A stretch of 64,000 nucleotides of DNA from a virus, in the IMG/VR virus record IMGVR_UViG_3300034095_002511, positions 1 through 64,000 of that record; one strand, written 5' to 3'. This document shows positions 1 to 64,000 of this stretch, piece by piece. Made by a program: the position numbers and the translations under genes. How positions within the stretch are numbered: position 1 is the stretch's first letter; every line of letters starts with the position of its first letter. The notes below the pieces were generated by a model. It did no database searches and was not told the DNA's origin. It saw only the letters and a program-made list of their open reading frames with translations.

Positions 1-394
1 TGCTACTGATCATAATTTCGTTTTTATAATTCACTTGTGAAAAAACAAAGGCTTTTTTATTGGGATATTTTTTCGTAGCATTTAAAAATTCTTTTTCGAA
101 ATTTGGATGTATAGAATTGTCATCATCTAATGTATAAATCCAACCTTCTGTTATTTTAGATAATGCTATATTTTTTTGTACAGCACCACTAGAATCTCTT
201 TTTTTTTCATTATAGATTTCTGCGTAATAATATTTTATATCTTTTGGTATTTTAAGTGATGTCATTAAAATTCCATCAAATATAAGATACCATCTTATAT
301 CTAGATTTTTTATTTTTTTTAGTTCATATTCAATATAATAAAGATTTAATTCACGGCTTACAGCGGTAATTATGTTAAGTATTGGATTAGGCAT
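1..394 (-). CDS. Glycosyltransferase, GT-A type (N-terminal part, cut by window edge)
   Basis: Translating the reverse strand from an ATG at 394 gives 131 codons with no stop before the window edge, so the C-terminus is missing. A beta-strand-like start (residues 5-12) and the acidic motif LDDDNS (about 89-94), followed by an aromatic/acidic stretch, look like the nucleotide-sugar and metal binding DXD region of a GT-A glycosyltransferase. The start ATGCCTAA overlaps the stop of the upstream gene by eight bases, so the two are translationally coupled. Family assignment is moderate because only the N-terminal half can be seen. Confidence 0.6.
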   Translation of the reverse strand, partial: MPNPILNIITAVSRELNLYYIEYELKKIKNLDIRWYLIFDGILMTSLKIPKDIKYYYAEIYNEKKRDSSGAVQKNIALSKITEGWIYTLDDDNSIHPNFEKEFLNATKKYPNKKAFVFSQVNYKNEIMISS

Positions 395-1334
395 TTTTAT
401 ATTTCTCAAAAAGTAAGAAGAAATTTTCGTTTTTCTTTATTTCTTCGTGAATTGATTTTATTTCATCTTTATAAATTGAAATTCTTTCATTTTTAAATTC
501 ATCACTTTGCCAACTCATACATGTAAGATGCACTGCTGTATTTTTTTCCATTGGAATAAATTCACATTTGTTCTCCAATAGATTATTGTAAACCCAAGAT
601 CCAATATCCATACTAACACCAGAATATGGCTTTTCGATTACTGGAAAACTTTGAATATTATTTAATTCATAATGATGATCTAAGAATTTTTTGATATCTA
701 CACGATCATAAAGATTAAATTCATGTTCAAAATGATATCCAATCCATTTTGCTCCGCTTTCAACTAAAGAAGATTTTTTACAAACTAAAAAAGCACTATT
801 TATATGTGGTAATTCTAAGATCCATTTGTTTTTATAAATTTTCTTTAGAACTCCAGCATTTAGTAAAGGTGGAAAATAGCAGATTGCTGCTTTTGGTTCA
901 TTTAAACTTTCAATTGCTTCTTCGCACCATTCTTTACGCAAGATAATGACATCATCGTGAATAATTGTATAAAACTCAGTATGAACCCAAGGAATTGCCA
1001 TTTCTAAAGAATGAGAATGTCCAATGCGACTCCATGCACGAATTACAGTAAGTGGCATATCTCTGCCGTTCCATTTCATATTTCTTAATTCTTCTAAGAA
1101 ATTTTGTTTTATATCTTGAAGTTTTGGATCGCCACATCTTTTATCTGCTCCGTTTATGCATACCATTAGATGTTCGAGTTTTTCTGGGTTGCTTCTTAGG
1201 AGTATGCTAAAAACAGAAAGCATAAATATATCCATGGAACTTTGTGATGTTGCCATGATTAAAGTGTTTTTTTGGGGAAGTAAACTTAATCTTTCACACT
1301 CTTCAATACTAAAGGCCATGTATGGATGAGGCAT
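387..1334 (-). CDS. GT2-like glycosyltransferase with HDDV motif
   Basis: This 315-residue protein has an N-terminal Rossmann-like part ending in a hydrophobic strand and the motif IIHDDVII (residues 124-131), which takes the place of the DXD metal/nucleotide-sugar site of GT-A enzymes. The C-terminal third is rich in aromatic and acidic residues and probably forms the acceptor side. No signal peptide or membrane segment is seen, so it should be cytoplasmic. It is the first gene of a leftward pair with the partial glycosyltransferase that follows. Donor and acceptor sugars cannot be read from the sequence. The H-x-D-V form recurs in three other glycosyltransferases in this window. Confidence 0.6.
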   Translation of the reverse strand: MPHPYMAFSIEECERLSLLPQKNTLIMATSQSSMDIFMLSVFSILLRSNPEKLEHLMVCINGADKRCGDPKLQDIKQNFLEELRNMKWNGRDMPLTVIRAWSRIGHSHSLEMAIPWVHTEFYTIIHDDVIILRKEWCEEAIESLNEPKAAICYFPPLLNAGVLKKIYKNKWILELPHINSAFLVCKKSSLVESGAKWIGYHFEHEFNLYDRVDIKKFLDHHYELNNIQSFPVIEKPYSGVSMDIGSWVYNNLLENKCEFIPMEKNTAVHLTCMSWQSDEFKNERISIYKDEIKSIHEEIKKNENFFLLFEKYKNA

Positions 1335-1417
1335 ATTTTTCTCCTTATTTCTTTATTTTATCAGAATTACTTGAAAAAAACTAGATATATAAGTGAAATA
1401 AAAGGAAGGTATTTTTA

Positions 1418-1549
1418 ATGTTAATATATGCTTTATTTTTTGTTGCTGGCCTAATTATAGGTTGGAACTTTTTACCACAACCAATATGGGTAAAAAATTT
1501 AGTACAGAAATTATTTGGTCAAACTAATGGAGAAAATAAAAATGTCTGA
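1418..1549 (+). CDS. Small single-pass membrane protein (43 aa)
   Basis: An ATG at 1418 follows a good ribosome site (AAGGAAGG, about 1402-1409) and opens a 43-codon frame. Residues 2-20 form one hydrophobic segment (IYALFFVAGLIIGWNF), followed by a short basic-amphipathic tail. The stop TGA overlaps the ATG of the next gene, which supports real translation. Function is unknown; phage peptides of this build can be holin-like or anchors, but nothing decides this. Confidence 0.55.
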   Translation: MLIYALFFVAGLIIGWNFLPQPIWVKNLVQKLFGQTNGENKNV

Positions 1550-2120
1550 TATGCGTGACGATCTAGCTAGGTTAACCAAAATATGGGATAAAGCTCAAGC
1601 TCAAAATATTTTTGGAAAATCTGATGCTCAAGCTGCTTCTGAAAGAGATAGCAAACAAGTTAATTTCTTTGGCCAAATGCCAAATGTTTTTGACACTGAG
1701 ATTAATCAAGATGATATGGGGCAATGGAATGATGTCATGAGAACCATGAATGATCATTTTGATCCTAGAAATCAAAGTATTCTAAACGAAGAAAAGAATC
1801 CCTCTAAAAAAAAAATAAAAGATAATGTAAAAAAATCAGCTAATGCTCAAAACCCAGTTTATCCTGATTCAATTGGTAAAGATACCGAATTGAAGCCAGT
1901 TAACAACTTCAGTTCTGGAAAAGAACTTGATTCTTTGGATAAATTGAAAAAACAACTTCATGATCTTCAAGACAAGATGTTGGGAGATGAGGTTTTTGGA
2001 AAAAATGTAAGTAAAATTGAAAAATCAATTGAAAATATCACAAATGAAATTGATAAATTAAGTGATATTTTGAATGGAAATAAATTGAGTGATGGAAAAA
2101 AATTCAAAAAAAATGACTAA
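1542..2120 (+). CDS. Hypothetical hydrophilic protein, coiled-coil C-terminus
   Basis: The frame is open from a TTG at 1515, but the ATG at 1542 is preferred: it has GGAG about ten bases upstream and overlaps the stop of the small membrane protein. The 192-residue product is hydrophilic and highly charged, with a low-complexity Lys/Asn middle (about 87-110) and a C-terminal region (about 130-185) whose heptad-like Leu/Ile spacing predicts a coiled coil. No known domain is recognised. It sits at the head of a run of coupled genes. Confidence 0.6.
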   Translation: MSDMRDDLARLTKIWDKAQAQNIFGKSDAQAASERDSKQVNFFGQMPNVFDTEINQDDMGQWNDVMRTMNDHFDPRNQSILNEEKNPSKKKIKDNVKKSANAQNPVYPDSIGKDTELKPVNNFSSGKELDSLDKLKKQLHDLQDKMLGDEVFGKNVSKIEKSIENITNEIDKLSDILNGNKLSDGKKFKKND

Positions 2121-2514
2121 AAAAAACATAATACTTTGTTTTATTTTTTTCTTTATTTTATTTATTTTTTCATTTTTATTTATTAGAAATCAATTTTCTC
2201 ATCAAGACAAAAATAATATGCATCCTAAAACGATGCATATTATAAAAAAAATTAAAATAATTACTACCGACAGATACGAAGTTACATTTTTGTCAAAAGA
2301 TGAATTTGTTTGTATAGATGGACATTTAAATTGCAAAATAAAATCAGATTCAAAAAACAAAATTATAAATCTATTAAATAGCATAGAATGTCCTATGTTG
2401 TTGATAGTTGATAAGAATGATTTTGATTATACGATTGAAATTATTTTTAAACAAAACGGAAAAGACATTAAATTTTCAGAATGGCTAAAGTATAATAAGT
2501 TGGTCTATGGCTAA
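2092..2514 (+). CDS. Hypothetical protein with N-terminal membrane anchor
   Basis: A strong hydrophobic segment of about 20 residues lies near the N-terminus (IILCFIFFFILFIFSFLF), followed by a hydrophilic domain of about 100 residues. Three starts are possible (GTG 2089, ATG 2092, ATG 2113) and none has a clear Shine-Dalgarno sequence; 2113 would overlap the upstream stop. Topology should be N-in with the C-terminal domain outside the membrane. It ends overlapping the next ATG. No family recognised. Confidence 0.55.
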   Translation: MEKNSKKMTKKNIILCFIFFFILFIFSFLFIRNQFSHQDKNNMHPKTMHIIKKIKIITTDRYEVTFLSKDEFVCIDGHLNCKIKSDSKNKIINLLNSIECPMLLIVDKNDFDYTIEIIFKQNGKDIKFSEWLKYNKLVYG

Positions 2515-2689
2515 TAATAATATAATAAAATGTGTCAAGTGCAGTTGGTCAAGAGTTGTAATTAATCCTGACGACACTAAGGATTTATTTGAATATAAAT
2601 CGTGTGCTAAATGCAAACAATTCAGGAAATTCAGATGTCCAAAATGCGGTTACACTGCAAAACAAATGCCAATAAGAAACTTATCTTAG
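2507..2689 (+). CDS. Small zinc-ribbon protein (60 aa)
   Basis: The 60-residue product carries three CxxC-type knuckles: CVKC (about 9-12), CAKC (33-36) and CPKC (44-47). This is enough for one or two zinc sites of the zinc-ribbon type. The start overlaps the previous stop. The glycosyltransferase frame downstream begins inside this gene, so the two are probably translated together. Likely role is nucleic-acid or protein binding, but no specific function can be assigned. Confidence 0.5.
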   Translation: MANNNIIKCVKCSWSRVVINPDDTKDLFEYKSCAKCKQFRKFRCPKCGYTAKQMPIRNLS

Positions 2690-3858
2690 TTAAGCCTTAT
2701 GCTTATGCGACTGGAAGCAGAAGTAAAATGCTTCCAGAGAAAAAAATAGATGAACTCACATTTCATGTTCATAAGTTTAACAATAGAAAAAAACCAAACG
2801 ACAACAGAAAAATAATATTCATACCAGCATTTTATGAATTTGGCGTAGAGACTATAGGAATAACATATTGTATTCCTCAAATAATACATCGCAATCCTGA
2901 TTGTTATGTGATAGTTGTTGGTTGGTACGGAAGATCTTTTTTATACAGTAAAATTGCTGATGAATATTGGGAATTAAAAGAAGAATATCAATGGTTGAGA
3001 GAATATGCGGATGCTTTTAGAACCGAGAGTAGAAACCTATCAAATTTAGAAATAAAGCTTGGACAACAAGGAAAAGTCGTTTGTGCTGGAATGATGTCTA
3101 AGTTGTGCGTTGAATATTATTGTGTTGCATGTAATAGTTTTTTTTACACAAAGGAACATATAAATGCAGTTTGCGATAAGTGCAAAAGTAGTAATCTTGT
3201 GAGGCCACTTTTTGGCGATTTAGAAGCAAGTAAGAAGAGATTATGGAAAATTCCAGATCCTACACAAGAAAAGAAAAATTATGCCAAGTCACTATTGAAG
3301 GAAAATACAGTTGCCATATTTGCAAGAAATAGAACTAGATACGGCAGAAATTTATCGATTAATTTTTATGTAAAGCTTATAAATCTATTAAGAAGAATGG
3401 GATATAACCCAATTTGGATGGGAGAAAAACAAAGCGTTCACAAGTGTCCAGATCCAACAATTCTTGATTTTACTACTCGTGATGAATCAAGAGATTTAGA
3501 ATTAACGCTTGCTATTATTTCGCAGTGTATTTTTACAATACAGTTTTATACAGCTTCCACTCGTTTGGCATCTATGGTGAAAACTCCATGGATATTATTT
3601 GAGAGTGCTGATCAGCTTGTTGGAAATGGCCAAGAAGGAATGAGAATTGTTCTAACGACTGATTATGACAAAAAGAAAATAGTAATTGCCAACTTCCAAA
3701 ATTTAGCAGAAAACGAAGAAACTGGCATTTTATATTGTGAACAATCTATAAATGAAATTATAAATAAAAATTTTGAAACTATAGTAGGTATGGTAGACAA
3801 CAAACCTGTTGTAGAGGGAAATATGAAGAAGTTAAATTATTGGTGGGGTAAAAATTGA
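2635..3858 (+). CDS. GT-B-like glycosyltransferase with inserted zinc ribbon
   Basis: The frame is open from 2611; ATG 2635 is chosen because AGGAA lies about seven bases upstream. The 407-residue protein looks like a two-domain GT-B fold of the heptosyltransferase/GT9 kind: an N-terminal Rossmann half (IIFIPAFYEFGVETIG) and a C-terminal half with a YVKLINLLRRMGYNPIWMG strand-helix-strand and a late TRLASMVKTPW segment. Between the halves lies CVAC...CDKC, a zinc ribbon not usual in this family. The following gene is a paralogue without the ribbon. The donor is probably a nucleotide sugar, but which one is unknown. Confidence 0.5.
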   Translation: MSKMRLHCKTNANKKLILVKPYAYATGSRSKMLPEKKIDELTFHVHKFNNRKKPNDNRKIIFIPAFYEFGVETIGITYCIPQIIHRNPDCYVIVVGWYGRSFLYSKIADEYWELKEEYQWLREYADAFRTESRNLSNLEIKLGQQGKVVCAGMMSKLCVEYYCVACNSFFYTKEHINAVCDKCKSSNLVRPLFGDLEASKKRLWKIPDPTQEKKNYAKSLLKENTVAIFARNRTRYGRNLSINFYVKLINLLRRMGYNPIWMGEKQSVHKCPDPTILDFTTRDESRDLELTLAIISQCIFTIQFYTASTRLASMVKTPWILFESADQLVGNGQEGMRIVLTTDYDKKKIVIANFQNLAENEETGILYCEQSINEIINKNFETIVGMVDNKPVVEGNMKKLNYWWGKN

Positions 3859-4991
3859 ACTCAGTATCAGATTTCTTAAAAAGAGCCTCCCATAGAAACG
3901 GCTATGAAAGAGAAAGATACCATGAAAATAATATTCCTACAGAATTTAATGACATTTGTGTTCTTCCTTTTTTTGGTGATTATAGAAATACATTTTTGTT
4001 ATCTTCTTTTCTTTTGCACAATTACAAGAAACAATTTAAATCTAGTAGATATTTCATTTTATGTTCTTGGCCAGGCAATGCAAGTTTGTTTCCTTATGTT
4101 GATGAGTATTGGGGATTTTCGGATGAATCTCAATTATCAAGAATGTATGAGAAATCTGATGGGTTTCAAAACACATCAGACATTGCAAGTATTTACACAA
4201 GAAATTTGAATGAGTTTTTTAGAAGTGTAATTGATATTAAAGATGTTTTTTTGCCTTGTAATAAAGGGTTTAAAAAAGAATTTTCTAGCAATCCAATAGA
4301 AACATTTCTACCTTTTGTTCCTTCGTCTTCTATATTGGGAAAAGAATTTACAAAACAAGCAAATTTGATGGCGGGATTTAAAGTTTTGTTTTCTCCAACT
4401 ATTTATTGCAAACAGTGGCATAATGGCAAATCTAGAAACTTTAAAGCAACTAAAGATTTTTATATACAGCTTGCTAAAAAACTAATAAGTGAAAATTTTG
4501 TTCCAATAATATGGCAAAATAATTTTACATATGACATATCTTCAGAACTTTTAGATTCTTGTCTTTTTATAAATGATAAAGATATAAGTAAGATTCTTTC
4601 TGCGATGAGATTAAGTGGATGTGTTCTGGATATTTTTAATGGCATATCACGATTTGCAATAATGGCTAGAACTCCATTTTTATGTATTGATGAAAGATCG
4701 AGATTTAACAATCTTAAAGAATACGAATGTGATGATATGTGCGCTTCAGAATTACCAAAGCAATATATTTTTACATTTTCTACTATTATAAAAGATGGAA
4801 ATATTCAAAGTTGGAATGGTGATATTTTGCAGAACATAGTTAATCGATTAAATAAATTCCTACCAGAATTAGATCGTGAATTATGGCCAACAACTTCTGA
4901 AAGTTGGAAAAAGGTTTCCTATAAAGAAAGCGTTAGAACTATAGAAACCATAAAGTTGGGTAAAAAATTATTTAAAATAAATAGGGATTAA
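3855..4991 (+). CDS. GT-B-like glycosyltransferase, paralogue of upstream gene
   Basis: Translation probably starts at TTG 3855, which overlaps the previous stop and has GGTGGGG at about 3842-3847 as ribosome site. The C-terminal half matches the upstream gene in order: a FYIQLAKKLISENFVPIIW segment and SRFAIMARTPFLCIDERSR, equivalent to TRLASMVKTPWILFESADQ. This points to a tandem duplication followed by strong divergence. No zinc knuckles are present. It is predicted to be a cytoplasmic sugar transferase of the GT9/heptosyltransferase type; the assignment rests on pattern similarity only. Confidence 0.45.
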   Translation: MNSVSDFLKRASHRNGYERERYHENNIPTEFNDICVLPFFGDYRNTFLLSSFLLHNYKKQFKSSRYFILCSWPGNASLFPYVDEYWGFSDESQLSRMYEKSDGFQNTSDIASIYTRNLNEFFRSVIDIKDVFLPCNKGFKKEFSSNPIETFLPFVPSSSILGKEFTKQANLMAGFKVLFSPTIYCKQWHNGKSRNFKATKDFYIQLAKKLISENFVPIIWQNNFTYDISSELLDSCLFINDKDISKILSAMRLSGCVLDIFNGISRFAIMARTPFLCIDERSRFNNLKEYECDDMCASELPKQYIFTFSTIIKDGNIQSWNGDILQNIVNRLNKFLPELDRELWPTTSESWKKVSYKESVRTIETIKLGKKLFKINRD

Positions 4992-5000
4992 GGTGTTTTT

Positions 5001-5291
5001 ATGAGAAATGTAAGAGTGGAACTAAGGGATATGCATCCAAATTGCTCTAGAGATGAAAGAGAAATTGCATTTAGAAGAATGTTTGCAACTTTTAAAAAAG
5101 CAGTAACAGATGCTGGGGTTCTGCATGATTATAAAGAGCATGAGTTTTATGAAAGTGAGTCTAGGAAAAAGAGAAAAAAGAAAAGAGATGCAGAACTTCA
5201 AAGACTTAAAATGAAGTTGCGAGAAAATTTTCCTAATCGAAAAACTGAAAAGAAAGATAATAAGCCTTTTCGTAGAAACAAAAAAGTATAG
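5001..5291 (+). CDS. rpsU: Ribosomal protein bS21-like
   Basis: The 96-residue, very basic protein follows the bS21 plan: an N-terminal VRVEL strand, a helix with FRRMFATFKKAVTDAGVL (about 25-42), then YKEHEFYESESRKKRKKKR matching the YExPSxKRKRK region of bS21, and a Lys/Arg tail. bS21 sits on the 30S subunit near the anti-Shine-Dalgarno end of 16S rRNA and helps initiation; virally encoded versions are known from large phages and may replace the host copy to favour viral mRNAs. The start has AAGGTG upstream. It is followed by an RHH protein and peptide deformylase. The tail is longer than in most bacterial bS21. Confidence 0.8.
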   Translation: MRNVRVELRDMHPNCSRDEREIAFRRMFATFKKAVTDAGVLHDYKEHEFYESESRKKRKKKRDAELQRLKMKLRENFPNRKTEKKDNKPFRRNKKV

Positions 5292-5299
5292 GAGATTTT

Positions 5300-5563
5300 A
5301 TGGCTAAGAAAGTTAATATCATGAGCTTGTCTATGGACTTAGATATCCAAGACAGGCTAAAGATTGTGGCAAAAAAAAGGGATGTGTCTGTTTCTAAATT
5401 GATTCGTGATTTAGCAGACAAATTCTTAAATGAAGAGGATAATGTTGACATGGTTGTTTTGAAGATTCCAAAAGATCTTCGCAAAGAAAAAGACATGTTA
5501 AAGAGTTGGATCGACCAAAGAGTAGAGCTAATTATAAAAACTTTATCATCTTTAAAGGACTGA
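5300..5563 (+). CDS. Ribbon-helix-helix DNA-binding protein
   Basis: The 87-residue protein starts with a short strand (VNIMSLSMDL), then DIQDRLKIVAKKRDVSVSKLIRDLADKF, the helix-turn-helix of the MetJ/Arc/CopG (RHH) fold, with the usual small-residue turn. The second half (MVVLKIPKDLRKEKDMLKSW) repeats strand-plus-helix spacing and may be a second RHH or an oligomerisation part. AGGAG lies just upstream. No toxin-like partner is adjacent, so it is more likely a transcriptional regulator than an antitoxin; its target is unknown. Confidence 0.65.
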   Translation: MAKKVNIMSLSMDLDIQDRLKIVAKKRDVSVSKLIRDLADKFLNEEDNVDMVVLKIPKDLRKEKDMLKSWIDQRVELIIKTLSSLKD

Positions 5564-5564
5564 T

Positions 5565-6065
5565 ATGGACTTTAAGTTTTTGCGATTAGTAGACACCAAA
5601 GATATTCCTCTGGCATGTGTAACTCCAATTGATAATCTTTTGGATTTATACAAACTTGGGATGCATATGGAGCAAATTTGCCTCGACAATAATGGGGTAG
5701 GATTATCAGCGGTTCAAGTTGGAATTCCATATGATTTTTTTGTCATCATTAATTTTAAAAAAAATGAATATTTTTTTCATTGTAGTTATGAAGGCTTTGG
5801 AGAAAAGCTCAAGTCCATTGAGGGATGTCTATCTTTAAAGGATTCTAATGGAAATCTTCAAAGATACGAAGTTGAAAGATTTGAAAAAATCAAGATAAAA
5901 GGCAAAAAGTTATTGGTTTCTGACAATGATCCGATGCTTGTAATTAGTGAATTTGAGGAAGATGTTGATAATTTCAATGCTATCATCTATCAACATGAAA
6001 TAGATCATCAAAATGGAATTTTAATTTCACAAATTGGCAAGCCAATTTATATTCATAGGAATTAA
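5565..6065 (+). CDS. def: Peptide deformylase
   Basis: All three deformylase motifs are present: GVGLSAVQ (44-51), EGCLS (86-90, metal Cys) and QHEIDH (143-148, two metal His and catalytic Glu). The enzyme removes the N-formyl group from nascent proteins at the ribosome. The length of 166 residues is normal for a core enzyme, longer than the minimal forms of some marine phages. AAAGGA precedes the ATG. With bS21 upstream and IF-3 further along, it fits a set that acts on translation. Active-site residues look intact, so activity is expected. Confidence 0.9.
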   Translation: MDFKFLRLVDTKDIPLACVTPIDNLLDLYKLGMHMEQICLDNNGVGLSAVQVGIPYDFFVIINFKKNEYFFHCSYEGFGEKLKSIEGCLSLKDSNGNLQRYEVERFEKIKIKGKKLLVSDNDPMLVISEFEEDVDNFNAIIYQHEIDHQNGILISQIGKPIYIHRN

Positions 6066-6066
6066 T

Positions 6067-6348
6067 GTGTTAAGTTTAAAGCAAATAAAAAATGTTTGTT
6101 CTGGTCCTATCTCAAGTCCTAGTGGCATTTGCAAGTACTTAGAAAAGGATGATCTTGACCCATCTAAGCATTATTGTCTCAAATTAATTGCAGAAAAAAA
6201 AGCAATTATCGACAAGCGAGTTGCGGAATTTTTAAAAGATTCAAAAAATAAAGGTAAAAATCCACATTCACAAAAAGTTCCTTTGGGCGACAATTGCTCA
6301 GGATACATTAAGCTTAAAAACATCGCTCAAGGATATGATATCCTTTAG
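6067..6348 (+). CDS. Hypothetical protein
   Basis: The frame is open from 6034, but the GTG at 6067 directly after the deformylase stop is preferred, with AGGAA about six bases upstream. The 93-residue product has a few Cys residues and a basic middle (KDSKNKGKNPHSQK) and no recognisable domain. It ends just before a convergent leftward gene. Confidence 0.5.
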   Translation: MLSLKQIKNVCSGPISSPSGICKYLEKDDLDPSKHYCLKLIAEKKAIIDKRVAEFLKDSKNKGKNPHSQKVPLGDNCSGYIKLKNIAQGYDIL

Positions 6349-6351
6349 TCT

Positions 6352-6864
6352 TTACTTTTGAGATTTTGGTGATATCTTCTTTGCATGTGTGTTCAATAGT
6401 TTGAACACTTTTGATTCAACCGAGGTAAACATGGAAGTTCTTAAAATGTTATCATTTAAATTTGGGTCATTGAATCTAGCCACTTCTACAGCGAGCATAT
6501 TGGCAATTTTTTCATTATTATTTGCTTTGTTTCTATAGTGAAAAAGTAACATACCAATTGATGCCAAGGCGAATATAAGTATAAGCGATCCATCTCCTTG
6601 AAGTATTTGTATCCCACTGTTTTCATTGCGAGATAAGGCATTGTTCATGTTTAACATTCCTTGTTGTACTTCTTTCAGTTGTGAATTTTGTATTTGTGCT
6701 TCATTACGAAGTTTTCCTAATTCAAGCATAAATCCATTTTGATTATTCTTAATGTCTTCAATTTTACCATTCTCGTTAGCTATCCTATTTTGAAGACGAG
6801 GACTGAAATTACCACAACCAGAAATAAAAATTATAAAAATAATGATGAAAAATGTTTTTTTCAT
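6352..6864 (-). CDS. Lipoprotein with internal membrane segment
   Basis: The 170-residue protein begins with a lipoprotein signal peptide (KKTFFIIIFIIFISGCGN): Lys pair, hydrophobic core and the lipobox ISGC with the lipidated Cys at about 17. A hydrophilic region with heptad spacing (about 25-80) follows, then a second hydrophobic stretch (SLILIFALASIGMLLF, about 92-107) and a charged C-terminus. AGGAGG precedes the start. Spanin-like lysis proteins and virion anchors can have a lipobox plus coiled coil, but the second membrane segment is unusual. Function unknown. Confidence 0.6.
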   Translation of the reverse strand: MKKTFFIIIFIIFISGCGNFSPRLQNRIANENGKIEDIKNNQNGFMLELGKLRNEAQIQNSQLKEVQQGMLNMNNALSRNENSGIQILQGDGSLILIFALASIGMLLFHYRNKANNNEKIANMLAVEVARFNDPNLNDNILRTSMFTSVESKVFKLLNTHAKKISPKSQK

Positions 6865-6931
6865 TTGACCTCCTGTTTTAAGTATGTAGATTAATCTTTG
6901 TAATTTTGTTTAAGTTGAAAAGGAGTTTACT

Positions 6932-7336
6932 GTGCAAAATGAAGAATTTGATGATGAGTTCGAAAGTGATCTAAATGATAGTGTAAATTTGATTTCGGAG
7001 AATTCAAAAGACTTTTTAAAGTCTTGTATTGATAGATTTTTTGCCGATAAAATTATGCATTGTGGCGGAAAAGTTCCAAAATATATCTTAACAGACCCCA
7101 AAAAAATCTCAATGGTATCTTCAACCACTTTGATTGATGGCGTAAAGATTGTTTATGACTCTATGAAAGATTCAAATTTTGTTGAAGCAAAAAATACAGG
7201 AGACATAACGGAAGATATTAAAATGGTCAATGAAACATTAAATTTATTATGTAAAAGTGGGATACCTCAAAAATTTGCTGGTGGAATGATGCTTATATAT
7301 TTGAAATATGTTAAAGGTATAAAGATTAATGTCTAA
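6932..7336 (+). CDS. Hypothetical acidic/helical protein
   Basis: A GTG start at 6932 follows AAAGGAG. The 134-residue protein has an acidic N-terminus (NEEFDDEFESDLND), then mostly helical sequence. No motif is recognised. It overlaps the next gene by eight bases, implying coupled expression. Short partner proteins of this sort are common in phage assembly clusters, but nothing specific supports that here. Confidence 0.55.
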   Translation: MQNEEFDDEFESDLNDSVNLISENSKDFLKSCIDRFFADKIMHCGGKVPKYILTDPKKISMVSSTTLIDGVKIVYDSMKDSNFVEAKNTGDITEDIKMVNETLNLLCKSGIPQKFAGGMMLIYLKYVKGIKINV

Positions 7337-7646
7337 TAATGATGCTTTGTTTATCTCAGGCGAATTTTTTGATTACAAGATACCAAAAGATAAGAAGTAT
7401 CTTATGAAGTACTTTTCTACGGGAATACAAGAAAATTTTATTTCATATCTTTTGGTATTTGGAAATTATGATAACTTTGTAGATCATACTGGTATTTTTT
7501 GCAAAAAAAGATATATGCAATTTATGTATGCTAGATTTAAATTGATAGAAGAATCACATCATAAGGCAAAAAAGGAAATGAATTTAGAATTTCTTTCTGA
7601 AATAGAAAGTGGAAAATTTTCATTAAACTCGTTTCCCGAAGCATAA
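7329..7646 (+). CDS. Hypothetical protein
   Basis: The 105-residue protein starts inside the end of the preceding gene. It is rich in aromatic residues in the first 75 positions and ends in a charged helix. No domain is recognised. Its stop codon TAA lies within the GCATAAATA element that precedes the next gene. Confidence 0.5.
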   Translation: MSNNDALFISGEFFDYKIPKDKKYLMKYFSTGIQENFISYLLVFGNYDNFVDHTGIFCKKRYMQFMYARFKLIEESHHKAKKEMNLEFLSEIESGKFSLNSFPEA

Positions 7647-7649
7647 ATA
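7641..7649 (+). promoter_or_regulatory. T4-late-like promoter element GCATAAATA, 4 bp before an ATG
   Basis: GCATAAATA ends exactly four bases before the ATG at 7654, and no Shine-Dalgarno sequence is present. T4 late promoters are just TATAAATA centred near -10, which would place the transcript start at or next to the ATG. The same arrangement is seen at 30192 and 56231. Confidence 0.45.
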
Positions 7650-7653
7650 TGGC

Positions 7654-8193
7654 ATGATAACATTCTCTAATTTTTTGAAAGTAAAAGAATCAAGTTCGGC
7701 AACAAGGATTAAAACACAGGCTGCATTAGGCTTGGCACCTCCTGTTGCAGATATATTTAGCCGTGGAACACCTCCTCCTTGGCAAGTCACAAGATTGAAA
7801 AAAGCATTAAAGAAAAGTCACAAAAAGAAAAGCCGTAAAAAGAAAAGTCATATGATTGGAGAGGCTAAAAAGCCTATGCCAAGAGATTTGAATTTTGATA
7901 AATTTATGTCTTCGATTGAGCTTTTGGCTAAAGATATTTGGGAATTAAAGCTCTTGAAAAATAAAAAAGAAACACAAGAAAAAATGAAAAAAATCATGAA
8001 AAAACATGGTGTTAGTGTAGATGATGATAATGAAGTGGTTGAAAAAGATGATAAGAAGATAGTCAAAAAAGATGATAAAAAGAATGAAAAGAAAGACGAT
8101 AAAAAAGTAATTAAGAAAGACGATAAAAAAGTAATTAAGAAAGACGATAAAAAGGTAATTAAGAAAGACGATAAAAAGGTAATTAAAAAATAA
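7654..8193 (+). CDS. Lys-rich repeat protein with capsid-targeting-like N-terminus
   Basis: The 179-residue protein starts MITFSNFLKVKE, resembling the capsid-targeting peptide of T4 internal proteins (MKTYQEFIAE, cleaved after L/I-x-E). Then come a Pro-rich turn, a basic cluster (about 50-68: LKKALKKSHKKKSRKKKS), a helical middle, and a C-terminal tail of KDDKKVIK octads. The basic composition would suit a DNA-condensing protein packaged with the genome. No Shine-Dalgarno sequence precedes the ATG; a late-promoter-like element does. The inference to an internal virion protein is plausible but indirect. Confidence 0.55.
   Translation: MITFSNFLKVKESSSATRIKTQAALGLAPPVADIFSRGTPPPWQVTRLKKALKKSHKKKSRKKKSHMIGEAKKPMPRDLNFDKFMSSIELLAKDIWELKLLKNKKETQEKMKKIMKKHGVSVDDDNEVVEKDDKKIVKKDDKKNEKKDDKKVIKKDDKKVIKKDDKKVIKKDDKKVIKK
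8094..8189 (+). repeat. 24-bp tandem repeat coding for KDDKKVIK
   Basis: About four copies of a 24-bp unit (AAAGACGATAAAAAAGTAAT plus four bases) lie head to tail and stay in frame. Copies differ by single A/G changes in the third position, so the array is recent and copy number may vary between strains. Confidence 0.85.
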
Positions 8194-8241
8194 GAGCCAA
8201 TTTACAATTGAAATAGATTTAAAGCAGCATTAAAATAGGTT

Positions 8242-8652
8242 ATGGCTACGAATTTAAATTCATTGTGCAAATTACAAAAAAAAGAATTAAATATTTCTTT
8301 GGATGCAAGTCAAAGAACATATCTTGTTGCGGTTTTTATTGATAATATAAACCCATGCAAAAACAAATTGTTAAATATACCATGTGAAAAAGGAATAGCC
8401 ATTAGTGGTTATTCATATGATTGTGCGTCTGATTTTTATGTAAAAGAATGTGTTGATTATTATAGATTGGGAAGCATACAAGGAGTGGCTTGTTTACATA
8501 TTCATAATTCATGGGAAATAAAAATTCCATTATCTTCAAAAATTTGTATGAAACTTATGGATAGAAAACAAAAGAAATTGTTGAAAGATTTTATAAAGAT
8601 TAATGATTATGACAATTTGTCCGTAGAATTTCTTCAAATGGTTGGTGATTAA
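8242..8652 (+). CDS. Hypothetical protein
   Basis: The 136-residue protein begins at an ATG with AGG about five bases upstream. It has six Cys residues spread through the chain, no membrane segment and no recognised domain. The next gene begins directly after its stop, so the two are probably one transcription unit. Confidence 0.5.
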   Translation: MATNLNSLCKLQKKELNISLDASQRTYLVAVFIDNINPCKNKLLNIPCEKGIAISGYSYDCASDFYVKECVDYYRLGSIQGVACLHIHNSWEIKIPLSSKICMKLMDRKQKKLLKDFIKINDYDNLSVEFLQMVGD

Positions 8653-9090
8653 ATGGAAATTCAGAGATTAAAAAATGATGATTATCATATTGGAATTGCT
8701 CTTTTATCATCAGTTAAATCCAAACAAAGAAAAATAGCATTATTTTGCGACACAAATAATATAATTTATATTAGTTCTGAAAATAAGCCTAAAGGTATTA
8801 GTTCTGAGCAAGGTATATTTGTTTTAGAGCCAGAAATATATTTGTTTACTAATCTTAAAATTTTTGATGTTTCTGGTATTCTTTATTTGACTTACACTCC
8901 ATTATTTGAATCTTTGATAATTTTAGCTAATTCTTTGGTAAAAAAAATTGTTTATATTGAAACAGAAGTGATAAATAACGAAGTTGAGCAGTTGTGTTTA
9001 AGTGCAAATATAGATTTGCAAAAATACGATGGAAACCTTCATTGGATAAAGGATTACATATTTTTAATACAACAAGCTGAGATATTTTAA
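8653..9090 (+). CDS. Hypothetical protein, Rossmann-like secondary structure
   Basis: The ATG abuts the previous TAA. The 145-residue protein shows alternating hydrophobic strands (IALFCDTNNIIYI; FVLEPEIYLF; LVKKIVYIETEV) that suggest an alpha/beta fold, but no catalytic motif is visible. It could be a partner of the preceding protein. Function unknown. Confidence 0.5.
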   Translation: MEIQRLKNDDYHIGIALLSSVKSKQRKIALFCDTNNIIYISSENKPKGISSEQGIFVLEPEIYLFTNLKIFDVSGILYLTYTPLFESLIILANSLVKKIVYIETEVINNEVEQLCLSANIDLQKYDGNLHWIKDYIFLIQQAEIF

Positions 9091-9109
9091 GGGATTGGAT
9101 AAATATTAT

Positions 9110-9877
9110 ATGAGTTGCAATTCAAATAAATACACGGGTCAGAGTAGCGGATGCATTGACCAATATGGTTGTAAAAGCGGTGTTTGCCCCGACTTTACTC
9201 TAAGAAGAAATGATACAAAGCCTGATTTTAAAGTAAAGATCGAAGATTGTGATGGCCCTTTAGATCTTACTGATCTCGTGTTAGAGGCTTCGATGTGGTC
9301 AAATGGGAAATTTAAATTCGCAGTCAGCAGCACAGATACATATTTTTCTCTTGCTGATAATATCGGATTTAATCAGATTATGATTGGTGATGTTATAATA
9401 GTTGACAGACCAAGACAGACGGAGCATTTGTTGGTTACAGCCTTTGATGAATCTAATTATTACATTCAAGTACAAAGAGGTTATCATGGAACAATTGCTC
9501 AAAATTGGAAAAAAGGGCAACCTGTAAAAATTATAAAGTTTATGAATTCTGCTGCTCAAACAGAAATGGTATATCAAGATGTGATTGGCGTTGATGGAAT
9601 GACGACCAAAGATGTTTTACAAGAAAGTTATTTCGTATATCAATGGAAAAATGGAGATACATGTTTTCCAGGTTGTTACTTTTTAGAATTTAAACTCATG
9701 AAAATGGCTGTAACGCTAAACTTGGAATCATTATCGGTAATTCCAAGTTTTATAGATCCTAGTAATATTGATTATCATTGCAACATACCTCCCAATATTG
9801 AATGGATCAGAAGATTCCCAGTAGATACTGAAGGCTATATTTTAAAAATTTCAGATAGTCCAACATCAGAGATATGA
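9110..9877 (+). CDS. Probable virion/baseplate protein
   Basis: The frame is open from a TTG at 9095, but the ATG at 9110 is preferred because the upstream GGG sits too close to the TTG. The N-terminus is Cys-rich (five Cys in the first 35 residues). Then RRNDTKPDFKVKIEDCDGPL-DLTDLVLEASM follows the pattern RNDTxPxxxxxLxDxxGxxxDLTGAxVxxxM seen at the N-terminus of many phage baseplate/tail-fibre proteins. The rest is beta-rich. It is 256 residues long. Its place between unknown genes and a metabolic enzyme gives no further hint. Confidence 0.5.
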   Translation: MSCNSNKYTGQSSGCIDQYGCKSGVCPDFTLRRNDTKPDFKVKIEDCDGPLDLTDLVLEASMWSNGKFKFAVSSTDTYFSLADNIGFNQIMIGDVIIVDRPRQTEHLLVTAFDESNYYIQVQRGYHGTIAQNWKKGQPVKIIKFMNSAAQTEMVYQDVIGVDGMTTKDVLQESYFVYQWKNGDTCFPGCYFLEFKLMKMAVTLNLESLSVIPSFIDPSNIDYHCNIPPNIEWIRRFPVDTEGYILKISDSPTSEI

Positions 9878-9884
9878 GAAAATT

Positions 9885-11432
9885 ATGTCATTAGTTTCAA
9901 ATTTTTTGATTGAAAGGCTTGAAAACATTGGTGTTAAACACATTTTTGGAGTTGTTGGTGGTCACAATAATAGTTTTATAGAAAATATAAATAATAATTC
10001 TAAAATAAAATTTATTGCCAATAAAGATGAAAACAGTTCTGGATTTGCTGCTGACATTTACGCTAGGATTCAAGGCACTGGTTGCGTTTGTGCAAATTAC
10101 AATGCGGGAGCCTTAAAGCTTTGCAATTCAATTGCTGGTGCATACTCGGAGAAATCACCAGTCATTGTGATATCCATGTCTCCTCCTATAAAATCAAGAA
10201 ATGAAGATTTTTTATTACATCATGTCGTGAGAAGTTTTGATAACCAGCAAAAAATATTTAAAAACATTACTTGTTATTCGACTATTTTAAATGATGCTAC
10301 AAAAGCAGGTCTGGCTATCGATGAAGGGTTGGAGGCACTTCTGAAAAACAAGCAGCCTATTTACTTAGAGCTTCCTATAGATGTAGCCAATTCACCAATT
10401 AGATATGATGTCTATCGTGACGGAACTCCAAATAGTAAAACAAGCGACAAAGAAACATTACAGGATGCAATAAAAGAAACTTCAGATTGGATTGCCGAAA
10501 GTAAAAATCCTGTGATATTAATAGGTGTTCAAGTTATAAGATACGGACTAAGCAAAAAGATTGTTAGATTTGCAGAAAAACACAATATTCCATTTATGAC
10601 AACATTGCTTGGAAAAAGTTCTGTTGATGAGAACAATCATTTGTTTCGTGGGGTTTATTGTGGCTCTAAGACATCTGATGAAAATGTGAATGCAATTATA
10701 GATCAGTCTGACTGTCTGTTGGTTTTTGGAGAATGTTTATCGGATGTAACTCTTGGATTTCAATCTCCAAGATTTACTAAAAGACATGTTGTTTTTTGCT
10801 CTACTGAAGGTCTTTATATAAAGAATCATGTTTATAATAATGTGACATTTTCTGATTTTTGTAATTATTTATTTGAAATAAATTTTCCTTCTAAGGCAAT
10901 AATTGAAAATTATAAAAATAATGAATATTTTGAAGATTCTAAAAATAATGAATATATTTCTGAAAAATATTTTTTCAATAAAATCAATAATCTTATATGC
11001 AAAGATAATAATTTGGCAATAATAGCCGATGCTGGCGATTTTCTTACAAGTGCTTCTAAATTAAGGGTTTATGAAAATAGATTTTTTAGCCCTGCATTTC
11101 ATTATTCTACAGGATTTGCAATTCCTGGCTCTTTAGGTTTACAACTATCAAAGCCAGAACTTAGACCAATTGTATTGTTGAGTGAAAATTCATTTGATAT
11201 TTCCATGATCGAATTGCATACTTTGTTTCAAAATAAACTTAATCCTATAATTTTTATACTAAGTAATAACATGAATAAATTTTATAATATTGAAAAGTTT
11301 AAACAATTTTTTAATTTCGGTAATGGTTTTATTGTATCTAACAAAGATGAATTAGACAGCGTTATATCTACATCTTTGAAATCTAAAGAAATTAGTCTTA
11401 TAAATGTGACATTTACCAAGGAAAGCACTTAA
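9885..11432 (+). CDS. Thiamine-diphosphate enzyme, pyruvate-decarboxylase-like, altered cofactor motif
   Basis: The 515-residue protein shows the three-domain plan of ThDP decarboxylases: PYR domain with the activating Glu at 49 (DENSSGFAADIYAR) and a His pair at 112-113 (LLHHVV), a middle domain (about 190-330) and a PP domain. The His pair is typical of pyruvate/indolepyruvate decarboxylases. Two usual residues are changed: GDYN near residue 27 reads GGHN, and the Mg/ThDP motif GDG...NN reads SEN (433-435)...SNN (460-462). Glu could replace the Mg-binding Asp, but reduced or altered activity is possible. A decarboxylase or carboligase acting on a 2-oxo acid is the best guess; substrate unknown. 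It ends TAATG into IF-3. Confidence 0.75.
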   Translation: MSLVSNFLIERLENIGVKHIFGVVGGHNNSFIENINNNSKIKFIANKDENSSGFAADIYARIQGTGCVCANYNAGALKLCNSIAGAYSEKSPVIVISMSPPIKSRNEDFLLHHVVRSFDNQQKIFKNITCYSTILNDATKAGLAIDEGLEALLKNKQPIYLELPIDVANSPIRYDVYRDGTPNSKTSDKETLQDAIKETSDWIAESKNPVILIGVQVIRYGLSKKIVRFAEKHNIPFMTTLLGKSSVDENNHLFRGVYCGSKTSDENVNAIIDQSDCLLVFGECLSDVTLGFQSPRFTKRHVVFCSTEGLYIKNHVYNNVTFSDFCNYLFEINFPSKAIIENYKNNEYFEDSKNNEYISEKYFFNKINNLICKDNNLAIIADAGDFLTSASKLRVYENRFFSPAFHYSTGFAIPGSLGLQLSKPELRPIVLLSENSFDISMIELHTLFQNKLNPIIFILSNNMNKFYNIEKFKQFFNFGNGFIVSNKDELDSVISTSLKSKEISLINVTFTKEST

Positions 11433-11989
11433 TGCATCATCAGAACTATCGCAATTATGATAAAGATCCAAACAAACCTAGCGAACTTAGAATAAATTAT
11501 CAAATTAGAGTACTCACTGTAAGAGTCGTAAGAAACGAAGAGCAGCTTGGCATCATGTCAACAGATAATGCAAGAAGAATTGCAGAAGAATCTAATTTTG
11601 ATTTAGTAGAAGTTATCCCAAATGCTAATCCTCCACTTTGTAAAATTATGGATTATGCTAAGTACAAATATGAAAAAAAAGTAAAAGATAAAGAGAGTGC
11701 CAAAAAGAAAAGGGAATCTCAAATACAATTTAAAGAATTGAGATTTAGACCATCTATTGCAGAAAATGACCTTATGACAAAAGTTAATCATGCGAAAAGG
11801 TTTTTGCAAGAAGGTTGTAAGATTCACTGCATCGTTCAATTTAAAGGCGGAAGGGAATTAAATCATATTGACAATGGTTTTAATCTTGTTAAAAAATTGA
11901 TTGATAGTTTGTCTGAATATTCAACAGTGGAAGTTGCTCCTAAATTTGAAGGTAATAAAATATTTTGTTGTTTGGCTTCTAAAGTTTGA
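11432..11989 (+). CDS. infC: Translation initiation factor IF-3
   Basis: The 185-residue protein aligns in order with bacterial IF-3: the N-domain RINYQIRVLTVRVV and LGIMSTDNARRIAEES, then PPLCKIMDYAKYKYE, a Lys-rich linker (KKVKDKESAKKKRE) and the C-domain ELRFRPSIAENDLMTKVNHA with RFLQEGCKIHCIVQFKGGREL. IF-3 binds the 30S platform, checks start-codon and initiator pairing and keeps subunits apart. The ATG overlaps the previous stop (TAATG). Length and domain set are complete, so it should be functional. IF-3 is rare in viruses. It may bias initiation toward phage mRNAs together with bS21. Confidence 0.92.
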   Translation: MHHQNYRNYDKDPNKPSELRINYQIRVLTVRVVRNEEQLGIMSTDNARRIAEESNFDLVEVIPNANPPLCKIMDYAKYKYEKKVKDKESAKKKRESQIQFKELRFRPSIAENDLMTKVNHAKRFLQEGCKIHCIVQFKGGRELNHIDNGFNLVKKLIDSLSEYSTVEVAPKFEGNKIFCCLASKV

Positions 11990-11996
11990 GAAAAAC

Positions 11997-13205
11997 ATGA
12001 ATCCTATTAAAGACACAAATATAATTAGTTTTTTTGAAGAATTCTATAAAAGACTTAATTCTAATTCTAGTTTTTATAAAAAAAAAGATAATTTATTCAT
12101 TTCCAAATTACTTAATTCGGATCACGAAATATTGCGTACTGCGTTTGGTGACATCGGAGATAAAATTGTCGCTTTTTTAAAAAGTGTTGACATAAGCCAT
12201 CCAAATATTGAAGATTGTTATGATGGGATTTTTCAAGATAATGGTGAATTCAACCAAGTATTCGATGAATTATGCTCTTATTATAATTTTGGAAAAGCGA
12301 ATAAATTCACCAAGCTGAGTGAACTTCTTCAAAGTTTTATGAGTAAATATGTTTTAGATAATTTTAAAATATTGTCTAAAATCGATGTTCCAGAAAACAA
12401 CAGATGCAATTTGCGTTTTTTAAATGACAATGAAAAAAAAGAAAAAATCAGATGTCAAAAAAAGATGCAAATAATTGATCTTAATAGTGCTTATAAAAAA
12501 GGAATTTATAATTTTAATTCTCATCCAAATAATTTTTATAATTTTTTAAGATTTGATAAATCTTTAGAAAATGAAGTTAAAAATATGGAACGCAAAGCCA
12601 AAAGATATGAGGATTTGGGTTGTTCTTTTTTGGCAAACGAAATAACAAGCAACTTGCAATCTTATCATGAGTATATACGACAATCTTATTTTGGGTTCAA
12701 TAGAATTACCATGTCCGCTGCCAGTTTGATTCTGTCGAGAAATTTTAACTATACGAGTTCAATCACACCAACTATTTTTTCAGATCAATCAGATATATTT
12801 AAAATATTTGCCACCCAAGGACTTTTTGGAAAATACTTTTTTGATGAAAATGAAGAAATAAATGGTTATGAATATGAGCCTAAAATATACCCATTGAATT
12901 ATTTCAATGATATTATGACCGATAAAGTAAAAGATGTTATAAGCAAATTGGAAAAATTTCCAGAGGCAGACAACAAATCGATATTTGATTTTTATGGTTT
13001 AATAGTACCTTCTTTTGATTTTCCTGTTTTGTCTAAAGATAAAAATTATTCATTTATAGACTGCAATGGGAAATTGAGAGTTTATCAAGATTGTTTGGAA
13101 TCAAAATATGAATTTGATAAAAATATGATTCAAAATAAATATTTTACTCCAATTATAGTTGCTGAGAAAGATCACAAATGTTACTTTATAACATACTGGA
13201 TTTAA
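11997..13205 (+). CDS. Hypothetical protein
   Basis: The track of open codons extends back into infC, but the ATG at 11997, eight bases after the infC stop, is the natural start and gives 402 residues. The protein is rich in Asn, Phe and Lys, looks mainly helical, and lacks recognisable motifs, signal peptide or membrane segment. Size and position suggest a stable phage protein; function unknown. Confidence 0.6.
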   Translation: MNPIKDTNIISFFEEFYKRLNSNSSFYKKKDNLFISKLLNSDHEILRTAFGDIGDKIVAFLKSVDISHPNIEDCYDGIFQDNGEFNQVFDELCSYYNFGKANKFTKLSELLQSFMSKYVLDNFKILSKIDVPENNRCNLRFLNDNEKKEKIRCQKKMQIIDLNSAYKKGIYNFNSHPNNFYNFLRFDKSLENEVKNMERKAKRYEDLGCSFLANEITSNLQSYHEYIRQSYFGFNRITMSAASLILSRNFNYTSSITPTIFSDQSDIFKIFATQGLFGKYFFDENEEINGYEYEPKIYPLNYFNDIMTDKVKDVISKLEKFPEADNKSIFDFYGLIVPSFDFPVLSKDKNYSFIDCNGKLRVYQDCLESKYEFDKNMIQNKYFTPIIVAEKDHKCYFITYWI

Positions 13206-13217
13206 CAAGAGGTGCCA

Positions 13218-13544
13218 ATGATTTCTAAAAAAATTACAATTGAACAACTATTGAGCTTTGCTAAATCAATTTATTATGATGCTTGTTTGGGCCATTTAGA
13301 TTTAATGGATGGTTATTGCGAAAAGGAAGCTGAAAAAATATTTGAAAAATTATCAGATGTGCCTTTGGTTGTATCGGATGATAAAAAAAATATAGATTTT
13401 AAAATCTATGATTCAGAAATGACAAATAGGCAAATTAATCCACAATTATTTGTTTCTAATCAATTTGACCATAACAATTTTTCTACTAATGAAATTTATG
13501 CAAAGAATATTACTATAACAACTAATACAAATGATATTTTTTAG
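13218..13544 (+). CDS. Hypothetical protein
   Basis: ATG 13218 is preferred over GTG 13212 because AGAGG lies about seven bases upstream. The 108-residue product has an N-terminal helical region with a CLGHLDLMDGYCEKEAEKIF segment and a Thr/Asn-rich end. No family recognised. It lies directly before the co-chaperonin. Confidence 0.5.
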   Translation: MISKKITIEQLLSFAKSIYYDACLGHLDLMDGYCEKEAEKIFEKLSDVPLVVSDDKKNIDFKIYDSEMTNRQINPQLFVSNQFDHNNFSTNEIYAKNITITTNTNDIF

Positions 13545-13553
13545 GAGTTTCAA

Positions 13554-13892
13554 ATGTCTAAGAAAATTGTCGGTGCAGATGGCGAGTGCCTTTCTTCGGT
13601 TCGTACTGTTAAAGGTGTCACTCCTTGTGGTAGTCAAGTTTTAGTTGAGATTTTGACACCACAAGAGCTTATGAACACCAATATCACTATTTCTGAAAAA
13701 ACAGATCTTAAGGTGCCTTTACAGGGCTACATAAGGGCTGTTGGCCCAACTTTTAGTTCAGAATGGGGTTATAAGGTTGGTGATCGAGTTTTAATTAGCG
13801 GAAGCGGTGTAATTTCTCCAAATTACAATTCTATTCATCGAGACTCTTTCTTGATGGAACCTAATGCTATTAAGGCTGTTATTGTCGAATAG
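13554..13892 (+). CDS. GroES-like co-chaperonin
   Basis: The 112-residue protein fits the GroES barrel: VTPCGSQVLVEIL (like KPLGDRVVVK), a mobile-loop region with NTNITI, PLQGYIRAVGP (like GxVxAVGxG), GYKVGDRVLIS (VKxGDxVLF) and the closing NAIKAVIVE (DILAVIE). It would cap a GroEL ring, presumably the host's, because no large subunit is coded here; T4 gp31 and similar phage proteins do this to fold capsid protein. A 25-residue N-terminal extension is present. GGAG precedes the ATG. Confidence 0.8.
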   Translation: MSKKIVGADGECLSSVRTVKGVTPCGSQVLVEILTPQELMNTNITISEKTDLKVPLQGYIRAVGPTFSSEWGYKVGDRVLISGSGVISPNYNSIHRDSFLMEPNAIKAVIVE

Positions 13893-13897
13893 AAAAA

Positions 13898-14953
13898 ATG
13901 AATAAAGATCCATATTTAGTATTAGAAATTTCTAGAACTGCCTCTGCTGAAGAAATTCAAAATGCCTACAGGAAAAAAGCTAAACAGTTTCATCCTGATA
14001 GGAATATTGGAGATCCTACAGCAGAGGAGAAATTTAGAGAAGTTCAAGAATCTTATGATATTTTAAATAATTCAAAAAAGAAAAACCAATTTGATCAATT
14101 TGGCTTTGGTGTTAATCCTAATGAATGGTCTTCTGGTTTCATGCATACTATGCACGACATCTTTGGAAAATCTATTCACAAAGGAAAAAATATACAAGTC
14201 AAAGTTGAAATTACTTTAGAAGAAGCTGCTACAGGTTGTTCTAAACAAGTAAAAGTAAAAAAAAGCAAAATATGTGCATCCTGCAATGGAAATGGATCTA
14301 AAAAGTTTGAAAGCTGCAAGCATTGTAATGGAACAGGCATTCATAATGTTTTGTTGCAAGGAAATGCAAATATTAATTTTCAAACCGCATGCCAAGCATG
14401 TAATGGTTCTGGAAAGATAATTATAGAAAATTGCAATGACTGTAATGGTGCTGGATATCAAGGAATGCAAAGTGAAGAAGTGGTAATTGATTTGCCCATT
14501 CCAGCAGGGGTATCAAGTGGTCAAATACGCATGCCAGAACAAGGTGATCCTTGTAGGCACAATAATGGAATTAATGGCGATTTGATTATATTCATTCAAG
14601 TATTACAGCATGAATTTTTCCAACGACACGATAATCACATTGTGATAGATGTTCCTTGTACTTTTTACCAACTTGTAAATGGATTTGAATTAGAAATTTC
14701 AAATATTTACAAACAAAAAGTAAAAGTAAAGATACCAAAAAACACTATGCCAAATTCACAAATTAGAATTCAAAGACAGGGCTTGCCTGGTGGAATAGAT
14801 GGTATTGGTGACATGTTTGCAATTCCAAAGTTAGATATGCCTAAAAATATGCCACAGGAATATCTTGATTTGCTTGAAAAAATAAATGAAATTGAGAAAA
14901 AAAATCCAAGTGTAAGAAAAAAAGAATGGGATAGGAAAGTTAGTAAACTATAA
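13898..14953 (+). CDS. dnaJ: DnaJ (Hsp40) chaperone
   Basis: The 351-residue protein has the full type I Hsp40 order: J-domain with HPD (32-34), a short linker, the zinc domain with four CxxCxGxG repeats (CASCNGNG, CKHCNGTG, CQACNGSG, CNDCNGAG), and the two C-terminal substrate-binding domains with DVPCTFYQLVNGFELEI. It stimulates DnaK ATPase and holds unfolded clients. The Gly/Phe linker is short. No dnaK is coded here, so it would work with host DnaK. It lies directly after the GroES-like gene, forming a folding pair. Confidence 0.92.
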   Translation: MNKDPYLVLEISRTASAEEIQNAYRKKAKQFHPDRNIGDPTAEEKFREVQESYDILNNSKKKNQFDQFGFGVNPNEWSSGFMHTMHDIFGKSIHKGKNIQVKVEITLEEAATGCSKQVKVKKSKICASCNGNGSKKFESCKHCNGTGIHNVLLQGNANINFQTACQACNGSGKIIIENCNDCNGAGYQGMQSEEVVIDLPIPAGVSSGQIRMPEQGDPCRHNNGINGDLIIFIQVLQHEFFQRHDNHIVIDVPCTFYQLVNGFELEISNIYKQKVKVKIPKNTMPNSQIRIQRQGLPGGIDGIGDMFAIPKLDMPKNMPQEYLDLLEKINEIEKKNPSVRKKEWDRKVSKL

Positions 14954-14974
14954 TATTCAAAAGGAAGGTTTAAA

Positions 14975-15178
14975 ATGAGTAATATTACAGAAAATAAATT
15001 ATTTTTGCCAGTTGTTGCATTGGCGATTTTGTTTTTAGGTTTGGCATTTGGTCATAAAGTAATTATTGATAAAGTGGCCGATAGAGTAATTCATAAGTTG
15101 CAAAAAGAATATTCTCCATCTCCATTTTCACCAGGATTTGATCCTGATAAGATCGATATCAATAAAATTAAACGCTAA
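14975..15178 (+). CDS. Small membrane protein (67 aa)
   Basis: AAGGAAGG precedes the ATG. One hydrophobic helix (about 10-27, FLPVVALAILFLGLAF) is followed by a charged helix and a Pro/Asp-rich tail. Predicted as a single-pass membrane protein. Function unknown. Its end overlaps a convergent gene by eleven bases. Confidence 0.55.
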   Translation: MSNITENKLFLPVVALAILFLGLAFGHKVIIDKVADRVIHKLQKEYSPSPFSPGFDPDKIDINKIKR

Positions 15179-15521
15179 TTAATTTTATTGACTTCAATAG
15201 CATTGGTTGGTCTTTTTGGCTAGAATGACCGAGAAATTTAAATTCAAGTTCGTTTCCTTGGCATAAATTTTTTGGAAGTCTAAGAAATTGATCATATGAG
15301 CAAAATATTTTAGATCCATCCATAAAATGAATAGAGATAGGATTCTTGTTTTTGTTTATAAAATGAATTTTAGACTTTTTAGTGATTGTCGGAAGATCTA
15401 TATCATATTTGGGAATTTTATGAATATAGTCTTTCACCCAATCAAATCCTTCTGGTATGTAGAGATTATTGTGTTCCGATAACTCTTTTAAAATAACGAA
15501 ATTTTTAAATTTATTTTCCAT
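15168..15521 (-). CDS. Hypothetical beta-rich protein
   Basis: This leftward 117-residue protein sits between two rightward blocks. The C-terminal part alternates strands (KIHFINKNKNPISIHFMDG; ELEFKFLGH) and looks beta-rich. No domain recognised. Its 5' end faces the next rightward gene across twenty bases containing TATATTAGATATAC. Confidence 0.5.
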   Translation of the reverse strand: MENKFKNFVILKELSEHNNLYIPEGFDWVKDYIHKIPKYDIDLPTITKKSKIHFINKNKNPISIHFMDGSKIFCSYDQFLRLPKNLCQGNELEFKFLGHSSQKDQPMLLKSIKLISV

Positions 15522-15541
15522 ATATTAGATATACAAAAATT

Positions 15542-15868
15542 ATGCAAATATTATCTGCCAATTTATTGACTACATTTGAAATAAACATGATTGATGATGA
15601 TGGAAATCAAAAATCGGTCATTGTTTTTTATGACAATGAGCAGAAAAAAGTTATGCCAATAGGTCAAATTGACGCAGAAATAAAAAATAAAATTGGAGAA
15701 TATATTGGTGGATATTATGAAACACCAATAAAGACAATTTCTTTTGAAATTCCAGAATACATAAAGGAGAACATAAAAAACGCTCAAATGGGAAATATGG
15801 AGTTTTTTGGGATTACTAAAGAAATAAAAGAATATCAAAACATGAATGAAACAAAGGATAAAATATGA
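15542..15868 (+). CDS. Hypothetical protein
   Basis: The 108-residue protein opens with a strand-rich segment (TTFEINMIDDDGNQKSVIVF) and has a charged helical C-terminus. There is no clear Shine-Dalgarno sequence. It ends ATGA into the following gene. Function unknown. Confidence 0.5.
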   Translation: MQILSANLLTTFEINMIDDDGNQKSVIVFYDNEQKKVMPIGQIDAEIKNKIGEYIGGYYETPIKTISFEIPEYIKENIKNAQMGNMEFFGITKEIKEYQNMNETKDKI

Positions 15869-16356
15869 GCCATCACAGTGCAGAATCAATAAATTTTAAA
15901 GTTGTAAATTTAAACAATCCAGATCGAGAAGAGCAAAGAGACTTTAGAATGTTGACCTTAGATAAGGTTTTTGCTTGGATTGACAAAAAAGAATATGATG
16001 AATCTATAAAAAATGAACTCAAAAAAATGGTTAGCAAATACCCAAGCAATGCATACAGTTCATTTGGTAAAAATTTTCGTCAACATTTGAGTAAGGCTCA
16101 AATGATAACGAAAAAGGATAGGCCTTTATTTGTTGGCGAATTGGGGGATGATAACTATAAAAAATTAGATTCTTTAAATGATGATTTCAAAGCACCAGAA
16201 ATTAAAAAATCTTCTGTAGTAACAGATACTTTGAGAAAAGAACCCAAAATTAATGATTATATTGACATGCAAACGGAAGATTTTGATAATGGAATAGATA
16301 TTAAAAGTGAAGATCAAAAACCTTTGATCGTTCCAAATGGATTAAAAGAAATTTAA
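15865..16356 (+). CDS. Hypothetical hydrophilic protein
   Basis: The start overlaps the previous stop (ATGA). The 163-residue product has a folded-looking N-terminal half (about 1-85, with LDKVFAWIDKKEYDESIKNE) and a disordered, acidic C-terminal half. No known motif. A partner protein of the previous gene by position. Confidence 0.5.
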   Translation: MSHHSAESINFKVVNLNNPDREEQRDFRMLTLDKVFAWIDKKEYDESIKNELKKMVSKYPSNAYSSFGKNFRQHLSKAQMITKKDRPLFVGELGDDNYKKLDSLNDDFKAPEIKKSSVVTDTLRKEPKINDYIDMQTEDFDNGIDIKSEDQKPLIVPNGLKEI

Positions 16357-16383
16357 ATTTAAAATAAGTAACTAGATTATTTC

Positions 16384-16596
16384 ATGGAAAAAATATTTGC
16401 AGTAATAAGCGTTGCTAGGCAGGTCGAAGGCGAATACATTGTACTAAAGCCAGAAAAGGCTTTTCGTGAATCTAATAAGGCGGAACAATACGCAAATAAA
16501 CTTGCAAAAAATTATACAGAATCAATTCAAACTCCAACAGGACCAATTCAGTGTCTGTGTACTAGAGGCGTTTTTGAATTAGAAATTGAGGAATAA
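16384..16596 (+). CDS. Hypothetical protein (70 aa)
   Basis: A 70-residue alpha/beta-looking protein (FAVISVARQVEGEYIVLKP, then an amphipathic helix, then CLCTRGVFELEIEE). No strong ribosome site is visible, so the start is uncertain. It is two bases ahead of the glycosyltransferase ATG. Confidence 0.5.
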   Translation: MEKIFAVISVARQVEGEYIVLKPEKAFRESNKAEQYANKLAKNYTESIQTPTGPIQCLCTRGVFELEIEE

Positions 16597-16598
16597 AG

Positions 16599-17321
16599 AT
16601 GAGCGACAATACTTTAGAAAATAAAAAATCAGAATTAACAGTATCTTTAAAAAATTATAGTGATGAGCAAATATCAATCATTATAGTTCATAAAGATAGA
16701 CCCGAATATTTGAATCTTACGCTACAAAGTATTTGTGTCACATCTTTTAATAGTAACTACGAAATCATAGTTGTTGACAATGGTAGTGATAAAGAATCCC
16801 AAGATTTTTTGGATGATATAGAAGGCACCGTTAAGGTTGTCAGAAATGAAAAAAATCTATATTGGTCTGCTGCATGTAACAAGGGTGCAAAGGCTGCTGA
16901 CAAAAATTCAAAATATCTTATTTTTATGCATTGCGATGTCGTAATCACCAATCCTAGTTGGTTAGATTTACTTCTTAATGTAAGCGAATCTACATCTTCT
17001 GGATTTATTGGATTGGATAGTCAAACATATACAGTTGGCAATCAAGATGTTGGTTTCATTACTGATCATCTTATTTTGATGACTAGAGATTGCTGGGATG
17101 ATATTGGACCTTGGCCAGAAGAGTTACCACAAATTGGAACAAGCTTTATTATGACTATGAAATCTCAAAGCAGAGGTTTTAAGCCACAAATAATGAAAAC
17201 CCCAGTAGTTCATCATTATAAAATATTTAGCTTGGGAATCAACGAATATGAAAAGCTTCAAGAAGAAGCTGTTACGATATTGCCAAAACTGGTAAGCCAA
17301 GTTCAATCTAAACCAATTTAG
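16599..17321 (+). CDS. GT2 family glycosyltransferase
   Basis: Typical GT2 order in 240 residues: ISIIIVHKDRPEYLNLTLQS (about 25-44), YEIIVVDNGSDKES (54-67), NLYWSAACNKGAKAA (86-100) and FMHCDVVI (109-116) in the DXD position. The protein lacks membrane segments and is short, like stand-alone rhamnosyl/GlcNAc-type transferases. It ends overlapping a convergent peptidase gene by four bases. Donor and acceptor unknown; the H-x-D-V motif links it to three other glycosyltransferases here. Confidence 0.8.
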   Translation: MSDNTLENKKSELTVSLKNYSDEQISIIIVHKDRPEYLNLTLQSICVTSFNSNYEIIVVDNGSDKESQDFLDDIEGTVKVVRNEKNLYWSAACNKGAKAADKNSKYLIFMHCDVVITNPSWLDLLLNVSESTSSGFIGLDSQTYTVGNQDVGFITDHLILMTRDCWDDIGPWPEELPQIGTSFIMTMKSQSRGFKPQIMKTPVVHHYKIFSLGINEYEKLQEEAVTILPKLVSQVQSKPI

Positions 17322-17788
17322 TCTGGTACTTTTTCTTTTATAAAATCCATCCACTTTGGATGATTATATGTCAAAATTTTATGTTTTGAATAATAATTTG
17401 CATAACTCATCGCAAAAATCTCTTCAGCACCTTGATTTAAAGAAGATTTTGAAATTTCTTTTTTATTCATTTCTTTTTTTGTTGATTTTAAAAGTTTTGC
17501 CCATTCTTTTTTTAATTTAGGCGTTAATTTATGAGACCAAATCAAATGTGCTATTTCGTGCAATGTGGTAAATTCTCTGCTGTAATTCCAAGGGGCAGCG
17601 ACCTCAATTTTTTTTCCATAAATTACACCAACATGTTTTTTATCGCCATTTAAAGTATTATTACCAGTATATTTGAATTTGAATCCATGGATCAATTTTT
17701 TATGACTTGTAGGCAACTTATTTAAAAGCTTCTTTACATCTTCCATTTCTTTTTCTTCAAAAAATAATTTAAAATTATTGGTTAACAT
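17318..17788 (-). CDS. Putative zinc metallopeptidase (HExxH)
   Basis: The 156-residue protein contains TTLHEIAHLIWSH with the HEIAH zinc-binding/catalytic motif and, about 45 residues later, GAEEIFAMSYANYY, whose Glu could be the third ligand of a gluzincin site. AAGG is eight bases before the ATG. It has no signal peptide, so action would be in the host cell or after packaging. It could be a host-directed protease or processing enzyme; substrate unknown. Confidence 0.6.
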   Translation of the reverse strand: MLTNNFKLFFEEKEMEDVKKLLNKLPTSHKKLIHGFKFKYTGNNTLNGDKKHVGVIYGKKIEVAAPWNYSREFTTLHEIAHLIWSHKLTPKLKKEWAKLLKSTKKEMNKKEISKSSLNQGAEEIFAMSYANYYSKHKILTYNHPKWMDFIKEKVPD

Positions 17789-17866
17789 ATATTTGCCTTA
17801 TGCTGATTATTTGTCATTTCAATTGATATATATGTTAGAAACTAACTATTTATCAGGAAACAAATA

Positions 17867-18586
17867 ATGTCTAGATCAAAAAGAAAAGTTGTCTATAAAA
17901 ACAAAAAACAAGAAATACCAAAACCAAACCACGCTTCTACAAGTCAAAATTTTCATTTTGAATTCATGAATCAAGCTCAAAGATTGGCTTGGGGTGCTTT
18001 TGATCAACATGATGTTTTATTTTTACTTGGCCCTGCTGGATGTGGCAAGACGCAATTATCTTGTGCTTTTGCTATAAGTGAAATCTTAGCATTAAAAAGA
18101 AAGAAAATAATTCTAACCAGACCAGTTGTTGAAGCTGGAGAAAGCCTTGGTTTTTTGCCTGGAGGCATAGAAGAGAAGTTAAATCCTTATATGATGCCAA
18201 TGTATGACTGTATGGAGACTTGTCTTGGCAAAGACGGACCACAAAGAGAAATAATAAATAAATCAATGGAAATTGCACCTATAGCTTTTTGCCGTGGCAG
18301 AACCTTTAAAGATTCTGTTTGCATATTTGATGAAGCTCAAAATGCAACTAAAACACAAATTAAACTATTTATGACTAGATTTGGACATAATAGCAAAATG
18401 ATTATCACGGGAGACCCAGATCAAAGTGATATAAATGGAGGCAATTCATCGTTATTAGAAATAGCCAATAAAATGGAAGAACTAAAGGGAGTTGCTGTCA
18501 TAAGGTTCAAGGCTTGCTCAATCGTAAGACATCCCTTGATTGCTGGAATATTAGATAAGTTTGAAGAAATGAATGTAAGGAAATGA
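17867..18586 (+). CDS. phoH: PhoH-like ATPase
   Basis: The 239-residue protein is the compact phage form of PhoH: Walker A LLGPAGCGKTQ, the conserved RPVVEAGESLGFLPG, Walker B VCIFDEAQNAT and ITGDPDQSDI. Family members bind and hydrolyse ATP and are predicted RNA-related helicase-like ATPases; their phage role is unsettled. CAGGAAAC precedes the ATG. It ends ATGA into the 710-residue repeat protein. Confidence 0.93.
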   Translation: MSRSKRKVVYKNKKQEIPKPNHASTSQNFHFEFMNQAQRLAWGAFDQHDVLFLLGPAGCGKTQLSCAFAISEILALKRKKIILTRPVVEAGESLGFLPGGIEEKLNPYMMPMYDCMETCLGKDGPQREIINKSMEIAPIAFCRGRTFKDSVCIFDEAQNATKTQIKLFMTRFGHNSKMIITGDPDQSDINGGNSSLLEIANKMEELKGVAVIRFKACSIVRHPLIAGILDKFEEMNVRK

Positions 18587-20715
18587 TCTATAACTACGAA
18601 GCTACTGGTGGCATTGCGATATATGGAGATGGTGATGAATCTAATGCATATAAAGGTTCAGGATATTTAACTATTTATGGATCATCAATTTGTGTTTGTC
18701 GTCCAAAATATGTATCGGATGGATTTATAAATGCTACAAATACTACATCTTCATTATATAATTTTAATATAGATTTTTTATATAGTTTCTCATACGATAT
18801 TAATCAATCGTTTGAAGCATCTTATGATTTTTCTTATAATGTTGGCGAATTGCCATTAAGAACATTCAGAGTTACTGGTCGTCAATATTATAATTCTGAT
18901 TATATACCATTTTGTGGAATACCAAATGGTTTAAATAGAATGTTTCAAGAACTAATTGCAAGAAATTTGCAAGAAGTTTGTCAATTTCTAAGCGATGTTA
19001 ATTGGACTTGGCCAATTGAAACCATAGAAAGATCTGTTCATCCAATTGAATCTTTTTTTGCAATTGGATCTACTGGCATAGCAACAAATGGCGAATTTGT
19101 TCCAACATCTCAATGCTTTGAACCTGTTCCATTTTCTCAAATACCACAATGTTTACAATTTACCGTTTTACCAACACCAACAGTGAAAATGGGAGTTTCT
19201 ACAAGTGTACTTAAAATGAATGTTTTTGCTGCCACTGGAGGTATTGTAATTGGCGGAAGTGTCAAATTAACATCTTCGTATGTTGGGTCTGGAATAATTT
19301 TATTGTCTGGTTCGGCAGAATTTTCAAATAATTACTTCGGCTACATTGGATCTGGAGATTCTTTAATTTATGGGGAATCTGAACTTGTGTATTCGTATCG
19401 AACATTTGAAGGAAGTGGAAATATAATTGTAGGAGGCAATCCAGAAATTATAAGTCCTAGTTGGAGATATAATGGATCGGGAAGTATCGTTGTTTCTAAT
19501 GATGCTTTGGTGCGATTCAAATTAAGTTTTGTTTCTACTGGAAAAAGCGATACATATCCGACTTATGCTGGGATAATTATTTATGGGGAAGCAGAATATC
19601 CCATATTGCAAAATGCTAATGGTGTAGTTTTAGTTAGTGGGATATCCATTTCAGGTACGCCATATATTTGGAACTATGCAGAAGGCAATGCTTTTATTTT
19701 TGGCACCGCTTCAATTGTGTCGCCATATTTTTATTATGAATCTGATGGAGCAATTACAGTAGGTGGTTCCATATTTGTAAAGGTCGCTTCGTATGCCTAT
19801 GAAGCAGATTCTGGTTTCATTTTGATTGATGGAACAGGCGAGGCTAGAGATTCTTCTTTGGGAGATTTCTGGTACACAACAATATTATCTCCAATATTGC
19901 TAGAGGAATCTTCTTTGTCATTTTTGTCAGGCTATAAATATAAAGGAAGCGGAATAATTGATCTTTCTGGAACTATTGCATCATCATTATTCTTTGCAGA
20001 TAATATTGGTATGGGTATGGCTGTAGAAATTAGTAATTTTGAAGTAAGTTTTTCAGAATCTGTGGATCAAGTAATGATTCCGATATCCGAAACAATTAAT
20101 ACAGCGTGTGGTTTGTGTGATGCAATTCCAAAATTACTTTATTTAAAGCATAATTTTGACAAGGCCACGGTACTAAAGAAATTTTTAGATAACAATGGAT
20201 TTTCATTAAGTGAAAACATTGAAATGTTTTACAGTGCAAGAACAGAATCTTGGCAGAGATCATTTTCTTTTACAGGCATAGGAAGTACAAATGTTGCCGA
20301 AAAATGGCAGATTAACATTGAGTGGTCTTGTGTTAATTATTTTGGAGAAAATGAACTAAGTTCTAATCTTTGGAAATTTTCATTGTATGTAAACAAGACA
20401 AATCTTGTAACTGGTGACGATGTCGATAGTAGAATTTTAGCCTATTTTCCATCAGAGGATATATGTGTTAGTGCAAGTTCGTATGGTCTTGATTTTACTA
20501 TTAATGTTCATTTTAGAGATAATTTCGTAATAAATAATTTTAATGTTGTTGTTGATAATTTTACAATATATGATAGTATAGGTTTGTTTAATGGAACATA
20601 CTGGGATGCCAACACTCTTAATTGCAGAATTTTAGAGAAACTTACATTGTTAGATGTTTCGGTAATCGATATTACTTCAATCAGACCACAGGCACCAACA
20701 CAGTTTTATTTGTAA
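18583..20715 (+). CDS. Large Gly-rich beta-repeat protein, probable tail fibre/virion protein
   Basis: The 710-residue protein holds roughly ten imperfect repeats of 25-30 residues built on Y-x-G-S-G-x-I-x-V-x-G-x-A (for example YKGSGYLTIYG, YVGSGIILLSGSAE, YNGSGSIVVS, YESDGAITVGGS, YKGSGIIDLSG), which predict a beta-solenoid or stacked sandwich. Between the first pair and the main array is a segment (about 50-200) with a distinct sequence, and the last 220 residues form a non-repeat domain. This build is common in phage fibres and adhesins. No signal peptide. AAGGA precedes the ATG. Confidence 0.6.
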   Translation: MIYNYEATGGIAIYGDGDESNAYKGSGYLTIYGSSICVCRPKYVSDGFINATNTTSSLYNFNIDFLYSFSYDINQSFEASYDFSYNVGELPLRTFRVTGRQYYNSDYIPFCGIPNGLNRMFQELIARNLQEVCQFLSDVNWTWPIETIERSVHPIESFFAIGSTGIATNGEFVPTSQCFEPVPFSQIPQCLQFTVLPTPTVKMGVSTSVLKMNVFAATGGIVIGGSVKLTSSYVGSGIILLSGSAEFSNNYFGYIGSGDSLIYGESELVYSYRTFEGSGNIIVGGNPEIISPSWRYNGSGSIVVSNDALVRFKLSFVSTGKSDTYPTYAGIIIYGEAEYPILQNANGVVLVSGISISGTPYIWNYAEGNAFIFGTASIVSPYFYYESDGAITVGGSIFVKVASYAYEADSGFILIDGTGEARDSSLGDFWYTTILSPILLEESSLSFLSGYKYKGSGIIDLSGTIASSLFFADNIGMGMAVEISNFEVSFSESVDQVMIPISETINTACGLCDAIPKLLYLKHNFDKATVLKKFLDNNGFSLSENIEMFYSARTESWQRSFSFTGIGSTNVAEKWQINIEWSCVNYFGENELSSNLWKFSLYVNKTNLVTGDDVDSRILAYFPSEDICVSASSYGLDFTINVHFRDNFVINNFNVVVDNFTIYDSIGLFNGTYWDANTLNCRILEKLTLLDVSVIDITSIRPQAPTQFYL

Positions 20716-20720
20716 AAAAA

Positions 20721-20999
20721 ATGCAAAATTTAATTTTTGATATAATCGTTTTGTTTTTTCTTATTTTAAATACGATAATTTTATTTTATCTTAGTAGCTT
20801 TTTGGTCAGATTGAGAGAAGAGCAAAAGGGTTTTTTTATTGATGTTTTAAATGTATTAGGGCAAACAGAAAATTCTTTACAAAACGCAGAAGCAGATGTT
20901 CCTCTGACGAAAAATTGGGATCAAAAATATGAAGAAGAACTTAATGAGGTTTTAAGAAGAAGTAGGCAACAAAATGGGTTGGTGGATCTGGATCAATAA
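20721..20999 (+). CDS. Membrane-anchored small protein
   Basis: Codons are open from 20622, but the ATG at 20721, just after the fibre gene stop, gives a sensible 92-residue protein: a hydrophobic N-terminal helix (LIFDIIVLFFLILNTIILFYL) then a charged helical tail. No ribosome site is obvious, so reinitiation after the upstream stop is likely. It overlaps the next ATG (TAATG). Function unknown. Confidence 0.55.
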   Translation: MQNLIFDIIVLFFLILNTIILFYLSSFLVRLREEQKGFFIDVLNVLGQTENSLQNAEADVPLTKNWDQKYEEELNEVLRRSRQQNGLVDLDQ

Positions 21000-22015
21000 T
21001 GATAATAAATTTTAAAGATTTTTCGTCATCCAGAAGATTCGGAATTGAAATCGAATTGTCAAATAATTTATCTAAGAAAAAAATAAAAGAAATTATAAAT
21101 GAAAATTCTAATCGTGGTGTTAAAGTTTCTAGATATGCCGTATCTTACGACAATAAAAATTGGCATGTAAAAACCGATGGAAGTTGTGGCCCTAGAGGTT
21201 CTGATGGCCCAAATGGAGTAGAAATAGCAACCTTTGTTTGCTCTTCGTTAAAAGATCTGCATCATATTTTGAAAATAGTTAAAAAAATAAAAGATCATGG
21301 CGGAATAGTTAATGACAATTGTGGTCTTCATATTCATGCGGATGCTATAGATTTGGATGAAGAATCTGTTGGAAGAATCTTAATGTATTGGCTTACAATA
21401 GAGCCAATACTTATGTTTGCCCTCCCAATAAGAAGATGGGATAACAAATATTGTCAAAATTTAAAACCAAAATTCGATTTCAATTTAATTCCTTACCAGT
21501 ATAAAAATTATGGTTATAGGGGAGTTTTTAATATATACAGGCCACAGATAGATGATCATATGGCAAGAAGAAAAAATTTAAATTTAGTTAATTTTTATAA
21601 TGCTTTGCGATTAAAAACGAATTTAAGAAAGACTTTAGAGTTACGATGGCCAGAAGGCTCTTTAGATTGCGAAGATATAAAAAATTGGGTTCTTATGTTT
21701 GTAAGCTTCATAGATAATGTGAAAAAAAAAGATTTTTCATATATAAAAAATTTAGATAAAAACAACATTATATCCTTAAATGATTTGTTTGATATAATTG
21801 GATTTGGTCACGACAATAATTTTTCAATTTTTGATTCAAATATTTATAAAACAAAAATATGGTTATTGAATAGATTTGCAAATAGCGAAAGTATATGTGG
21901 ATGTCCTAGAATTTTGGAATTTTTTCATCTTAGTGATTTGCAAAAATCAATTAAAAATCAAGCTCAAACTATATTAGATAAGATATCAATAAATCAGAGG
22001 TATAACAATGTGTAA
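20999..22015 (+). CDS. Putative amidoligase (glutamate-cysteine-ligase-like fold)
   Basis: The 338-residue protein matches the amidoligase family: RRFGIEIEL (12-20), WHVKTDGSCG, a GVEIAT strand and NDNCGLHIHAD (about 101-111), with LELRWPEGS further on. These supply the acid and His residues that bind ATP/Mg in the glutamine-synthetase-like fold. Family members join a carboxyl to an amine, making peptide-like bonds on metabolites or proteins. In other genomes they are often encoded with cyclotransferase-like proteins; one such gene lies at 41206. Substrate unknown. Confidence 0.7.
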   Translation: MIINFKDFSSSRRFGIEIELSNNLSKKKIKEIINENSNRGVKVSRYAVSYDNKNWHVKTDGSCGPRGSDGPNGVEIATFVCSSLKDLHHILKIVKKIKDHGGIVNDNCGLHIHADAIDLDEESVGRILMYWLTIEPILMFALPIRRWDNKYCQNLKPKFDFNLIPYQYKNYGYRGVFNIYRPQIDDHMARRKNLNLVNFYNALRLKTNLRKTLELRWPEGSLDCEDIKNWVLMFVSFIDNVKKKDFSYIKNLDKNNIISLNDLFDIIGFGHDNNFSIFDSNIYKTKIWLLNRFANSESICGCPRILEFFHLSDLQKSIKNQAQTILDKISINQRYNNV

Positions 22016-22847
22016 TTTGTTGTTTGTTTTTGCGTTACTTTTAGGTTTTGATCCACCTCCCATTGAAGATCCATTAATCAAAAATTTGGTTTGGAATAGA
22101 TATATTACAACCAATTTTACGATTTTGAGCATTGACAATGATCAAGGTTATTGGATGAAAAATAATTTAGAAGATATTAAAATATGGTGTTTAACAAGAT
22201 GGGGATTTTCAGACATCAAATTTTCCAAAGAATGTAGGATATTTTGCGTTCCAGATAAAAACCTGCTTAAAAAATTGTTTAATCTTGATTCGTCAAAAAT
22301 TGAAATTAGAAAAAAAAATGATGAAATAGAAATAACGGCAATGTGGTTGGTATTAGACGATAAGCCATCAAAAGTTTTGCCTATTTATTTAACTGAAATT
22401 ATTCTTGCTGAATTTGAATCATCAAATCTAGTTAAGTTACCCTTATGGTCTAAAAAAGGAATGAGTAGCTTAAATGGAATGATTGATGATATTAAATTGG
22501 ATTTGTCAAATTTAAGTAATGTCAAGATTTATGACATTCAAACAATTTTAAATATGAATGAACAGCAATTTGTTAAATTGGGCCAAGACAAGCAGAAATT
22601 ATTCATTAATCAGTCTGTGGCATTGTGTCTTCTTTTGAGGAAAGAATTTGGAGAATTGAAACTCCATAGCTTTTTAAAAACATCATTTCAAAGTGGCTCT
22701 AATGAATCTGTAAAGAAAGTTCTTGGTTTTAAAGATTATTCTGATTTTGAAAAAACCTATGTTCGTTATATTAATGGTCTGTCTAAAGATATAACAAACA
22801 AAGTAACTCCTGATTCCTATTTGCAAATTAAAAAAACTGAGAGGTAA
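22008..22847 (+). CDS. Exported protein with degenerate gluzincin-like core
   Basis: The 279-residue protein begins with a short signal-peptide-like stretch (CNLLFVFALLLG). The middle has YLTEIILAEF followed about 12 residues later by LPLWSKKGMSSL, the spacing of HExxHxxL...LPxWxxEGxA in peptidase-MA-type proteins, but the zinc His residues are missing. It may therefore be a catalytically dead, exported relative of gluzincins. AGAGG precedes the ATG, which overlaps the amidoligase stop. Confidence 0.45.
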   Translation: MCNLLFVFALLLGFDPPPIEDPLIKNLVWNRYITTNFTILSIDNDQGYWMKNNLEDIKIWCLTRWGFSDIKFSKECRIFCVPDKNLLKKLFNLDSSKIEIRKKNDEIEITAMWLVLDDKPSKVLPIYLTEIILAEFESSNLVKLPLWSKKGMSSLNGMIDDIKLDLSNLSNVKIYDIQTILNMNEQQFVKLGQDKQKLFINQSVALCLLLRKEFGELKLHSFLKTSFQSGSNESVKKVLGFKDYSDFEKTYVRYINGLSKDITNKVTPDSYLQIKKTER

Positions 22848-22849
22848 AA

Positions 22850-23152
22850 ATGTTTAGTTTAATTATTTGGTCATTTTTTGGATTAGTTACTGGATGTATT
22901 GCCAAAGCTATTCACCCTGGTGATGATCCTTTGGGTTGTTTGCCGACAATTCTTATTGGCGTGGCTGGATCGTTTATTGGCGGAATGATCAATTGGCTTT
23001 TGGATTTTGGCAATGCTCCATATGAACCTTCTGGTTTTATTATGTCTATATTGGGTGGTGTCGTATGTTGTGTTGCATTTAGATTTTATGTATTAAAGAA
23101 ATCTCCATCTGGCCCAAGAGATTTCTTTACTGGGAAAAAGATCAATGATTGA
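22850..23152 (+). CDS. GlsB/YeaQ/YmgE-family small membrane protein
   Basis: The 100-residue protein has three hydrophobic helices and the Gly spacing of this family: GLVTGCIAKAIHPGDDPLG, then TILIGVAGSFIGGMI and ILGGVVCCVAF. The family (transglycosylase-associated protein in older annotation) sits in the inner membrane and is often stress-linked; its molecular role is unknown. GAGG precedes the ATG. Its occurrence in a phage-like genome is unusual. Confidence 0.75.
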   Translation: MFSLIIWSFFGLVTGCIAKAIHPGDDPLGCLPTILIGVAGSFIGGMINWLLDFGNAPYEPSGFIMSILGGVVCCVAFRFYVLKKSPSGPRDFFTGKKIND

Positions 23153-23369
23153 TGATGAAATCATCGCATCTTTAAAAAAAAGATATTCAGAAGTGCATCC
23201 TTTGATTTTTCAAAGATCTATTGAGCATGCATCATCTGCTGGAAATCTTTTTGATATTTTAGATACTATGCCAAAATATTATCCTATTTATTGGAATGAA
23301 AAGTCTAAATGTTGGATGCATACTGATGACTTTACATTTCAAAAAGAATTTTTTGAGGGAATAAAATGA
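23145..23369 (+). CDS. Hypothetical protein (74 aa)
   Basis: The short reading frame overlaps the ends of both neighbours, which supports it. The product is amphipathic-helical at the N-terminus and rich in aromatics toward the C-terminus (YYPIYWNEKSKCWMHTDDF). No family is recognised. Confidence 0.5.
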   Translation: MIDDEIIASLKKRYSEVHPLIFQRSIEHASSAGNLFDILDTMPKYYPIYWNEKSKCWMHTDDFTFQKEFFEGIK

Positions 23370-24046
23370 ACAATGTAGTTTTTATTTTTTTTGTTTTGCT
23401 TTTTTCGAATCCGCAACAAATCAACAAAGATAATTATGTCTTGGAGATTTTACTCAATAAAGATGTTGTAAAGCATGATTATATTGATGCAATACTTCCA
23501 AATGCCGATCTCGTAAAGGTACCAGTACTAAATAATCTAATACCAGTGATTTATATTCATTCATTAAATGAAAATAGCAAAAAATTAGTTTGTGATTATA
23601 ACGACAAAGATTGTTTGTTGCACACAAATCAGAAGTTTATTTTATTTTCAAAAAATAAAATAATTGAAAATAAGATACAAACTAAAAATAATGAAGAAAG
23701 CTTTTTGGAAAGATTTTCTTTAATTCAAAATGAAATTAACAAGTTAAAAACACTAAATAAACATATCGAAAGCAACGATGCAATAAAAGATTTTTCAAAA
23801 AATATAGAGGAACTTAAAGCCATGTTATTAGACATTAACAAAAAAAATGAAGTTCTGATGCAATGTATAGAAAAATCACAAACAAAAGAAGAATATAAAG
23901 AAATCAAATCGATGATATCTAACATCAAAATTGAACTTAAAAGTATTCAAGATAAAATTAATTTAAATTTTCAGAAAAAAGAAGACATTTTAAATCCAAG
24001 CTTGCCAATAATTGATAAGGAATTAGTTCCTAGTGAAAATAATTGA
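23366..24046 (+). CDS. Exported coiled-coil protein
   Basis: The 226-residue protein starts with a signal-peptide-like segment (NNVVFIFFVLLFSNPQ). After a beta-like part (about 20-100) comes a long coiled coil (about 110-205) with repeated Ile/Leu spacing. GAGGG lies upstream and the start overlaps the previous stop. Exported rods of this kind can be envelope or virion-associated, but no specific role is indicated. Confidence 0.5.
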   Translation: MNNVVFIFFVLLFSNPQQINKDNYVLEILLNKDVVKHDYIDAILPNADLVKVPVLNNLIPVIYIHSLNENSKKLVCDYNDKDCLLHTNQKFILFSKNKIIENKIQTKNNEESFLERFSLIQNEINKLKTLNKHIESNDAIKDFSKNIEELKAMLLDINKKNEVLMQCIEKSQTKEEYKEIKSMISNIKIELKSIQDKINLNFQKKEDILNPSLPIIDKELVPSENN

Positions 24047-24692
24047 AGAGTTTTTAAATCGAAATAATTTGAATGATATACCTATTGTTCAACATTGCGA
24101 TAATGCTTTTTTTATATTAAAATCAGTTTTTATGACAGAATCAAATAATTATATTTTGATTGATATAAAATGGAACGATAAGCAAAAAGGCCCAGGCAAT
24201 TATATAATTCAATTTAAATCATTTAAAAAATTCAACACTGATTGGTACGAATTTTTAAAAAATAAAAATTACATAGATAGAAATTTAATTTATAAAACCT
24301 TATCAAGTCATATTGTTGAATATGATGATTATGAAAATTTTATTTTTAATTATTTCGATTCACTTTCGTTGAATTATTCAAGTTATATTACGCCATCAAA
24401 TCAGCAAGATGCTTATTTTATGATGTGGGAATCGTTTGTGTATCTGTTTGATTCGTATTTTATATATGAGAATTCCGAAGTGAAAGAAATTTTATGGGAA
24501 AGTCTTGATGTGAATAATATTGCAGATAATAGAATTAAAAATATAGATAAAATTTTAAAGATATTATATAATAAATTCTATTCCCTTTATTGCGTGTGGA
24601 ATGCAGATATGCTTGATATGGCAAACAACTATGCTAATTGGATTGACAAATTATTTCATAATCTTAATTTGAAAAAAATGATTCATATTTAA
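24033..24692 (+). CDS. Hypothetical protein
   Basis: GTG 24033 is used as start, overlapping the previous gene; AAGGA is about ten bases upstream. The 219-residue protein is rich in Tyr, Phe, Asn and Asp and looks mostly helical, with a clustered YFDSLSLNYSSYI region. No domain recognised. Confidence 0.5.
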   Translation: MKIIEEFLNRNNLNDIPIVQHCDNAFFILKSVFMTESNNYILIDIKWNDKQKGPGNYIIQFKSFKKFNTDWYEFLKNKNYIDRNLIYKTLSSHIVEYDDYENFIFNYFDSLSLNYSSYITPSNQQDAYFMMWESFVYLFDSYFIYENSEVKEILWESLDVNNIADNRIKNIDKILKILYNKFYSLYCVWNADMLDMANNYANWIDKLFHNLNLKKMIHI

Positions 24693-24705
24693 CCTTTGAG
24701 GCTTA

Positions 24706-25362
24706 ATGAAAGCTAAATTTGGAGAAATTAAAAATATTAATTTTGTATATCAACCACCTCCAGTTGGTCAATTTGCATTAGAGCCAGAAGCATTTAAGCC
24801 TATAGTTTGGGATCATTGCAGAGAGCAATTTTTAGGAAAAATGACATCTGAAATAAAAGGTTTTTATTTTTCTCATTATCATGAAAAAAGCGAAGATGTT
24901 GCAAGTTTTGTTATTAAATTCGAAAATATTTTGGCAGTTTCACATGAAAATTTTATTTTTTCTAATTTCAATAAGACTGATAAGGATAATATTTTGTGGA
25001 TATCTCCTTCAAGTTTTTGGTTTGATTGCATGTTGAAAAAATCTCTTTTTACCTTAATGCTTAGAGCATCTATAAATTATGATATGAAAATTGATAATTT
25101 TGAAAATTGTTTTTTTGGAGAATTCCAAGAAAACAAACTTATAAAAGAAACAAAAATCGCACTCATTAGATTCATGTATGGGTTTACAAAATATACTGGA
25201 AAGCTCCCAGAAAATTTAACAAATTCTAATTCTACACTTATAAGACATGGATGGCACTCTGAATTTAATTTTGTTAATTATCATGAAATAAAAAATAAAT
25301 TGATTTCGCCTTCTCAATCATTAAGTGATAATTATTTTGGATTTGATTTTCTATGGAATTAA
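24706..25362 (+). CDS. Hypothetical protein
   Basis: GAGG precedes the ATG. The 218-residue protein has a Pro-rich N-terminus (YQPPPVGQFALEPEAFKPI) and a mixed alpha/beta body with no recognised motif. Its last codons overlap the thioredoxin-like gene. Confidence 0.5.
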   Translation: MKAKFGEIKNINFVYQPPPVGQFALEPEAFKPIVWDHCREQFLGKMTSEIKGFYFSHYHEKSEDVASFVIKFENILAVSHENFIFSNFNKTDKDNILWISPSSFWFDCMLKKSLFTLMLRASINYDMKIDNFENCFFGEFQENKLIKETKIALIRFMYGFTKYTGKLPENLTNSNSTLIRHGWHSEFNFVNYHEIKNKLISPSQSLSDNYFGFDFLWN

Positions 25363-25610
25363 CATCAAGTAACTTTGCCATTTTGAGTCATGGAAAATGG
25401 AGAATTGTTTTTTGGGTTCCTTGGGGAAATCCATCTTTTCAACAGTTGACTATTAGCAAAAAAGAAAAATCAAATTATAATCTTATTTTTTGTAATGTTG
25501 AAGAAAACATCGACATTGCACAACAATTCAATGTTTTCTTTTATCCTACAACCATTTTTATAATCAATGGAATAGAACAAAGAAGGATAGTCGGTTTATC
25601 TAAAAAATAA
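25353..25610 (+). CDS. Thioredoxin-fold protein without the CxxC motif
   Basis: The 85-residue protein has the thioredoxin order: IVFWVPWGNPSF (18-29), where FWAxWCGPC is expected, then an NLIFCNVEEN strand (43-52), a helix, and FFYPTTIFIINGIEQRRIVGL (62-82) with the cis-Pro turn at YPT (64-66). Both redox Cys are replaced (Gly25 and Ser28), so it should not act as a disulfide reductase. It may serve as a binding or processivity adapter, as thioredoxin does for T7 polymerase, but that is speculation. Confidence 0.65.
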   Translation: MELTSSNFAILSHGKWRIVFWVPWGNPSFQQLTISKKEKSNYNLIFCNVEENIDIAQQFNVFFYPTTIFIINGIEQRRIVGLSKK

Positions 25611-25638
25611 AAAATTAATTAATTTTTAAAACCATAAA

Positions 25639-25646
25639 GATAAATA
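25639..25646 (+). promoter_or_regulatory. T4-late-like promoter element GATAAATA
   Basis: GATAAATA lies 28 bases before the ATG of the DUF5872-like gene, in a 64-base gap between genes. Here a Shine-Dalgarno sequence (TAGGATAAT) also precedes the ATG. It matches the T4 late consensus TATAAATA in seven of eight positions. Confidence 0.35.
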
Positions 25647-25674
25647 GATTAAACTTAAAGATTAATAGGATAAT

Positions 25675-26091
25675 ATGAAATTTAGTGAATGGCTAGAATT
25701 GCGTGAAGAAAAAGATGCTTGTTACCACAAGGTAAAAAGCAGATATGATGTTTTTCCCAGTGCTTATGCTAGTGGTGCGCTAGTCAAATGTCGTAAAGTT
25801 GGTGCTTCTAATTGGGGCAATTCCAAAAAAAAATCAAATATGAATGAAGACACTTTTAAAGCAGAAAAAGAAAAAGGTCTTCATGGATGGTTTAGCAGAA
25901 ATAAAGGTAAAGGTTGGATTGATTGTAAAGCCAGTAAAAAAGGGAACCTTGTTCCTTGTGGCCGTAAAAAAGCTGGCAAAGGTACTGAAAGAAAATATCC
26001 AGCTTGCAGACCAACATTATCAGCATGTACAAAAACTGGCGTTAAAAGAAAGAAAACTAGTAAACCAATTTCTTGGAAAAAAGAAAAATAA
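25675..26091 (+). CDS. DUF5872-like basic protein with capsid-targeting-like N-terminus
   Basis: The 138-residue, Lys/Cys-rich protein starts MKFSEWLELREE, resembling the F-x-x-[FWY]-L-x-x-x-E capsid-targeting peptide. Then CYHKVKSRYDVFPSAYASGA followed by LVKCRKVGASNWG, a block I recognise from many T4-like marine phage proteins (DUF5872 type), and WFSRNKGKGWIDCKASKKG with C-P-x-R repeats. A role inside the virion, perhaps DNA-binding given the charge, is likely but unproven. A second frame on the same strand (25844-26131) is a shadow. Confidence 0.7.
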   Translation: MKFSEWLELREEKDACYHKVKSRYDVFPSAYASGALVKCRKVGASNWGNSKKKSNMNEDTFKAEKEKGLHGWFSRNKGKGWIDCKASKKGNLVPCGRKKAGKGTERKYPACRPTLSACTKTGVKRKKTSKPISWKKEK

Positions 26092-26125
26092 TTTAATTGT
26101 TGAAAATTTATCTTTTTGTTATCAT

Positions 26126-26146
26126 TCGTAATTACTTGATTTACGA
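26126..26146. repeat. Inverted repeat TCGTAA-N9-TTACGA
   Basis: Six-base perfect arms flank nine bases just before the ribosome site of the phosphoesterase gene. The TTACGA/TCGTAA half-sites recur in the two intergenic gaps at 35632 and 37620, suggesting a common DNA-binding protein. Confidence 0.4.
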
Positions 26147-26155
26147 GGATAATAA

Positions 26156-26950
26156 ATGTGGTTTTTTACTGCCGACTTGCATTTGAATCATAGTAACATC
26201 ATCAAGTATTGCAATAGGCCATTTTGTTCAAAAATCGAACAAGATATGCTTGATTTAGTAAACAAAAAAGTAATTCCAATTTCCGATGTTGTAATAAGCA
26301 AAGAATCTACTGATTTAATGACTGATTCGATTATCGATTCGATAAATTCTGTTGTTTCAAGAAAAGATAATTTAGTTATTATTGGAGATTTTTGTCACAC
26401 AAAGAATAAAGATAGAGATTTAGATATTAAGAAATTAAGAGATAGAATCAATTGTTTTAATGTGTATTTAATACTTGGAAATCATGATGATCGTAAATAC
26501 ATGAGTAAATATTTCACTTGCTATGATCAATATACATTTAAAATTGATGGACAAGTTGTTTTTACCTTTCATTATCCTTGTAGATCATGGGATAAAAAAT
26601 CTTATGGCTCTTGGATGCTTTATGGTCATACACATGGCTTTCTCTCTCCAGAAGATGATGGAATGGTACTTGAATGTGATGCTAAATTATATAGAGATAG
26701 TTTTGCATCTATCTTAAATGTTTCTCAAAATGATGATACTGTAAATCGTTTGATTGATGTCATTTCTTTATCTAAAGGCAACAATCTAACCATGGATGTT
26801 GGTGTTGATAATTTAAGGCCAAATATTTCATTTGGAACACCTTGGAGCATGGATGAAATATCAAATGTCATGAAAGCTAAAACAGATAGAAATAATAATT
26901 TGCAAAACCTGTTGAAGAATTTTAAAAACTTTGGTACTATTCAAAAATAG
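26156..26950 (+). CDS. Calcineurin-like metallophosphoesterase
   Basis: The 264-residue protein has the metal-binding motifs in order: DLHLNHSN (DxH; about 6-13), GDFCH (about 77-81), LGNHDD (about 103-108), FHYP and YGHTHG (about 157-162). These make the two-metal site of calcineurin-like phosphoesterases of the phage/YfcE-like type. An insert between the first two motifs (about 30-70) is longer than usual. Substrate is unknown; nucleic acid or nucleotide phosphoesters are possible. GAGG precedes the ATG. Confidence 0.88.
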   Translation: MWFFTADLHLNHSNIIKYCNRPFCSKIEQDMLDLVNKKVIPISDVVISKESTDLMTDSIIDSINSVVSRKDNLVIIGDFCHTKNKDRDLDIKKLRDRINCFNVYLILGNHDDRKYMSKYFTCYDQYTFKIDGQVVFTFHYPCRSWDKKSYGSWMLYGHTHGFLSPEDDGMVLECDAKLYRDSFASILNVSQNDDTVNRLIDVISLSKGNNLTMDVGVDNLRPNISFGTPWSMDEISNVMKAKTDRNNNLQNLLKNFKNFGTIQK

Positions 26951-26959
26951 GAGATAACA

Positions 26960-27154
26960 ATGAAAAGCAAATTAAACATCATGGATAGAAGCGGTATCGT
27001 AAACTGTTTGGGTTGGTGCAATAAACAATTTCGTAGCCCTGATAAGTTTACGATTAGATTTTGCTCAAAGTGTTCTGAGAGAAAAGAAAGTGAAGTTAAA
27101 AAAAATGGCACTAATTCTAAATCAGTAGCATTGGATTCTTATCATGATGATTAA
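26960..27154 (+). CDS. Small zinc-finger-like protein (64 aa)
   Basis: AGGAG lies upstream. Cys pairs CLGWC (about 16-20) and CSKC (about 35-38) with an intervening basic stretch suggest a treble-clef or ribbon zinc finger. The rest is hydrophilic. Likely nucleic-acid or protein binding; no family. Confidence 0.5.
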   Translation: MKSKLNIMDRSGIVNCLGWCNKQFRSPDKFTIRFCSKCSERKESEVKKNGTNSKSVALDSYHDD

Positions 27155-27536
27155 TCTTTTGTTTTGCTTTATAGTATTTTATGCTGATAAAGATAAAGCA
27201 ATTGATCTTCCATTTTTGAAAGCAGATGCGATCAGTTCAAATCATGTCTTGATTAATTATAACTGTATCGACAAATTGATCAAATCAAAAGGATTTATAC
27301 CAGTATATTGGAAGGATGAGTATGTTGGCCTTGGCATGGTTAGCTCGATTGATAAAGATGGTTGGGTTTATTCCAAGGTTTATTTGATTAAAAAAATTGA
27401 CGAAGAATATTATTTGAGAGCAAATTATAAAGTCGTAAATTCAAAATTCAATCAAGATGGCTGCTATTGGCAGATCAATGATTGTTATGTGACTAAATTT
27501 GTTTTCATAAAAAATGGCAGTAGGTTTGACCAATGA
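27144..27536 (+). CDS. Hypothetical exported protein
   Basis: ATG codons at 27144 and 27147 both overlap the previous gene. The 130-residue product has a short hydrophobic N-terminus (INLLFCFIVFYA) that could be a signal peptide and a beta-rich body. It overlaps the glycosyltransferase start by four bases. Function unknown. Confidence 0.45.
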   Translation: MMINLLFCFIVFYADKDKAIDLPFLKADAISSNHVLINYNCIDKLIKSKGFIPVYWKDEYVGLGMVSSIDKDGWVYSKVYLIKKIDEEYYLRANYKVVNSKFNQDGCYWQINDCYVTKFVFIKNGSRFDQ

Positions 27537-28381
27537 ACAACAAGTGTTGTGTTTATGTTTTAAATGAAAATCCAATTTACAATGCTATGTTTAGTGTTTC
27601 TGTTAGAACATTTAGAAAGCACAATCCAAAAATCCCAATTACTTTATTTTATGTAAATGACCTAAATAAAGATTCTTGGGAACAAACAAATAAGTTATTT
27701 AAAGATATATCTCCAGAATATACGAAAAGGTTTATGTTATTTCGCCAAGAAGACATTTTCAGCCTTGTTAAAAGTTTGGACATAAATCTTATAGAAATTA
27801 ATGATCTTCCATACAAATCACAAAATTATGTTTCCATACAAAGGTGCATATTTGAGAATTATGATTTTGATGACGCAATTCTTTTAGATGTAGACACATT
27901 CTGTTTCAGATCAATTGATTTCATTTTCGAAAAATATTCTAATTATGAATTTGTAGCTTGTCCTTTAGTTGGGATTAACAATGGAACTATTTCTAAGCAA
28001 AAAATGCGATTTATCTATTTTAATGGTGACAATTTAGAGAAACAAACATTAATGCCATTTAATTCTGGCGTAGTTTTTTGGAAGGGTAATTTACTAAAAG
28101 AATACGGAAAGCAGGTTTTGCAGTATTGTAATAATCTACTGTACAAAAAACACCCAATGTCAGATATGATGTATGCGTTACGAGAAGATGGAAGAAATAG
28201 AGAAGAAGTTGCATGTAATCTTTTTGTTCTTGAAAATAAAATAAAAAATTCATTTTTTGATACTGAAGATGTTTCTGTATTTGAATACAGTCAAGACCTA
28301 GCTATACTTCACTCAACAAGCAGTGCATTCCCTTATTTGTTCTCTAAATTGGCTTTTGAAGGTAAGTTGGTCGAAAACTAA
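27533..28381 (+). CDS. GT8-like glycosyltransferase
   Basis: The 282-residue protein fits the GT-A nucleotide-sugar transferases that use a retaining GT8-like plan: CCVYVLNENPIYNAMFSVSV at the start, an ILLDVDTFCF segment (about 119-128) with the DVD metal site, and FNSGVVFWKGN (about 182-192), the acceptor-side loop typical of the family. No membrane segment. It is the end of a co-directional run. Sugar specificity unknown. Confidence 0.7.
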   Translation: MNNKCCVYVLNENPIYNAMFSVSVRTFRKHNPKIPITLFYVNDLNKDSWEQTNKLFKDISPEYTKRFMLFRQEDIFSLVKSLDINLIEINDLPYKSQNYVSIQRCIFENYDFDDAILLDVDTFCFRSIDFIFEKYSNYEFVACPLVGINNGTISKQKMRFIYFNGDNLEKQTLMPFNSGVVFWKGNLLKEYGKQVLQYCNNLLYKKHPMSDMMYALREDGRNREEVACNLFVLENKIKNSFFDTEDVSVFEYSQDLAILHSTSSAFPYLFSKLAFEGKLVEN

Positions 28382-28470
28382 TTCTCACCAAAAGACACAC
28401 TTTTAAAATCAAAATAGGCTTTAAAAGGTTATATATTTTAGTAGTTTACTTTTGCAAAAGGAGAAAAATT

Positions 28471-28689
28471 ATGGCTACTTATACTGTAGAATTATCACCA
28501 GCTTTGGTGAATCTTGGAACTGAAGGGTCTTTGGATACATCTGTTACTGGTGGTAACTCAATTCAACGATCCGTTCATGGGATTTATTTTCATTCAGGCG
28601 GTGAGTTTAAAATGGCAGGTCGCATTTTAGATGGTGGAACTTTCACCGATACTGTTGCAACCGTTGCCGATCTTGATTTTATTGTTTAA
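28471..28689 (+). CDS. Small hypothetical protein, probably well expressed
   Basis: AAAAGGAG lies seven bases before the ATG. The 72-residue protein is beta-rich (YTVELSPALVNLGTEGSLDT) with balanced, less AT-skewed codons than its neighbours. It stands alone between two glycosyltransferases and is followed by inverted repeats. Such isolated short genes with strong ribosome sites often code abundant structural proteins. No family recognised. Confidence 0.6.
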   Translation: MATYTVELSPALVNLGTEGSLDTSVTGGNSIQRSVHGIYFHSGGEFKMAGRILDGGTFTDTVATVADLDFIV

Positions 28690-28752
28690 TCTTAATTTTA
28701 AGATTATATGCAAAAAGAAGCCTATTACAATAATGTTGTGGTGGGCTTCTTT
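28687..28752 (+). terminator. Paired inverted repeats after the 28471 gene
   Basis: A perfect palindrome TAATCTTAA-TT-TTAAGATTA (28687-28706) includes the stop codon. It is followed by a stem AAAGAAGCC (28714-28722) / GGCTTCTTT (28744-28752) with a 21-base loop that itself can pair weakly. The U-run is short (TTT), so this could be a weak terminator or a transcript-stabilising hairpin. Confidence 0.45.
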
Positions 28753-28767
28753 AAATTAAGGCTAAGT

Positions 28768-29508
28768 ATGATATCTGTAGTGATACCAGTATGTAATACT
28801 AATTCTTTTTGGCTAAAAGAAGCCGTTGATTCTATTTTGAATCAAACATTTAAAAAAATAGAAGTAATTATTGTGGATAATGGATCAAATTCCAAAGACA
28901 CAAAAAGTTTATTAGGTTATTTTCACAAAAACAACAATATAAAAGTAATTCATCTTAAACATAATTTTGGCATTTCTTTTGGTTGCAATAAAGGGATACA
29001 AGAATCACAATTCGATTTGATCGCAAGAATGGATGCAGATGATTTTTCTCTTCCAAAAAGACTTTTTAAGCAATTTGATTATTTGCAAAGAAATCCAAAT
29101 GTTGATTTGGTTGGAAGTAATCTTACATTTATGGTCGCAAATAATACAAGATGGATACTAAAGAACAAAACAGATCATCCTCATATAATCACTAAAAAAA
29201 TCGCCAATTCAAGCCTTTGGTTTATAAACCATCCAACAGTTTTGTTTAAAAAAAAATCTGTATTAGATGTTGGTGGGTATGACGAATCTCCAAATTGTAT
29301 AGTTGAGGATTATGAACTTTGGATTAGAATGCTGCAAAACGATAAGATATTGCACAATATGCCAGAATCCTTACTTTATTACAGGCAACACGATAAGAGC
29401 TATACAAAAAGTTTTCGTGTAAATCAAAAACTATGGCAAATTCAAATACAGAAAAAATTATTTGAATACACTGATTTTAAACAATATAAAAGAATTACTA
29501 TTTTATAA
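28768..29508 (+). CDS. GT2 family glycosyltransferase
   Basis: Codons run back to 28708, but that part encodes the hairpin after the previous gene, so ATG 28768 is preferred (246 residues). The sequence is a classic GT2: ISVVIPVCNTNSFWLKEAVD, VEVIIVDNGS-type strand, NFGISFGCNKGIQ, IARMDADDFSLPKR with the DADD metal site, and INHPTVLFKKK...VEDYELWIRM, where ED is the usual acid pair. Predicted inverting transferase; substrates unknown. Confidence 0.85.
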   Translation: MISVVIPVCNTNSFWLKEAVDSILNQTFKKIEVIIVDNGSNSKDTKSLLGYFHKNNNIKVIHLKHNFGISFGCNKGIQESQFDLIARMDADDFSLPKRLFKQFDYLQRNPNVDLVGSNLTFMVANNTRWILKNKTDHPHIITKKIANSSLWFINHPTVLFKKKSVLDVGGYDESPNCIVEDYELWIRMLQNDKILHNMPESLLYYRQHDKSYTKSFRVNQKLWQIQIQKKLFEYTDFKQYKRITIL

Positions 29509-29529
29509 AAGAACTAGAGGTATCAAATT

Positions 29530-29760
29530 ATGTCTGATGAGTTTAACATTAAGCAAATTTTTGCAATTAGCATTGCTGTTGTGTGTTTGGTAATTATTTA
29601 CGCTGTCATATTAACCTTGCCAGTTTGGTGGTTGTGGAATTCTTTAATACCAGAAATAACACAAGGAAGATTGACCGAAATTACTTTTACACAGGCACTT
29701 AAAATGAATTTATTATTTGGTTTTTGTTTTAGGATATGGTTTCCTTATACAAAAAAATAG
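29530..29760 (+). CDS. Small membrane protein, LWNSLIP-type
   Basis: The 76-residue protein has two hydrophobic helices (about 9-34 and 55-72) joined by LWNSLIPEITQGRLTEITF. The LWNxLxP...ITxxQAL pattern occurs in a small uncharacterised membrane-protein family of bacteria and phages. AGAGG lies upstream. Function unknown. Confidence 0.6.
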   Translation: MSDEFNIKQIFAISIAVVCLVIIYAVILTLPVWWLWNSLIPEITQGRLTEITFTQALKMNLLFGFCFRIWFPYTKK

Positions 29761-29768
29761 AAATTCAT

Positions 29769-29797
29769 TTTACTTTCGTTTAAGTGTTTGGTATATT
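29769..29797 (+). promoter_or_regulatory. Sigma-70-like promoter TTTACT-N17-TATATT
   Basis: TTTACT (29769-29774) and TATATT (29792-29797) are 17 bases apart, with TGG just before the -10 (extended -10). It would drive the Cys-rich secreted protein at 29843. The flanking ATTTTACTTTCGTT is identical to a stretch at 35497-35510. Confidence 0.5.
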
Positions 29798-29842
29798 GTT
29801 TGTGGTTAGTTTGTTTCCTACTTTTTTTCAAAGGAGTGAAAG

Positions 29843-30127
29843 ATGAAGTATCTTTCAGTTTTGGTTTTGGCAGTTGCTTTTAGTGTAAGTTCCGCTGAAG
29901 CAGGATGTCGTGGCGGTTTGCTTGGTGGCAAGTTGCGAAGTAAGTCATGTGGTTCTTCTTGCAAGACCACAACTTCTTGCAAGACTACAACTTCTGGTTG
30001 TGGAGCAAAACTGCTTCATGGTCGTAGCTCTTGTGGCTCTAGTGGGTGTTCTACCGAACCTGCTAAAGCAGCAGAGGCTCCAAAGGGTGCAGAAAAGCCA
30101 AAAGTCGTTGCACCTAGCACTAAGTAA
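29843..30127 (+). CDS. Secreted Cys-rich protein
   Basis: The 94-residue protein has a textbook signal peptide (MKYLSVLVLAVAFSVSSAEA, cleavage after AEA) followed by a Cys-, Gly- and Ser-rich part with a tandem SCKTTT-SCKTTT repeat (18-bp direct repeat in DNA, about 29957-29992) and an Ala/Lys/Pro tail. Codons are richer in G and C than in the neighbours, the ribosome site AAAGGAG is strong, and it has its own promoter and terminator, so it looks highly expressed. Many planctomycetes encode proteins of this style; it may have been acquired from a host. Function unknown. Confidence 0.75.
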   Translation: MKYLSVLVLAVAFSVSSAEAGCRGGLLGGKLRSKSCGSSCKTTTSCKTTTSGCGAKLLHGRSSCGSSGCSTEPAKAAEAPKGAEKPKVVAPSTK

Positions 30128-30153
30128 TTTTTGTTGTTAAAAATTGTCAAACC

Positions 30154-30184
30154 AAGGAGTGTTGAAAAACGCTCCTTTTTTTTT
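30154..30184 (+). terminator. Rho-independent terminator
   Basis: Stem GGAGTGTT (30156-30163) / AACGCTCC (30168-30175) with a GAAA loop and one G-T pair, followed by nine T residues. It closes the unit of the Cys-rich secreted protein. Confidence 0.9.
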
Positions 30185-30191
30185 GTTTCAT

Positions 30192-30200
30192 GCATAAATA
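30192..30200 (+). promoter_or_regulatory. T4-late-like promoter element GCATAAATA, 4 bp before an ATG
   Basis: GCATAAATA ends four bases before ATG 30205, directly after the terminator of the previous gene, and there is no Shine-Dalgarno sequence. The terminator means the downstream gene needs its own promoter, which strengthens the case. Same layout as at 7641. Confidence 0.5.
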
Positions 30201-30204
30201 ATAT

Positions 30205-30561
30205 ATGAAAGATTTTTCGTTTAAAAACTGGTTTAAAATCAATGAAGGTAAAACATCTGGAAAAACTGGTTTGTACCCTCTAGGGTATGGAGGCATTGGA
30301 CTTTACCCATTGCAAACATATTTGCCTAGTTCTGCTGATGCTCTTTTGTATATTAGTTTGGACAATAGGCTTTACGATAACGGTGATGGCCCTCCATTTA
30401 GTATTAAGCACATACCAGGAGAGCCAAAGAATTATGGCGATGGCAATAATGGCACTAAAGCCCCATTTGATATAAGACATATATCAGGACCAGAGCCAAT
30501 TAAGAAGTTTTATACAGCAAAGGATAACTATCCTTTTTCAATAACTCATATTAAAAAATAA
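30205..30561 (+). CDS. Hypothetical protein with capsid-targeting-like N-terminus
   Basis: The 118-residue protein begins MKDFSFKNWFKINEG, matching the F-x-x-W-F-x-x-x-E plan of T4-type capsid targeting. Short repeats follow: GLYPLGYGGIGLYPL and three copies of PF-[SD]-I-[KRT]-HI (about 68, 89, 111). Low hydrophobicity and repeated Gly/Pro suggest an extended protein. With a late-promoter-like element in front, it is a candidate internal virion protein. Confidence 0.5.
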   Translation: MKDFSFKNWFKINEGKTSGKTGLYPLGYGGIGLYPLQTYLPSSADALLYISLDNRLYDNGDGPPFSIKHIPGEPKNYGDGNNGTKAPFDIRHISGPEPIKKFYTAKDNYPFSITHIKK

Positions 30562-30852
30562 TTATCTTTTTTCGAACAAAAAAGTAATATTTTGATCTTG
30601 ATTAGAAATCCAAATAACATCTTTATTGCTCTCATTTTGCGACTTCCCAGCATGAATGGTTTCCATGTTAGAAAATTGATTTTGATAAGATTTTGGAATT
30701 AAGGATAATGCGGCATCCAATTCAATTCTTTGGCTTGTTTCTTTCAAGTTTGGGAATTGATCATTGTTGTATGTTCCTATAAAGGCATAATCGCCTTCTG
30801 GTGCTTCTACAGCTTGTCTAAAGCTCATCCATTCATAAAAATTTGTCAACAT
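30562..30852 (-). CDS. Hypothetical protein
   Basis: This leftward 96-residue gene converges with the preceding one, with their stops adjacent. It begins MLTNFYEWMSFRQ, loosely like the capsid-targeting peptides, but uses an ordinary ribosome site (AGAAGG). The rest is hydrophilic with no motif. Function unknown. Confidence 0.5.
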   Translation of the reverse strand: MLTNFYEWMSFRQAVEAPEGDYAFIGTYNNDQFPNLKETSQRIELDAALSLIPKSYQNQFSNMETIHAGKSQNESNKDVIWISNQDQNITFLFEKR

Positions 30853-30915
30853 AATGTGCCTTCTCTTATAATAAAAAACAATTGCTTACTTAGTTATTGC
30901 GAGGAATATATTTAA

Positions 30916-31893
30916 ATGAATAAAATTATGAAAATTTCCGATTCTAGATGGGCAAAAACACCAGAAAAGAAGAAGAAAATTAGCCAAGATAGAAAGTATA
31001 TTTGGCTAGATACTGAAAATAATTGGGAAGAAGTAGAGATTCGCAAATTTGAAACATCTCCATCTTATGGCGAATTAACCATAAAATCTCCATGGGAAGG
31101 ATCATGTGATAAAAAGCCTTGGGAATATAAAGCAACAGCGGTCATACCTTGCTTGAATACATCAGAAACATTGAGGACTTGCATTGAGTTGTTGCGATTG
31201 CAAACAGAAAGACCATACATCATGATCATTGATACTGGAAGTAGAAGCGATCATTTGGATAGTGTATTGGATCTTCGAGATGAGGATGTAGAGGTTCATA
31301 CAATTGCTTTGAACGGAGTTATGCATCCAAGTGATTACCCAGCCATGGCTATGGATTTGGCTATGACATTATGTAGAACTCCATATTTGTTTGCCACACA
31401 TGCCGATGTATTTTTAAAGCGTAATGATTTTATAGATTATTTATTGAATATATGTAATGAGAAAACTCCAGTCGTAGGCTATGAAATAACTCCAAGAAAG
31501 CATGATGATTGGAGAGGTATGATTTCACACACTGCAAGCATGTATCACATGAAAACCATGGATAAAATTGGTTTTGCGTGGAGTTTGCGTAGACTTTGTA
31601 ATGAATATAATATTGTTGATTACAAGCCAGATCCAATGAGACCAAACTGGCCAGATACAGAAATACTTGGTAATTACATATTAAGAAAAAATAATATTGA
31701 AACAATTATAATTGGACATGAAGAAAATGAAAAAAGAACCAATGATTCCAATATAGATCACTTTAGAAGTTACACATCTGGAAAAATGTATAGTCCTCCT
31801 CATTTTAAGAAAACTAAAGAATGGTTTGAAGATGCCATGAAATTGGCAAGAATTAGAATTAAAGAATGGTCTAATTGTGATTTAAAATTATAG
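30916..31893 (+). CDS. GT2-like glycosyltransferase with N-terminal extension
   Basis: The 325-residue protein has a charged N-terminal extension (about 1-70) and then a GT-A core: ATAVIPCLNTSETLRTCIEL (about 73-92), IMIIDTGSRSDHLD, and FATHADVFLKR (about 159-169) with H-x-D-V in the DXD position. The C-terminal part has PNWPDTEILGNYILRKNN and HEENEKRTND. GAGG precedes the ATG. It belongs with the H-x-D-V glycosyltransferases of this window. Confidence 0.65.
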   Translation: MNKIMKISDSRWAKTPEKKKKISQDRKYIWLDTENNWEEVEIRKFETSPSYGELTIKSPWEGSCDKKPWEYKATAVIPCLNTSETLRTCIELLRLQTERPYIMIIDTGSRSDHLDSVLDLRDEDVEVHTIALNGVMHPSDYPAMAMDLAMTLCRTPYLFATHADVFLKRNDFIDYLLNICNEKTPVVGYEITPRKHDDWRGMISHTASMYHMKTMDKIGFAWSLRRLCNEYNIVDYKPDPMRPNWPDTEILGNYILRKNNIETIIIGHEENEKRTNDSNIDHFRSYTSGKMYSPPHFKKTKEWFEDAMKLARIRIKEWSNCDLKL

Positions 31894-31900
31894 ATACAAT

Positions 31901-32518
31901 ATGATACAAAATAGAAAAGTTTTAGTTTTAAACAAGTCGTGGCGACCAATTACTATTCTAACGCTTGAAAAAGCTCTAATAAAATTATTCAGTGAACATA
32001 AAGATGGTGAGCCAAAAGCTATAATTGTAGATTGTGCCAACGGATTTCAAACTCTTACTTGGGAAGATTGGTCTAAAGTAAGACCACAAGACGATGAAGA
32101 AAAGCTTAGAAGTGTAAATGCATCATTCAGAATACCATCAGTTATTCAGCTTACAAGATACGATAAAGTTCCAGCAAAAAAAGTTCATTATTGTAGAAAG
32201 ACAATTTACAAAAGAGACGAATACAAGTGCCAATATTGTGGTCAGAAGCCTAGCACAGAAGAATTATCTATAGATCATGTTATTCCTAGAAGTCATGGCG
32301 GTTTGACCACTTGGGAAAATTGCGTTTTAGCTTGTGTAAAGTGTAACACCAAAAAAGCGAATAGAAATCCGTTACAAGCCAATATGAAACTTTTAAAAGT
32401 ACCTAAGAAGCCTAAAATGAATGCTTTGAGATGTGATTATAAAATAAAAGATTGGGAAAGTTTTTTAGGTGTGGCTTATTGGATGATCGAATTAGATAAT
32501 GATAACGATGAAAAATAG
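31901..32518 (+). CDS. HNH endonuclease
   Basis: The 205-residue protein belongs to a widespread HNH family: an N-terminal VLNKSWRPITILTLEKAL, then YKRDEYKCQYCG (about 104-115), SIDHVIPRSHGG (about 124-135) and NCVLACVKCNTKKANR with zinc-holding CxxC pairs and the DH catalytic core. Such nucleases occur as host-genome factors and as mobile homing-type enzymes. No intron or inteins are evident around it. It starts eight bases after the glycosyltransferase. Confidence 0.88.
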   Translation: MIQNRKVLVLNKSWRPITILTLEKALIKLFSEHKDGEPKAIIVDCANGFQTLTWEDWSKVRPQDDEEKLRSVNASFRIPSVIQLTRYDKVPAKKVHYCRKTIYKRDEYKCQYCGQKPSTEELSIDHVIPRSHGGLTTWENCVLACVKCNTKKANRNPLQANMKLLKVPKKPKMNALRCDYKIKDWESFLGVAYWMIELDNDNDEK

Positions 32519-32520
32519 AT

Positions 32521-33396
32521 TCACGCCTTTAATTCAAAGTCAATAAACTCTACTTCTAATTTTTCTAATAAGTTTTTATCTATTTTGGTGAACTTTTTAA
32601 TTCTTTCTAAAACAACTTGGTTTTTAAGAAATGACACTTCTATTGATTTGGTGTAAATCTTATGGTTTAAAACTTTTAAATTTGATTCTTCAAAAAATCT
32701 TTTATATGAATCCATATCATCGGTTATTTTTCTTGTGAATTTATTGGATACACCTAGAGTTCCCAATTCATCATCTGAAAATATGAGATGCAAGAAAGCT
32801 TTGTTCATTTGTTGTGATAGGTGTGTTCCATTTCTTGATAGCCATGGATGACAACGAACAAACATTCTTCCTGTTTCTTTAGAAAGCATTTTTGCTAATT
32901 GTTTAATCCAGAAAACTGGCTTTTCTAAATGATCAATAACATCATTTAGAATGATAATATCAAATGGAGCTATCTGTTGGGCGACACGGAAATTGTCTGT
33001 GAAAATTACATTTGGGTCTAAAAGATTGGTGTCTGTAGACTGACAATCATCTAATTTGAAAGCAACAACAGTTTTGGCTCCAAATTTACTTTTTAACAAT
33101 GATGATAAATCACAATCACAACATCCAAATTCTAATATATTTTTATTTTTAACTGGTGTAGAAATTAATTCTCCAAATAATTTCATACTTTTTTGAGATT
33201 GTGTAAGTTTTGGACTTTCGGCTTCTGGCCAAGTATCTTTTTTGATTTCGTACCTTAAATCAGTCAATTCTTTCAGCTTATCTTCTTTTGATAAAGATCT
33301 AATACCAAGCGTATCAGTATCAAGAAACTTGGTGAAAAACTTAATCATATGTTCACAAGCTTTAATATATTGCTTTATTTGTTCTCTATTTTCCAT
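32521..33396 (-). CDS. SAM-dependent methyltransferase
   Basis: Codons extend to 33444, but ATG 33396 has AAAGGAAC upstream and gives 291 residues. A class I methyltransferase core is seen: ILEFGCCDCDLSSLL (SAM loop, GxGxG-like), VVAFKLDD acid, then FDIIILNDVIDHLEKP and FVRCHPWLSRNGTHLSQQMN. It is paralogous to the protein at 47167-48051. The acceptor is unknown; sugar or lipid-linked methylation would fit the surrounding glycosyltransferases. Confidence 0.75.
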   Translation of the reverse strand: MENREQIKQYIKACEHMIKFFTKFLDTDTLGIRSLSKEDKLKELTDLRYEIKKDTWPEAESPKLTQSQKSMKLFGELISTPVKNKNILEFGCCDCDLSSLLKSKFGAKTVVAFKLDDCQSTDTNLLDPNVIFTDNFRVAQQIAPFDIIILNDVIDHLEKPVFWIKQLAKMLSKETGRMFVRCHPWLSRNGTHLSQQMNKAFLHLIFSDDELGTLGVSNKFTRKITDDMDSYKRFFEESNLKVLNHKIYTKSIEVSFLKNQVVLERIKKFTKIDKNLLEKLEVEFIDFELKA

Positions 33397-33446
33397 TTTT
33401 TGTTCCTTTGTTTCTCTACTATTAAATAGTATAATGGAGAACAAAA

Positions 33447-33977
33447 ATGATTGATGGATTTGAAAAACAGATATACATTGGGATTGTTTTTGATATACAT
33501 GATTTCACATATAATAAAGATTCTGGTCTTAAATTCATAAAAAAAACATTTATGGATTTTTTTTCAAATATTGGAAGCAGTTCAAAGCTTTATGTTTCTG
33601 GGAATTCCAAATTACCGACTACTCATGGAGAAAGTGTAGCTCAATTAAATTCTTATCAGATAAAGGACAATGATTTGTTTGAAAAATCATTTAGAGATAC
33701 TTTATTTGGTGTTGGATCTCAAGAGGGTTGCAAAAAAATTATTTTTGTTTGTACCAATAAATTCAAACCTAATAACACCTATGCGTACAAAAACATTTTA
33801 AGAATGAATGAAGATAAAAATTTTAATTGTTCCGTTCATGTCCTTGAATTTTCCAAAAACTCGAAAGAACTTCAAGAAGCTGTAGAAGATAAAAAATCAA
33901 ATTATTATTGCATTTTAGAAATGAATTATTTTAATTCTATTTTGAAAGATATTACAAAGGAAATTAAAAATGGATGA
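33447..33977 (+). CDS. Hypothetical protein, possible vWA-like fold
   Basis: The 176-residue protein begins with a strand ending in an acid (YIGIVFDIHDFT), has an amphipathic helix, then a second strand (KLYVSG) and KKIIFVCTNKF, an order reminiscent of von Willebrand A domains, although the MIDAS DxSxS is not intact. No transmembrane segment. It overlaps the following glycosyltransferase by eight bases. Weak assignment. Confidence 0.4.
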   Translation: MIDGFEKQIYIGIVFDIHDFTYNKDSGLKFIKKTFMDFFSNIGSSSKLYVSGNSKLPTTHGESVAQLNSYQIKDNDLFEKSFRDTLFGVGSQEGCKKIIFVCTNKFKPNNTYAYKNILRMNEDKNFNCSVHVLEFSKNSKELQEAVEDKKSNYYCILEMNYFNSILKDITKEIKNG

Positions 33978-34797
33978 TTTAGAAACAGAAGAAAAAGAGA
34001 AGGTTACAAAATATGATATTGCAATGGATGGTTTTTCTAGCATAGATCCAAGAAATATGAAATCTGTAGAAATCATCATTCCTTTTTACAATACTTATTC
34101 GTCTGTTGCCAAATTGTTAGAAGCAATTTTTTCGACTATAAGAACAAATAGGTATCAAGTGACATTGGTTGATGATGGTTCAAAAAATAAATCATTCATA
34201 AAAGATTTATCTAAGAAGAAAATTGCTGGCCTTAATTGCTTGCAAAAAGAAGAAAACCAAGGATTTGGTGCTGCTGTAAATTACGCATTAAAAAATTCAA
34301 ATAATCCATGGATTCCATATGTGTGTATCCTGCATTCCGATGTCCTTCCAGATGATACAAATTGGCTGACAAATATTGGATCGTGTTTGCAAAGATTAAA
34401 ATCTCAAAATGTAAAGATGGTATCTGCCAGAAGTAATTGCTTCAATGATGATCTTAGGCATCTTGAGACGAAAAAAGAACAAAAGTCAGAGGATTATATT
34501 TTGAACATTAATGAATATCTTCCAATGTTTTGTTCAATTTGTCATAGGGATTTGTTTAAGTTTTCCGGTTATTTTCAAGAGTACAAGTATGCTGGATGTG
34601 AATCACAAGAATATGCATTGACGATGAATAAAAATGGTTTTAAACAAGCCATAGCTGGAAATAGCTGGATTCATCATGATGGCAAAGGAACTATAAATAC
34701 ATTGTCACCAAAATCGAAAGAAATTTTGCGAAAAGACCATGATGTTTTTAAAGATTCTTTAAATAAATATTTATCAACTCTAAATATTGTTGTCTGA
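33970..34797 (+). CDS. GT2 family glycosyltransferase
   Basis: The 275-residue protein shows GT2 motifs: VEIIIPFYNTYSSVAKLLEA (about 33-52), VTLVDDGSKNKS (64-75), ENQGFGAAVNYALKNS (95-110), CILHSDVLPDD (119-129) in the DXD position and a C-terminal AGCESQEYALTMNKNG acid pair. The start overlaps the preceding gene. It is one of the H-x-D-V group. Soluble and probably cytoplasmic; substrates unknown. Confidence 0.8.
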   Translation: MDDLETEEKEKVTKYDIAMDGFSSIDPRNMKSVEIIIPFYNTYSSVAKLLEAIFSTIRTNRYQVTLVDDGSKNKSFIKDLSKKKIAGLNCLQKEENQGFGAAVNYALKNSNNPWIPYVCILHSDVLPDDTNWLTNIGSCLQRLKSQNVKMVSARSNCFNDDLRHLETKKEQKSEDYILNINEYLPMFCSICHRDLFKFSGYFQEYKYAGCESQEYALTMNKNGFKQAIAGNSWIHHDGKGTINTLSPKSKEILRKDHDVFKDSLNKYLSTLNIVV

Positions 34798-34830
34798 ATT
34801 TCGCTTCTCATTTTATAAAATGGAGGAATC

Positions 34831-34992
34831 ATGTTTCGTTGCAAAAAGAGTGATTCGACATATACTAATGTTACTTGGAGATTTTTTTACCCCCAGTGTA
34901 GCAGAGCAAACATTGCTTCTGGTACATGCAATGGTCGTGCTGGTGCTTATGTAGCAGCAGTTACAGTTTGTGGCCAATCTTTGTTCGCATAA
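34831..34992 (+). CDS. Short Cys-containing protein, own terminator (53 aa)
   Basis: A 53-codon frame begins at ATG 34831 with a strong ribosome site (TGGAGG, six bases before the start) and ends at 34992, closely followed by a perfect terminator. The product has four Cys residues (at about 4, 23, 33, 47), many small residues (SRANIASGTCNGRAGAYVAA) and no signal peptide. The isolated layout and strong signals argue that it is real and abundant, though too short for standard callers. Function unknown. Confidence 0.65.
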   Translation: MFRCKKSDSTYTNVTWRFFYPQCSRANIASGTCNGRAGAYVAAVTVCGQSLFA

Positions 34993-35011
34993 TCAAAATA
35001 TATATTTTGAT

Positions 35012-35042
35012 AAGGCAGCAGGTAATCCTGCTGCCTTTTTTT
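35012..35042 (+). terminator. Rho-independent terminator
   Basis: An 11-bp perfect stem AAGGCAGCAGG / CCTGCTGCCTT (35012-35037) with a TAAT loop and a run of T. It closes the 53-residue gene. Confidence 0.93.
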
Positions 35043-35123
35043 GTTTTGATTAAGACTTGTTTTTATTTAAAATTTAAATTATAGTAATTAAAGATCAATT
35101 TATTTTTTCAAGGAAGATATGAA

Positions 35124-35324
35124 ATGCTGATATTATCGAGAAAAATCAATGAGAGTCTTGTGATAAACAATAATATTATTATTACTGTTGTGGAGGTTGG
35201 TAGGGGCAAAGTTAGAATAGGTATAGAAGCCCCAAGTGAAATACCTGTCCATAGGCAAGAAGTTTATGATGCTATAAAATTAGGTGAAATAGATGTCAAA
35301 GGCAAGAAGCTGTCCAAATTGTAA
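35124..35324 (+). CDS. csrA: CsrA/RsmA carbon-storage-regulator protein (first copy)
   Basis: The 66-residue protein matches CsrA: MLILSRKINESLVINNNI, VRIGIEAP, PVHRQEVYDAI. Leu4 and the RNA-binding Arg of the VHRxE motif are present. CsrA dimers bind GGA in hairpin loops at ribosome sites and repress or stabilise mRNAs. AAGGAAG precedes the start. A second, divergent copy lies at 37331-37516 on the other strand, so this genome probably uses post-transcriptional control or attacks the host Csr network. Confidence 0.9.
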   Translation: MLILSRKINESLVINNNIIITVVEVGRGKVRIGIEAPSEIPVHRQEVYDAIKLGEIDVKGKKLSKL

Positions 35325-35484
35325 AAAGTTTTTGAAAGATCGTGATTATTCGATTGATAATGATTTCAATGTTATTTGCAATCATTGTAATGATTTTGTT
35401 TTTAGAGCAAAAGAATCAAAAGAATCAAAAGAATTTAATCCAACCAATGACTTTTCCGAAAAATTTAACGCCAACAAAATGTAA
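35293..35484 (+). CDS. Small zinc-ribbon protein
   Basis: A 63-codon frame begins inside the end of csrA. It has CPNC (about 7-10) and CNHC (29-32), a simple zinc ribbon, followed by a charged tail with a KESKESKEF repeat. The start lacks an obvious ribosome site and would rely on coupling. Moderate confidence that it is translated. Confidence 0.45.
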   Translation: MSKARSCPNCKKFLKDRDYSIDNDFNVICNHCNDFVFRAKESKESKEFNPTNDFSEKFNANKM

Positions 35485-35743
35485 ATTTAATCATCAATTT
35501 TACTTTCGTTGATAACGAGGTAAATTGAACCTATGAAGTTAATTATTCTAATTTAAGTCTAAATTAATCATAATTCTATTTCATTTTTTAAAAATATGAA
35601 GTTTGGTTAATTTGGATAATTTGGGTCATATGGTTTACGAAAAAATTATTTAAATTGTTGTCGTAAACCTGTTGACAGGGATTTTAATTTCTGATATTTT
35701 TCGCCTTGGAATGGAAGTCATCATCTCATTAAGGAGTTTGTCT
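35485..35743. promoter_or_regulatory. Intergenic region with inverted repeat upstream of ParB-like gene
   Basis: This 259-base gap has ATTTTACTTTCGTT (35497-35510, shared with 29767), a possible TTTACT-N16-TAAATT promoter, and a perfect 9-bp inverted repeat GGTTTACGA (35632-35640) / TCGTAAACC (35661-35669) with a 20-base spacer. A related repeat lies at 37620-37674. It could be an operator or a ParB-type binding site. No coding sequence is apparent. Confidence 0.45.
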
Positions 35744-36982
35744 ATGTCTTTTGATTTGCCCGAAAGTGTTAAAAATCTTCATGGAACTTTGTTTTTGGTG
35801 CCTTTCAATCTGATTGAGGTTCCCGAAGCCGATCAATCAGCAGGTAATTATCAATTTTATAATCCTAGATTGATAACCGAATCTGGCCAGAATGATCTTA
35901 TTGATGCAGATCTTTCAAAGATTTTGAAAGAGGATATTAAAAATAAAACCATGATGGTTCCTTTGATTTGTCGCTATATCCATGAAACCAAATCAATCCA
36001 ATTGGTTGGTGGAGATAGGAGATATCGTGCGTTGTCGCAACTAATACAAAAACATGAAATGGTTAGAGATCCATCTTGTATTGTTGAGGGCGATAATGGA
36101 AAAGAAGAATATGCTTGGAAGGTTGCTGACGAAGTTTATAAAGATGTAATATGTCAGATTTATAATGCCGATAGCGATCTTGATGCTTTAGCATATTCAT
36201 ATTCGGAAAATGCTTGCCGTAAGAATTTAAATGATGGTCATGATGTTGCCTTGCTGATGGAATTGCGTAAATTCAAGGCCACAGATGATCAAATTTTGAG
36301 CATTCTTCAAAAAAACAAGCTTTGGCTTCGTGATACTGATCACCTCGTAAAAAAGCTTGATCCTTCTACTTTAAACGACTTGCTTGAAGGCAGAATAAAT
36401 AGGCTTGCTGCGATAAAGTTAGCAGAAATTGACGATGTTGAAGAAAGAAGTCAAATTCGTGAAACTGCGAATGAAATTGCAGAAAGTAGAAATGAACAGA
36501 AAACCATGCGTGATGCTCGAAGATTGAATAGGGCTACTAAGGAAAAGCAAATTGCCGAAGTAGAAATTCAATTGGCAGATCAAAACGATGAAATTGAGAT
36601 CGAAATTGCACAGGCTAATTTGGATGTGGCCAATTTAAAGGTTTCAGATGCTGTTTCTCGTCAGCGTGAAAATAAAAACTCAACCAAAGGAAAGGATATT
36701 GATGCCGCTTCAAAACTGGTAAATGGTGAGGATGCTGAAGAATCCAAACCAAAGGCTTTAAAGCAGCAAATAATAGAAGAAAATTATATTCGATATCTTA
36801 CCAAGGTTTATAAAAATGATGCAAATTGTCTTGAAGAAGACCCTTTGTTCTGCATACCTAAGCAAGTTCCCAAGAAAGATGTTGTAATGGTTGCCATTAG
36901 AATAGCCAAAGCTATACATGATGGCGAAGAAAATTGTTACAAAGTCTTGAAAAAGTGTTTTTCTAAGCAAGATAAGAAGTAA
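35744..36982 (+). CDS. ParB/Srx-domain protein
   Basis: ATG 35744 is preferred over a TTG at 35672 because AAGGAG lies eight bases upstream; the protein is then 412 residues. The N-terminal half has the ParB core: MMVPLICRYI, IQLVGGDRRYRALSQL (like GxRRxRAA), AYSYSENACRKNLNDGHDVA (like ENxxRxxLNPxExA), then a DNA-binding HTH region. A charged coiled-coil follows (about 250-330). No ParA neighbour is seen. It could partition a plasmid-like prophage or regulate transcription by binding the nearby inverted repeats. Codons look like those of well-expressed genes here. Confidence 0.75.
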   Translation: MSFDLPESVKNLHGTLFLVPFNLIEVPEADQSAGNYQFYNPRLITESGQNDLIDADLSKILKEDIKNKTMMVPLICRYIHETKSIQLVGGDRRYRALSQLIQKHEMVRDPSCIVEGDNGKEEYAWKVADEVYKDVICQIYNADSDLDALAYSYSENACRKNLNDGHDVALLMELRKFKATDDQILSILQKNKLWLRDTDHLVKKLDPSTLNDLLEGRINRLAAIKLAEIDDVEERSQIRETANEIAESRNEQKTMRDARRLNRATKEKQIAEVEIQLADQNDEIEIEIAQANLDVANLKVSDAVSRQRENKNSTKGKDIDAASKLVNGEDAEESKPKALKQQIIEENYIRYLTKVYKNDANCLEEDPLFCIPKQVPKKDVVMVAIRIAKAIHDGEENCYKVLKKCFSKQDKK

Positions 36983-36998
36983 AAATTCTTTATTTTGT

Positions 36999-37028
36999 AA
37001 AAACCCCATCTTTATGATGGGGTTTTTT
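36999..37028 (+). terminator. Rho-independent terminator
   Basis: Stem AAAACCCCATC / GATGGGGTTTT (about 37000-37026) with loop TTTAT and T-run. Ends the ParB-like gene transcript. Confidence 0.93.
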
Positions 37029-37036
37029 CTTTTCCA

Positions 37037-37045
37037 GCATAAATA
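37037..37045 (+). promoter_or_regulatory. T4-late-like promoter element GCATAAATA
   Basis: GCATAAATA lies eight bases before ATG 37054 and directly after a terminator; no Shine-Dalgarno sequence is present. Same nine bases as at 7641 and 30192. Confidence 0.4.
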
Positions 37046-37053
37046 TTATTGAG

Positions 37054-37350
37054 ATGATTTATGTCTGTCCTAATTGCGGTCAAAGTCTATCCCATCCACT
37101 AGTGGATGGAATTTGCATTTGCACTTCTTGTTCTAATTTATTTGATTCTAGCAATCAATCAAGACTGTTATCGGCAGCTTGGATTGCCAGAAAAAAGAAC
37201 TACACTGTCGAAAAATTAAAAAGCAAACTATCCTTATCCGAATCTGAAGCAGATTTGATTTCTGATAAAGTTATCGTGGAATCGTATTCGCATGAAGAAT
37301 TTTTAAAGTATTTGCAAAAAATCAAAATTTCTAATCGTTGCTATCTATAA
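37054..37350 (+). CDS. Zinc-ribbon protein
   Basis: The 98-residue protein begins with a zinc ribbon (CPNC at about 5-8, CTSC at 24-27), followed by a helical part with ARKKNYTVEKLKSKLSLSES that looks like a small helical bundle. The end overlaps the convergent second csrA by twenty bases. A role in nucleic-acid binding is plausible. Confidence 0.55.
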   Translation: MIYVCPNCGQSLSHPLVDGICICTSCSNLFDSSNQSRLLSAAWIARKKNYTVEKLKSKLSLSESEADLISDKVIVESYSHEEFLKYLQKIKISNRCYL

Positions 37351-37516
37351 TTGATCGATCTAACTCAGATCGTAGAACAGTTATGTCTTTGTCGGCTTCA
37401 ATTCCAATGCGTACTCTATTTTTGTTGTCAATCCTAACAATGGTTATCTTTATGTCAGGCATATCAGGACATTTTAGTATAATCTTTTCATCTTTTTTTC
37501 TACTAAGTACAAGCAT
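37331..37516 (-). CDS. csrA: CsrA-family protein (second copy)
   Basis: The 61-residue protein has MLVLSRKKDEKIIL, then DIKITIVRI, RVRIGIEAD and ITVLRSELDRSI, matching CsrA strand for strand; the Arg of the VxR motif is kept. A five-residue insertion (KCPDMPD) lies in the first loop. It runs opposite to the ParB-like gene and overlaps the zinc-ribbon gene. Having two different CsrA proteins suggests distinct mRNA targets or heterodimers. Confidence 0.85.
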   Translation of the reverse strand: MLVLSRKKDEKIILKCPDMPDIKITIVRIDNKNRVRIGIEADKDITVLRSELDRSIIDSND

Positions 37517-37727
37517 GTTTAATTCCTTTTATTACGAATGTTAATTACGATTTACAGCTTATTGATAAAAGAGCTTGTATGACTATTTTTTAATCGTATA
37601 AATAATTTTTATTAAATCTCTTTACGATGATAAAACATTTCAGTAAGTTAAATTGTAGACAAATGATCGTAAAGATTTAGTCATTGCTTTAAGATCAATT
37701 ACAAAAATGACTTTGTTTATGGAGTTC
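37517..37727. promoter_or_regulatory. Intergenic region with inverted repeat
   Basis: The 211-base gap between the divergent csrA and the winged-helix gene contains CTTTACGAT (37620-37628) / ATCGTAAAG (37666-37674), perfect 9-bp arms with a 37-base spacer. The TTTACGA core is shared with the repeat before the ParB-like gene. No coding sequence is seen. Confidence 0.4.
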
Positions 37728-38198
37728 ATGATGTCAGTTAACACACTGGAGAGAATCGCTGCTCTCAAACAACAGCGAGAATTTATTGATGGTCTTATTT
37801 CCAAGCTTGAAGAAGTTACAGTTTTTGAAAGTAGATTGGCATCTCTTTCAAATGGATCTTCAACAACGGCAGTTTTATCGATTTCGACATCGCAAGTTTT
37901 GGAATCTTGCAATCAAGAAGATAATTCACTTGCTCCTAAGCACAATAAGGCAAAAAAAGAAATTGTCGCAAAAAATGACAAGCCTATGTCTTTGGGTTCT
38001 TTAGTATGTAAAATTATACATGAATCAAAGGAGCCAATATCTTTGAAAGAAGTAGCTGGTGTAGCTCAAAAACTTGGCTACAAGAGCGATGCTAAAAACT
38101 TTGCCAATAATGTTTATCAAGCAGTAAACAAATTGGTTAAGGCAAAAGACCTTAAGCAAAAAAGAGATAATGGCGAAATCTTGTATTTTGCAGTATAG
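37728..38198 (+). CDS. Winged-helix protein
   Basis: ATG 37728 (or 37731) with GGAG upstream gives about 156 residues. The N-terminal helix (TLERIAALKQQREFIDGLIS) looks like a dimerising coiled coil; a Ser-rich linker follows; the C-terminal part has SLGSLVCKIIHES...ISLKEVAGVAQKLGYKS...VYQAVNKLVKAKDLKQKRD...YFAV, a winged-helix DNA-binding domain. It may bind the nearby inverted repeat and regulate this block. Codon use is less AT-skewed than in the neighbours. Confidence 0.6.
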   Translation: MMSVNTLERIAALKQQREFIDGLISKLEEVTVFESRLASLSNGSSTTAVLSISTSQVLESCNQEDNSLAPKHNKAKKEIVAKNDKPMSLGSLVCKIIHESKEPISLKEVAGVAQKLGYKSDAKNFANNVYQAVNKLVKAKDLKQKRDNGEILYFAV

Positions 38199-38205
38199 GT
38201 GTAAC

Positions 38206-38529
38206 ATGCAAAAAGACACTGTCGGAAATAAAAGCAAAATCGTTAGGCAAATATTGCAAGAAATTGGAGCCGTATCAGAAAATCCACCAAAAGATTGGAA
38301 GGACACAATGATACAAAGGCTTAAGGATTTAAATATTGACATAAAAAAAGTTAATATTTATGCTATACGCTCCAAAGAGATTGGAAAATTAAATCAGGAA
38401 GAAAACAATTCAATTGATTTGCAAAATTATGGTTCGATTTTGATTGAGCTTCGAAGTTTTGCCCAAAAGGTTGGCGGAATTGATAAACTGCTTGAATTTA
38501 TCAATTTGTTAAAAGAATTGAAAAATTAA
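38206..38529 (+). CDS. Hypothetical protein
   Basis: Codons are open from 38170, but ATG 38206 has AGGTG upstream and follows the previous stop. The 107-residue product looks helical and charged, with no motif. It ends before a strong terminator, so it is probably the last gene of the winged-helix unit. Confidence 0.5.
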   Translation: MQKDTVGNKSKIVRQILQEIGAVSENPPKDWKDTMIQRLKDLNIDIKKVNIYAIRSKEIGKLNQEENNSIDLQNYGSILIELRSFAQKVGGIDKLLEFINLLKELKN

Positions 38530-38546
38530 TTCACATATTAATTTTA

Positions 38547-38578
38547 AAAAAGCGTAGATTTTTCTACGCTTTTTTTTT
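38547..38578 (+). terminator. Rho-independent terminator
   Basis: Stem AAAGCGTAG / CTACGCTTT with loop ATTTT and a long T-run. It ends the 37728-38529 unit. Confidence 0.92.
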
Positions 38579-38589
38579 ATAATTGGTGT

Positions 38590-39348
38590 ATGAATGATGT
38601 CATATTTAGAATCGAAAGATACAGTCAAAAGATTCTAGCAGAGTTGGATTGCATGTCAAATTACCAATATGTTTCCAAAGACATTTTGATAATTGTCCAC
38701 AATCAGCTTTTTTATCTTAAAAAATGTGTCGAATCAATTAGAAAAAATACAAAAAATTATCAAATTTATATTTGGAATAATAATTCAGATCAAGAAACAA
38801 AAAGTTGGATAGAAAGTCAAAAAGACATAATTTGTTCTCATCATGATCAAAATATTGGTTTCATCAAGCCAAACAATGAATTGATGAAAATTTCTAAAAA
38901 TCCATATGCAATTTTATTGAATTCTGATACCGAAGTGTTGCCAAACTGGGATAAGGCAATGATTGGTCAAATTCAACAATATGGCTATGCACAAGTTGGA
39001 TATCTTGGTGGAAAAATAAACGAATCTGGTAAAGGAACAATTTTTAATTTTGGCAGCGATATTGATTACATTTGTGGTTGGTGCTTTTGTATTCCTAGAT
39101 TTATTTATGAAAAATATGGTTTGTTTGACGAAGAACATTTACAGTTTGCCTATTGTGAAGACAGTGATTTTTCTTTAAGACTGACAGAATTCAAGGAAAG
39201 AATTTACGCTTTACATCTTGGATTGGTAACACATCATGAAAATAAAACGATTAAAGAAGTCATGAAAACTATTGATTGTGAGTCTAGCTTTACTCATAAT
39301 CATGAAATTATAAAAAAAAGATGGTCTCATAGATTTTTAAAATCTTAA
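38590..39348 (+). CDS. GT2 family glycosyltransferase
   Basis: The 252-residue protein has DILIIVHNQLFYLKKCVESI (about 31-50), YQIYIWNNNSDQETK, NIGFIKPNNELM, ILLNSDTEVLPNWD (about 111-124) with the SDT metal site, and FAYCEDSDFSLRLTEF, the acid pair of the GT2 C-terminal half. Predicted cytoplasmic inverting transferase. It lies between a terminator and the clpX promoter. Confidence 0.82.
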   Translation: MNDVIFRIERYSQKILAELDCMSNYQYVSKDILIIVHNQLFYLKKCVESIRKNTKNYQIYIWNNNSDQETKSWIESQKDIICSHHDQNIGFIKPNNELMKISKNPYAILLNSDTEVLPNWDKAMIGQIQQYGYAQVGYLGGKINESGKGTIFNFGSDIDYICGWCFCIPRFIYEKYGLFDEEHLQFAYCEDSDFSLRLTEFKERIYALHLGLVTHHENKTIKEVMKTIDCESSFTHNHEIIKKRWSHRFLKS

Positions 39349-39351
39349 ATA

Positions 39352-39380
39352 TTGCTTGATGTTAAGGTTCATGGTATAAT
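39352..39380 (+). promoter_or_regulatory. Sigma-70-like promoter TTGCTT-N17-TATAAT (clpX)
   Basis: TTGCTT (39352-39357) and TATAAT (39375-39380) are 17 bases apart; TGG before the -10 makes an extended -10. It points to clpX, whose ribosome site CGGAGGA lies about 12 bases before the ATG. Host RNA polymerase should recognise it. Confidence 0.7.
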
Positions 39381-39408
39381 ATTTTTTTATTTCACGGAGG
39401 ATTGTTGA

Positions 39409-40662
39409 ATGTCTAAAGTTTTTTATTGTGAGTTTTGCGAAAAGAATGATGCTGTTATTATTGAGGGTGCATCATTGGCAAGGCCGAGAAATGGAAGAAA
39501 AAAAGGTGATAGGGCTTACATTTGTTCGAATTGTATAAATTTAATGCATGTATCTTTGTCCACTGCAAACCCCGATGATTTTAAAAAGTCATCAAAATTA
39601 AAAAAAGAAATTCAATTTTCTGAAAAGATTAGTCCTAAAAAGGTTGTCGAATTTTTAGATCAACATGTTATAGGTCAAGATCGAGCAAAAAAACTGTTGG
39701 CAATTGCTGTTTGTAACCATTATAAACGCATAAACGATAAGACCAATCAATCGAAAATTCCAAAAAAACTTCAAGATGTAACGATAGAAAAATCCAACAT
39801 CTTATTTTTAGGGCCGACAGGTTGTGGAAAAACATTACTCGCAAAAACCTTGGCCAAATTTCTTGGAGTTCCATTTGCTATCGGAGATGCCACAGTCCTT
39901 ACCCAAGCTGGATATGTTGGAGAAGATGTTGAAAATCTTATAGTTAAACTTCTTCGTGAAACAAATTATGATGTTGATAAGGCACAAATGGGAATTATTT
40001 ACATCGATGAGATAGACAAAATAGCCAAAACATCAAAGAATATGTCGATAACAAGAGATGTGAGTGGAGAAGGAGTTCAGCAATCACTTCTTAAAATAAT
40101 AGAGGGAACAGTTTGTAATGTTCCGCCCCAAGGAGGAAGAAAGCATCCAGAGCAACATTTTATACAAGTCGATACATCAAACATACTTTTTATATGTGGC
40201 GGAACTTTTGTTGGTATTGAAGATACAATCAGAAGAAGAATTGGAAAAAGTAAAATTGGATTTGTAAATTCAACAGGTGTTGAAAATTCAGATCATGAAA
40301 TTCTTAAAAGCGTCACTGATGAAGATTTTATACAATATGGAATGATTCCTGAATTCGTAGGAAGATTGCCAATACAAGTTGCTTTGGATCATATGACTGA
40401 AAGCCATTTAATTTCAATTTTGACTGAACCTAAAAATTCAATTTTAAAACAATATCAAAAATTATTTTTTTATGATGATATTGATTTGAAATTTACCGAT
40501 GGAGCAATAAAAGAAATTGCAAATGTGGCTTTTAAAAAGGGAACAGGGGCAAGAGCTTTAAGGTCGGTTGTGGAAAATTTCATGAGCGACATAATGTTCA
40601 ACGCTTCCGACAATGACTCTAATTCAATTACAATTGATGAAATGTTAATTAAAAAGGTTTGA
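39409..40662 (+). CDS. clpX: ClpX, AAA+ unfoldase
   Basis: The 417-residue protein is complete: zinc-binding domain with C7, C10, C39 and C42; Walker A GPTGCGKT (135-142); pore-1 loop GYVG (168-171); Walker B IIYIDE (196-201); pore-2 RKH; ClpP-docking IGF loop (283-285); FVGRLP (317-321); and sensor-2 GARALRS. ClpX unfolds tagged proteins and feeds them to ClpP. The intact IGF suggests it can dock on host ClpP; no clpP is coded here. It may redirect host proteolysis or remodel phage complexes. Confidence 0.93.
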
Positions 40663-40692
40663 AAAACACAACAGAACAAGTGGTACAAAAAT

Positions 40693-41199
40693 ATGAAAAT
40701 ATATAGTATTTATATAAAAAATAAGTCTTATGATTGGATGAATCAATACAAGGATGAAGGTCATGAGATTGCCATTCTTGGTGTTGAACCTTTGATTTCA
40801 GAAATCGAAGGAATACCAACAATAGTGGATGACATTTACAAGACACTAAGTTTTACAAAAGATCCTGTGATATTAACAGATTCGTATAAAGATATAAAAA
40901 ATATTGACTTTAAAGATAGGATTATTGTCAATGAGGTTTTTCAAGAAGATAAAAAATTATTGGTTTTTCCAATAGTAAACATTTTAAAACAAGTTTATTT
41001 CTATGAATATTTTCAAGAAAGGCTTGTTTATGATGTTGGTTTTATATTTGCACCTCAAATGTTTTGGGAGCAGGTTCGTAGAATATACGCCAAATGGCTC
41101 GTTCATGATTTTATAGAAAACAAAAATTATAATCATGAGTTAATTTGTAATTTTTGTTTATCTTTTTATGAACATAAAGTAAGTCTCATTGAAAGGTAG
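40693..41199 (+). CDS. Hypothetical protein
   Basis: The 168-residue protein begins with an alpha/beta-looking segment (MKIYSIYIKNKSYDWMNQYK, then HEIAILGVEPLI) and ends with an aromatic-rich helical part. No recognised domain. It lies 30 bases after clpX and just before the cyclotransferase gene. Confidence 0.5.
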   Translation: MKIYSIYIKNKSYDWMNQYKDEGHEIAILGVEPLISEIEGIPTIVDDIYKTLSFTKDPVILTDSYKDIKNIDFKDRIIVNEVFQEDKKLLVFPIVNILKQVYFYEYFQERLVYDVGFIFAPQMFWEQVRRIYAKWLVHDFIENKNYNHELICNFCLSFYEHKVSLIER

Positions 41200-41205
41200 C
41201 AAATT

Positions 41206-41625
41206 ATGGAAGATTATCATTTGATTTTTGTTTATGGAACCTTAAAAAATGGCCATTCAAGGCATTATATTTTGGAAGAACAAAGATACATAGGAATTGC
41301 TAAAACAATCGGGCAATATTTTATGTTTAAAACAATTTCGTATCCATGTTTGGTCGAGTCGAAAGATAAATTCGCTGGTAAAAAAATATATGGGGAATTA
41401 TACGAAGTAGATACAGAATGTTTGCGTGTTTTAGATGATATTGAAGGGGTGGAATACAATGTTTTTCAAAGGCGTGAAATTCTATTGGATGAAATCACAA
41501 TTGTAAATTTGCCACTTTTTAATGAAACTCTTACTAAATTATACAGGAAGACTGCCGAAGCTTATTTTTATCAAAAAGATGTAAGCGGGTGCAAAGAAGC
41601 TGGATTTTTTTGGCCCATAAGGTGA
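41206..41625 (+). CDS. Gamma-glutamylcyclotransferase-like (AIG2-like) protein
   Basis: The 139-residue protein matches the GGCT/AIG2 fold: FVYGTLKNGHSRHYILE (about 6-22), then a GxxxP-like strand SYPCLVE, KIYGELYEVDTECLRVLDDIEG (64-85) with the catalytic Glu of LDxxEG, and a tail AEAYFY. The family cyclises gamma-glutamyl amines to 5-oxoproline. Along with the amidoligase-like protein at 20999 it suggests gamma-glutamyl-type modification, but the two genes are 20 kb apart. Confidence 0.78.
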   Translation: MEDYHLIFVYGTLKNGHSRHYILEEQRYIGIAKTIGQYFMFKTISYPCLVESKDKFAGKKIYGELYEVDTECLRVLDDIEGVEYNVFQRREILLDEITIVNLPLFNETLTKLYRKTAEAYFYQKDVSGCKEAGFFWPIR

Positions 41626-41628
41626 TTG

Positions 41629-41955
41629 ATGGAAATTTTACTAACAATTCTTATAGCATTATTCATATTTGGTTTATCGATTGGATATTTGTTACTTTCA
41701 ATTCTAATGACAGAAAATAGAAAACTTAGAAACTATCAGCAAAAAACATTGCAAGAGTATTTAGAATTGGCGACTATGGATCAGTTTTTTGAAGAAATTA
41801 AAAATCGTGAAACACCTTTAATTATAATAAAAACATCTACTAATGGAATATTAGTAGATTGCTTTAATATACCGCCAGCTTTATCTATAAGTATACTAGA
41901 ATCATCTGCCGATCTTGTACGAAATAAAATAAAAAAGGAAATGGAAGATTTGTAA
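41629..41955 (+). CDS. Membrane protein with cytoplasmic tail
   Basis: ATG 41629 follows AAGGTG. Residues 1-25 make one hydrophobic helix (ILLTILIALFIFGLSIGYLLL), followed by a charged helical tail of about 80 residues. The N-terminus looks like an anchor. Function unknown. It precedes the sigma-factor promoter. Confidence 0.55.
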   Translation: MEILLTILIALFIFGLSIGYLLLSILMTENRKLRNYQQKTLQEYLELATMDQFFEEIKNRETPLIIIKTSTNGILVDCFNIPPALSISILESSADLVRNKIKKEMEDL

Positions 41956-41965
41956 TAGATTTATC

Positions 41966-41994
41966 TTGCAATATTAAAATTTATAAATTAAAAT
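41966..41994 (+). promoter_or_regulatory. Sigma-70-like promoter TTGCAA-N17-TAAAAT (sigma factor)
   Basis: TTGCAA (41966-41971) and TAAAAT (41989-41994) with a 17-base spacer, 37 bases before the sigma-factor ATG, which has AGAGG as ribosome site. Confidence 0.55.
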
Positions 41995-42030
41995 AAATCA
42001 TGTTTATTTTTATAATTTAGAGGTCTAAAA

Positions 42031-42954
42031 ATGCAAGCGATTGAAGAAAGGAAAGAATCTATATTAAAGACAAACTTAAAGTATTTTCATCATGTTGATT
42101 TTGATAAAAAGATTACAAGTAAAAAAATATTAGGCGATATACCAGACAAACATAAATTCGATTTGGAATCAAAGAAAGTTTTAAATCTTAGAAATACAAA
42201 CAAACAACCAGAAATGAGACCTTGTTACGAAGAGCCTCTTCTAACGAGGGAACAAGAATATCATCTTTTTAAACAACTTAATTTTCTCAAATTCAAAGCT
42301 AAAAATTTAATTGAAAAATTGAATTGCAAAAAATCAATCAAAACAAAAATAGAAAAAATAGAAAATCTCCAAATTAAAATATATGATTTGCGTAACAAGA
42401 TAGCAAGTTCTAATTTTCGTTTGGCAACACACATTTTGAAAAACGATTTTAAAAGTTATAGAGAAAAACGCAATCTGGATAACTATTTGTCAGATGCTTA
42501 TATGGATGTGATAAAATCTGTTGATTATTTCAATTACACTCTTGGAAATAAGTTTAGTACATATTGTGTTTGGGTTCTCCGTAAAAACTTCTTCAGAATG
42601 ATTAATCTTAAAAAAAATAAAAAAAATGAATTTTATAGTATTGACGATAATCAAACAGAAATTCAAAATTCGGCAGAAATATTCCTTACATCAGAAGTGC
42701 ATCAAAAAGAAAATGCAATATTTATCAATCGTGTTATTGAAACTGCAAAAAAAAGACTTAATACAAGAGATATCAATAGGCAGATTTTAATCATTGAGCA
42801 TTATTTTGGAATTAATGGAAAAGAAAGAAAAAATCTTGAAGAAATAAGCGGTTTATTGGAAATAACGAAGGAAAGAGTAAGGCAGTTAAAAGAGAAATTT
42901 TTGATTTCTATGCGTGAAACTGTAAGGAACACGGATTGTAAAAATGTACTCTAA
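42031..42954 (+). CDS. RNA polymerase sigma factor (sigma-70 family)
   Basis: The 307-residue protein carries region 1.2-like PLLTREQEYHLFKQLNFLK (about 68-86), region 2 with NFRLATHILKNDF (about 127-139) and DAYMDVIKSVDYFNYTLGNKFSTYCVWVLRK as core-binding and -10 recognition parts, and region 4 with LEEISGLLEITKERVRQLKEK (about 270-290). The region 1.2 wording resembles sigma factors I associate with Planctomycetes. It could direct host RNA polymerase to phage promoters such as the TTTACTTT type. Region 3 is short. Not obviously truncated. Confidence 0.82.
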   Translation: MQAIEERKESILKTNLKYFHHVDFDKKITSKKILGDIPDKHKFDLESKKVLNLRNTNKQPEMRPCYEEPLLTREQEYHLFKQLNFLKFKAKNLIEKLNCKKSIKTKIEKIENLQIKIYDLRNKIASSNFRLATHILKNDFKSYREKRNLDNYLSDAYMDVIKSVDYFNYTLGNKFSTYCVWVLRKNFFRMINLKKNKKNEFYSIDDNQTEIQNSAEIFLTSEVHQKENAIFINRVIETAKKRLNTRDINRQILIIEHYFGINGKERKNLEEISGLLEITKERVRQLKEKFLISMRETVRNTDCKNVL

Positions 42955-43804
42955 TAAAACAGAAATTGAATATTCAAGCTCCAAAGATTGGGGCGAAGAT
43001 GCGATTGTTAAGATAAAAGAATCTGAAATAAATTATTTGAAGTATAAAAATCTTTATTCAAAAAAAGATAAAAAAGACAAGTATTTATTTGCTGCCAATA
43101 TACAAATCCCAGAAAGTATAAATTTACCAAACATATTTATACTTGAAAAATGGCAAAGGCCAAGAATATGGATTACAGGAAGAGGTAAGAAAATTGAAAT
43201 TGCTGAGGATGATGCATATGATAATTTTCAAAAAATAAAATCTTGTAATCATGATTTTTACAATGAAAGTCAAAATGATTTGGTTGGCGATGGCATTTGT
43301 AGAAAATGTAAGGTTTTTGTTCAGGAATATTTTATAAATCAAGATATTAGAAAATCAAAGTATGAGTCTTTAGAATTACATAAAGATGATGTGTTTTTTG
43401 GAAACATCCCATTAAAAAATCATTTGTACTCCATGACACAGGAGGCTGCATATGATATAAATTTAAAACCAAATGAAAAAGTAGATTTAATGTGCGCTGG
43501 ATGGTTACACCATTCAAATGGACAGCTACATTCAAATGATTGTGTCGAAAATATTTTGAAATATTTCTACTTAGAACCTAAAAAAATGTACGAATCTTTA
43601 ATTCTTCAATATTATGATTTGGTAGATAACATTAAAATCCTTGTTCAATTGAATAACAATCATGAAAAGTTAAATAAAATAAACGAGGATGCAAAAGTTT
43701 TACTCCGAGAAATGGAACAAAAAAGTTTGCCAAATGCTTATTTTTTGCAGTCTTGGATATTAATGGCAGACCAAACACTTCTTATTTCTGCGAATAATTT
43801 TTGA
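42944..43804 (+). CDS. Hypothetical protein with Cys knuckles
   Basis: The 286-residue protein overlaps the sigma-factor gene by 11 bases. It has LEKWQRPRIWITGRGKKIE, then CNHDF...GDGICRKC (about 99-124), a likely zinc site, and a helical C-terminus. No family recognised. Coupling to the sigma gene raises the chance that the two act together. Confidence 0.5.
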   Translation: MYSNKTEIEYSSSKDWGEDAIVKIKESEINYLKYKNLYSKKDKKDKYLFAANIQIPESINLPNIFILEKWQRPRIWITGRGKKIEIAEDDAYDNFQKIKSCNHDFYNESQNDLVGDGICRKCKVFVQEYFINQDIRKSKYESLELHKDDVFFGNIPLKNHLYSMTQEAAYDINLKPNEKVDLMCAGWLHHSNGQLHSNDCVENILKYFYLEPKKMYESLILQYYDLVDNIKILVQLNNNHEKLNKINEDAKVLLREMEQKSLPNAYFLQSWILMADQTLLISANNF

Positions 43805-43909
43805 AAAATATATTTTCCCCACCTTACTTTTAAATTTATTTCCATATAGTGACCTTAGCGATGGCAATGGGCCAGAGCAACAAATGGTTATAATATGAGG
43901 TAATGTATC

Positions 43910-44803
43910 ATGGCTAAAAAAGCCACAAAGTCTGTGTCTGTATCCAAATCTTCTACTACAGAATCTGTAGCAAGTGTTTTAGAATCTTTAGTTGCATCTC
44001 TCCCTCCAATCACCCCAACAGTAAAGGGCAAGGCTTCTAAGTGGAAAATATCCCTAGACGAAGAAGCACAAGAGGTGTTTACTCGTTGGATTTCTGCAAA
44101 AATTGTAGCTGAACCAGTTATGCAGCGATTAGAAAATTCAAAAGACATTTTGAATGAAATATGTCTACAAGAATTTTGTATAAAATATTTTGAATCTAGA
44201 TCAAGACCTTCTAATCCCCAACTACAAACTGAAAAAAATAACACTGTTGACCATACCGCAAGTTGGTTGTTTACCGATAAATTTAAGGTAAAGCTCCCAG
44301 AAGTTGCTGAGGGACTTGATGCAAAAAGTGTTTATATTTCGGCATTTACTGATTCTGGCCTACATCCGCATGATGCCGAATCTTTGGTAAATAACGAATT
44401 AATTTTAAATCCAGTAATTGGTGTTCGCCCTATTACTGATCTATTGACTGGTCATTATGGAAGTGGTAGGGAATTTGTGCCAGCGACTGAGATTGAAAAA
44501 TCTGCTGGTAAAAAGCTAGCTATATTTTTAACGGCATCTGGAAAGACAACGATTGAAGGTCTTACCGATGATGAAAAGATCGCTCTTATTCATCGTGATT
44601 CTGGTGTCACTGTTAGGGATGGATTTTTGGAAAGGGTCTGTGCATACGCAAAGAGTGTGGATCAATTGATCGCAATCTTTAATTTAATCAGACCAGTATC
44701 TTATCCCGCATATCCAAAGTTTGCGGTTGGCGATAATCCAGTCGAACAAAGCAATCGAAAAATTGCTGCTGCTGCTGATATTCTTGGTACAAACGCAGAT
44801 TAA
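43910..44803 (+). CDS. Conserved-looking protein, probably highly expressed
   Basis: The 297-residue protein starts with a Ser/Thr/Lys-rich tail (AKKATKSVSVSKSSTTES) and then an alpha/beta domain with WKISLDEEAQEVFTRW and VTVRDGFLERVCAYAKSV. Codon use is less AT-skewed than in the neighbours. A TATAGT lies upstream and a 13-bp hairpin follows, so it looks like an independent, strongly expressed unit. No homologous family is recognised, so no function is given. Confidence 0.6.
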   Translation: MAKKATKSVSVSKSSTTESVASVLESLVASLPPITPTVKGKASKWKISLDEEAQEVFTRWISAKIVAEPVMQRLENSKDILNEICLQEFCIKYFESRSRPSNPQLQTEKNNTVDHTASWLFTDKFKVKLPEVAEGLDAKSVYISAFTDSGLHPHDAESLVNNELILNPVIGVRPITDLLTGHYGSGREFVPATEIEKSAGKKLAIFLTASGKTTIEGLTDDEKIALIHRDSGVTVRDGFLERVCAYAKSVDQLIAIFNLIRPVSYPAYPKFAVGDNPVEQSNRKIAAAADILGTNAD

Positions 44804-44814
44804 TTTTTGAACGA

Positions 44815-44851
44815 ATAAGAATCACAAGTCATCTTGATTTGTGATTCTTAT
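44815..44851 (+). terminator. 13-bp perfect hairpin after the 43910 gene
   Basis: ATAAGAATCACAA (44815-44827) pairs exactly with TTGTGATTCTTAT (44839-44851) around an 11-base loop. There is no T-run on either strand, so it may act as a mRNA 3'-end stabiliser or weak terminator rather than a classic one. Confidence 0.5.
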
Positions 44852-44891
44852 CAAAAATATATTTATGTAATTTTACATTGATGGGAATCGT

Positions 44892-45245
44892 ATGAAAATT
44901 CTTGAAAATACTTTATCTTTAGAAATAGACATTTGGGAAGACCCTGGTGATTATCCATCGAATGCAGGGCAATTTCCTTTGCCTAGTAGTTACCAATTAG
45001 AAGATATTACAGGACATTTAATTATTCAAATTGAGCCATCTGATCGAGAAATGGATGGTTGGCATGAACAGGGAATAGAACTCAATTTGTGCATGATGAT
45101 GGAAGATCATAAAATTACTGTTCAAGGTGTTAGAATTACTAGTTGGCAGTTGCATCCAGAAATGGATTTAAAAGCAGATTATACAATTCTAGACACATGG
45201 AAGATTATTCCTTACGAGTGGGATGATTCTGATTTTTCGCCATAA
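44892..45245 (+). CDS. Hypothetical beta-rich protein
   Basis: The 117-residue protein is acidic with many aromatic residues, starting MKILENTLSLEIDIWEDPGD and later HLIIQIEPSDREM. No motif. Its last 34 bases overlap the convergent HNH gene. Confidence 0.5.
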   Translation: MKILENTLSLEIDIWEDPGDYPSNAGQFPLPSSYQLEDITGHLIIQIEPSDREMDGWHEQGIELNLCMMMEDHKITVQGVRITSWQLHPEMDLKADYTILDTWKIIPYEWDDSDFSP

Positions 45246-45802
45246 TGTTCTTTTCTATGACAATTCGCACATAGCAATATACATTTTGATATTTCATTCA
45301 TTATATGTTCAAGACTACATCTGGAGCTTGATACTTTGCTTATTTCAAATTTTTTATCAGACAGGTGATGAAAATCTAGTGCGACTGGATTTGATTCTTT
45401 GCATATCTTGCATTTATTGATTGATTTGAAATTGTTTATTTTTTCACGATTGTTTATGGTTTTATTTTCCTTTTTGTCGTGATGTTCTTTCCTGTGACAA
45501 TTCGCACACAAAACTATACATTTGGACATCTCATCCACTATTTTTTTTAGGTTATATCCAGAAGAGATACCAGCACGAATTCCAAATTTTTTATCAGACA
45601 GGTGATGAAAATCTAGTGCGACTGGATTTGATTCTTTGCATATCTTGCATTTATTGGTTGATTTAAAATTGGCCACTTCTTTGTAGATTTCAACTTTTCT
45701 TTTTTTTATTTGTTTTTTTCTATTTTCCTTGTTCATATCATACCAATCTTTATGATATTTTTTTTGATACTTTTTATAATCTTCTTTATCTTTGTATGGC
45801 AT
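45212..45802 (-). CDS. Tandem-duplicated HNH-type protein
   Basis: The 196-residue protein carries two nearly identical HNH domains of about 79 residues: KCKICKESNPVALDFHHLSD ... VLCANCHRKEHHDKK, then KCKICKESNPVALDFHHLSD ... LLCANCHRKEHYGEK. Each has the two CxxC zinc pairs and the D-F-H-H core. The first 45 residues are Lys/Tyr-rich and helical. The repeated DNA (see repeat at 45346) is almost identical, so the duplication is recent. Two active sites in one chain might give cutting of both strands or unusual spacing of cuts. GGTGAAAT precedes the ATG. Confidence 0.78.
   Translation of the reverse strand: MPYKDKEDYKKYQKKYHKDWYDMNKENRKKQIKKRKVEIYKEVANFKSTNKCKICKESNPVALDFHHLSDKKFGIRAGISSGYNLKKIVDEMSKCIVLCANCHRKEHHDKKENKTINNREKINNFKSINKCKICKESNPVALDFHHLSDKKFEISKVSSSRCSLEHIMNEISKCILLCANCHRKEHYGEKSESSHS
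45346..45670. repeat. Direct repeat of about 88 bp (copies at 45346-45433 and 45583-45670)
   Basis: Copies are 237 bases apart (79 codons) and differ at about two positions. They encode KCKICKESNPVALDFHHLSD-type sequence in the HNH gene. The near identity marks a recent duplication of a single HNH domain. Confidence 0.9.
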
Positions 45803-45911
45803 TATATTTCACCAAAAAGTTATTTGTTTAATTTTAAGATTCCATAAAAATAAAAACAAATATTTTTATTGTTATTATTTTCTCTTATAATTTGTCTGTA
45901 GGAGAATTTTC

Positions 45912-46349
45912 ATGACTAAGATAAATTTGTCTTCTGGAGAAGGATACAAAGTATACAAGCAGTGCTTTGATGCTGATAATATCTATTTGCAACTTGAAGA
46001 AGTCGAGGTTTTGAAAAATGACACTAATCATGTGGTCATTATTCCTGTATGGATGTGGGAAAATATCAGAAAGGTTTCTTTGCCTATTGATGTCGATCTT
46101 GTTGTTATGACTGAGGAAGAAATTCAAAAAAAAGCAAGTGAAGAGGTGGATATTAGAATTAGAGAGCTTAGTTTGTTTGGCGGGGAAGATAATATGGCCA
46201 AGCTTATAAAAATGGAGAATTATGCAATTTTTGGAGATGTGAGAGAATCTAAGGAAAATCAAATAAAAAAGGGAATAAGTTACTATCTCAAACAAAGAGA
46301 CAAGCAAAAAAATATTTTAAGAAAAATAAATTTTAATTCACAGCCATGA
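45912..46349 (+). CDS. Hypothetical protein
   Basis: The 145-residue protein begins MTKINLSSGEGYKVYKQCFD. AGGAG lies about six bases upstream, and TATAAT (45886-45891) is a possible -10. It has an alpha/beta first half and a Lys-rich helical end. It overlaps the glycosyltransferase ATG by four bases. No family recognised. Confidence 0.55.
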   Translation: MTKINLSSGEGYKVYKQCFDADNIYLQLEEVEVLKNDTNHVVIIPVWMWENIRKVSLPIDVDLVVMTEEEIQKKASEEVDIRIRELSLFGGEDNMAKLIKMENYAIFGDVRESKENQIKKGISYYLKQRDKQKNILRKINFNSQP

Positions 46350-47092
46350 TAAAATTGAAACGAAATGATGGTAAAGTATATTTGCGGTTTATGCATCTTG
46401 GTGATATAATTACAAGTTTTAATATTTTGTATAATTTGGCTATACAAGAAGGCATAAAGATAGGAATTTTGGGAGAAAGTCCTGAAATTTATTCTCAGCT
46501 TTTTAAAATATTTAATTATAATGGTCACATTTATTTGAGTAATTATTTCCATCCTTGGAAACCTGAATTTAATACTGTTTCTTTTGAAAATTATCTTCCT
46601 TATTCTTATTTGAATATATGCTTTGGACTTAGTACGCTTAAAAAAATTAAATTGAAAAAATTTATCTTACCTGACACATTTCATGGCGTTAAAGAAAAAA
46701 AAGACTTTTTATGTTTTCATTTTTTGTGTAGATCAGTAGAAGCTAGAAAAAGTTTTACGAATAATGATGTAAGAAATGCTTTTAGGGCATTTGAGAAGAA
46801 AAAATCAATATGCATAGGTGGAACAGAAACAAAAACTTATATAAAAGACCGTGAGTGTTTTTTTTCTGATTTGATCAATCTATCAAAAAAACTAATGGAA
46901 TCTTCTGGTTTTTTTGGAATAGATAGTGGAATGTCTCATTTGGCCGGAACTCTTAAAGTAGATGGCGATATTATAATTCAGGCTAAATATGATGATTTTT
47001 TCAATAATGTTAAAAATTCTTTTAGCTACATGTATCCAACATTTAAAATGCATTCGAAAAAAAGCCTAGAACAAAAATTACAATCACTTTAA
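46346..47092 (+). CDS. GT9-like glycosyltransferase (heptosyltransferase type)
   Basis: The 248-residue protein follows a single-domain-plus plan of GT9: YLRFMHLGDIITSFNILYNL (about 12-31), ICIGGTETKTYI with the Gly motif, and SGFFGIDSGMSHLAGTL (about 190-206), which matches the FIGxDSGxxHLA of heptosyltransferases. It is shorter than bacterial GT9 enzymes (about 330 residues). Likely transfers a sugar from an ADP- or similar-linked donor; acceptor unknown. Confidence 0.7.
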   Translation: MIKLKRNDGKVYLRFMHLGDIITSFNILYNLAIQEGIKIGILGESPEIYSQLFKIFNYNGHIYLSNYFHPWKPEFNTVSFENYLPYSYLNICFGLSTLKKIKLKKFILPDTFHGVKEKKDFLCFHFLCRSVEARKSFTNNDVRNAFRAFEKKKSICIGGTETKTYIKDRECFFSDLINLSKKLMESSGFFGIDSGMSHLAGTLKVDGDIIIQAKYDDFFNNVKNSFSYMYPTFKMHSKKSLEQKLQSL

Positions 47093-47094
47093 GG

Positions 47095-47124
47095 TTGAAA
47101 TTTTTTTAAATTTTGTTTTATAAT
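47095..47124 (+). promoter_or_regulatory. Sigma-70-like promoter TTGAAA-N18-TATAAT
   Basis: TTGAAA (47095-47100) and TATAAT (47119-47124), 18 bases apart, just after the GT9-like gene and 43 bases before the methyltransferase ATG. Confidence 0.55.
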
Positions 47125-47166
47125 TTCTATTATAGAATAGGTAGGCTTTTATAAAGGATGGATTTC

Positions 47167-48051
47167 ATGAGCTTAGATAAAATTATTCAGAATTTTGAAG
47201 ATATTCTGACACAACTTAAAAAACTTGCTTTAATTTCTAATGATCAAAAAATAGAAAATATCTCGGAAATAGAAAAAAAATCTGATTTTGATGTTTTGAA
47301 ATCACTTCTTATGTCAGAAGAATGGCCTCAAGCTGCCCCTGATTTTTTAATATGTGAAGAGAACGAACAAGATAAAATTGATAGGGCCGAAGGTATTATT
47401 TCTTATTTAAGTCAGGATTTAAGAGATAAAAGCTTTTTGGATTTTGGATGTGGCGAAGGACATGTTGCACTTAATGCCTCTACATCTGGGGCGACTAAGT
47501 CTCATGGTTATGATATTTTGAAAAGTGGCAATTTAAATTGGGAAGAAAAAAAAGAAAGCTTTTTATTGACAAGTGACTTTGAAAAAATTAAAAAAAATGC
47601 TCCTTACGATTTTGTTTTGCTTTATGATGTTTTAGATCATACCGAAAACCCAGTTGAAGTTTTAAATAAAATTCGTCAAATCGTTGATGATAATTCAAAA
47701 ATATTTGTTCGTTGCCATCCTTTTTCATCAAGGCATGGAACTCATTTGTACAGAAAGTTAAATAAAGCTTATGTTCAATTAGTTTTTACAGATGAAGAGT
47801 TGACGGAGCTTGGTCTTATTGGTGATATAAAACAGAAGACTTATTTTCCAATTAACGAAAACAATAAATGGTTTGATGGTGCTAGGTTTAAGGTCGTTAG
47901 TCAAGATGGTGTTAAAACTCTAGTTGAAGATTTCTTCAAAGACAACAAATTGGTGTCATCAAGAATAACTAGGGATGACTACAGCAAAGCATTCCCAGAA
48001 CACCAGATGGCACAAGTGTTTAATGATTATGTACTTCAGATATTGCCTTAA
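47167..48051 (+). CDS. SAM-dependent methyltransferase (paralogue of 32521 gene)
   Basis: ATG 47167 (with AAGGAT upstream) gives 294 residues. Core motifs are SFLDFGCGEGHVALNAS (GxGxG SAM loop), GYDILKSG acid, DFVLLYDVLDHTENP and FVRCHPFSSRHGTHLYRKLN, followed by VFTDEELTELG. Each lines up with the gene at 32521, so the two arose by duplication. Both lie among glycosyltransferases. Methyl acceptor unknown; a sugar or nucleotide sugar is a fair guess. Confidence 0.8.
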   Translation: MSLDKIIQNFEDILTQLKKLALISNDQKIENISEIEKKSDFDVLKSLLMSEEWPQAAPDFLICEENEQDKIDRAEGIISYLSQDLRDKSFLDFGCGEGHVALNASTSGATKSHGYDILKSGNLNWEEKKESFLLTSDFEKIKKNAPYDFVLLYDVLDHTENPVEVLNKIRQIVDDNSKIFVRCHPFSSRHGTHLYRKLNKAYVQLVFTDEELTELGLIGDIKQKTYFPINENNKWFDGARFKVVSQDGVKTLVEDFFKDNKLVSSRITRDDYSKAFPEHQMAQVFNDYVLQILP

Positions 48052-48059
48052 GGAAGATA

Positions 48060-48317
48060 ATGGAAAAGTATTTGCCTGTGGTGAAAAAGGAAACGACATT
48101 TTCATTAATTGGAAATTTGCAAAACGCTGATGATGTTTTGTATATTGAAAATAAACTTAAAGAAATAGAAGAAGTAAATCCAATTATAAGCACATGGATT
48201 AGGTCGTTTTCTAAAATAAATAAAAACAAATTGATTACAGCCTATTGTGGTCTTATGGTCTATGAGCTTTTATACAGTCAGGCCGAAGCAGATCATATGA
48301 ATGAAGAGTTTCAATGA
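48060..48317 (+). CDS. Hypothetical protein (85 aa)
   Basis: The ATG follows AAGGAAG. The 85-residue product is helical and charged, with no motif. It overlaps the HNH gene by four bases. Confidence 0.5.
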   Translation: MEKYLPVVKKETTFSLIGNLQNADDVLYIENKLKEIEEVNPIISTWIRSFSKINKNKLITAYCGLMVYELLYSQAEADHMNEEFQ

Positions 48318-49228
48318 AATATGAAATTAAGGCGAGTATAAAATGGACAATAAAAAGCGGTGAATCTAAAGAATTTGTTCAACAAAAAGCATTTGATGAA
48401 TTAACCAATGCCATTCGTGATTTGCATTTTCCAAATATTGATTTAGAAATAAAAGTCGAAGAATTAAAAAATAATATAGAAATTCAAAGGATCAAGGAAT
48501 ATTCTTGGTCTTTTATATTAGATAAATTAAAAAAAACAAACAATAATTTTAAAGTTTCATTTCAAGGTAAAGAGTACATTGTAAAGATGAACTCGCAGAG
48601 ATACTTTCTATTTAGAGAAAACAATAAATGTGTTTGTTGTGGCATTGAAGGCACAAAGGTCATATTAGAAAAAAACTTGAATGATGTTACTCCTCATTTT
48701 AATCTTTATGCTAAAAGTCAAGATGGCCTTGTCCTCTTGACTAAAGATCACATTACACCTAAGTGTGTGGGAGGAACAGATAGACATTCAAATTATCAAA
48801 CTATGTGTTCAATATGCAATGGATTAAAAGGACATTCAAATATTTCAATTGAAAATTTGCACAACATAAGAAAAATTTATGAAAAAAATAAATACGGAGA
48901 TAAAAAGGTATTGCATAATCTCATAGACGCAGAAAAAATGAAACTTTCTACCAAAATCAACACACAAGAATATCAATCTCAAAATTACATAAAAAGCTTA
49001 TCCAAAGATGCCATCAAAACAAGATGTGATTTATCAGTGTATAAAGATAAAGAAAAATATATTGCAATTTCAATGTATGATAGTCCAAAAAAAAATCTAC
49101 ATTATATTGGAAATATAAGAAGAGGAATTTATTTAGAGCCTCTTTTCTCTTATAAGAAAAAATATGAATGTCAAATTTATAACAATATGGTCATATCTAT
49201 ACATAAAAGCCTATTAAGGCACAAATAA
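48314..49228 (+). CDS. HNH endonuclease
   Basis: The 304-residue protein has a helical N-terminal half (about 1-95) and an HNH domain: CVCCGIEG (about 107-114), HFNLYAKSQDGLVLLTKDHI (about 132-151), TPKCVGGT and MCSICNGLKGH, giving the zinc pairs and the D-H catalytic centre. The C-terminal part is Lys-rich. The combination fits phage or mobile HNH nucleases of the HFNLYG type. It is a different family from the two other HNH genes here. Confidence 0.8.
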   Translation: MKYEIKASIKWTIKSGESKEFVQQKAFDELTNAIRDLHFPNIDLEIKVEELKNNIEIQRIKEYSWSFILDKLKKTNNNFKVSFQGKEYIVKMNSQRYFLFRENNKCVCCGIEGTKVILEKNLNDVTPHFNLYAKSQDGLVLLTKDHITPKCVGGTDRHSNYQTMCSICNGLKGHSNISIENLHNIRKIYEKNKYGDKKVLHNLIDAEKMKLSTKINTQEYQSQNYIKSLSKDAIKTRCDLSVYKDKEKYIAISMYDSPKKNLHYIGNIRRGIYLEPLFSYKKKYECQIYNNMVISIHKSLLRHK

Positions 49229-49240
49229 TTTGGGGGATAT

Positions 49241-49717
49241 ATGGAATCATGGGAAAAAGAACTTGAAAATGAAATATTAAATAAATCAAAAAAAATTATC
49301 GTAAAGAAAAAAAGTAATTTTTTTTTATACTTTGTAATTATTGCACTTTCTTTTATGTCAATTGGACTTCTCTTTAAAAAAAATGAAAAATTTAGATATT
49401 TTATTGTTGAACATTTTAAAATTAAAAGTAACAAAAAACCAATTGGAGATGAATCTGTCACTGGTACAATTGTAAATAAAGATGAATCTATCACTGGCAG
49501 AATTATAAATATCGAAGCAGAATTGAAAAAAAATTCTCAAAGAATAAACAACTTGGGAATAGGCTTTAATGAAAATTTTTCCATAATAGAAAAAAACAAC
49601 CAAGAAAAAAACTTCATTTTCTTAAATCACGATTGGTCTTTGAATAGAAAGCCAGAAAATATAACTGTAAATCCAGAAGATCAGTCTTTCATTGATCGAA
49701 ATATTAAAAATCAATAG
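49241..49717 (+). CDS. Single-pass membrane protein
   Basis: The 158-residue protein has a charged N-terminus, a membrane helix (about 26-44, FFLYFVIIALSFMSIGLLF) and a long hydrophilic C-terminus that contains a short repeat (DESVTGTIV / DESITGRII). It overlaps the convergent amidohydrolase gene by seven bases. Function unknown. Confidence 0.55.
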   Translation: MESWEKELENEILNKSKKIIVKKKSNFFLYFVIIALSFMSIGLLFKKNEKFRYFIVEHFKIKSNKKPIGDESVTGTIVNKDESITGRIINIEAELKKNSQRINNLGIGFNENFSIIEKNNQEKNFIFLNHDWSLNRKPENITVNPEDQSFIDRNIKNQ

Positions 49718-50400
49718 CTTTTATATTTTTTATCTGGTACGAAATCAGTCACACCAATAAGATCACTAATGCAAGTAGCCAAGTAATCACTAAATAACAT
49801 GCACATTTCTTTATCTGATCTTAATTCATGTGCTATTTCTAATTGTAATGCCTGTACGCTATTGTCAAAATTCCATTTGCGAAATAATTGATTCATATTG
49901 TTCCTTGACCATCCACTAAAAGGACCTCCAGATTTGCCTTCGTATGCATTAATTCCAAAACTTAAAAGTCTATGCATAAAGAAATCTTTTCTCCAAATAT
50001 CCATACTGTAGCTTGCTGGATTGCCCTCTCCATAGCCAATGACCATATCGATCTTATCATTTATTTTACTTCTATGCTTATTGCTCATTCCATGAATGTT
50101 ATAAAGAAAAACTGTATCACCAAGGGCTTTTGCTTTTTTTGTAAATTTAAGCATAGGTTCTAGTATTTCTTCATCAACAACTTCTGTGTGGCAATGATCA
50201 ACATTGTTACAATCAGCTTTATCTCTGATGCAGTCAACTGTGTCTGCTCTTTCCCATCCTTTGTTTATGACCGCAAATGCAGATATTTGCCTCGCAATGT
50301 TTTCTGCGATAATTGCAGTGTTTTCATCATTGCCTTGAAATCCATGAGGAGCAAAAATAACTACTGGTATTTGGCCTTCAATTAAACTTACTCTTTCCAT
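49711..50400 (-). CDS. N-formylglutamate-amidohydrolase-like protein
   Basis: The 229-residue protein shows PVVIFAPHGFQGNDENT (about 12-28) with the His/Asn metal site, VFLYNIHGMSN (about 96-106), VIGYGEGNPASYSM, SGGPFSGWSRNNMNQ and ALQLEIAHELR, the order of N-formylglutamate amidohydrolase-like zinc hydrolases. The activity could be amide or gamma-glutamyl cleavage. The stop of the HAD gene overlaps its start region. With the amidoligase- and cyclotransferase-like genes it points at amide/gamma-glutamyl chemistry. Confidence 0.65.
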   Translation of the reverse strand: MERVSLIEGQIPVVIFAPHGFQGNDENTAIIAENIARQISAFAVINKGWERADTVDCIRDKADCNNVDHCHTEVVDEEILEPMLKFTKKAKALGDTVFLYNIHGMSNKHRSKINDKIDMVIGYGEGNPASYSMDIWRKDFFMHRLLSFGINAYEGKSGGPFSGWSRNNMNQLFRKWNFDNSVQALQLEIAHELRSDKEMCMLFSDYLATCISDLIGVTDFVPDKKYKSY

Positions 50401-50804
50401 TAAACTTCCTTATATTCCACTTTTATAGTTTTTATGCCGTGATCTTTGGCACTTTCTAATTCTTCATCTTTATCGTCATAATGCAATTTTACATTTAATT
50501 TTTTTAAAATTGGGCCTTTTGGCTCATGGTTGGTGAAAAATATTTTCTCAATTGGTATTTGATGTTTTTTTAAGAATTTAATTATAGTAGTACGATTTGG
50601 TTGATTTTCTTGCCACCATTCCTCTGATTCATGCTCATGATTCCTTGCGGTTACTATTATGCATGTACAGCCTTCACGATGGTAATTTTTGAGAATTTTA
50701 ACAATTTCTTCATTTGGAACGCCATATTTTAAGCATAAAGTATCGTCAAAGTCAAAGCTTATTATATCTGGCTGTTCCCACTCAAAAAAATGAATAATGT
50801 TCAT
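50400..50804 (-). CDS. HAD-superfamily phosphatase
   Basis: The 134-residue protein has ISFDFDDTLCL (about 15-25) with the nucleophile Asp, VTARN (about 51-55) and KKLNVKLHYDDKDEEL with the final acid pair, so the HAD core is complete but without a cap domain. It starts MNIIHFFEWEQ, slightly like the capsid-targeting peptides. No ribosome site precedes the ATG; TATAAATA does (five bases away). Phosphatase substrate unknown. Confidence 0.78.
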   Translation of the reverse strand: MNIIHFFEWEQPDIISFDFDDTLCLKYGVPNEEIVKILKNYHREGCTCIIVTARNHEHESEEWWQENQPNRTTIIKFLKKHQIPIEKIFFTNHEPKGPILKKLNVKLHYDDKDEELESAKDHGIKTIKVEYKEV

Positions 50805-50809
50805 GGCTT

Positions 50810-50817
50810 TATTTATA
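50810..50817 (-). promoter_or_regulatory. TATAAATA element before the HAD gene (minus strand)
   Basis: A perfect T4 late consensus TATAAATA on the reverse strand ends five bases before the ATG at 50804. No Shine-Dalgarno sequence is present. Confidence 0.45.
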
Positions 50818-50876
50818 AGTTTTTAAAATCAATTTGTCAAAAATTTTTATCATTAGGATAAATTTCTTGAAATAAA

Positions 50877-50905
50877 TTGGCAGCAACAACGAACAACTAT
50901 ATGTA
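50877..50905 (+). promoter_or_regulatory. Sigma-70-like promoter TTGGCA-N17-TATGTA
   Basis: TTGGCA (50877-50882) and TATGTA (50900-50905), 17 bases apart, upstream of the 50950 gene in the gap between divergent genes. Confidence 0.4.
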
Positions 50906-50949
50906 AGGGTAAAAGATCAGGTTGAGTTTCGGACAAATCTTTTTACCTT

Positions 50950-51894
50950 ATGTTTGTAGTCGGTAAACAATCACAACAAGAAAGGTTGGTTGAAGCAGCA
51001 ATGAGTTACAAATATAATATTCTTTCTGAGGAAAATAAGTCTTTCATAAAAGAAAAGATAAAGAAAAGCTCAGAATTAATGAAAAAATGGTCATCTTTTT
51101 ATCCTCGTAAGGAAAAAGTAGCTTTCAGATGGTCAGTACTAAGCGATAAGCCAAACACTGATAAAATTCCAGAAAATTTAATTGCAGAATTTGAAAATGA
51201 TCGCAAAACAATCTTAATTCCTAAAAAGGTAATATTCTCAGAATTAGGAAATAAGACTATCGAAGTTGCAGTTATTGAAGGACATATTCCTTTGCTGTAC
51301 AAATGGTCATATGGCGATGCAGATATCATGCAAGAATTGTTTCTAAAGTCCATCTTTGCTCTTTATTACTTTACGGATGAAACTAAAGAAATAACTTCAT
51401 TTTTGCGTAGGGTTGCTTCAAGATATAGATCGCACCATATCAATAAGAATCGTCTTATAGTTTCTCCTTCTAGGCATTATGTGCTTAAGAATATAGTTGA
51501 ACAAAATATGCTTCAAAATCCAAATAAAACGAGAGAAGATGTTTTTGAGGATTTAAAACTTAACTCCAAACAAAGAAGAAATGTAAATAGTCATATCACA
51601 AAGTGTGTGGTTGAGAGCTTGTATGATTCTGATGGTCTAAGGTTTGATCCGGTTGCAAGGCAAAATGAATCGGAAGTTACATTTAATGTTTCTGAAATCG
51701 ATAATTTGCCACTATCAGATTTAGAGCGTAAATGTATCATCGCTTCCCTTAATGGTAAGCATGGATGGAAGTCAGAACTTGCAAGATCATTGGTTAATCC
51801 TTCTACCAAAAGACCTTACTCAAAAATGACCATTACACATGCGTTTAAAACGGCTGTAAGTGTAATAAAAAAACATTGGAGTTTAAATGAGTAA
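50950..51894 (+). CDS. Possible divergent sigma factor
   Basis: The 314-residue protein has DADIMQELFLKSIFALYYF and TSFLRRVASRYRSHHI (about 120-160), similar in spacing to sigma region 2, and near the end LPLSDLERKCIIASLNGKHG followed by SKMTITHAFKTAVSVIKKHW, like a region 4 helix-turn-helix. It may be a phage late sigma factor of the T4 gp55 kind. The start is uncertain (50950 or 51001) because neither has a strong ribosome site. It overlaps the next ATG. Confidence 0.45.
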   Translation: MFVVGKQSQQERLVEAAMSYKYNILSEENKSFIKEKIKKSSELMKKWSSFYPRKEKVAFRWSVLSDKPNTDKIPENLIAEFENDRKTILIPKKVIFSELGNKTIEVAVIEGHIPLLYKWSYGDADIMQELFLKSIFALYYFTDETKEITSFLRRVASRYRSHHINKNRLIVSPSRHYVLKNIVEQNMLQNPNKTREDVFEDLKLNSKQRRNVNSHITKCVVESLYDSDGLRFDPVARQNESEVTFNVSEIDNLPLSDLERKCIIASLNGKHGWKSELARSLVNPSTKRPYSKMTITHAFKTAVSVIKKHWSLNE

Positions 51895-52210
51895 TAGTTT
51901 AGCTGTGGTTCCAATCATCAGAAAGAATGATAGTTGGATATTTCCTGAGTGGAATATCCAACTTGATTCTGAAATTTTTAAAATATTTATTGAACATTCA
52001 AAGGAAGTGTGCAATGATGGTATTTCATTAGTGATATCATCGGGAAAAATTCCTAATTACGATATGTTCATTAAGCTTATTTCCAAAAATGATAATTTCA
52101 TATTGTATGCTACTGAATCTAATGTTATAAAACTTCCTGTAGAGTTGCAGGATAAACTTCCTAATATTGATTTTTTATATGTAACAGTGAAAGGTCTGAA
52201 CTATGAATGA
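51887..52210 (+). CDS. Hypothetical protein
   Basis: The start, with GGAG upstream, overlaps the end of the possible sigma factor. The 107-residue protein is alpha/beta-looking (ISLVISSGKIPNYDMFIKLI). No domain recognised. It ends overlapping the next gene. Confidence 0.5.
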   Translation: MSNSLAVVPIIRKNDSWIFPEWNIQLDSEIFKIFIEHSKEVCNDGISLVISSGKIPNYDMFIKLISKNDNFILYATESNVIKLPVELQDKLPNIDFLYVTVKGLNYE

Positions 52211-52421
52211 ATTTAACCCTAGATCCAAAAAAAATAATGATTTTGAAGACAATAGAAATAAGCCTAAAGATCCATCATTTTCCATTAAGCATCGTGTTGA
52301 TGTCGATTTAGATCTTAATCTGGCTTTAGACATTGGGGATTTTATTGTGGCTTGCAAATCTACTAATCCAGCTATTATGGCTTTTGGCTTACAGTTACAG
52401 AACTTAGTACCACCGAGTTGA
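52203..52421 (+). CDS. Hypothetical protein (72 aa)
   Basis: A 72-residue protein with a charged, disordered N-terminus and VDVDLDLNLALDIGDFIVA, an alternating Asp/Leu stretch. The PSFSIKH segment resembles the PFSIKH repeats of the protein at 30205. Function unknown. Confidence 0.45.
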   Translation: MNEFNPRSKKNNDFEDNRNKPKDPSFSIKHRVDVDLDLNLALDIGDFIVACKSTNPAIMAFGLQLQNLVPPS

Positions 52422-52423
52422 TT

Positions 52424-53266
52424 ATGTTTGATTTTATTTTCACGGAAGAAAAAAATATTTTTAATTTTGCCCAGAAATTTAAAGAATATTGGTCATCGCA
52501 CTCTAAATCAATTTCAACACCTTCTTTTTTAATATTTGGAAAGAAAGGTTCTCCGTCTTGTATTGTTTTTTCTAAAAATGATTATGAGATTGCATCAATT
52601 GTCAAACTGTTCAAAGTTGGTGCCTCAATAGATCAAGTGTGCATTTGTGTTGATGGAAATATCAATACAGAAAAAAAAGATTCGTCATTTTCGATTTTGT
52701 TTTATAACGACAATTCATTTGATGGAAAATGCTTTGATTATAAATGCGATAGTGATTACAAAATAACTTGGAATGATGAATCTCCAATCAATCTGGAAAA
52801 TAAGAATTCATGGTTGTTAATACAAAGTATTATAAAATCAAAGCCAGAAGACCAAGATGACTCTGCTTTTTTGAACCGTATTGGATTCAGCGAAGATAGA
52901 CAGTATTTGCACAATATTAGAAGTGTTTATTCTTTCGTGTCTTCCAAATATGATTTGTTTATCATTGACTTGATTTCGGCAAAACACCCTGATTGGTGTG
53001 ACGCTTCAACGAAAATGAAAAAATTATGCAAATATCTTTTAGTTAACAAATTAATTTCTGATGAATGCTTTTTGCAACTTTTAGAAACAATGCCACTTCT
53101 TGGAACTGTAAAGTTTATTGATGGTGTGACTAGCATTGTTAAAGAAAATATTAAAAATTGCGATATTAATGTCATTATAAGTCCAGAACACTTTGCCGAA
53201 AACTTGCAAAGGAAAATATTTGATTTTAATTTTGATTTGTATAAATCTGATTTTTATTCTTGGTGA
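52424..53266 (+). CDS. Hypothetical protein
   Basis: ATG 52424 is used (a TTG at 52418 overlaps the previous stop). The 280-residue protein has an alpha/beta N-terminal half (IVFSKNDYEIASIVKLFKVG) and a helical C-terminal half containing SVYSFVSSKYDLFIIDLISA and HPDWCDASTKMKKLC. No family is recognised. Confidence 0.55.
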   Translation: MFDFIFTEEKNIFNFAQKFKEYWSSHSKSISTPSFLIFGKKGSPSCIVFSKNDYEIASIVKLFKVGASIDQVCICVDGNINTEKKDSSFSILFYNDNSFDGKCFDYKCDSDYKITWNDESPINLENKNSWLLIQSIIKSKPEDQDDSAFLNRIGFSEDRQYLHNIRSVYSFVSSKYDLFIIDLISAKHPDWCDASTKMKKLCKYLLVNKLISDECFLQLLETMPLLGTVKFIDGVTSIVKENIKNCDINVIISPEHFAENLQRKIFDFNFDLYKSDFYSW

Positions 53267-53302
53267 CTATTAGTCTTCTTTACTGTTCGTGAAATGTTGG
53301 TA

Positions 53303-53311
53303 TGGTATAAT
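53303..53311 (+). promoter_or_regulatory. Extended -10 promoter element TGGTATAAT
   Basis: The same nine bases as in the clpX promoter. They sit 15 bases before GTG 53327, so translation must start at or after that codon. No good -35 is seen, as is usual with extended -10 promoters. Confidence 0.5.
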
Positions 53312-53326
53312 TATGGAGTTTATACT

Positions 53327-53557
53327 GTGAAAAAAAATAATCTTGAAATCAAAAAGAAGATTATGAATTTTTTAAATTCTATTATAAAATCAGCATCATC
53401 AAATGAAGAAGATGAAGTTAATGTAGCTATTGATTTGTTGGCATTAACTTTTGATTTTTTACCAGATGAAAGAAAGCAACAAATACTTGATTTTATAGGA
53501 GAAGAATACAAAGTTGTTCCTCCAAAGTTTTTTACAATTGACGAATTACCCTTTTAG
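53327..53557 (+). CDS. Hypothetical protein
   Basis: Codons run back to 53294, but the promoter element at 53303 lies within that part, so GTG 53327 with GGAG nine bases upstream is chosen (76 residues). The product is helical and acidic (FLNSIIKSASSNEEDEVNVA, LPDERKQQILDFIGEEY). No motif. Confidence 0.5.
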   Translation: MKKNNLEIKKKIMNFLNSIIKSASSNEEDEVNVAIDLLALTFDFLPDERKQQILDFIGEEYKVVPPKFFTIDELPF

Positions 53558-53561
53558 AGAA

Positions 53562-53762
53562 ATGAAAATGAAAAAAATAATTTTTGATACCTCAGATGGT
53601 GTTCATGTCGAAGCAGAGAGGTTGTCACCCAATTATCCTTGGGATGTTGCCCATGATTTTGGAGATTTTAGATTCTACGGAACTAAAGCAGAGATGCTTA
53701 GTGAGGTAGAAAAAGTATTGAAGATGATTATCGAAATAGACAAAAAGGCAGGGTACAATTAA
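53562..53762 (+). CDS. Hypothetical protein (66 aa)
   Basis: ATG 53562 lies just after the previous stop with a weak ribosome site. A short beta-rich N-terminus (IIFDTSDGVHVEAERL) is followed by a helix with AEMLSEVEKVLKMIIEI. It overlaps the next ATG. Confidence 0.45.
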   Translation: MKMKKIIFDTSDGVHVEAERLSPNYPWDVAHDFGDFRFYGTKAEMLSEVEKVLKMIIEIDKKAGYN

Positions 53763-54196
53763 TGAAAATTAAACCAATATATAAAAAAATATTTGAAAGC
53801 GTATACATCAATTGGTGCTATATAGGAGAGGCAAAAAGAAAAGAATCTGATATGGAAACTAATATTCACACCAAAGTAACCTTTGACGAAGATACGAAAA
53901 GGATAGAATTGCTTGCTTGTCCATCGAGAAATGAAATTGTTGGAGGAGCAAGAGATGGCAAAACATTCTATTACAATTTTGCCTTCGATGTTGCTGGTTG
54001 TATCGAGAATCTAATATCAAAAAAGATTGAAATTCATAATATTTTATACGCATCTAAAAGTAAATCTTTAGAGTGCGATATGATTATATTTGTACTCAAT
54101 TATAGAAAAGAAGAAGTGGTTCTGAAAGTTTTTTCTAGACCAGCTAAAGATATTGAAAAAATAAAGATAACACAAAACAAATTTAAGGACTGCTAA
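53762..54196 (+). CDS. Hypothetical protein
   Basis: The 144-residue protein begins MKIKPIYKKIFESVYINWCY and has a mixed alpha/beta body (KTFYYNFAFDVAGCIENLIS). No recognised family. Start and stop overlap both neighbours, supporting a coupled run. Confidence 0.5.
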   Translation: MKIKPIYKKIFESVYINWCYIGEAKRKESDMETNIHTKVTFDEDTKRIELLACPSRNEIVGGARDGKTFYYNFAFDVAGCIENLISKKIEIHNILYASKSKSLECDMIIFVLNYRKEEVVLKVFSRPAKDIEKIKITQNKFKDC

Positions 54197-54654
54197 TGAG
54201 TGTTTTAAATGAATTTGATAATAGTGATTACGAAAAAATTGGAGTAAGAACATTCTTTGTTTTGAAAAGAGACAATAGATGGATGTTTGAAAAAAATGGA
54301 GAATTTTATGATTTTGCACCAGCACAAATTACAGATATGGCATTATCTCCAGTGGTTGTTGGAACAGACAGATTGATAAATATAGGATGCAAGCTTAAAA
54401 AATTATCAGATTATAAAAATGGCTTTATTCTTTTGGTATCAGATAATTATTTTCCATCATGTGATGTTAAAATGATTTACAAAGAGCCATTGTATGATGG
54501 TTGGCTTTATGATGTCCATGAGGAAAATCTCAAAGGTATGATGTCTGATCAAGGGGCTTGGATTTGTCCTTATATAAAGTTTTATTACAAAGAACCACCT
54601 AAGAATTTATATTTAAAAATGGAATCAGTCACCAAAAACAGTACACCAATATAG
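54196..54654 (+). CDS. Hypothetical protein
   Basis: The 152-residue protein has RTFFVLKRDNRWMFEKNGEF (about 17-36) and, after a turn, ALSPVVVGTDRLINIGCKLK. The pattern looks like a small beta-rich domain. No family could be named with confidence. It ends overlapping a convergent lipoprotein gene by 30 bases. Confidence 0.5.
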   Translation: MSVLNEFDNSDYEKIGVRTFFVLKRDNRWMFEKNGEFYDFAPAQITDMALSPVVVGTDRLINIGCKLKKLSDYKNGFILLVSDNYFPSCDVKMIYKEPLYDGWLYDVHEENLKGMMSDQGAWICPYIKFYYKEPPKNLYLKMESVTKNSTPI

Positions 54655-55125
54655 ACTTCCATCTTTTGCTGATGCGACACCAAATCCAACTTTGGAAAAA
54701 CTTCTATTCAGGATATTTGCACGATGACCAGAAGAATTCATCCATGAATTTGTCACTTCATCCTCGTCTTCTTGATTCCAAGCTATGTTTTCACCAGCAG
54801 TATGATATTTACCCATTAAAACAGATATATCAGAATGAGTAAGGTTGTTTTTTTTAGCCATCCATTCAGCATGCTTTTGTGCGTAATTTATAAGAGTTTT
54901 ATCTAAATCTAATCCAACCCTGCCTTTGTACTCTCTTTGTTTATTATGCAGCTTTAAGAGCTTTAGATTTGATTCGGAATATTCATTTTTATAATCTATA
55001 TTTTGACTAGGTTTTTCTTCTACAGGATTTTGCTTTATTTTATTTGAATTATCATTAGTTGTTTTTGGGCAACCACATAAAAATAATGTAAAAAAAAAAG
55101 AAATTTTAAATAAACTATTGATAAT
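54625..55125 (-). CDS. CAP-domain lipoprotein with apparent ATT start
   Basis: Reading the reverse strand upstream of the ATG at 54861, the frame stays open for 88 more codons to an in-frame stop at 55138-55140. This adds a lipoprotein signal (NSLFKISFFFTLFLCGC) and the first half of a CAP domain: LLKLHNKQREYKGRVG, then AQKHAEWMAKKNNLTHSD, GENIAW and WMNSSGHRANIL, all CAP/SCP signatures. No ATG, GTG or TTG lies in the added part. AGGAG precedes ATT (55125), four bases away (ATC at 55122 is seven away). The 166-residue product should be a lipid-anchored surface protein, possibly from a planctomycete-like host. Confidence 0.72.
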   Translation of the reverse strand: MINSLFKISFFFTLFLCGCPKTTNDNSNKIKQNPVEEKPSQNIDYKNEYSESNLKLLKLHNKQREYKGRVGLDLDKTLINYAQKHAEWMAKKNNLTHSDISVLMGKYHTAGENIAWNQEDEDEVTNSWMNSSGHRANILNRSFSKVGFGVASAKDGSLYWCTVFGD

Positions 55126-55137
55126 TCGACTCCTATT

Positions 55138-55656
55138 TTAAATATTTTCAAGATCTTTAAGTTCATGCTGTTGTGCTATGTAGCTATTTCCGTGACCTAA
55201 ATTACCCATTCTTTCTTCTTTTAAAAGCTCTTCACTTTTCATAAATCCTTTAAATGTATATGTTGGGAAAGTTCCTATCATCAAAGCGAACAAATCGACA
55301 TTTTGTTTCTTCCATCTCACAGCAAGTAGTCTTCCTGTTAAATATCTTGTGCTTTTTACATCGACAGTTCTTCCATCACGCAGCACAGCATCGCCTTGAT
55401 CTGTACCATCTATTGAAGATTTTACTTGTGCAGTTAGATCGGGATATACATTGAACATCTTACAAAACGCCAATTCAGATGAAACTCCTTCAAGATCAGT
55501 CTGCTCATTAGATTGATCGCCAATTTTAGAGTTTTTGACATTCATACTTCTTGAATTTTGATATCTTTTTTTGGCGATAGCCTTGCAGATTAACTGTTCG
55601 GTTGGATCAAGAGTTATTGTGACTCCTAATGCCACTGGATTTTCAAGTTCATTCAT
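55138..55656 (-). CDS. PD-(D/E)XK nuclease-like protein
   Basis: The 172-residue protein has GVSSELAFCKMFNVYPD (about 57-73) with the core Glu, DGTDQGDAVLRDG with Asp, and TVDVKSTRYLTGRL (D-x-K) at about 97-110, the order E...D...DxK of PD-(D/E)XK nucleases. It might be a restriction-like or DNA-processing nuclease. AAGGAG is upstream. It ends in the gap before the CAP lipoprotein. Confidence 0.6.
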   Translation of the reverse strand: MNELENPVALGVTITLDPTEQLICKAIAKKRYQNSRSMNVKNSKIGDQSNEQTDLEGVSSELAFCKMFNVYPDLTAQVKSSIDGTDQGDAVLRDGRTVDVKSTRYLTGRLLAVRWKKQNVDLFALMIGTFPTYTFKGFMKSEELLKEERMGNLGHGNSYIAQQHELKDLENI

Positions 55657-55771
55657 AATTTTCTCCTTTGAATGAAGAGATTTTAAATCATTTCTAATAT
55701 TAAAGCAAGATCGATTGACAAATGAAACAAATCAAATTATTCTTATGAAAACAAACTCAAGGAGAATTATT

Positions 55772-56239
55772 ATGTGTTCTTTATTTTCAGTTATATTTCT
55801 ATTGTTGTCGCAAGATAAAATTGAAAACCCTATTGCTGTTGAGGTTTCAACTAAAAATTATTGGATTAAATTCAATGATTTGATCCATGAATTCAATAAA
55901 AAGACAAATTCAAAACCATCAATTGCAACTAATGAAATTAAATACACTATTGCAGAAATTAGAAAGATACCAACTAAAAATGTTGATATGAAAGTTCTTA
56001 AATATTCTGAAAAAAGAATAGGTTTTGCCGTAGATTATAGTGCCTTTTTAGATTCCATTGATATAGCAGATGATATCCAATACTATAAAACTGAATTTCC
56101 AATTAAGAAAAAAAGAGAAACATTCCAAGAAATGCAGAAAAGATATGAAATACTTTTCGACAAAAATAAGACTTTGGATGAAGAACAAAAAGAATTGCTT
56201 GCTTATTTGCAAGAAAAATACAAAATATTAGATAAATAA
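55772..56239 (+). CDS. Exported protein
   Basis: Codons run back to 55715, but ATG 55772 has AAGGAG eight bases before it and starts a signal-peptide-like segment (MCSLFSVIFLLLSQ). The 155-residue product is otherwise hydrophilic and helical. Its stop overlaps the GATAAATAA element preceding the next gene. Function unknown. Confidence 0.55.
   Translation: MCSLFSVIFLLLSQDKIENPIAVEVSTKNYWIKFNDLIHEFNKKTNSKPSIATNEIKYTIAEIRKIPTKNVDMKVLKYSEKRIGFAVDYSAFLDSIDIADDIQYYKTEFPIKKKRETFQEMQKRYEILFDKNKTLDEEQKELLAYLQEKYKILDK
56231..56238 (+). promoter_or_regulatory. T4-late-like promoter element GATAAATA, 4 bp before an ATG
   Basis: GATAAATA ends exactly four bases before ATG 56243, without a Shine-Dalgarno sequence. 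Same spacing as at 7641 and 30192. It partly overlaps the stop of the preceding gene. Confidence 0.45.
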
Positions 56240-56242
56240 TGT

Positions 56243-57001
56243 ATGTTCAAATTGAATTTTAAAAATTACCTTATTGAAGATTTGTTGCAAGAAGTTTCGT
56301 TTAATTGGACTGATCCCATAACTGGGAAAACATATCCAGCGATGCAAGCACCACTTAATTCTGTCAAGTTGTCTAATTTTGGTACTGGTTTTGGATATCA
56401 ATTTAAATCAAAAGAATATGATATTGAGCATTCTGACAATTATGAAGTTCAATTTGAAAATTTCGGCAGAAGATTATCGGCTGAAATTGCTAAGATATTT
56501 CTCGCAAAACTTTCAATCGATAAGAATTCTGATTTAGGTAAAAAAATTATTGATATATTTTTAAATAATCTAAAATCAATTTTCAAATTAGATTTATATA
56601 GCGAAAAAAGTAATTTTACTCCAAAATTTGGTAAATTTGAAGAAAGCGATCCATTATTTGTATATGCCAATGTGATTGTTGCAACCAGAAAGGTTATCGA
56701 GGAAAAGAATCCTGATGCGTTTTGGATATCTCCCAGTGATCAAGACCCAAGCTTAATATCAATATATGATAGATTTTACAAACATTATCTTCACACCCAA
56801 TACGCTTTTGTTGGATCTGACTTTTATATAAAGAAAGAAAAAATTGATAGCATAATAAGAGATTCAAGAAAAATAGATCAATCTTTACCAGATAAACTCA
56901 TTAAAATAATACAAGATGTAGATTTAGAAAAGAAATCTTATGTTTCTAAAATAAGAAAATTTAAAATGTCTCATAAAAATAAAGCATCTTCAATATCATA
57001 A
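56243..57001 (+). CDS. Capsid-targeting-like N-terminus protein, paralogue of 57435
   Basis: The 252-residue protein begins MFKLNFKNYLIED, matching the F-x-x-[FWY]-L-x-x-E/D plan. The body ends in VIVATRKVIEEKNPDAFWIS and SIYDRFYKHYLHTQYAFVGSDF, a block shared with the gene at 57435 and with T4-like phage proteins in which I recall AFSAxxxxxSRxxLY. It is probably a virion-associated protein. Late-promoter-like element in front, no ribosome site. Confidence 0.5.
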   Translation: MFKLNFKNYLIEDLLQEVSFNWTDPITGKTYPAMQAPLNSVKLSNFGTGFGYQFKSKEYDIEHSDNYEVQFENFGRRLSAEIAKIFLAKLSIDKNSDLGKKIIDIFLNNLKSIFKLDLYSEKSNFTPKFGKFEESDPLFVYANVIVATRKVIEEKNPDAFWISPSDQDPSLISIYDRFYKHYLHTQYAFVGSDFYIKKEKIDSIIRDSRKIDQSLPDKLIKIIQDVDLEKKSYVSKIRKFKMSHKNKASSIS

Positions 57002-57002
57002 T

Positions 57003-57392
57003 TTATTTTAGAAATTTTAATTTGTAAATAGTTTGAAAAGTCAAACCCATAATCTCATCAAGTATATTATGCAAATGAGTGTCATCTTCATTTAAGTTTT
57101 TTCTATTCGATTTGATTACATTGGCAAAATCTTCAAGGTATTTGACAATATCTGATTCTTTTTCAATACTCATGCTTTCATACCCACTAATAATTCCATA
57201 TTGGCCTTGGTATGTTTCAATGAATGTATCTGCTAAATCAAGTAGGTCGTTGTAAAAAGAATTTAAAGCTTTATGTTCGGCATAACTTTTTGTTTGTAAA
57301 TGAGCAGTATGAGAGACTTGTCTTGCTTCAAATAATTTATAAACTAAGTCTTTAATTTTTCCGCTTGCCTTAAATTCATTAATACTTTTCAT
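57003..57392 (-). CDS. DUF5856-like helical protein
   Basis: The 129-residue protein has ARQVSHTAHLQTKSYAEHKA (about 23-42), LNSFYNDLLDLADTFIETYQ and a C-terminal DDTHLHNILDEIMGLTFQTI. I recognise the T-x-S-x-A-x-H...Y...E-x-Y-Q-G plan from phage genomes, where it resembles ferritin-like helical bundles. It begins MKSINEF, slightly like the capsid-targeting group, but has an AGAGG ribosome site. Confidence 0.6.
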   Translation of the reverse strand: MKSINEFKASGKIKDLVYKLFEARQVSHTAHLQTKSYAEHKALNSFYNDLLDLADTFIETYQGQYGIISGYESMSIEKESDIVKYLEDFANVIKSNRKNLNEDDTHLHNILDEIMGLTFQTIYKLKFLK

Positions 57393-57434
57393 TATAACCT
57401 CTTGAGAATGCCTTGGTTAAATATATATACATTC

Positions 57435-58052
57435 ATGAAATCGTTTTATCAATATATAAATGAATTGCGGTCTGTTTTATCAGATTTCAAGCCAGTGGCA
57501 TTGCAAGGAAGTAAATGGCAATACGACTACCATTTCTATGCTTCTGAAAATGAAAAATATAAAATGAATTTTATAAGGCATCCAAGAGGAGTCAAAGACT
57601 TTCTATTCCAAAAAATGCCAGACTTATTCAAATATGAAAACAAATTTAAAGACGAATTAACAAGACCAACCTATGTTGTTTTTATGACATTAGAAGGTGC
57701 TAAAGATGAACTTTCTCCTAGTGGAAAAAGCATGAATCCATATAAAGTATATTCAGAAGCCTTGAAGTCAATAAAGACTGTAATAGACAAGGAAAATCCT
57801 GTTGCTTTAGAATTTAGCACTGAATTTGCATCTTTGAAAATTATGTATCATGATTTTTACAAAAGGTTTTCTAGTGAGTTTGGACTTGTAAAGTTAGGAA
57901 CTTTTTACATCGATTATAAATTAATTGATAAGATTTTAATGTCTATACCAGAAAATTTAAAAGAAAAATTTATGGATCTGATCAAACAAGATTATGAAAA
58001 AAGTTCTTCTAACATTAAAAATTTAAAAAGAATAAAAAGAATTGGATTATGA
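57435..58052 (+). CDS. Capsid-targeting-like N-terminus protein, paralogue of 56243
   Basis: Codons run from 57402, but ATG 57435 (MKSFYQYINELRS) fits the capsid-targeting form. TATATATAC ends four bases before it and there is no ribosome site, as in the related genes. The 205-residue body has PTYVVFMTLEGAKDELSPSG, then IKTVIDKENPVALEFSTEFA and YHDFYKRFSSEFGLVKLGTF, aligned with the paralogue. Virion association is inferred, not shown. It overlaps the convergent GT4 gene. Confidence 0.5.
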   Translation: MKSFYQYINELRSVLSDFKPVALQGSKWQYDYHFYASENEKYKMNFIRHPRGVKDFLFQKMPDLFKYENKFKDELTRPTYVVFMTLEGAKDELSPSGKSMNPYKVYSEALKSIKTVIDKENPVALEFSTEFASLKIMYHDFYKRFSSEFGLVKLGTFYIDYKLIDKILMSIPENLKEKFMDLIKQDYEKSSSNIKNLKRIKRIGL

Positions 58053-59084
58053 AAGTAATCTGCAATTTTCCCTTTCTTTTTTTGCCACTACATCTTTAAT
58101 TGTTTTGTACCAATTTTTGGCCGATTTTTCTATAGATCCAAACTCTTCATATATGCTATAATTATTATTTGTATATCTTTTTAAATTTTCTTTTCCTAAT
58201 GAATGCATGATTTTTATAACTTCTATTAAATCTTTAACATCTCTTACAAAGAAAGAATTGTAACTATTGCACAATTCTTTTGTAAATCCGCAATCTGTAT
58301 ATATCAACGGAACTTTCATATAAGATGATTCGAATAAGGTTGTTGGCCCTCCTTCACTTCTTGACAATATACAAAAAGCATCCATGGCCAGATACCAATT
58401 TGCAACATCATCTTGATGACCGACAAACAAACAATTTCTTACATTCATATTTTTAAGTTTTTTTAAATCTTTTCCTCCACCAACAAAAACTGCTTTTATT
58501 TTTTCTGAATTTATTTTTTGAATTGCCTCCATAAGCCAAAATTGTCTTTTGTTTTCTCCAATTCTTGAAATCATACCAACTAAAAAATCATCATCGCCAA
58601 GACCCATTTTTTTTCTTTGCGAATCTCTAGTTTCTGTTGGCGTTAGTCTTATTTCATCAAATCCAGGGTAAATTACTGTATATGGTATATTGCCACACGA
58701 ATTAAGTGCCGTTCTCTTTGATGTCGCAATGCAATGTGTAATATAGCTTGAATTATTGGAAACTATATTAGGCTCTTCGCTGCACACGAACAATATGCAA
58801 ACTTTTGGTTTTGGAATATCTAGATTATTTAATTGGATGTCTCCCCAAAATAAAATTATATCTTCATTTTCAATTGCTTTAGTTATTTCGTTTTTTCCAC
58901 CAAGATATACAGGATGAGGAAATGTTTCGCAAAATTCTTTATCATAAAAATTTCTATCGATGCATAAACTTTGTCTGAATTGCAAATCGCCTTGAAACAT
59001 CTCATGTGATGAAATGCTTCTTAAAAGGATTTCAGCACCACCATTCCTTAAAAATTTGCGACCTATGTGTGTTATGTATTTCAT
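58047..59084 (-). CDS. GT4 family glycosyltransferase
   Basis: The 345-residue protein is GT-B: IGRKFLRNGGAEILLRS near the start, YTVIYPGFDEIRLTPT, the C-terminal half VGMISRIGENKRQFWLMEAI (about 170-189), a VFVGGGKD strand, and SRSEGGPTTLFESSYMKVP with the EGGPTTLFES nucleotide-binding acid motif (E-x7-E-like). It is a typical retaining GT4 sugar transferase. It faces the GNA1-like gene across an 88-base gap. Substrate unknown. Confidence 0.82.
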   Translation of the reverse strand: MKYITHIGRKFLRNGGAEILLRSISSHEMFQGDLQFRQSLCIDRNFYDKEFCETFPHPVYLGGKNEITKAIENEDIILFWGDIQLNNLDIPKPKVCILFVCSEEPNIVSNNSSYITHCIATSKRTALNSCGNIPYTVIYPGFDEIRLTPTETRDSQRKKMGLGDDDFLVGMISRIGENKRQFWLMEAIQKINSEKIKAVFVGGGKDLKKLKNMNVRNCLFVGHQDDVANWYLAMDAFCILSRSEGGPTTLFESSYMKVPLIYTDCGFTKELCNSYNSFFVRDVKDLIEVIKIMHSLGKENLKRYTNNNYSIYEEFGSIEKSAKNWYKTIKDVVAKKERENCRLLS

Positions 59085-59172
59085 CGCAGTCCATTATCAG
59101 TTTGACAGTGACTCATTTATTTCTGTACAATATGCATGATTATTTTGATTTGATCAAGAGGAGATTTTTAAA

Positions 59173-59595
59173 TTGGAAATTAGATTATTTAGAAAATCAG
59201 ATTTAAACAAAGGATTCATGGATTGCCTTAAGGTTTTGGGAGAAATATATTCTGAATCTAGTGATATTTCTCAAATTTTAAAACATAGAAGCAAATGTGG
59301 AATTAAAACTTTTGTTGTTGAATGCGATAATAGGATTGTAGCTACAGCCAGTTTGTTGTTAGAATCTAAATTTCGTTATAAAGAAAAGTGTGGTCACATT
59401 GAAGATGTTTGCGTGGCCGAAGACTTTCAAAGAAAAGGAATTGGAAAAATTTTATTAGATTATGTTATTCTTCAAGCCAAACGAGAGACTTGCTATAAAT
59501 TAGTTCTTTCTACCGATCAAAAAAATATTGGATTTTATAAAAATCTAGGTTTTTTCCAACATGAGTTAAATTTTCGATTAGATTTGAGGAAATAA
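59173..59595 (+). CDS. GNAT acetyltransferase, GNA1-like
   Basis: TTG 59173 with AAGAGGAG about ten bases upstream gives a 140-residue GNAT protein. Motifs: IVATASLLLESKFR, GHIEDVCVAEDFQRKGIGKI (about 75-94, acetyl-CoA loop R/Q-x-x-G-x-G) and CYKLVLSTDQKNIGFYKNLG (about 110-129), close to eukaryote-style glucosamine-6-phosphate N-acetyltransferase (GNA1). It may supply UDP-GlcNAc-type precursors for the glycosyltransferases. Acetyl acceptor remains a guess. Confidence 0.72.
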   Translation: MEIRLFRKSDLNKGFMDCLKVLGEIYSESSDISQILKHRSKCGIKTFVVECDNRIVATASLLLESKFRYKEKCGHIEDVCVAEDFQRKGIGKILLDYVILQAKRETCYKLVLSTDQKNIGFYKNLGFFQHELNFRLDLRK

Positions 59596-59597
59596 AT

Positions 59598-60668
59598 ATG
59601 AACTGGATGACACCGATATTGGCATTGAGTGGAATTGCTGTTGGTATATGGGCAGTAATTAGATATTTGATTTTAGTAGAAATAAGAATCGACAATAACA
59701 CATTCAGAACTCTTTATGACATTTGCAAAGATGAAAAAAAATTTATAATTGATGAAGAGTTTTTTACCGAGATAAGACATCCGGTAGTTTACAGGGCTTT
59801 TTGTTTCAATAAAAATTTCCCATGGTTTTACATTAGTCATTACGAGAGATTGCTTCAAGCTGGATTTCAAGGCAAGGACTTAGTTACTTCTATAATGTGT
59901 ACTCGCTGGAATTACAAAAATATAAAAACTTTTTTAGAAGTTAGTCTCAAGGAATTGCAAATTAATTTGTTTGGTGTACCAGTTAGAATAGCAACTCCAT
60001 GGAACACAGATAAAATTGGAGCTATTAAATACGCCAATAATCCTATATTCCCAGAAAGTTTATGGAAAGACTTTGATGATGAGATAGGAAATATATTGTT
60101 GAACAACTCTAAAACAGGAGCTATTTTGTATGGTGAACCAGGTAATGGAAAAACTTCTTATGTAAAATACCTTGCGGTTAAACATAATTTGCCAATAACA
60201 ATTATCACATTCGTTCCCGAATTTACGAATATAGACATCATGTTCATGTTTTCTCAGATATCATCAGGTACGATTGTTCTTTTGGAAGATTTTGATAATT
60301 ACTTTGATGGCAGAAAGTGCATCATAGGAGAAGGCAATAACGGAAGTAACAATATGGGAATCAAGTTTACATTTGATGTAATACTTAATTGTTTAGATGG
60401 TGTTTATAACTCTTATGAAAAAGTTGTTTTTATATTGACTGCAAATAACATTGAAAAAATAGACGAGGCTTTAAGAAGTAGGCCTAGCAGATTTAAATAT
60501 GTTAAATGTTTCTCAAACCCAGATTTGGAATTAAAAACTAAATTAATTGAAGACTGGGCTGAATCCGCTGGTAACTTAAATTTGGATCAAATTCTTAGAT
60601 TGAAAGAATTCAAACAACTTGGATTTAGCTTAGAAGAATCTAAAAATAAAATGGATATTAACACATGA
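59598..60668 (+). CDS. BCS1-like AAA ATPase with N-terminal membrane anchor
   Basis: The 356-residue protein begins with a hydrophobic helix (TPILALSGIAVGIWAVIRYLIL, in two parts), an N-terminal domain (about 35-150), and a AAA domain: Walker A ILYGEPGNGKTSYV (about 175-188), Walker B TIVLLEDFDNYF (about 228-239), sensor VVFILTANNIEKID, and SRPSRFKYV arginine finger. The arrangement is that of BCS1-type AAA proteins, which move or fold proteins across membranes. GAGGAA precedes the ATG. Confidence 0.82.
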   Translation: MNWMTPILALSGIAVGIWAVIRYLILVEIRIDNNTFRTLYDICKDEKKFIIDEEFFTEIRHPVVYRAFCFNKNFPWFYISHYERLLQAGFQGKDLVTSIMCTRWNYKNIKTFLEVSLKELQINLFGVPVRIATPWNTDKIGAIKYANNPIFPESLWKDFDDEIGNILLNNSKTGAILYGEPGNGKTSYVKYLAVKHNLPITIITFVPEFTNIDIMFMFSQISSGTIVLLEDFDNYFDGRKCIIGEGNNGSNNMGIKFTFDVILNCLDGVYNSYEKVVFILTANNIEKIDEALRSRPSRFKYVKCFSNPDLELKTKLIEDWAESAGNLNLDQILRLKEFKQLGFSLEESKNKMDINT

Positions 60669-60687
60669 TTTGAACCATATATAAGTC

Positions 60688-61014
60688 ATGTGGCATTACA
60701 TTTTTGCTGGTATTTTTTACACGCTGGTAATGTTTTTGACTTTTTTTGATTCAACCAGAAAAAGCCATTGGTTTTTCATTGTTTCAATTCTTTTAAACAC
60801 TTGTGGAAGTGTAATTTGGTTTACGCTTGTTAAATCTTTAGATGATAAAGAAAAAATTCTCATTAATAGCATATATTGGGATTTTATGATTTTGGTAATT
60901 GGATATTGCATTCCCTTAATGATTTTTAAATTCTCATTCAACTATTTTCAAATGTTTGGATTGATTTTTATCATCTTGGGATTTATTCTGTTAAAAGGTT
61001 TTCACAGCCATTAA
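60688..61014 (+). CDS. Membrane protein, about four helices
   Basis: The 108-residue protein has hydrophobic segments at about 3-20, 27-48, 63-82 and 88-105, with charged short loops. It resembles small drug/metabolite-transporter-like or 4-TM unknowns. No clear ribosome site. It overlaps a convergent membrane-protein gene by four bases. Confidence 0.55.
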   Translation: MWHYIFAGIFYTLVMFLTFFDSTRKSHWFFIVSILLNTCGSVIWFTLVKSLDDKEKILINSIYWDFMILVIGYCIPLMIFKFSFNYFQMFGLIFIILGFILLKGFHSH

Positions 61015-61325
61015 AAGAATAGTAGCCAACAAAATAAAAATATCTGAAATGCCAAAATACTAATTCCAATCGTAAATCCATATTTTTGATTGCTTATCAA
61101 TATTTTTTTCCAAATCATTAAACTTAAACATGTTCCAAACATTTTTACCGCTGAAAATAAAGCAACCGACCCAGAATCTAGCCTTATTAGCCAAATGCCT
61201 ACTATGTTCTTTTCTTCATGTATAAGCACATTTTGAAATCTTATTATAAGATACAGATCTAATGCACTTATTGATAATATCATTGTAAATAAAAACCAAA
61301 ATGCAATGTTTTTTCTTTTTGTCAT
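61011..61325 (-). CDS. Membrane protein, DUF5658-like
   Basis: The 104-residue protein starts with a charged MTKRKN, then has three hydrophobic helices (about 8-28, 50-72 and 82-102), with LDLYLIIRF near the first. The look is that of DUF5658 membrane proteins. Function unknown. It lies opposite the 60688 membrane-protein gene. Confidence 0.55.
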   Translation of the reverse strand: MTKRKNIAFWFLFTMILSISALDLYLIIRFQNVLIHEEKNIVGIWLIRLDSGSVALFSAVKMFGTCLSLMIWKKILISNQKYGFTIGISILAFQIFLFCWLLFF

Positions 61326-61389
61326 ACTTATTAGTTATAAAAAAACATATATAAAGCATATGTTTTTTTGATGTAGATTAAGGAATAAT

Positions 61390-61884
61390 ATGATTGATTA
61401 TAGGTTTTATAAGCTTTATAAAGAATATGTTTATTTGGAATCGTCTGGTTTGATGTACCATCCAGACCTAAAACAAGTGTCAGATGAAAATGAAGATGGT
61501 ATTATTGATCAGAGCGATTTGGTATCAAGCGAAGATACCAAAAAAGAACTATCTGATTTAAGTCGCAAAGTACAGGATGCGGTAGATTCATTCGATGATA
61601 TGAGTAGTTCATCCAATACAGATAAAAATAAATTTATGGACAAGTTGTATAAAATTGCAATGAATGTTTTTAAATTATTGAAGAAAAAAAGAAAAAACAT
61701 GCAAGAAGAATTCATTTTTAAAGATTTATTCAATAAAATTTATGATATTTCACAAATTAATGTCGATAAAGAAGAAGATGTGGTCGAAGTCAGGAAAAAA
61801 ATTACATTGTTGCTAAAAGATATTGACTACCATCTAAATAAATTCCATAGAAGCTTTTTTACTGGAACTTATTCTTACAACTAA
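61390..61884 (+). CDS. Hypothetical protein with dockerin/EF-hand-like loop
   Basis: The 164-residue protein begins MIDYRFYKLYKEYVYLESSG and has DENEDGIIDQSD (about 32-43), a calcium-binding loop like dockerin or EF-hand. A Ser/Asp-rich linker and a helical C-terminal part follow. TAAGGAATAAT lies upstream. It ends before a strong terminator. Role unknown. Confidence 0.55.
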   Translation: MIDYRFYKLYKEYVYLESSGLMYHPDLKQVSDENEDGIIDQSDLVSSEDTKKELSDLSRKVQDAVDSFDDMSSSSNTDKNKFMDKLYKIAMNVFKLLKKKRKNMQEEFIFKDLFNKIYDISQINVDKEEDVVEVRKKITLLLKDIDYHLNKFHRSFFTGTYSYN

Positions 61885-61919
61885 CTTTACTTTGCCTTTT
61901 TTTTAAGTATATTTCATTA

Positions 61920-61947
61920 CCACGATTTTTAAAAATCGTGGTTTTTT
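61920..61947 (+). terminator. Rho-independent terminator
   Basis: Perfect arms CCACGATTTTT / AAAAATCGTGG (61920-61941) with a tiny loop and TTTTTT. It ends the transcription unit of the preceding gene. Confidence 0.9.
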
Positions 61948-62048
61948 GTTTTATTTTTGTTTTTTTGGATAATTTTGTGAAATATTAATATGGATGTGAC
62001 GAAAGACATATAGGTTTACAATCATAATGTTTTTCGAAAGGGCAAAGA

Positions 62049-64000
62049 ATGTCTAATAAGATTGATGGATTTAATTGGAAGTCTTTGAATCACTCTACAA
62101 TCATCGAAAATAACGATGAATATGTCAAAGAAAGAAATTGGCAGGTAGATTGCCGAAAACAGCTTCAAAACGAACAATTGGCTGTTATAAATGCTCCCAC
62201 TGGGTCTGGTAAGAGTATTGTCATCGCCAGCCTCGCTTGGAAAAAGGCTGCAAACAGTAACAAGAAAGTGATTATTTGTGTTCCAGAAACTCTTATCGCA
62301 TCGAGCTTTGGCAAAAATATTAAAGTCCAATTGACTGATGGAACTAAAATAGATTGGAATCCAAAAACTAATCTATGTAACAAAAAAGGCATCAGAACTA
62401 TTGGAGAGCTTCTGTCGTTTTTGAGTTCCAAAGAAATCAATGGCATTAACGAAAGAGTAATCATCTGTTGCCGTCAGACATTGGTTTTATGTTGGGAAAA
62501 ATTCAGAAATGAAAAGATTTGGAATAATTTAGTTCTTGTGGTAGATGAAGCACACCATGTGCAGCATAGTTCGAATAGAATTGGAGAAGTTGTCGAAAAA
62601 CTCAGTCATAAAAATGACATTGTTTTAGTTACCGCAACTTTTTTCCGTGGCGACAAGCAACAGATTATATCTGCTGAACTAGCATCTAAATTTTCAAAAT
62701 ATAGTCTCCCGCTCGATGTGTGGATAAATCAAATGAAACATTTTAAAAACTTTTCTTATGATTTTGTTTTTGGATCTAATACAGCCAAAACAACAAGCTA
62801 TCTGTCTTCAGTAAGAAATTGCATTGACTCTCTTTTTTCTTCTGATCATAAAAAAATCATAATTTACATTCCCAACAGAATGAACAAAATGAAAACTGAT
62901 TGCAAGAAAAACGAAGTACGAAGTATTGTGAAAATGCTTGCTAAGAAATTTGGTGCAAAAAAAATAAAAACTAATGATTATGGGATCATAGAATTGATAA
63001 ATGAAAAAGGAGAAAAATACAAAATACTAGATCTTGTAAGCGAAGAAAATAGACACTTAAGAAAAGATTATTTTTCTGGTGTCATTGGTGGTGTTAATAT
63101 AAACAACGATAAAAATGCTCTTGATTGCATCATTTCATTGAACATGTTCAAGGAAGGTTGTGATTGGGAATTTGCAAATGGCATGATAATAACAGGCATT
63201 AAAGAATCTGTTACTGATTTGATTCAAATGGTTGGTCGTGTAATCAGAGACAAGCAAGGCAAGCCGACTGCAAAGATTATGCACATCATGCCTCTTATGT
63301 TAGATGACGAAATGGAAAATAAACTTAATACTTATTTTAAGTTAATTGCAGTCAACATGTTAATGGAAAATGCGATGAATCCAGTTTCGGAAATTAAAGA
63401 TTCACCATTAAGTGTTGATCGAAAAGAAAGAAATGACAAAGTTGAATCTGCCTTAAGCAAGTTAGATGAAAATAGAAAAATATCTCTTTTGAACAATGTT
63501 TTTAAATACATTTTTTCAAAATATGATGCTAAAGACGATTCTGTAAATGTCATTGGAAAAATTAAAAAGTGTGTTGTTGAATTTTTTGGTGCAAACAAAA
63601 TTACAAAAGGTGAAATCGAAGAAATTTCGTGTGAGATATTTTCGATTCTCTCAAGGAGGTCGTTGAAGATGAAGAATGAAAATGTTTCAAATATTGATTG
63701 GGATATGATTGAAAAATGTAAAAACCCATCTGGTTTTGTACAGCACTACATTAGCTCTTTAGTGGACAAAGATTCTTTAAAATTGCTACGAGAAAGAATG
63801 AATAGCGGGGAGACAGAAGAAAATAAAATGGCCGAAGAAATTTGCGATTATTATAAAAAACATGGAATCATTCCATCTGTTGGTTCTAAAATTGGCAGGT
63901 GTATTTCATACATAAGAAAAAAAATTAGAGAAGGCGTATCACCATACGAATCTACAGTAAAAATGTTTAATAAAGCTGGAATTTGGAAAGAGGTCAGTTC
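62049..64000 (+). CDS. SF2 DEAD/DEAH-box helicase (C-terminus outside window)
   Basis: An ATG at 62049 (GGGCAAAGA upstream) opens a frame that stays open to the window edge, over 650 residues. Helicase motifs are complete: Walker A NAPTGSGKSIV, DEAH VVDEAHHVQ, motif III VTATFF, motif IV-like IIIYIPNR, and motif VI QMVGRVIRD. The C-terminal part is helical, with IGRCISYIRKKIREG near the window end. It would be a phage replication or recombination helicase. An internal perfect ribosome site AAGGAGG (63653-63659) precedes an in-frame ATG at 63669, so a second shorter product is possible. Confidence 0.85.
   Translation, partial: MSNKIDGFNWKSLNHSTIIENNDEYVKERNWQVDCRKQLQNEQLAVINAPTGSGKSIVIASLAWKKAANSNKKVIICVPETLIASSFGKNIKVQLTDGTKIDWNPKTNLCNKKGIRTIGELLSFLSSKEINGINERVIICCRQTLVLCWEKFRNEKIWNNLVLVVDEAHHVQHSSNRIGEVVEKLSHKNDIVLVTATFFRGDKQQIISAELASKFSKYSLPLDVWINQMKHFKNFSYDFVFGSNTAKTTSYLSSVRNCIDSLFSSDHKKIIIYIPNRMNKMKTDCKKNEVRSIVKMLAKKFGAKKIKTNDYGIIELINEKGEKYKILDLVSEENRHLRKDYFSGVIGGVNINNDKNALDCIISLNMFKEGCDWEFANGMIITGIKESVTDLIQMVGRVIRDKQGKPTAKIMHIMPLMLDDEMENKLNTYFKLIAVNMLMENAMNPVSEIKDSPLSVDRKERNDKVESALSKLDENRKISLLNNVFKYIFSKYDAKDDSVNVIGKIKKCVVEFFGANKITKGEIEEISCEIFSILSRRSLKMKNENVSNIDWDMIEKCKNPSGFVQHYISSLVDKDSLKLLRERMNSGETEENKMAEEICDYYKKHGIIPSVGSKIGRCISYIRKKIREGVSPYESTVKMFNKAGIWKEVS

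Follow-up and report, generated by a model that had tools for sequence, protein, structure and literature searches.

Several genes in the 64-kb window analysed here (positions 1 to 64,000 of IMG/VR virus record IMGVR_UViG_3300034095_002511) open with an ATAAATA box four bases before the ATG. Such a box could belong to the DNA, as a promoter, or to the message, as a signal for the ribosome. A sequence-only reading had proposed the former, likening the box to the T4 late promoter with RNA starting at or near the ATG. In the textbook case of T4, late mRNAs have leaders with ribosome sites. Sequence comparison suggests that many late genes of this giant phage and its relatives have the transcription start signal right next to the start codon; T4 shows no such arrangement.

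The three plus-strand sites of the earlier reading, before genes 7654, 30205 and 56243, were recovered, along with a fourth at 9110, overlooked because the longest open reading frame (ORF) there opens at TTG 9095. The first box, (C)ATAAATA at 7643–7649 (+), overlaps the TAA stop of the ORF at 7329–7646 and lies 4 nt before the ATG of a gene (7654–8193, +) without Shine–Dalgarno sequence, whose N-terminus, MITFSNFLKVKESS, is capsid-targeting-like. The second, (G)ATAAATA at 9099–9105 (+), lies 4 nt before the ATG of a gene for a tail-like protein (9110–9877, +); its orthologue in the related huge phage LR756511 (328977-, E = 2e-83) has its start at the corresponding residue and is likewise preceded by a box, TATATA-N5-ATG. 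The third, (C)ATAAATA at 30194–30200 (+), lies 4 nt before the ATG of gene 30205–30561 (+; MKDFSFKNWFKINEGKTSGKTGLYPLGYGGIGLYP), whose IMG/VR homologues (L247 and L248, MKTFSQWLTERITGIYPLGYGGLGLYP) have TAAATA-N4-ATG too. An intrinsic terminator precedes it (stem-loop 30154–30177, +; −13.8 kcal/mol, z = −3.2; T-run to about 30185), leaving about 19 nt before ATG 30205. The fourth, (G)ATAAATA at 56232–56238 (+), overlaps the TAA stop of the ORF at 55715–56239 and lies 4 nt before the ATG of gene 56243–57001 (+; MFKLNFKNYLIEDL), a paralogue of 57435 and G000:67075. Two further boxes stand 5 nt from the ATG: TATATATA (57422–57429, +) before gene 57435–58052 (+; MKSFYQYINELRS, capsid-targeting-like N-terminus), and TATAAATA (50810–50817, −) before ATG 50804 of a gene for a HAD-type phosphatase (50400–50804, −) with capsid-targeting-like N-terminus MNIIHFFEWEQ. 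Upstream stop codons end 7 nt before gene 7654 and 3 nt before gene 56243, so that coupled translation on longer mRNAs would be another possibility for these two genes.

Taken alone, the motif in this phage's genome is suggestive only. The window contains five exact copies of ATAAATA-N4-ATG, all on the plus strand (7643, 9099, 30194, 54376 and 56232), against 0.96 expected from dinucleotide shuffles; none of 100 shuffles gave five. Four of these are the gene starts 7654, 9110, 30205 and 56243, where shuffling the upstream regions gives an expectation of 0.08 (p = 0.0005 for this particular motif). The match at 54376 was rejected as a gene start, as it lies inside the ORF at 54196–54654 and its ATG opens no gene. 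Once any motif and any spacing are allowed, significance is lost in this genome on its own (p = 0.20), its best non-Shine–Dalgarno pair scoring no higher than in rotated upstream regions. The remainder of the 93-kb record and a 165-kb identical contig hold no further exact match; gene 68060, just beyond the window, is preceded by the variant CTAAATA-N4-ATG. The looser TAWATA at a gap of 4–6 precedes 11 genes of this phage (0.9 expected; 2.1 in shuffles), a modest enrichment. When three proteins were searched against IMG/VR, all matches were near-identical contigs of this phage. The strength of the motif comes from comparison with relatives.

Enrichment at this spacing, named beforehand as a point on which the proposal could fail, was overwhelming in five related huge phages. 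TAWATA stands 4–6 bases before the ATG of 46 genes in LR756511 (1.8 expected), 144 in LR756502 (10.8 expected) and 90 in LR745206 (6.9 expected), with 35 and 24 genes in two further huge phages (1.2 and 1.6 expected), and the box serves 5–18% of genes in several huge phages. TATATA variants predominate in LR756502 and LR745206, and the signal is wholly absent from LR756508. Gaps of 0–3 are nearly empty, and the peak at 4–6 is the minimum that would keep the AUG within the RNA. T4, Syn9 and KVP40 have no box at this gap because theirs sits about 20–32 bases upstream. In P-SSM2 we noted five possible gap 4–6 sites (0.9 expected). The reversed motif ATAWAT was dropped as a control because it overlaps TATATA.

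The genes served point to the virion and have functions typical of late genes. Those with the motif in LR756511 include a head protein, the tail tube, a head–tail adaptor and tail proteins. A link to capsid targeting had been drawn for all of the original sites but the HAD gene; the link holds and generalises, as short N-terminal MKxYxEF-like sequences, as in T4 capsid targeting, were found in 7 of 11 motif genes here and in 25/46 in LR756511 against 40/892. Setting the HAD gene apart is doubtful, since its N-terminus MNIIHFFEWEQPD matches the pattern of the other genes; a HAD protein of LR756511 starts MNLNFRQYVEGL. An IMG/VR scan for TAAATA-Nx-MKTFxx(E/Q)W gave 10 matches at N4, 4 at N5, 1 at N10 and 2 at N24. 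An S77 peptidase (gp21-type prohead protease) is encoded in LR756511 (E = 7e-28) and LR756508; none was found within the available fragment of this phage. A host search with a secreted Cys-rich peptide returned nothing.

Which polymerase would read these boxes? Genes for gp55-like sigma factors are present in LR756511 (two), LR756502, LR745206, G002, G005, G006 and Lak-A1; no gp55 homologue was found within 168 kb of this phage, a fragment. The sigma-70-family factor encoded in the window (42031–42954, +) contains regions 2 and 4 and does not resemble gp55; we rejected it in that role, and it is a candidate but unproven partner of the boxes. Its presence, with the lack of gp55 in the fragment, favours an alternative in which the boxes are −10 elements for host sigma-70 or this phage factor, giving leaderless mRNAs with no T4-type late system. 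At the HAD gene, TTGACA (50835–50840, −) lies 17 nt upstream of TATAAA (TTGACA-N17-TATAAA-N7-ATG), and sigma-70 therefore fits there too. This −35-like element occurs at no other listed site, which led us to reject a sigma-70 promoter for all of them, and the aligned sites of LR756511 and LR756502, in which the TAWATA core is invariant by selection and the flanks vary, show no −35 consensus. Furthermore, the box fits the gp55 consensus and resembles a variant noted for Aeh1, five long relatives with the arrangement also have gp55-like genes, and virion genes are those served. We consider the sigma-70 alternative unlikely, though the most serious of those weighed. Counting against a T4-type system, a search for its clamp (phrog_223) gave nothing in LR756511 and LR756502 and a weak match in LR745206.

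A second alternative would make the box an A/U-rich site bound by the ribosome or by S1 on leadered mRNAs, with no promoter involved. The box occupies the usual position of the ribosome site, Shine–Dalgarno sites are nearly absent from LR756502 and LR745206, and huge phages with S1-like proteins seldom carry them (PMC7162821). The earlier statement that the boxed genes lack ribosome sites stands, with a Shine–Dalgarno sequence in 1/11 motif genes here and 1/46 in LR756511, but this is partly forced by the position of the box; because both would fall on the same bases, we rejected the depletion as independent support. Several observations count against a role in the message. Its sequence is that of the core of T4 late promoters, and the box is also found at 16–30 nt in genomes carrying gap 4–6 boxes. 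In LR756511, a second AT patch at −30 to −27, 17–20 bp further upstream, follows the box and not the ATG in both the leaderless (p = 2e-12) and the leadered class (p = 2e-5), and the box therefore behaves as a DNA promoter element; this patch is absent from T4 and Syn9. Terminators directly precede some boxes, as at 30205 here and in LR756502 (7/140 vs 9/675), and in LR756511, LR756502 and LR745206 some divergent ATGs, 15–18 bp apart, have one palindromic box between them, which leaves little room for a leader. Lak-A1, likewise without Shine–Dalgarno sequences, has no gap 4–6 peak. A translation element is thus improbable.

Chance in an AT-rich genome, with three similar starts picked post hoc, had been called unlikely. 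For this genome alone, the p value of 0.20 over motifs and spacings means that it cannot be rejected; the five-genome replication, at much higher counts, makes it very improbable overall. Lak-A1 is AT-rich (26% GC) and has a gp55-like gene, yet its box sits at 24–28, so AT-richness is not the cause. In LR756511, the box precedes 4/3377 internal in-frame ATGs compared with 46/938 true starts, and, with motif and spacing free, TAAATA-N5 is the top non-Shine–Dalgarno signal (score 21.0 vs null maximum 14.1). Homologues of 9110 and 30205 retain the box, and it is kept between orthologues (p = 3e-10 for LR756502 vs LR745206; p = 0.002 for this phage vs LR756511). Misplaced start codons, with true starts downstream and short leaders, are scarcely credible: gene starts were called with a simple home-made gene finder, but these ATGs are exactly where capsid-targeting N-termini start, and the alignments of many orthologues run from the first residue.

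We therefore regard T4-late-type promoters, dependent on a gp55-like sigma and set so that the AUG is the RNA 5′ end, as the very probable explanation. The motif, its spacing and lineage distribution, the gene content and the gp55-like genes of relatives were computed here; from these we infer the RNA 5′ end, late timing, factor use and translation mode. In this scheme, ATAAATA, more generally N-N-TAWATA, would be a −10 element read by host core polymerase carrying a small gp55-like late sigma. Transcription would begin at, or 1–2 bases from, the A of the start codon, and the resulting messages, lacking leader and Shine–Dalgarno sequence, would be translated by recognition of the 5′-terminal AUG, yielding components of the virion as well as proteins whose N-termini are of the capsid-targeting type. 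As a counterpoint, the T4 arrangement, with its box from −13 to −6, predicts N5, and N4 requires a start one base closer. The window also encodes an IF3; altered function through a Gly insertion in its FRGRE loop was pursued as a lead only, as the IF3 of LR756511 lacks the insertion. More tentatively, and with considerable doubt, a late sigma in this huge-phage clade might switch virion genes to leaderless mRNAs, with transcription and translation modes unlike those of host or early messages, and phage initiation factors such as this IF3 might tune the ribosomes. If the main reading is true, leaderless messages would be the source of the tail tube and other virion proteins, which would help to explain translation in phages whose genomes largely lack Shine–Dalgarno sequences. 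The box at the ATG would then be a cheap marker, readable from the genome, of late genes and their promoters in phages that have not been cultured, and what leaderless initiation does during lytic infection could be tested directly.

T4 late promoters, served by gp55, gp33 and gp45, consist of an 8-bp TATA box around −10 with core TAAATA, have no −35 consensus and drive virion genes (Geiduschek & Kassavetis 2010, PMC2988020). The huge phages share the TAAATA core, the missing −35 consensus and the virion genes; relatives also have genes for gp55-like domain-2 sigma factors, and LR756511 one for a gp21-type (S77) prohead protease. They differ from T4 in the distance of the box from the ATG (4–6 nt rather than 20–30), the predicted lack of a leader, the missing Shine–Dalgarno sequence, the prevalence of TATATA variants in LR756502 and LR745206 and the additional AT patch of LR756511 at −30; no T4 clamp homologue was found in LR756511 and LR756502. 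Lak phage A1 (MK250015) is likewise a huge phage with a gp55-like gene, an ATAAATA box and no Shine–Dalgarno sequence, but the distance of its box makes it leadered. The late promoters of the giant phage phiKZ also have a motif at the start site (TATG, with G the start site; PMC4666361), although phiKZ has its own multisubunit polymerase and no −10 TATA box, and PMC4666361 does not state leaderless status. The geometry is that by which Zheng et al. (2011, PMC3160421) predicted leaderless genes in bacteria, from a −10-like signal 10–12 bp ahead of the start codon, the position in which the gap peak of 4–6 places the box; the same diagnostic and inference are applied here to huge phages, in which a putative late-type promoter of the phage takes the place of the Pribnow box.

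Across the window, ATAAATA lies exactly four nucleotides before an ATG (ATAAATA-N4-ATG) at 7643, 9099, 30194, 54376 and 56232, and four of these five matches are gene starts. The sequence-only reading had named the plus-strand genes with ATGs at 7654, 30205 and 56243; it overlooked gene 9110 and correctly omitted 54376, which lies inside an ORF and was rejected as a gene start. For the HAD gene (50804, minus strand) and gene 57435, the box is one base farther away, at N5. Counted against shuffled upstream regions, the motif was in excess as that reading had anticipated, with four window gene starts versus 0.08 in dinucleotide shuffles (p = 0.0005). With no restriction on the 7-mer or its spacing, 20% of rotated controls in this phage's genome reached the best score, so the three genes first named are insufficient by themselves for the claim that a T4-type late promoter box is set to place the AUG at the RNA 5' end.

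The IMG/VR record containing the window has 92,977 bases, and a 165-kb contig, identical in matched genes, lengthens it to 168 kb. By protein comparison, the nearest sequenced relatives are huge uncultured phages known from metagenome assemblies: LR756511 (595 kb), LR756502 (642 kb) and LR745206 (635 kb). The last two match a size class of the Mahaphage clade, which has Bacteroidetes hosts (Al-Shayeb et al. 2020; PMC7162821), and from this size class we infer that they belong to it.

Genes and their starts were called with a simple home-made codon-usage finder giving a small bonus for Shine-Dalgarno sites, and the gap was measured from the core TAWATA to the called ATG. Enrichment at gap 4–6, proposed as a genome-wide property, was modest in this phage (11 genes; expected 0.9 from positions 60–113 upstream, 2.1 from shuffles) and recurred in LR756511 (46 versus 1.8), LR756502 (144 versus 10.8, first 600 kb), LR745206 (90 versus 6.9, first 400 kb) and two further huge phages, each found via a single motif match (35 versus 1.2 and 24 versus 1.6). 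In LR756511, TAAATA-N5 was the top non-Shine-Dalgarno signal with nothing preselected, and the motif preceded 46 of 938 starts versus 4 of 3,377 internal in-frame ATGs. In IMG/VR, a scan of spacings between TAAATA and codons for MKTFxx(E/Q)W returned 10 matches at N4, 4 at N5, 1 at N10 and 2 at N24; among the matched contigs, a few have identical copies.

AT-richness and loss of Shine-Dalgarno sites are not the source of this pattern, because Lak-A1 (MK250015; 26% GC, Shine-Dalgarno sites almost absent, a gp55-like gene) has both and carries ATAAATA 24–28 nt before its ATGs, apparently as a late promoter with leadered mRNAs. LR756508 had no gene with a gap 4–6 box. P-SSM2 had five such genes (0.9 expected), and on these counts cyanophages may also have a few leaderless late genes.

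The spacing, an AT patch that accompanies the box in LR756511 and the layout of neighbouring elements favour a promoter over a ribosome site. Gaps 0–3 were nearly empty and the peak fell at 4–5, as expected if the box sets the RNA start and the AUG must lie within the RNA. The T4 late box spans -13 to -6 (PMC2988020); by this numbering, N5 is predicted to place +1 on the A of the AUG, and N4, the dominant spacing in LR756502 and LR745206, would need a start one base closer. An intrinsic terminator (plus strand; stem 30154–30177, T-run to ~30185) precedes the ATG at 30205, and terminators run into or end just before the box at this gene, at seven LR756502 genes and at six LR745206 genes. In some divergent pairs of LR756511, LR756502 and LR745206, the 15–18-bp spacer is one palindromic box, 4–6 nt from each ATG. 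Both layouts would allow at most a very short leader, or none, unless the neighbouring gene contains the transcription start. Elsewhere in the window (38548–38590), a terminator is followed directly by TATAAT-N6-ATG of a glycosyltransferase-like gene, 38590, which is possibly leaderless with a sigma-70-type -10 box.

The lack of a Shine-Dalgarno site holds for the class, though the placement of the box largely dictates it. Genes 7654 and 56243 start 7 and 3 nt past an upstream stop codon and may therefore also undergo translational coupling on longer mRNAs. A full-length IF3 (11432–11989) is encoded in the window, its conserved FRGRE loop carrying one inserted Gly residue, and LR756511 also encodes IF3. 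In E. coli, IF3 tends to disfavour leaderless messages (PMC9031893), and a link between the phage IF3 and start-site choice is possible. A thiamine-diphosphate enzyme of the indolepyruvate decarboxylase/acetolactate synthase family lies at 9885–11432 (43% identity to its LR756511 counterpart).

In LR756511, genes of the predicted leaderless class encode a virion head protein, a tail tube protein, a head-tail adaptor and tail proteins; T4-like capsid-targeting N-termini occur in 25 of 46 class genes versus 40 of 892 others (p = 2e-19), and a gp21-type prohead protease is encoded. The proposed tie to the capsid-targeting group held in this phage (7/11 versus 16/183, p = 3e-5). The box is kept between orthologues (LR756502 versus LR745206, p = 3e-10; this phage versus LR756511, p = 0.002), including gene 9110 and its LR756511 orthologue, and TAAATA-N4-ATG precedes homologues of gene 30205 in two IMG/VR contigs. 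At 63001–92977 of the record, genes with capsid-targeting-like N-termini are densely packed; most of them have Shine-Dalgarno sites or longer leaders, so only part of this group uses the predicted leaderless layout.

Matches to the gp55 family were found in LR756511 (two), LR756502, LR745206, the relatives G002, G005 and G006, and Lak-A1, and the LR756511 and LR756502 proteins retain the T4 gp55 YLNNK start and domain-2 core. The 168 kb of this phage yielded none; in a fragmentary record, the absence of a gene carries little weight. The window encodes a sigma-70-family factor that is not gp55-like (42031–42954). No T4-type clamp was found in LR756511 or LR756502, and clamp-coupled activation is therefore not claimed.

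For bacteria, it is accepted practice to infer a leaderless gene where a -10-like signal lies 10–12 bp ahead of the start codon (PMC3160421). Our search of open-licence papers turned up no description of T4-type late promoters yielding leaderless mRNAs, and the arrangement predicted here would be a variant not previously reported in that literature. By the same gap measurement, T4, Syn9 and KVP40 had no gap 4–6 box; their boxes cluster ~20–32 nt from the ATG, leaving space for a ribosome site. LR756511 also has, at -30 to -27, an AT patch alongside the box (p = 2e-12, position read from the predicted leaderless class) that is lacking in T4 and Syn9; its leadered class confirmed the patch (p = 2e-5), which tracks the box and not the ATG.

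Follow-up and report, generated by a model that had tools for sequence, protein, structure and literature searches.

A decarboxylase-like protein of huge phages is most likely a pseudoenzyme retained for a putative noncatalytic role

The protein encoded at positions 9885 to 11432 of the window (the whole 64,000-nucleotide stretch of viral DNA analyzed here, positions 1 to 64,000 of IMG/VR record IMGVR_UViG_3300034095_002511) is most likely a pseudoenzyme that derives from a phage 2-oxoacid decarboxylase and is retained for a putative noncatalytic, probably binding role, a reading to which we assign a probability of about 0.7. Huge phages seem to have turned this enzyme into a noncatalytic protein more than once. 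Neither the fold nor the pseudoenzyme concept is new; the novelty lies in the repeated conversion within one phage gene family. All genes and codons given below by window coordinates lie on the + strand.

RESULTS

The gene and its predicted fold

The gene runs from ATG to TAA and encodes 515 amino acids (the window protein, or W; L-numbers such as L002 and L003 denote homologues from viral contigs), and the reverse strand at 9885 to 11432 holds no comparable open frame. The TPP_enzyme N, M, and C domains of Pfam occur in order, all above cutoff (6e-27, 4e-21, and 5e-9, respectively), and 146 PDB sequences match, KivD/KdcA among them, with KivD the best (6e-62). A preliminary description, made from the sequence alone, had called this a pyruvate decarboxylase-like protein, and the Pfam domains and PDB matches confirm that it belongs to the 2-oxoacid decarboxylase (PDC/KivD) family. 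The structure prediction proposed at that time likewise returned a PDC fold: the AlphaFold model, whose input alignment left out two rows from annotated records, has a pLDDT of 88 and TM scores of 0.85 to 0.89 to KivD and phenylpyruvate decarboxylase. The sole phage family matching the protein is PHROG 11199 (E value of 1.5e-44 over residues 5 to 464), which carries no functional annotation.

The source record of the window (92,977 bases) overlaps a second record of 165,207 bases, and the 21.4 kb that were compared between them are 100% identical, the decarboxylase-like gene included. Because the same sequence appears in this second assembly, a sequencing error is unlikely to account for its peculiarities, and we ruled out an error or frameshift on this basis. 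Bacterial contamination was also ruled out, as phage genes surround the gene in an order that is conserved across many contigs.

Active-site residues

Compared with KivD/KdcA, phenylpyruvate, and indolepyruvate decarboxylases (TIGR03394; PF02776, PF00205, and PF02775), the window protein shares the fold, the three domains, the activating Glu, and the His-His pair but lacks the catalytic Asp, the GDG motif, and the GYxTE segment; TIGR03394 (indolepyruvate/phenylpyruvate decarboxylase) is its best NCBIfam match but scores 251 bits against a cutoff of 554. Alignment with its relatives shows that the cofactor-activating Glu49 (positions 10029 to 10031; Glu51 in yeast PDC) and His112-His113 (positions 10218 to 10223) are kept, as initially described, and that both of the replacements reported at that time are genuine. 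GGHN replaces GDYx at codons 25 to 28 (positions 9957 to 9968), such that Asp26 in the PGDY of intact relatives, the catalytic Asp (Asp28 in yeast PDC), is Gly26 here. At codons 433 to 436 (positions 11181 to 11192), SENS replaces GDGA, turning GDGAF into SENSF, with Ser433-Glu434-Asn435 standing where the GDG of the ThDP/Mg loop was.

The preliminary description erred, however, in counting GDYN as part of the ThDP/Mg motif. The Asp of GDYN serves in catalysis (Asp28, yeast numbering; PMC4701669) and is no metal ligand; the metal motif of ThDP enzymes is GDG-X24-27-N (PMC3534367, PMC4428508), so catalysis and cofactor binding have been hit separately. The latter motif is broken at both ends, in that the GDG is gone and only the second Asn (Asn461) of the NN pair is kept, the first having become Ser. 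The first GDG position is occupied by Gly in 98% of all ThDP decarboxylases, and no other single residue exceeds 1% there (PMC3534367).

A late Glu had also been reported as kept, but the catalytic Glu that follows NN (Glu477 in yeast PDC) is not found. After the strand at residues 455 to 460, both the best alignment and the model lack, at residues 460 to 468 (positions 11262 to 11289), the NNxGYxTE helix segment that intact relatives have, and it is here that intact L003 carries its catalytic Glu within GYATE. In this alignment, NIEKF of the window protein pairs without gaps with NYHKV of L003, which would place Glu470 opposite His479 of L003; the predicted secondary structures agree, with two helices between the strands in L003 (residues 462 to 467 and 478 to 483) and one in the window protein (residues 469 to 476). 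Glu470 is probably the residue that was taken for the late Glu.

Besides the GDG glycines, the catalytic Asp, and the post-NN segment (Gly/Tyr/Glu), the ThDP-side residues Thr71, Val74, and Gly98 are changed, and the patterns of change at ThDP-site residues differ between related lineages. These residue losses support the earlier suggestion of a protein that has ceased to bind its cofactor in the usual manner. Weak ThDP/Mg binding, as in a sensor, is possible, since Glu49, the His-His pair, and the Mg ligand Asn461 remain and since 7% of the superfamily has Glu in place of the GDG Asp (PMC3534367).

The extent of loss was gauged on 52 alignment columns that are invariant in 43 intact homologues, both phage and cellular. 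The window protein departs from 17 of the 52, L002 from 16, and L052 from 12; intact homologues, when each is left out in turn, show at most two changes. The losses in the window protein cluster at the ThDP site (D26, T71, V74, G98, Y403, G430 to M436, N457, G460, Y461, and E464 in L003 numbering). Among columns conserved at the 95% level, its losses come to 16 of 33 for the PP domain, 8 of 37 for the PYR domain, and 2 of 11 for the middle domain.

Homologues in huge phages and in cells

Counting the window protein, 21 distinct homologues occupy the same place in huge-phage contigs, namely, between a tail-like gene and the gene for translation initiation factor IF3. All catalytic and ThDP motifs are kept in 17 of them (L003, L005, L014 to L020, L022, L023, L025, L027 to L030, and L179); the motifs have decayed in the remaining four (the window protein, L002, L052, and L165). 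The first match was LR756511.1, a 595-kb uncultured phage (43% identity by tblastn), and contigs with homologues extend up to that size. Further homologues came from scans of IMG/VR, and a scan for the linker motif described below, which is independent of the active site, added two types. A genome scan by alignment yielded 572 stretches, and one with a single protein as the query yielded no match.

The window protein is 42 to 55% identical to the intact phage decarboxylases (e.g., L003, L015, and LR756511.1), which have the same gene order and linker but, unlike it, keep all motifs and are often accompanied by an aldehyde dehydrogenase. Cellular homologues (42 to 48% identical to L015) derive mainly from Planctomycetes, Verrucomicrobia, Nitrospira, and Poribacteria. 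No second decarboxylase copy was found in 25 phage records. The initial remark that such an enzyme is very unusual in a virus applies to isolated phages, among which it is rare, but not to this one group of huge phages, in which the gene is conserved and its intact versions are stable. In the literature that we searched, which was incomplete, we found no report of a decarboxylase of this kind in huge phages or of pseudoenzymes in jumbo phages. A second set of viral contigs (L031 to L050) encodes a distant (~32%) 2-oxoacid decarboxylase with intact motifs (VGDGAFQM and NNRGYSTE) and has no aldehyde dehydrogenase within the flanks examined.

The phage proteins are marked by a linker, YDVYxxGTP, between the PYR and middle domains (residues 174 to 182; positions 10404 to 10430). 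In 18 phage sequences, decayed forms among them, its Y174, G180, and P182 do not vary; in bacterial homologues, which are two residues shorter at this point, they are rare. The linker also occurs in L165, which lends no independent support because L165 was found through it. Its retention in live and dead forms alike is what would be expected of a putative binding site.

Neighboring genes and the aldehyde dehydrogenase

Upstream of the decarboxylase-like gene lies a conserved tail-like gene (positions 9095 to 9877) with a weak match to phage tail proteins (E value of 0.0024). Downstream, the ATG of the IF3 gene (positions 11432 to 11989) shares one base with the decarboxylase stop codon (taatg), an overlap also present in L002. 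There follows a conserved, fast-evolving gene without a Pfam or NCBIfam match (positions 11997 to 13205), which comes after IF3 in nearly all of these phages. The widely shared order is tail-like gene, decarboxylase, IF3, the gene like that at 11997 to 13205, often an aldehyde dehydrogenase, GroES, and DnaJ. Translation and folding genes common to the group surround the decarboxylase-like gene in the window: peptide deformylase (PDF; 5565 to 6065), IF3, a GroES-like gene (13554 to 13892), and a DnaJ-like gene (13898 to 14953).

In L003, the aldehyde dehydrogenase gene lies between the homologues of window positions 11997 to 13205 and 13212 to 13544; the site at which L003 and L052 carry it amounts to only 6 bases in the window (positions 13206 to 13211), where no remnant was found. 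The 165-kb record of this phage yielded no aldehyde dehydrogenase either, but the genome, known from the overlapping 93- and 165-kb records, is incomplete, and its remainder may hold such a gene or a second, intact decarboxylase. Across the group, counted in records that are themselves fragments, the aldehyde dehydrogenase is present in 12 of 20, plus 1 of 5 further records. In the nine that were aligned, the family's Cys and Glu motifs are retained. No aldehyde dehydrogenase stands beside any of 80 cellular decarboxylase homologues.

We considered and rejected the simple rule that the decarboxylase decayed because the aldehyde dehydrogenase was lost: L052 and L053 pair a motif-intact aldehyde dehydrogenase with a dead decarboxylase, and some intact decarboxylases lack an aldehyde dehydrogenase in their (incomplete) records. 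Contigs L017, L018, and L023 have aldehyde dehydrogenase matches with one or two reported stop codons in the match or frame.

Selection on the decarboxylase-like protein

Strong purifying selection acts on the window protein. Relative to L002, dN is 0.26 to 0.27 and dS is about 1.9, for a dN/dS of about 0.14, which is rough because dS is near saturation. Differences at the three codon positions amount to 0.27, 0.17, and 0.53, and no stop occurs in more than 500 codons. Values of dN are higher (0.35 to 0.49) in the IF3, PDF, and DnaJ genes and in the gene at 11997 to 13205. Identity between the two proteins is 72% over the PYR and middle domains and 49% over the PP domain, and for IF3, DnaJ, and PDF of the two phages it is 54 to 56%. 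On the W/L002 branch, about 0.84 to 1.08 changes per column accumulated in the PP domain versus 0.35 in the rest. The low dN and the high PYR and middle-domain identity indicate that the protein has been preserved, above all outside the portion to which the GDG loop belongs. The combination that characterizes a pseudoenzyme, i.e., active-site residues lost with fold and sequence under selection, is found in the window protein.

Number of loss events

The window protein and L002 share one loss event. For L052, the evidence is divided: a tree of six neighbor genes groups it with intact L003 (support of 100/99), whereas the whole-gene tree of the decarboxylase groups it weakly with W/L002 (82/74). 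The N-terminal part agrees weakly with an L052-L003 grouping (84/54; AU P value of 0.13 for the alternative). The position of L052 beside an intact relative in the neighbor-gene tree implies either a second loss event or gene exchange and disfavors a single decay in one ancestor. Within the supported six-member clade (the window protein, L002, L052, L003, L014, and L015; 100/99), two loss events are favored, with gene exchange possible.

L165 lies outside this clade, so its loss is separate, and its pattern differs (D26R, deletion of the His-His segment, and Glu464Lys, yet GDGAF remains). The His-His pair is lost in both L052 and L165. In total, there have been at least two loss events and probably three. 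The replacements in decayed forms resemble one another (SENSF, DENSF, and SEDSF), a likeness into which we read no function because each step is likely a single-base change.

DISCUSSION

The ancestral gene would have encoded an intact 2-oxoacid decarboxylase of the KivD/IPDC/PDC type in huge phages, situated between the tail-like gene and IF3. Judging from the two protein families, the decarboxylase and the aldehyde dehydrogenase would together have converted a 2-oxo acid to an aldehyde and then to an acid, yielding NAD(P)H. In the lineage of the window phage, the aldehyde dehydrogenase has disappeared from its place. Gone from the decarboxylase are the catalytic Asp, the GDG diphosphate/Mg loop, and the stretch that bears the catalytic Glu, while purifying selection has kept its predicted fold, its PYR and middle domains, and the phage-specific linker. 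The resulting protein would be folded, probably oligomeric, and devoid of decarboxylase activity, and it is probably kept as a binder of a phage or host protein or possibly of a ligand.

Of the other explanations, that of a relict gene in decay, belonging to an abandoned pathway and open in frame only because little time has passed or because its translation is coupled to that of IF3, would fit the disappearance of the aldehyde dehydrogenase from this lineage, the long PP-domain branches, and the one-base IF3 overlap in W and L002. It is nonetheless improbable: silent sites between these two are saturated, yet their PYR and middle-domain residues remain 72% identical, their dN does not reach the values for IF3, DnaJ, and PDF, and coupling requires an open frame but not conserved amino acids. 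An enzyme of changed chemistry or specificity, altered specificity having been offered in the preliminary description, might hold ThDP/Mg through Glu434 and Asn461 or use another cofactor, and both the Glu that 7% of superfamily members have in place of the GDG Asp (PMC3534367) and the retention of Glu49, the His-His pair, and the second Asn of NN in W and L002 could be cited in its favor. This we regard as very unlikely, given that Gly443 (yeast numbering) and the catalytic Asp and Glu are lost and Thr71, Val74, and Gly98 are changed, and that the catalytic Asp has been replaced differently in each of the four decayed relatives, with Gly, Gln, Pro, or Arg in its place. Such variety has the look of relaxed constraint, not of a new active site.

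The active sites of the PDC family sit between two subunits, which leaves room for a half-active subunit, in which the PYR side of the window protein would join the PP side contributed by an intact subunit of host or phage origin and form or block a mixed site. Such an arrangement would suit the retention of the PYR-side Glu49 and His-His pair in W and L002 alongside loss of the PP side. Against it, the PYR-side Asp26, Thr71, Val74, and Gly98 are lost as well, L052 and L165 lack the His-His pair, and the 25 phage records lack a second copy; intact cellular homologues come from specific phyla. We regard this explanation, too, as very unlikely.

A noncatalytic protein of decarboxylase ancestry has a precedent in Thi3 of Saccharomyces cerevisiae, a PDC-like protein. 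Thi3 acts with Pdc2 and Thi2 as a thiamine sensor in a regulatory role (PMC4299793). It exemplifies a decarboxylase-like regulator, but in the window protein the GDG loop is gone, and no result points to regulation in its case. More tentatively, and with lower odds than the pseudoenzyme reading itself, several independent conversions might have occurred because the decarboxylase always had a second job. The linker and N-terminal two thirds would then bind a putative phage partner, perhaps a virion- or translation-related complex, which would make catalysis expendable and the protein not, and a deaminase-like gene nearby could be a second case.

On the strength of homology, metabolic genes of phages are usually taken to signify active metabolism. 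In the present case, a strong family match accompanies an enzyme that is most likely dead in several lineages even as selection preserves the protein, which calls for caution in assigning auxiliary metabolic functions from domain hits alone. The group also offers a natural series (live with the aldehyde dehydrogenase, live without it, dead with it, and dead without it) in which further roles of phage enzymes could be sought.

The deaminase-like gene lies two genes upstream of the decarboxylase-like gene (positions 8653 to 9090) and encodes a dCMP deaminase-like protein that lacks the zinc motifs HAE and PCxxC. Its profile matches that of intact huge-phage deaminases encoded at the same place (probability of 98.8; E value of 1e-15). 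About eleven relatives retain these motifs intact, whereas the window phage, L002, L052, L014, L023, and L028 have lost them; no deaminase gene was found in L003. As L165 combines a live-looking deaminase with a dead decarboxylase, the two losses are independent. The C-terminal GNLNWxRD of the deaminase is kept in most live forms and in dead ones.
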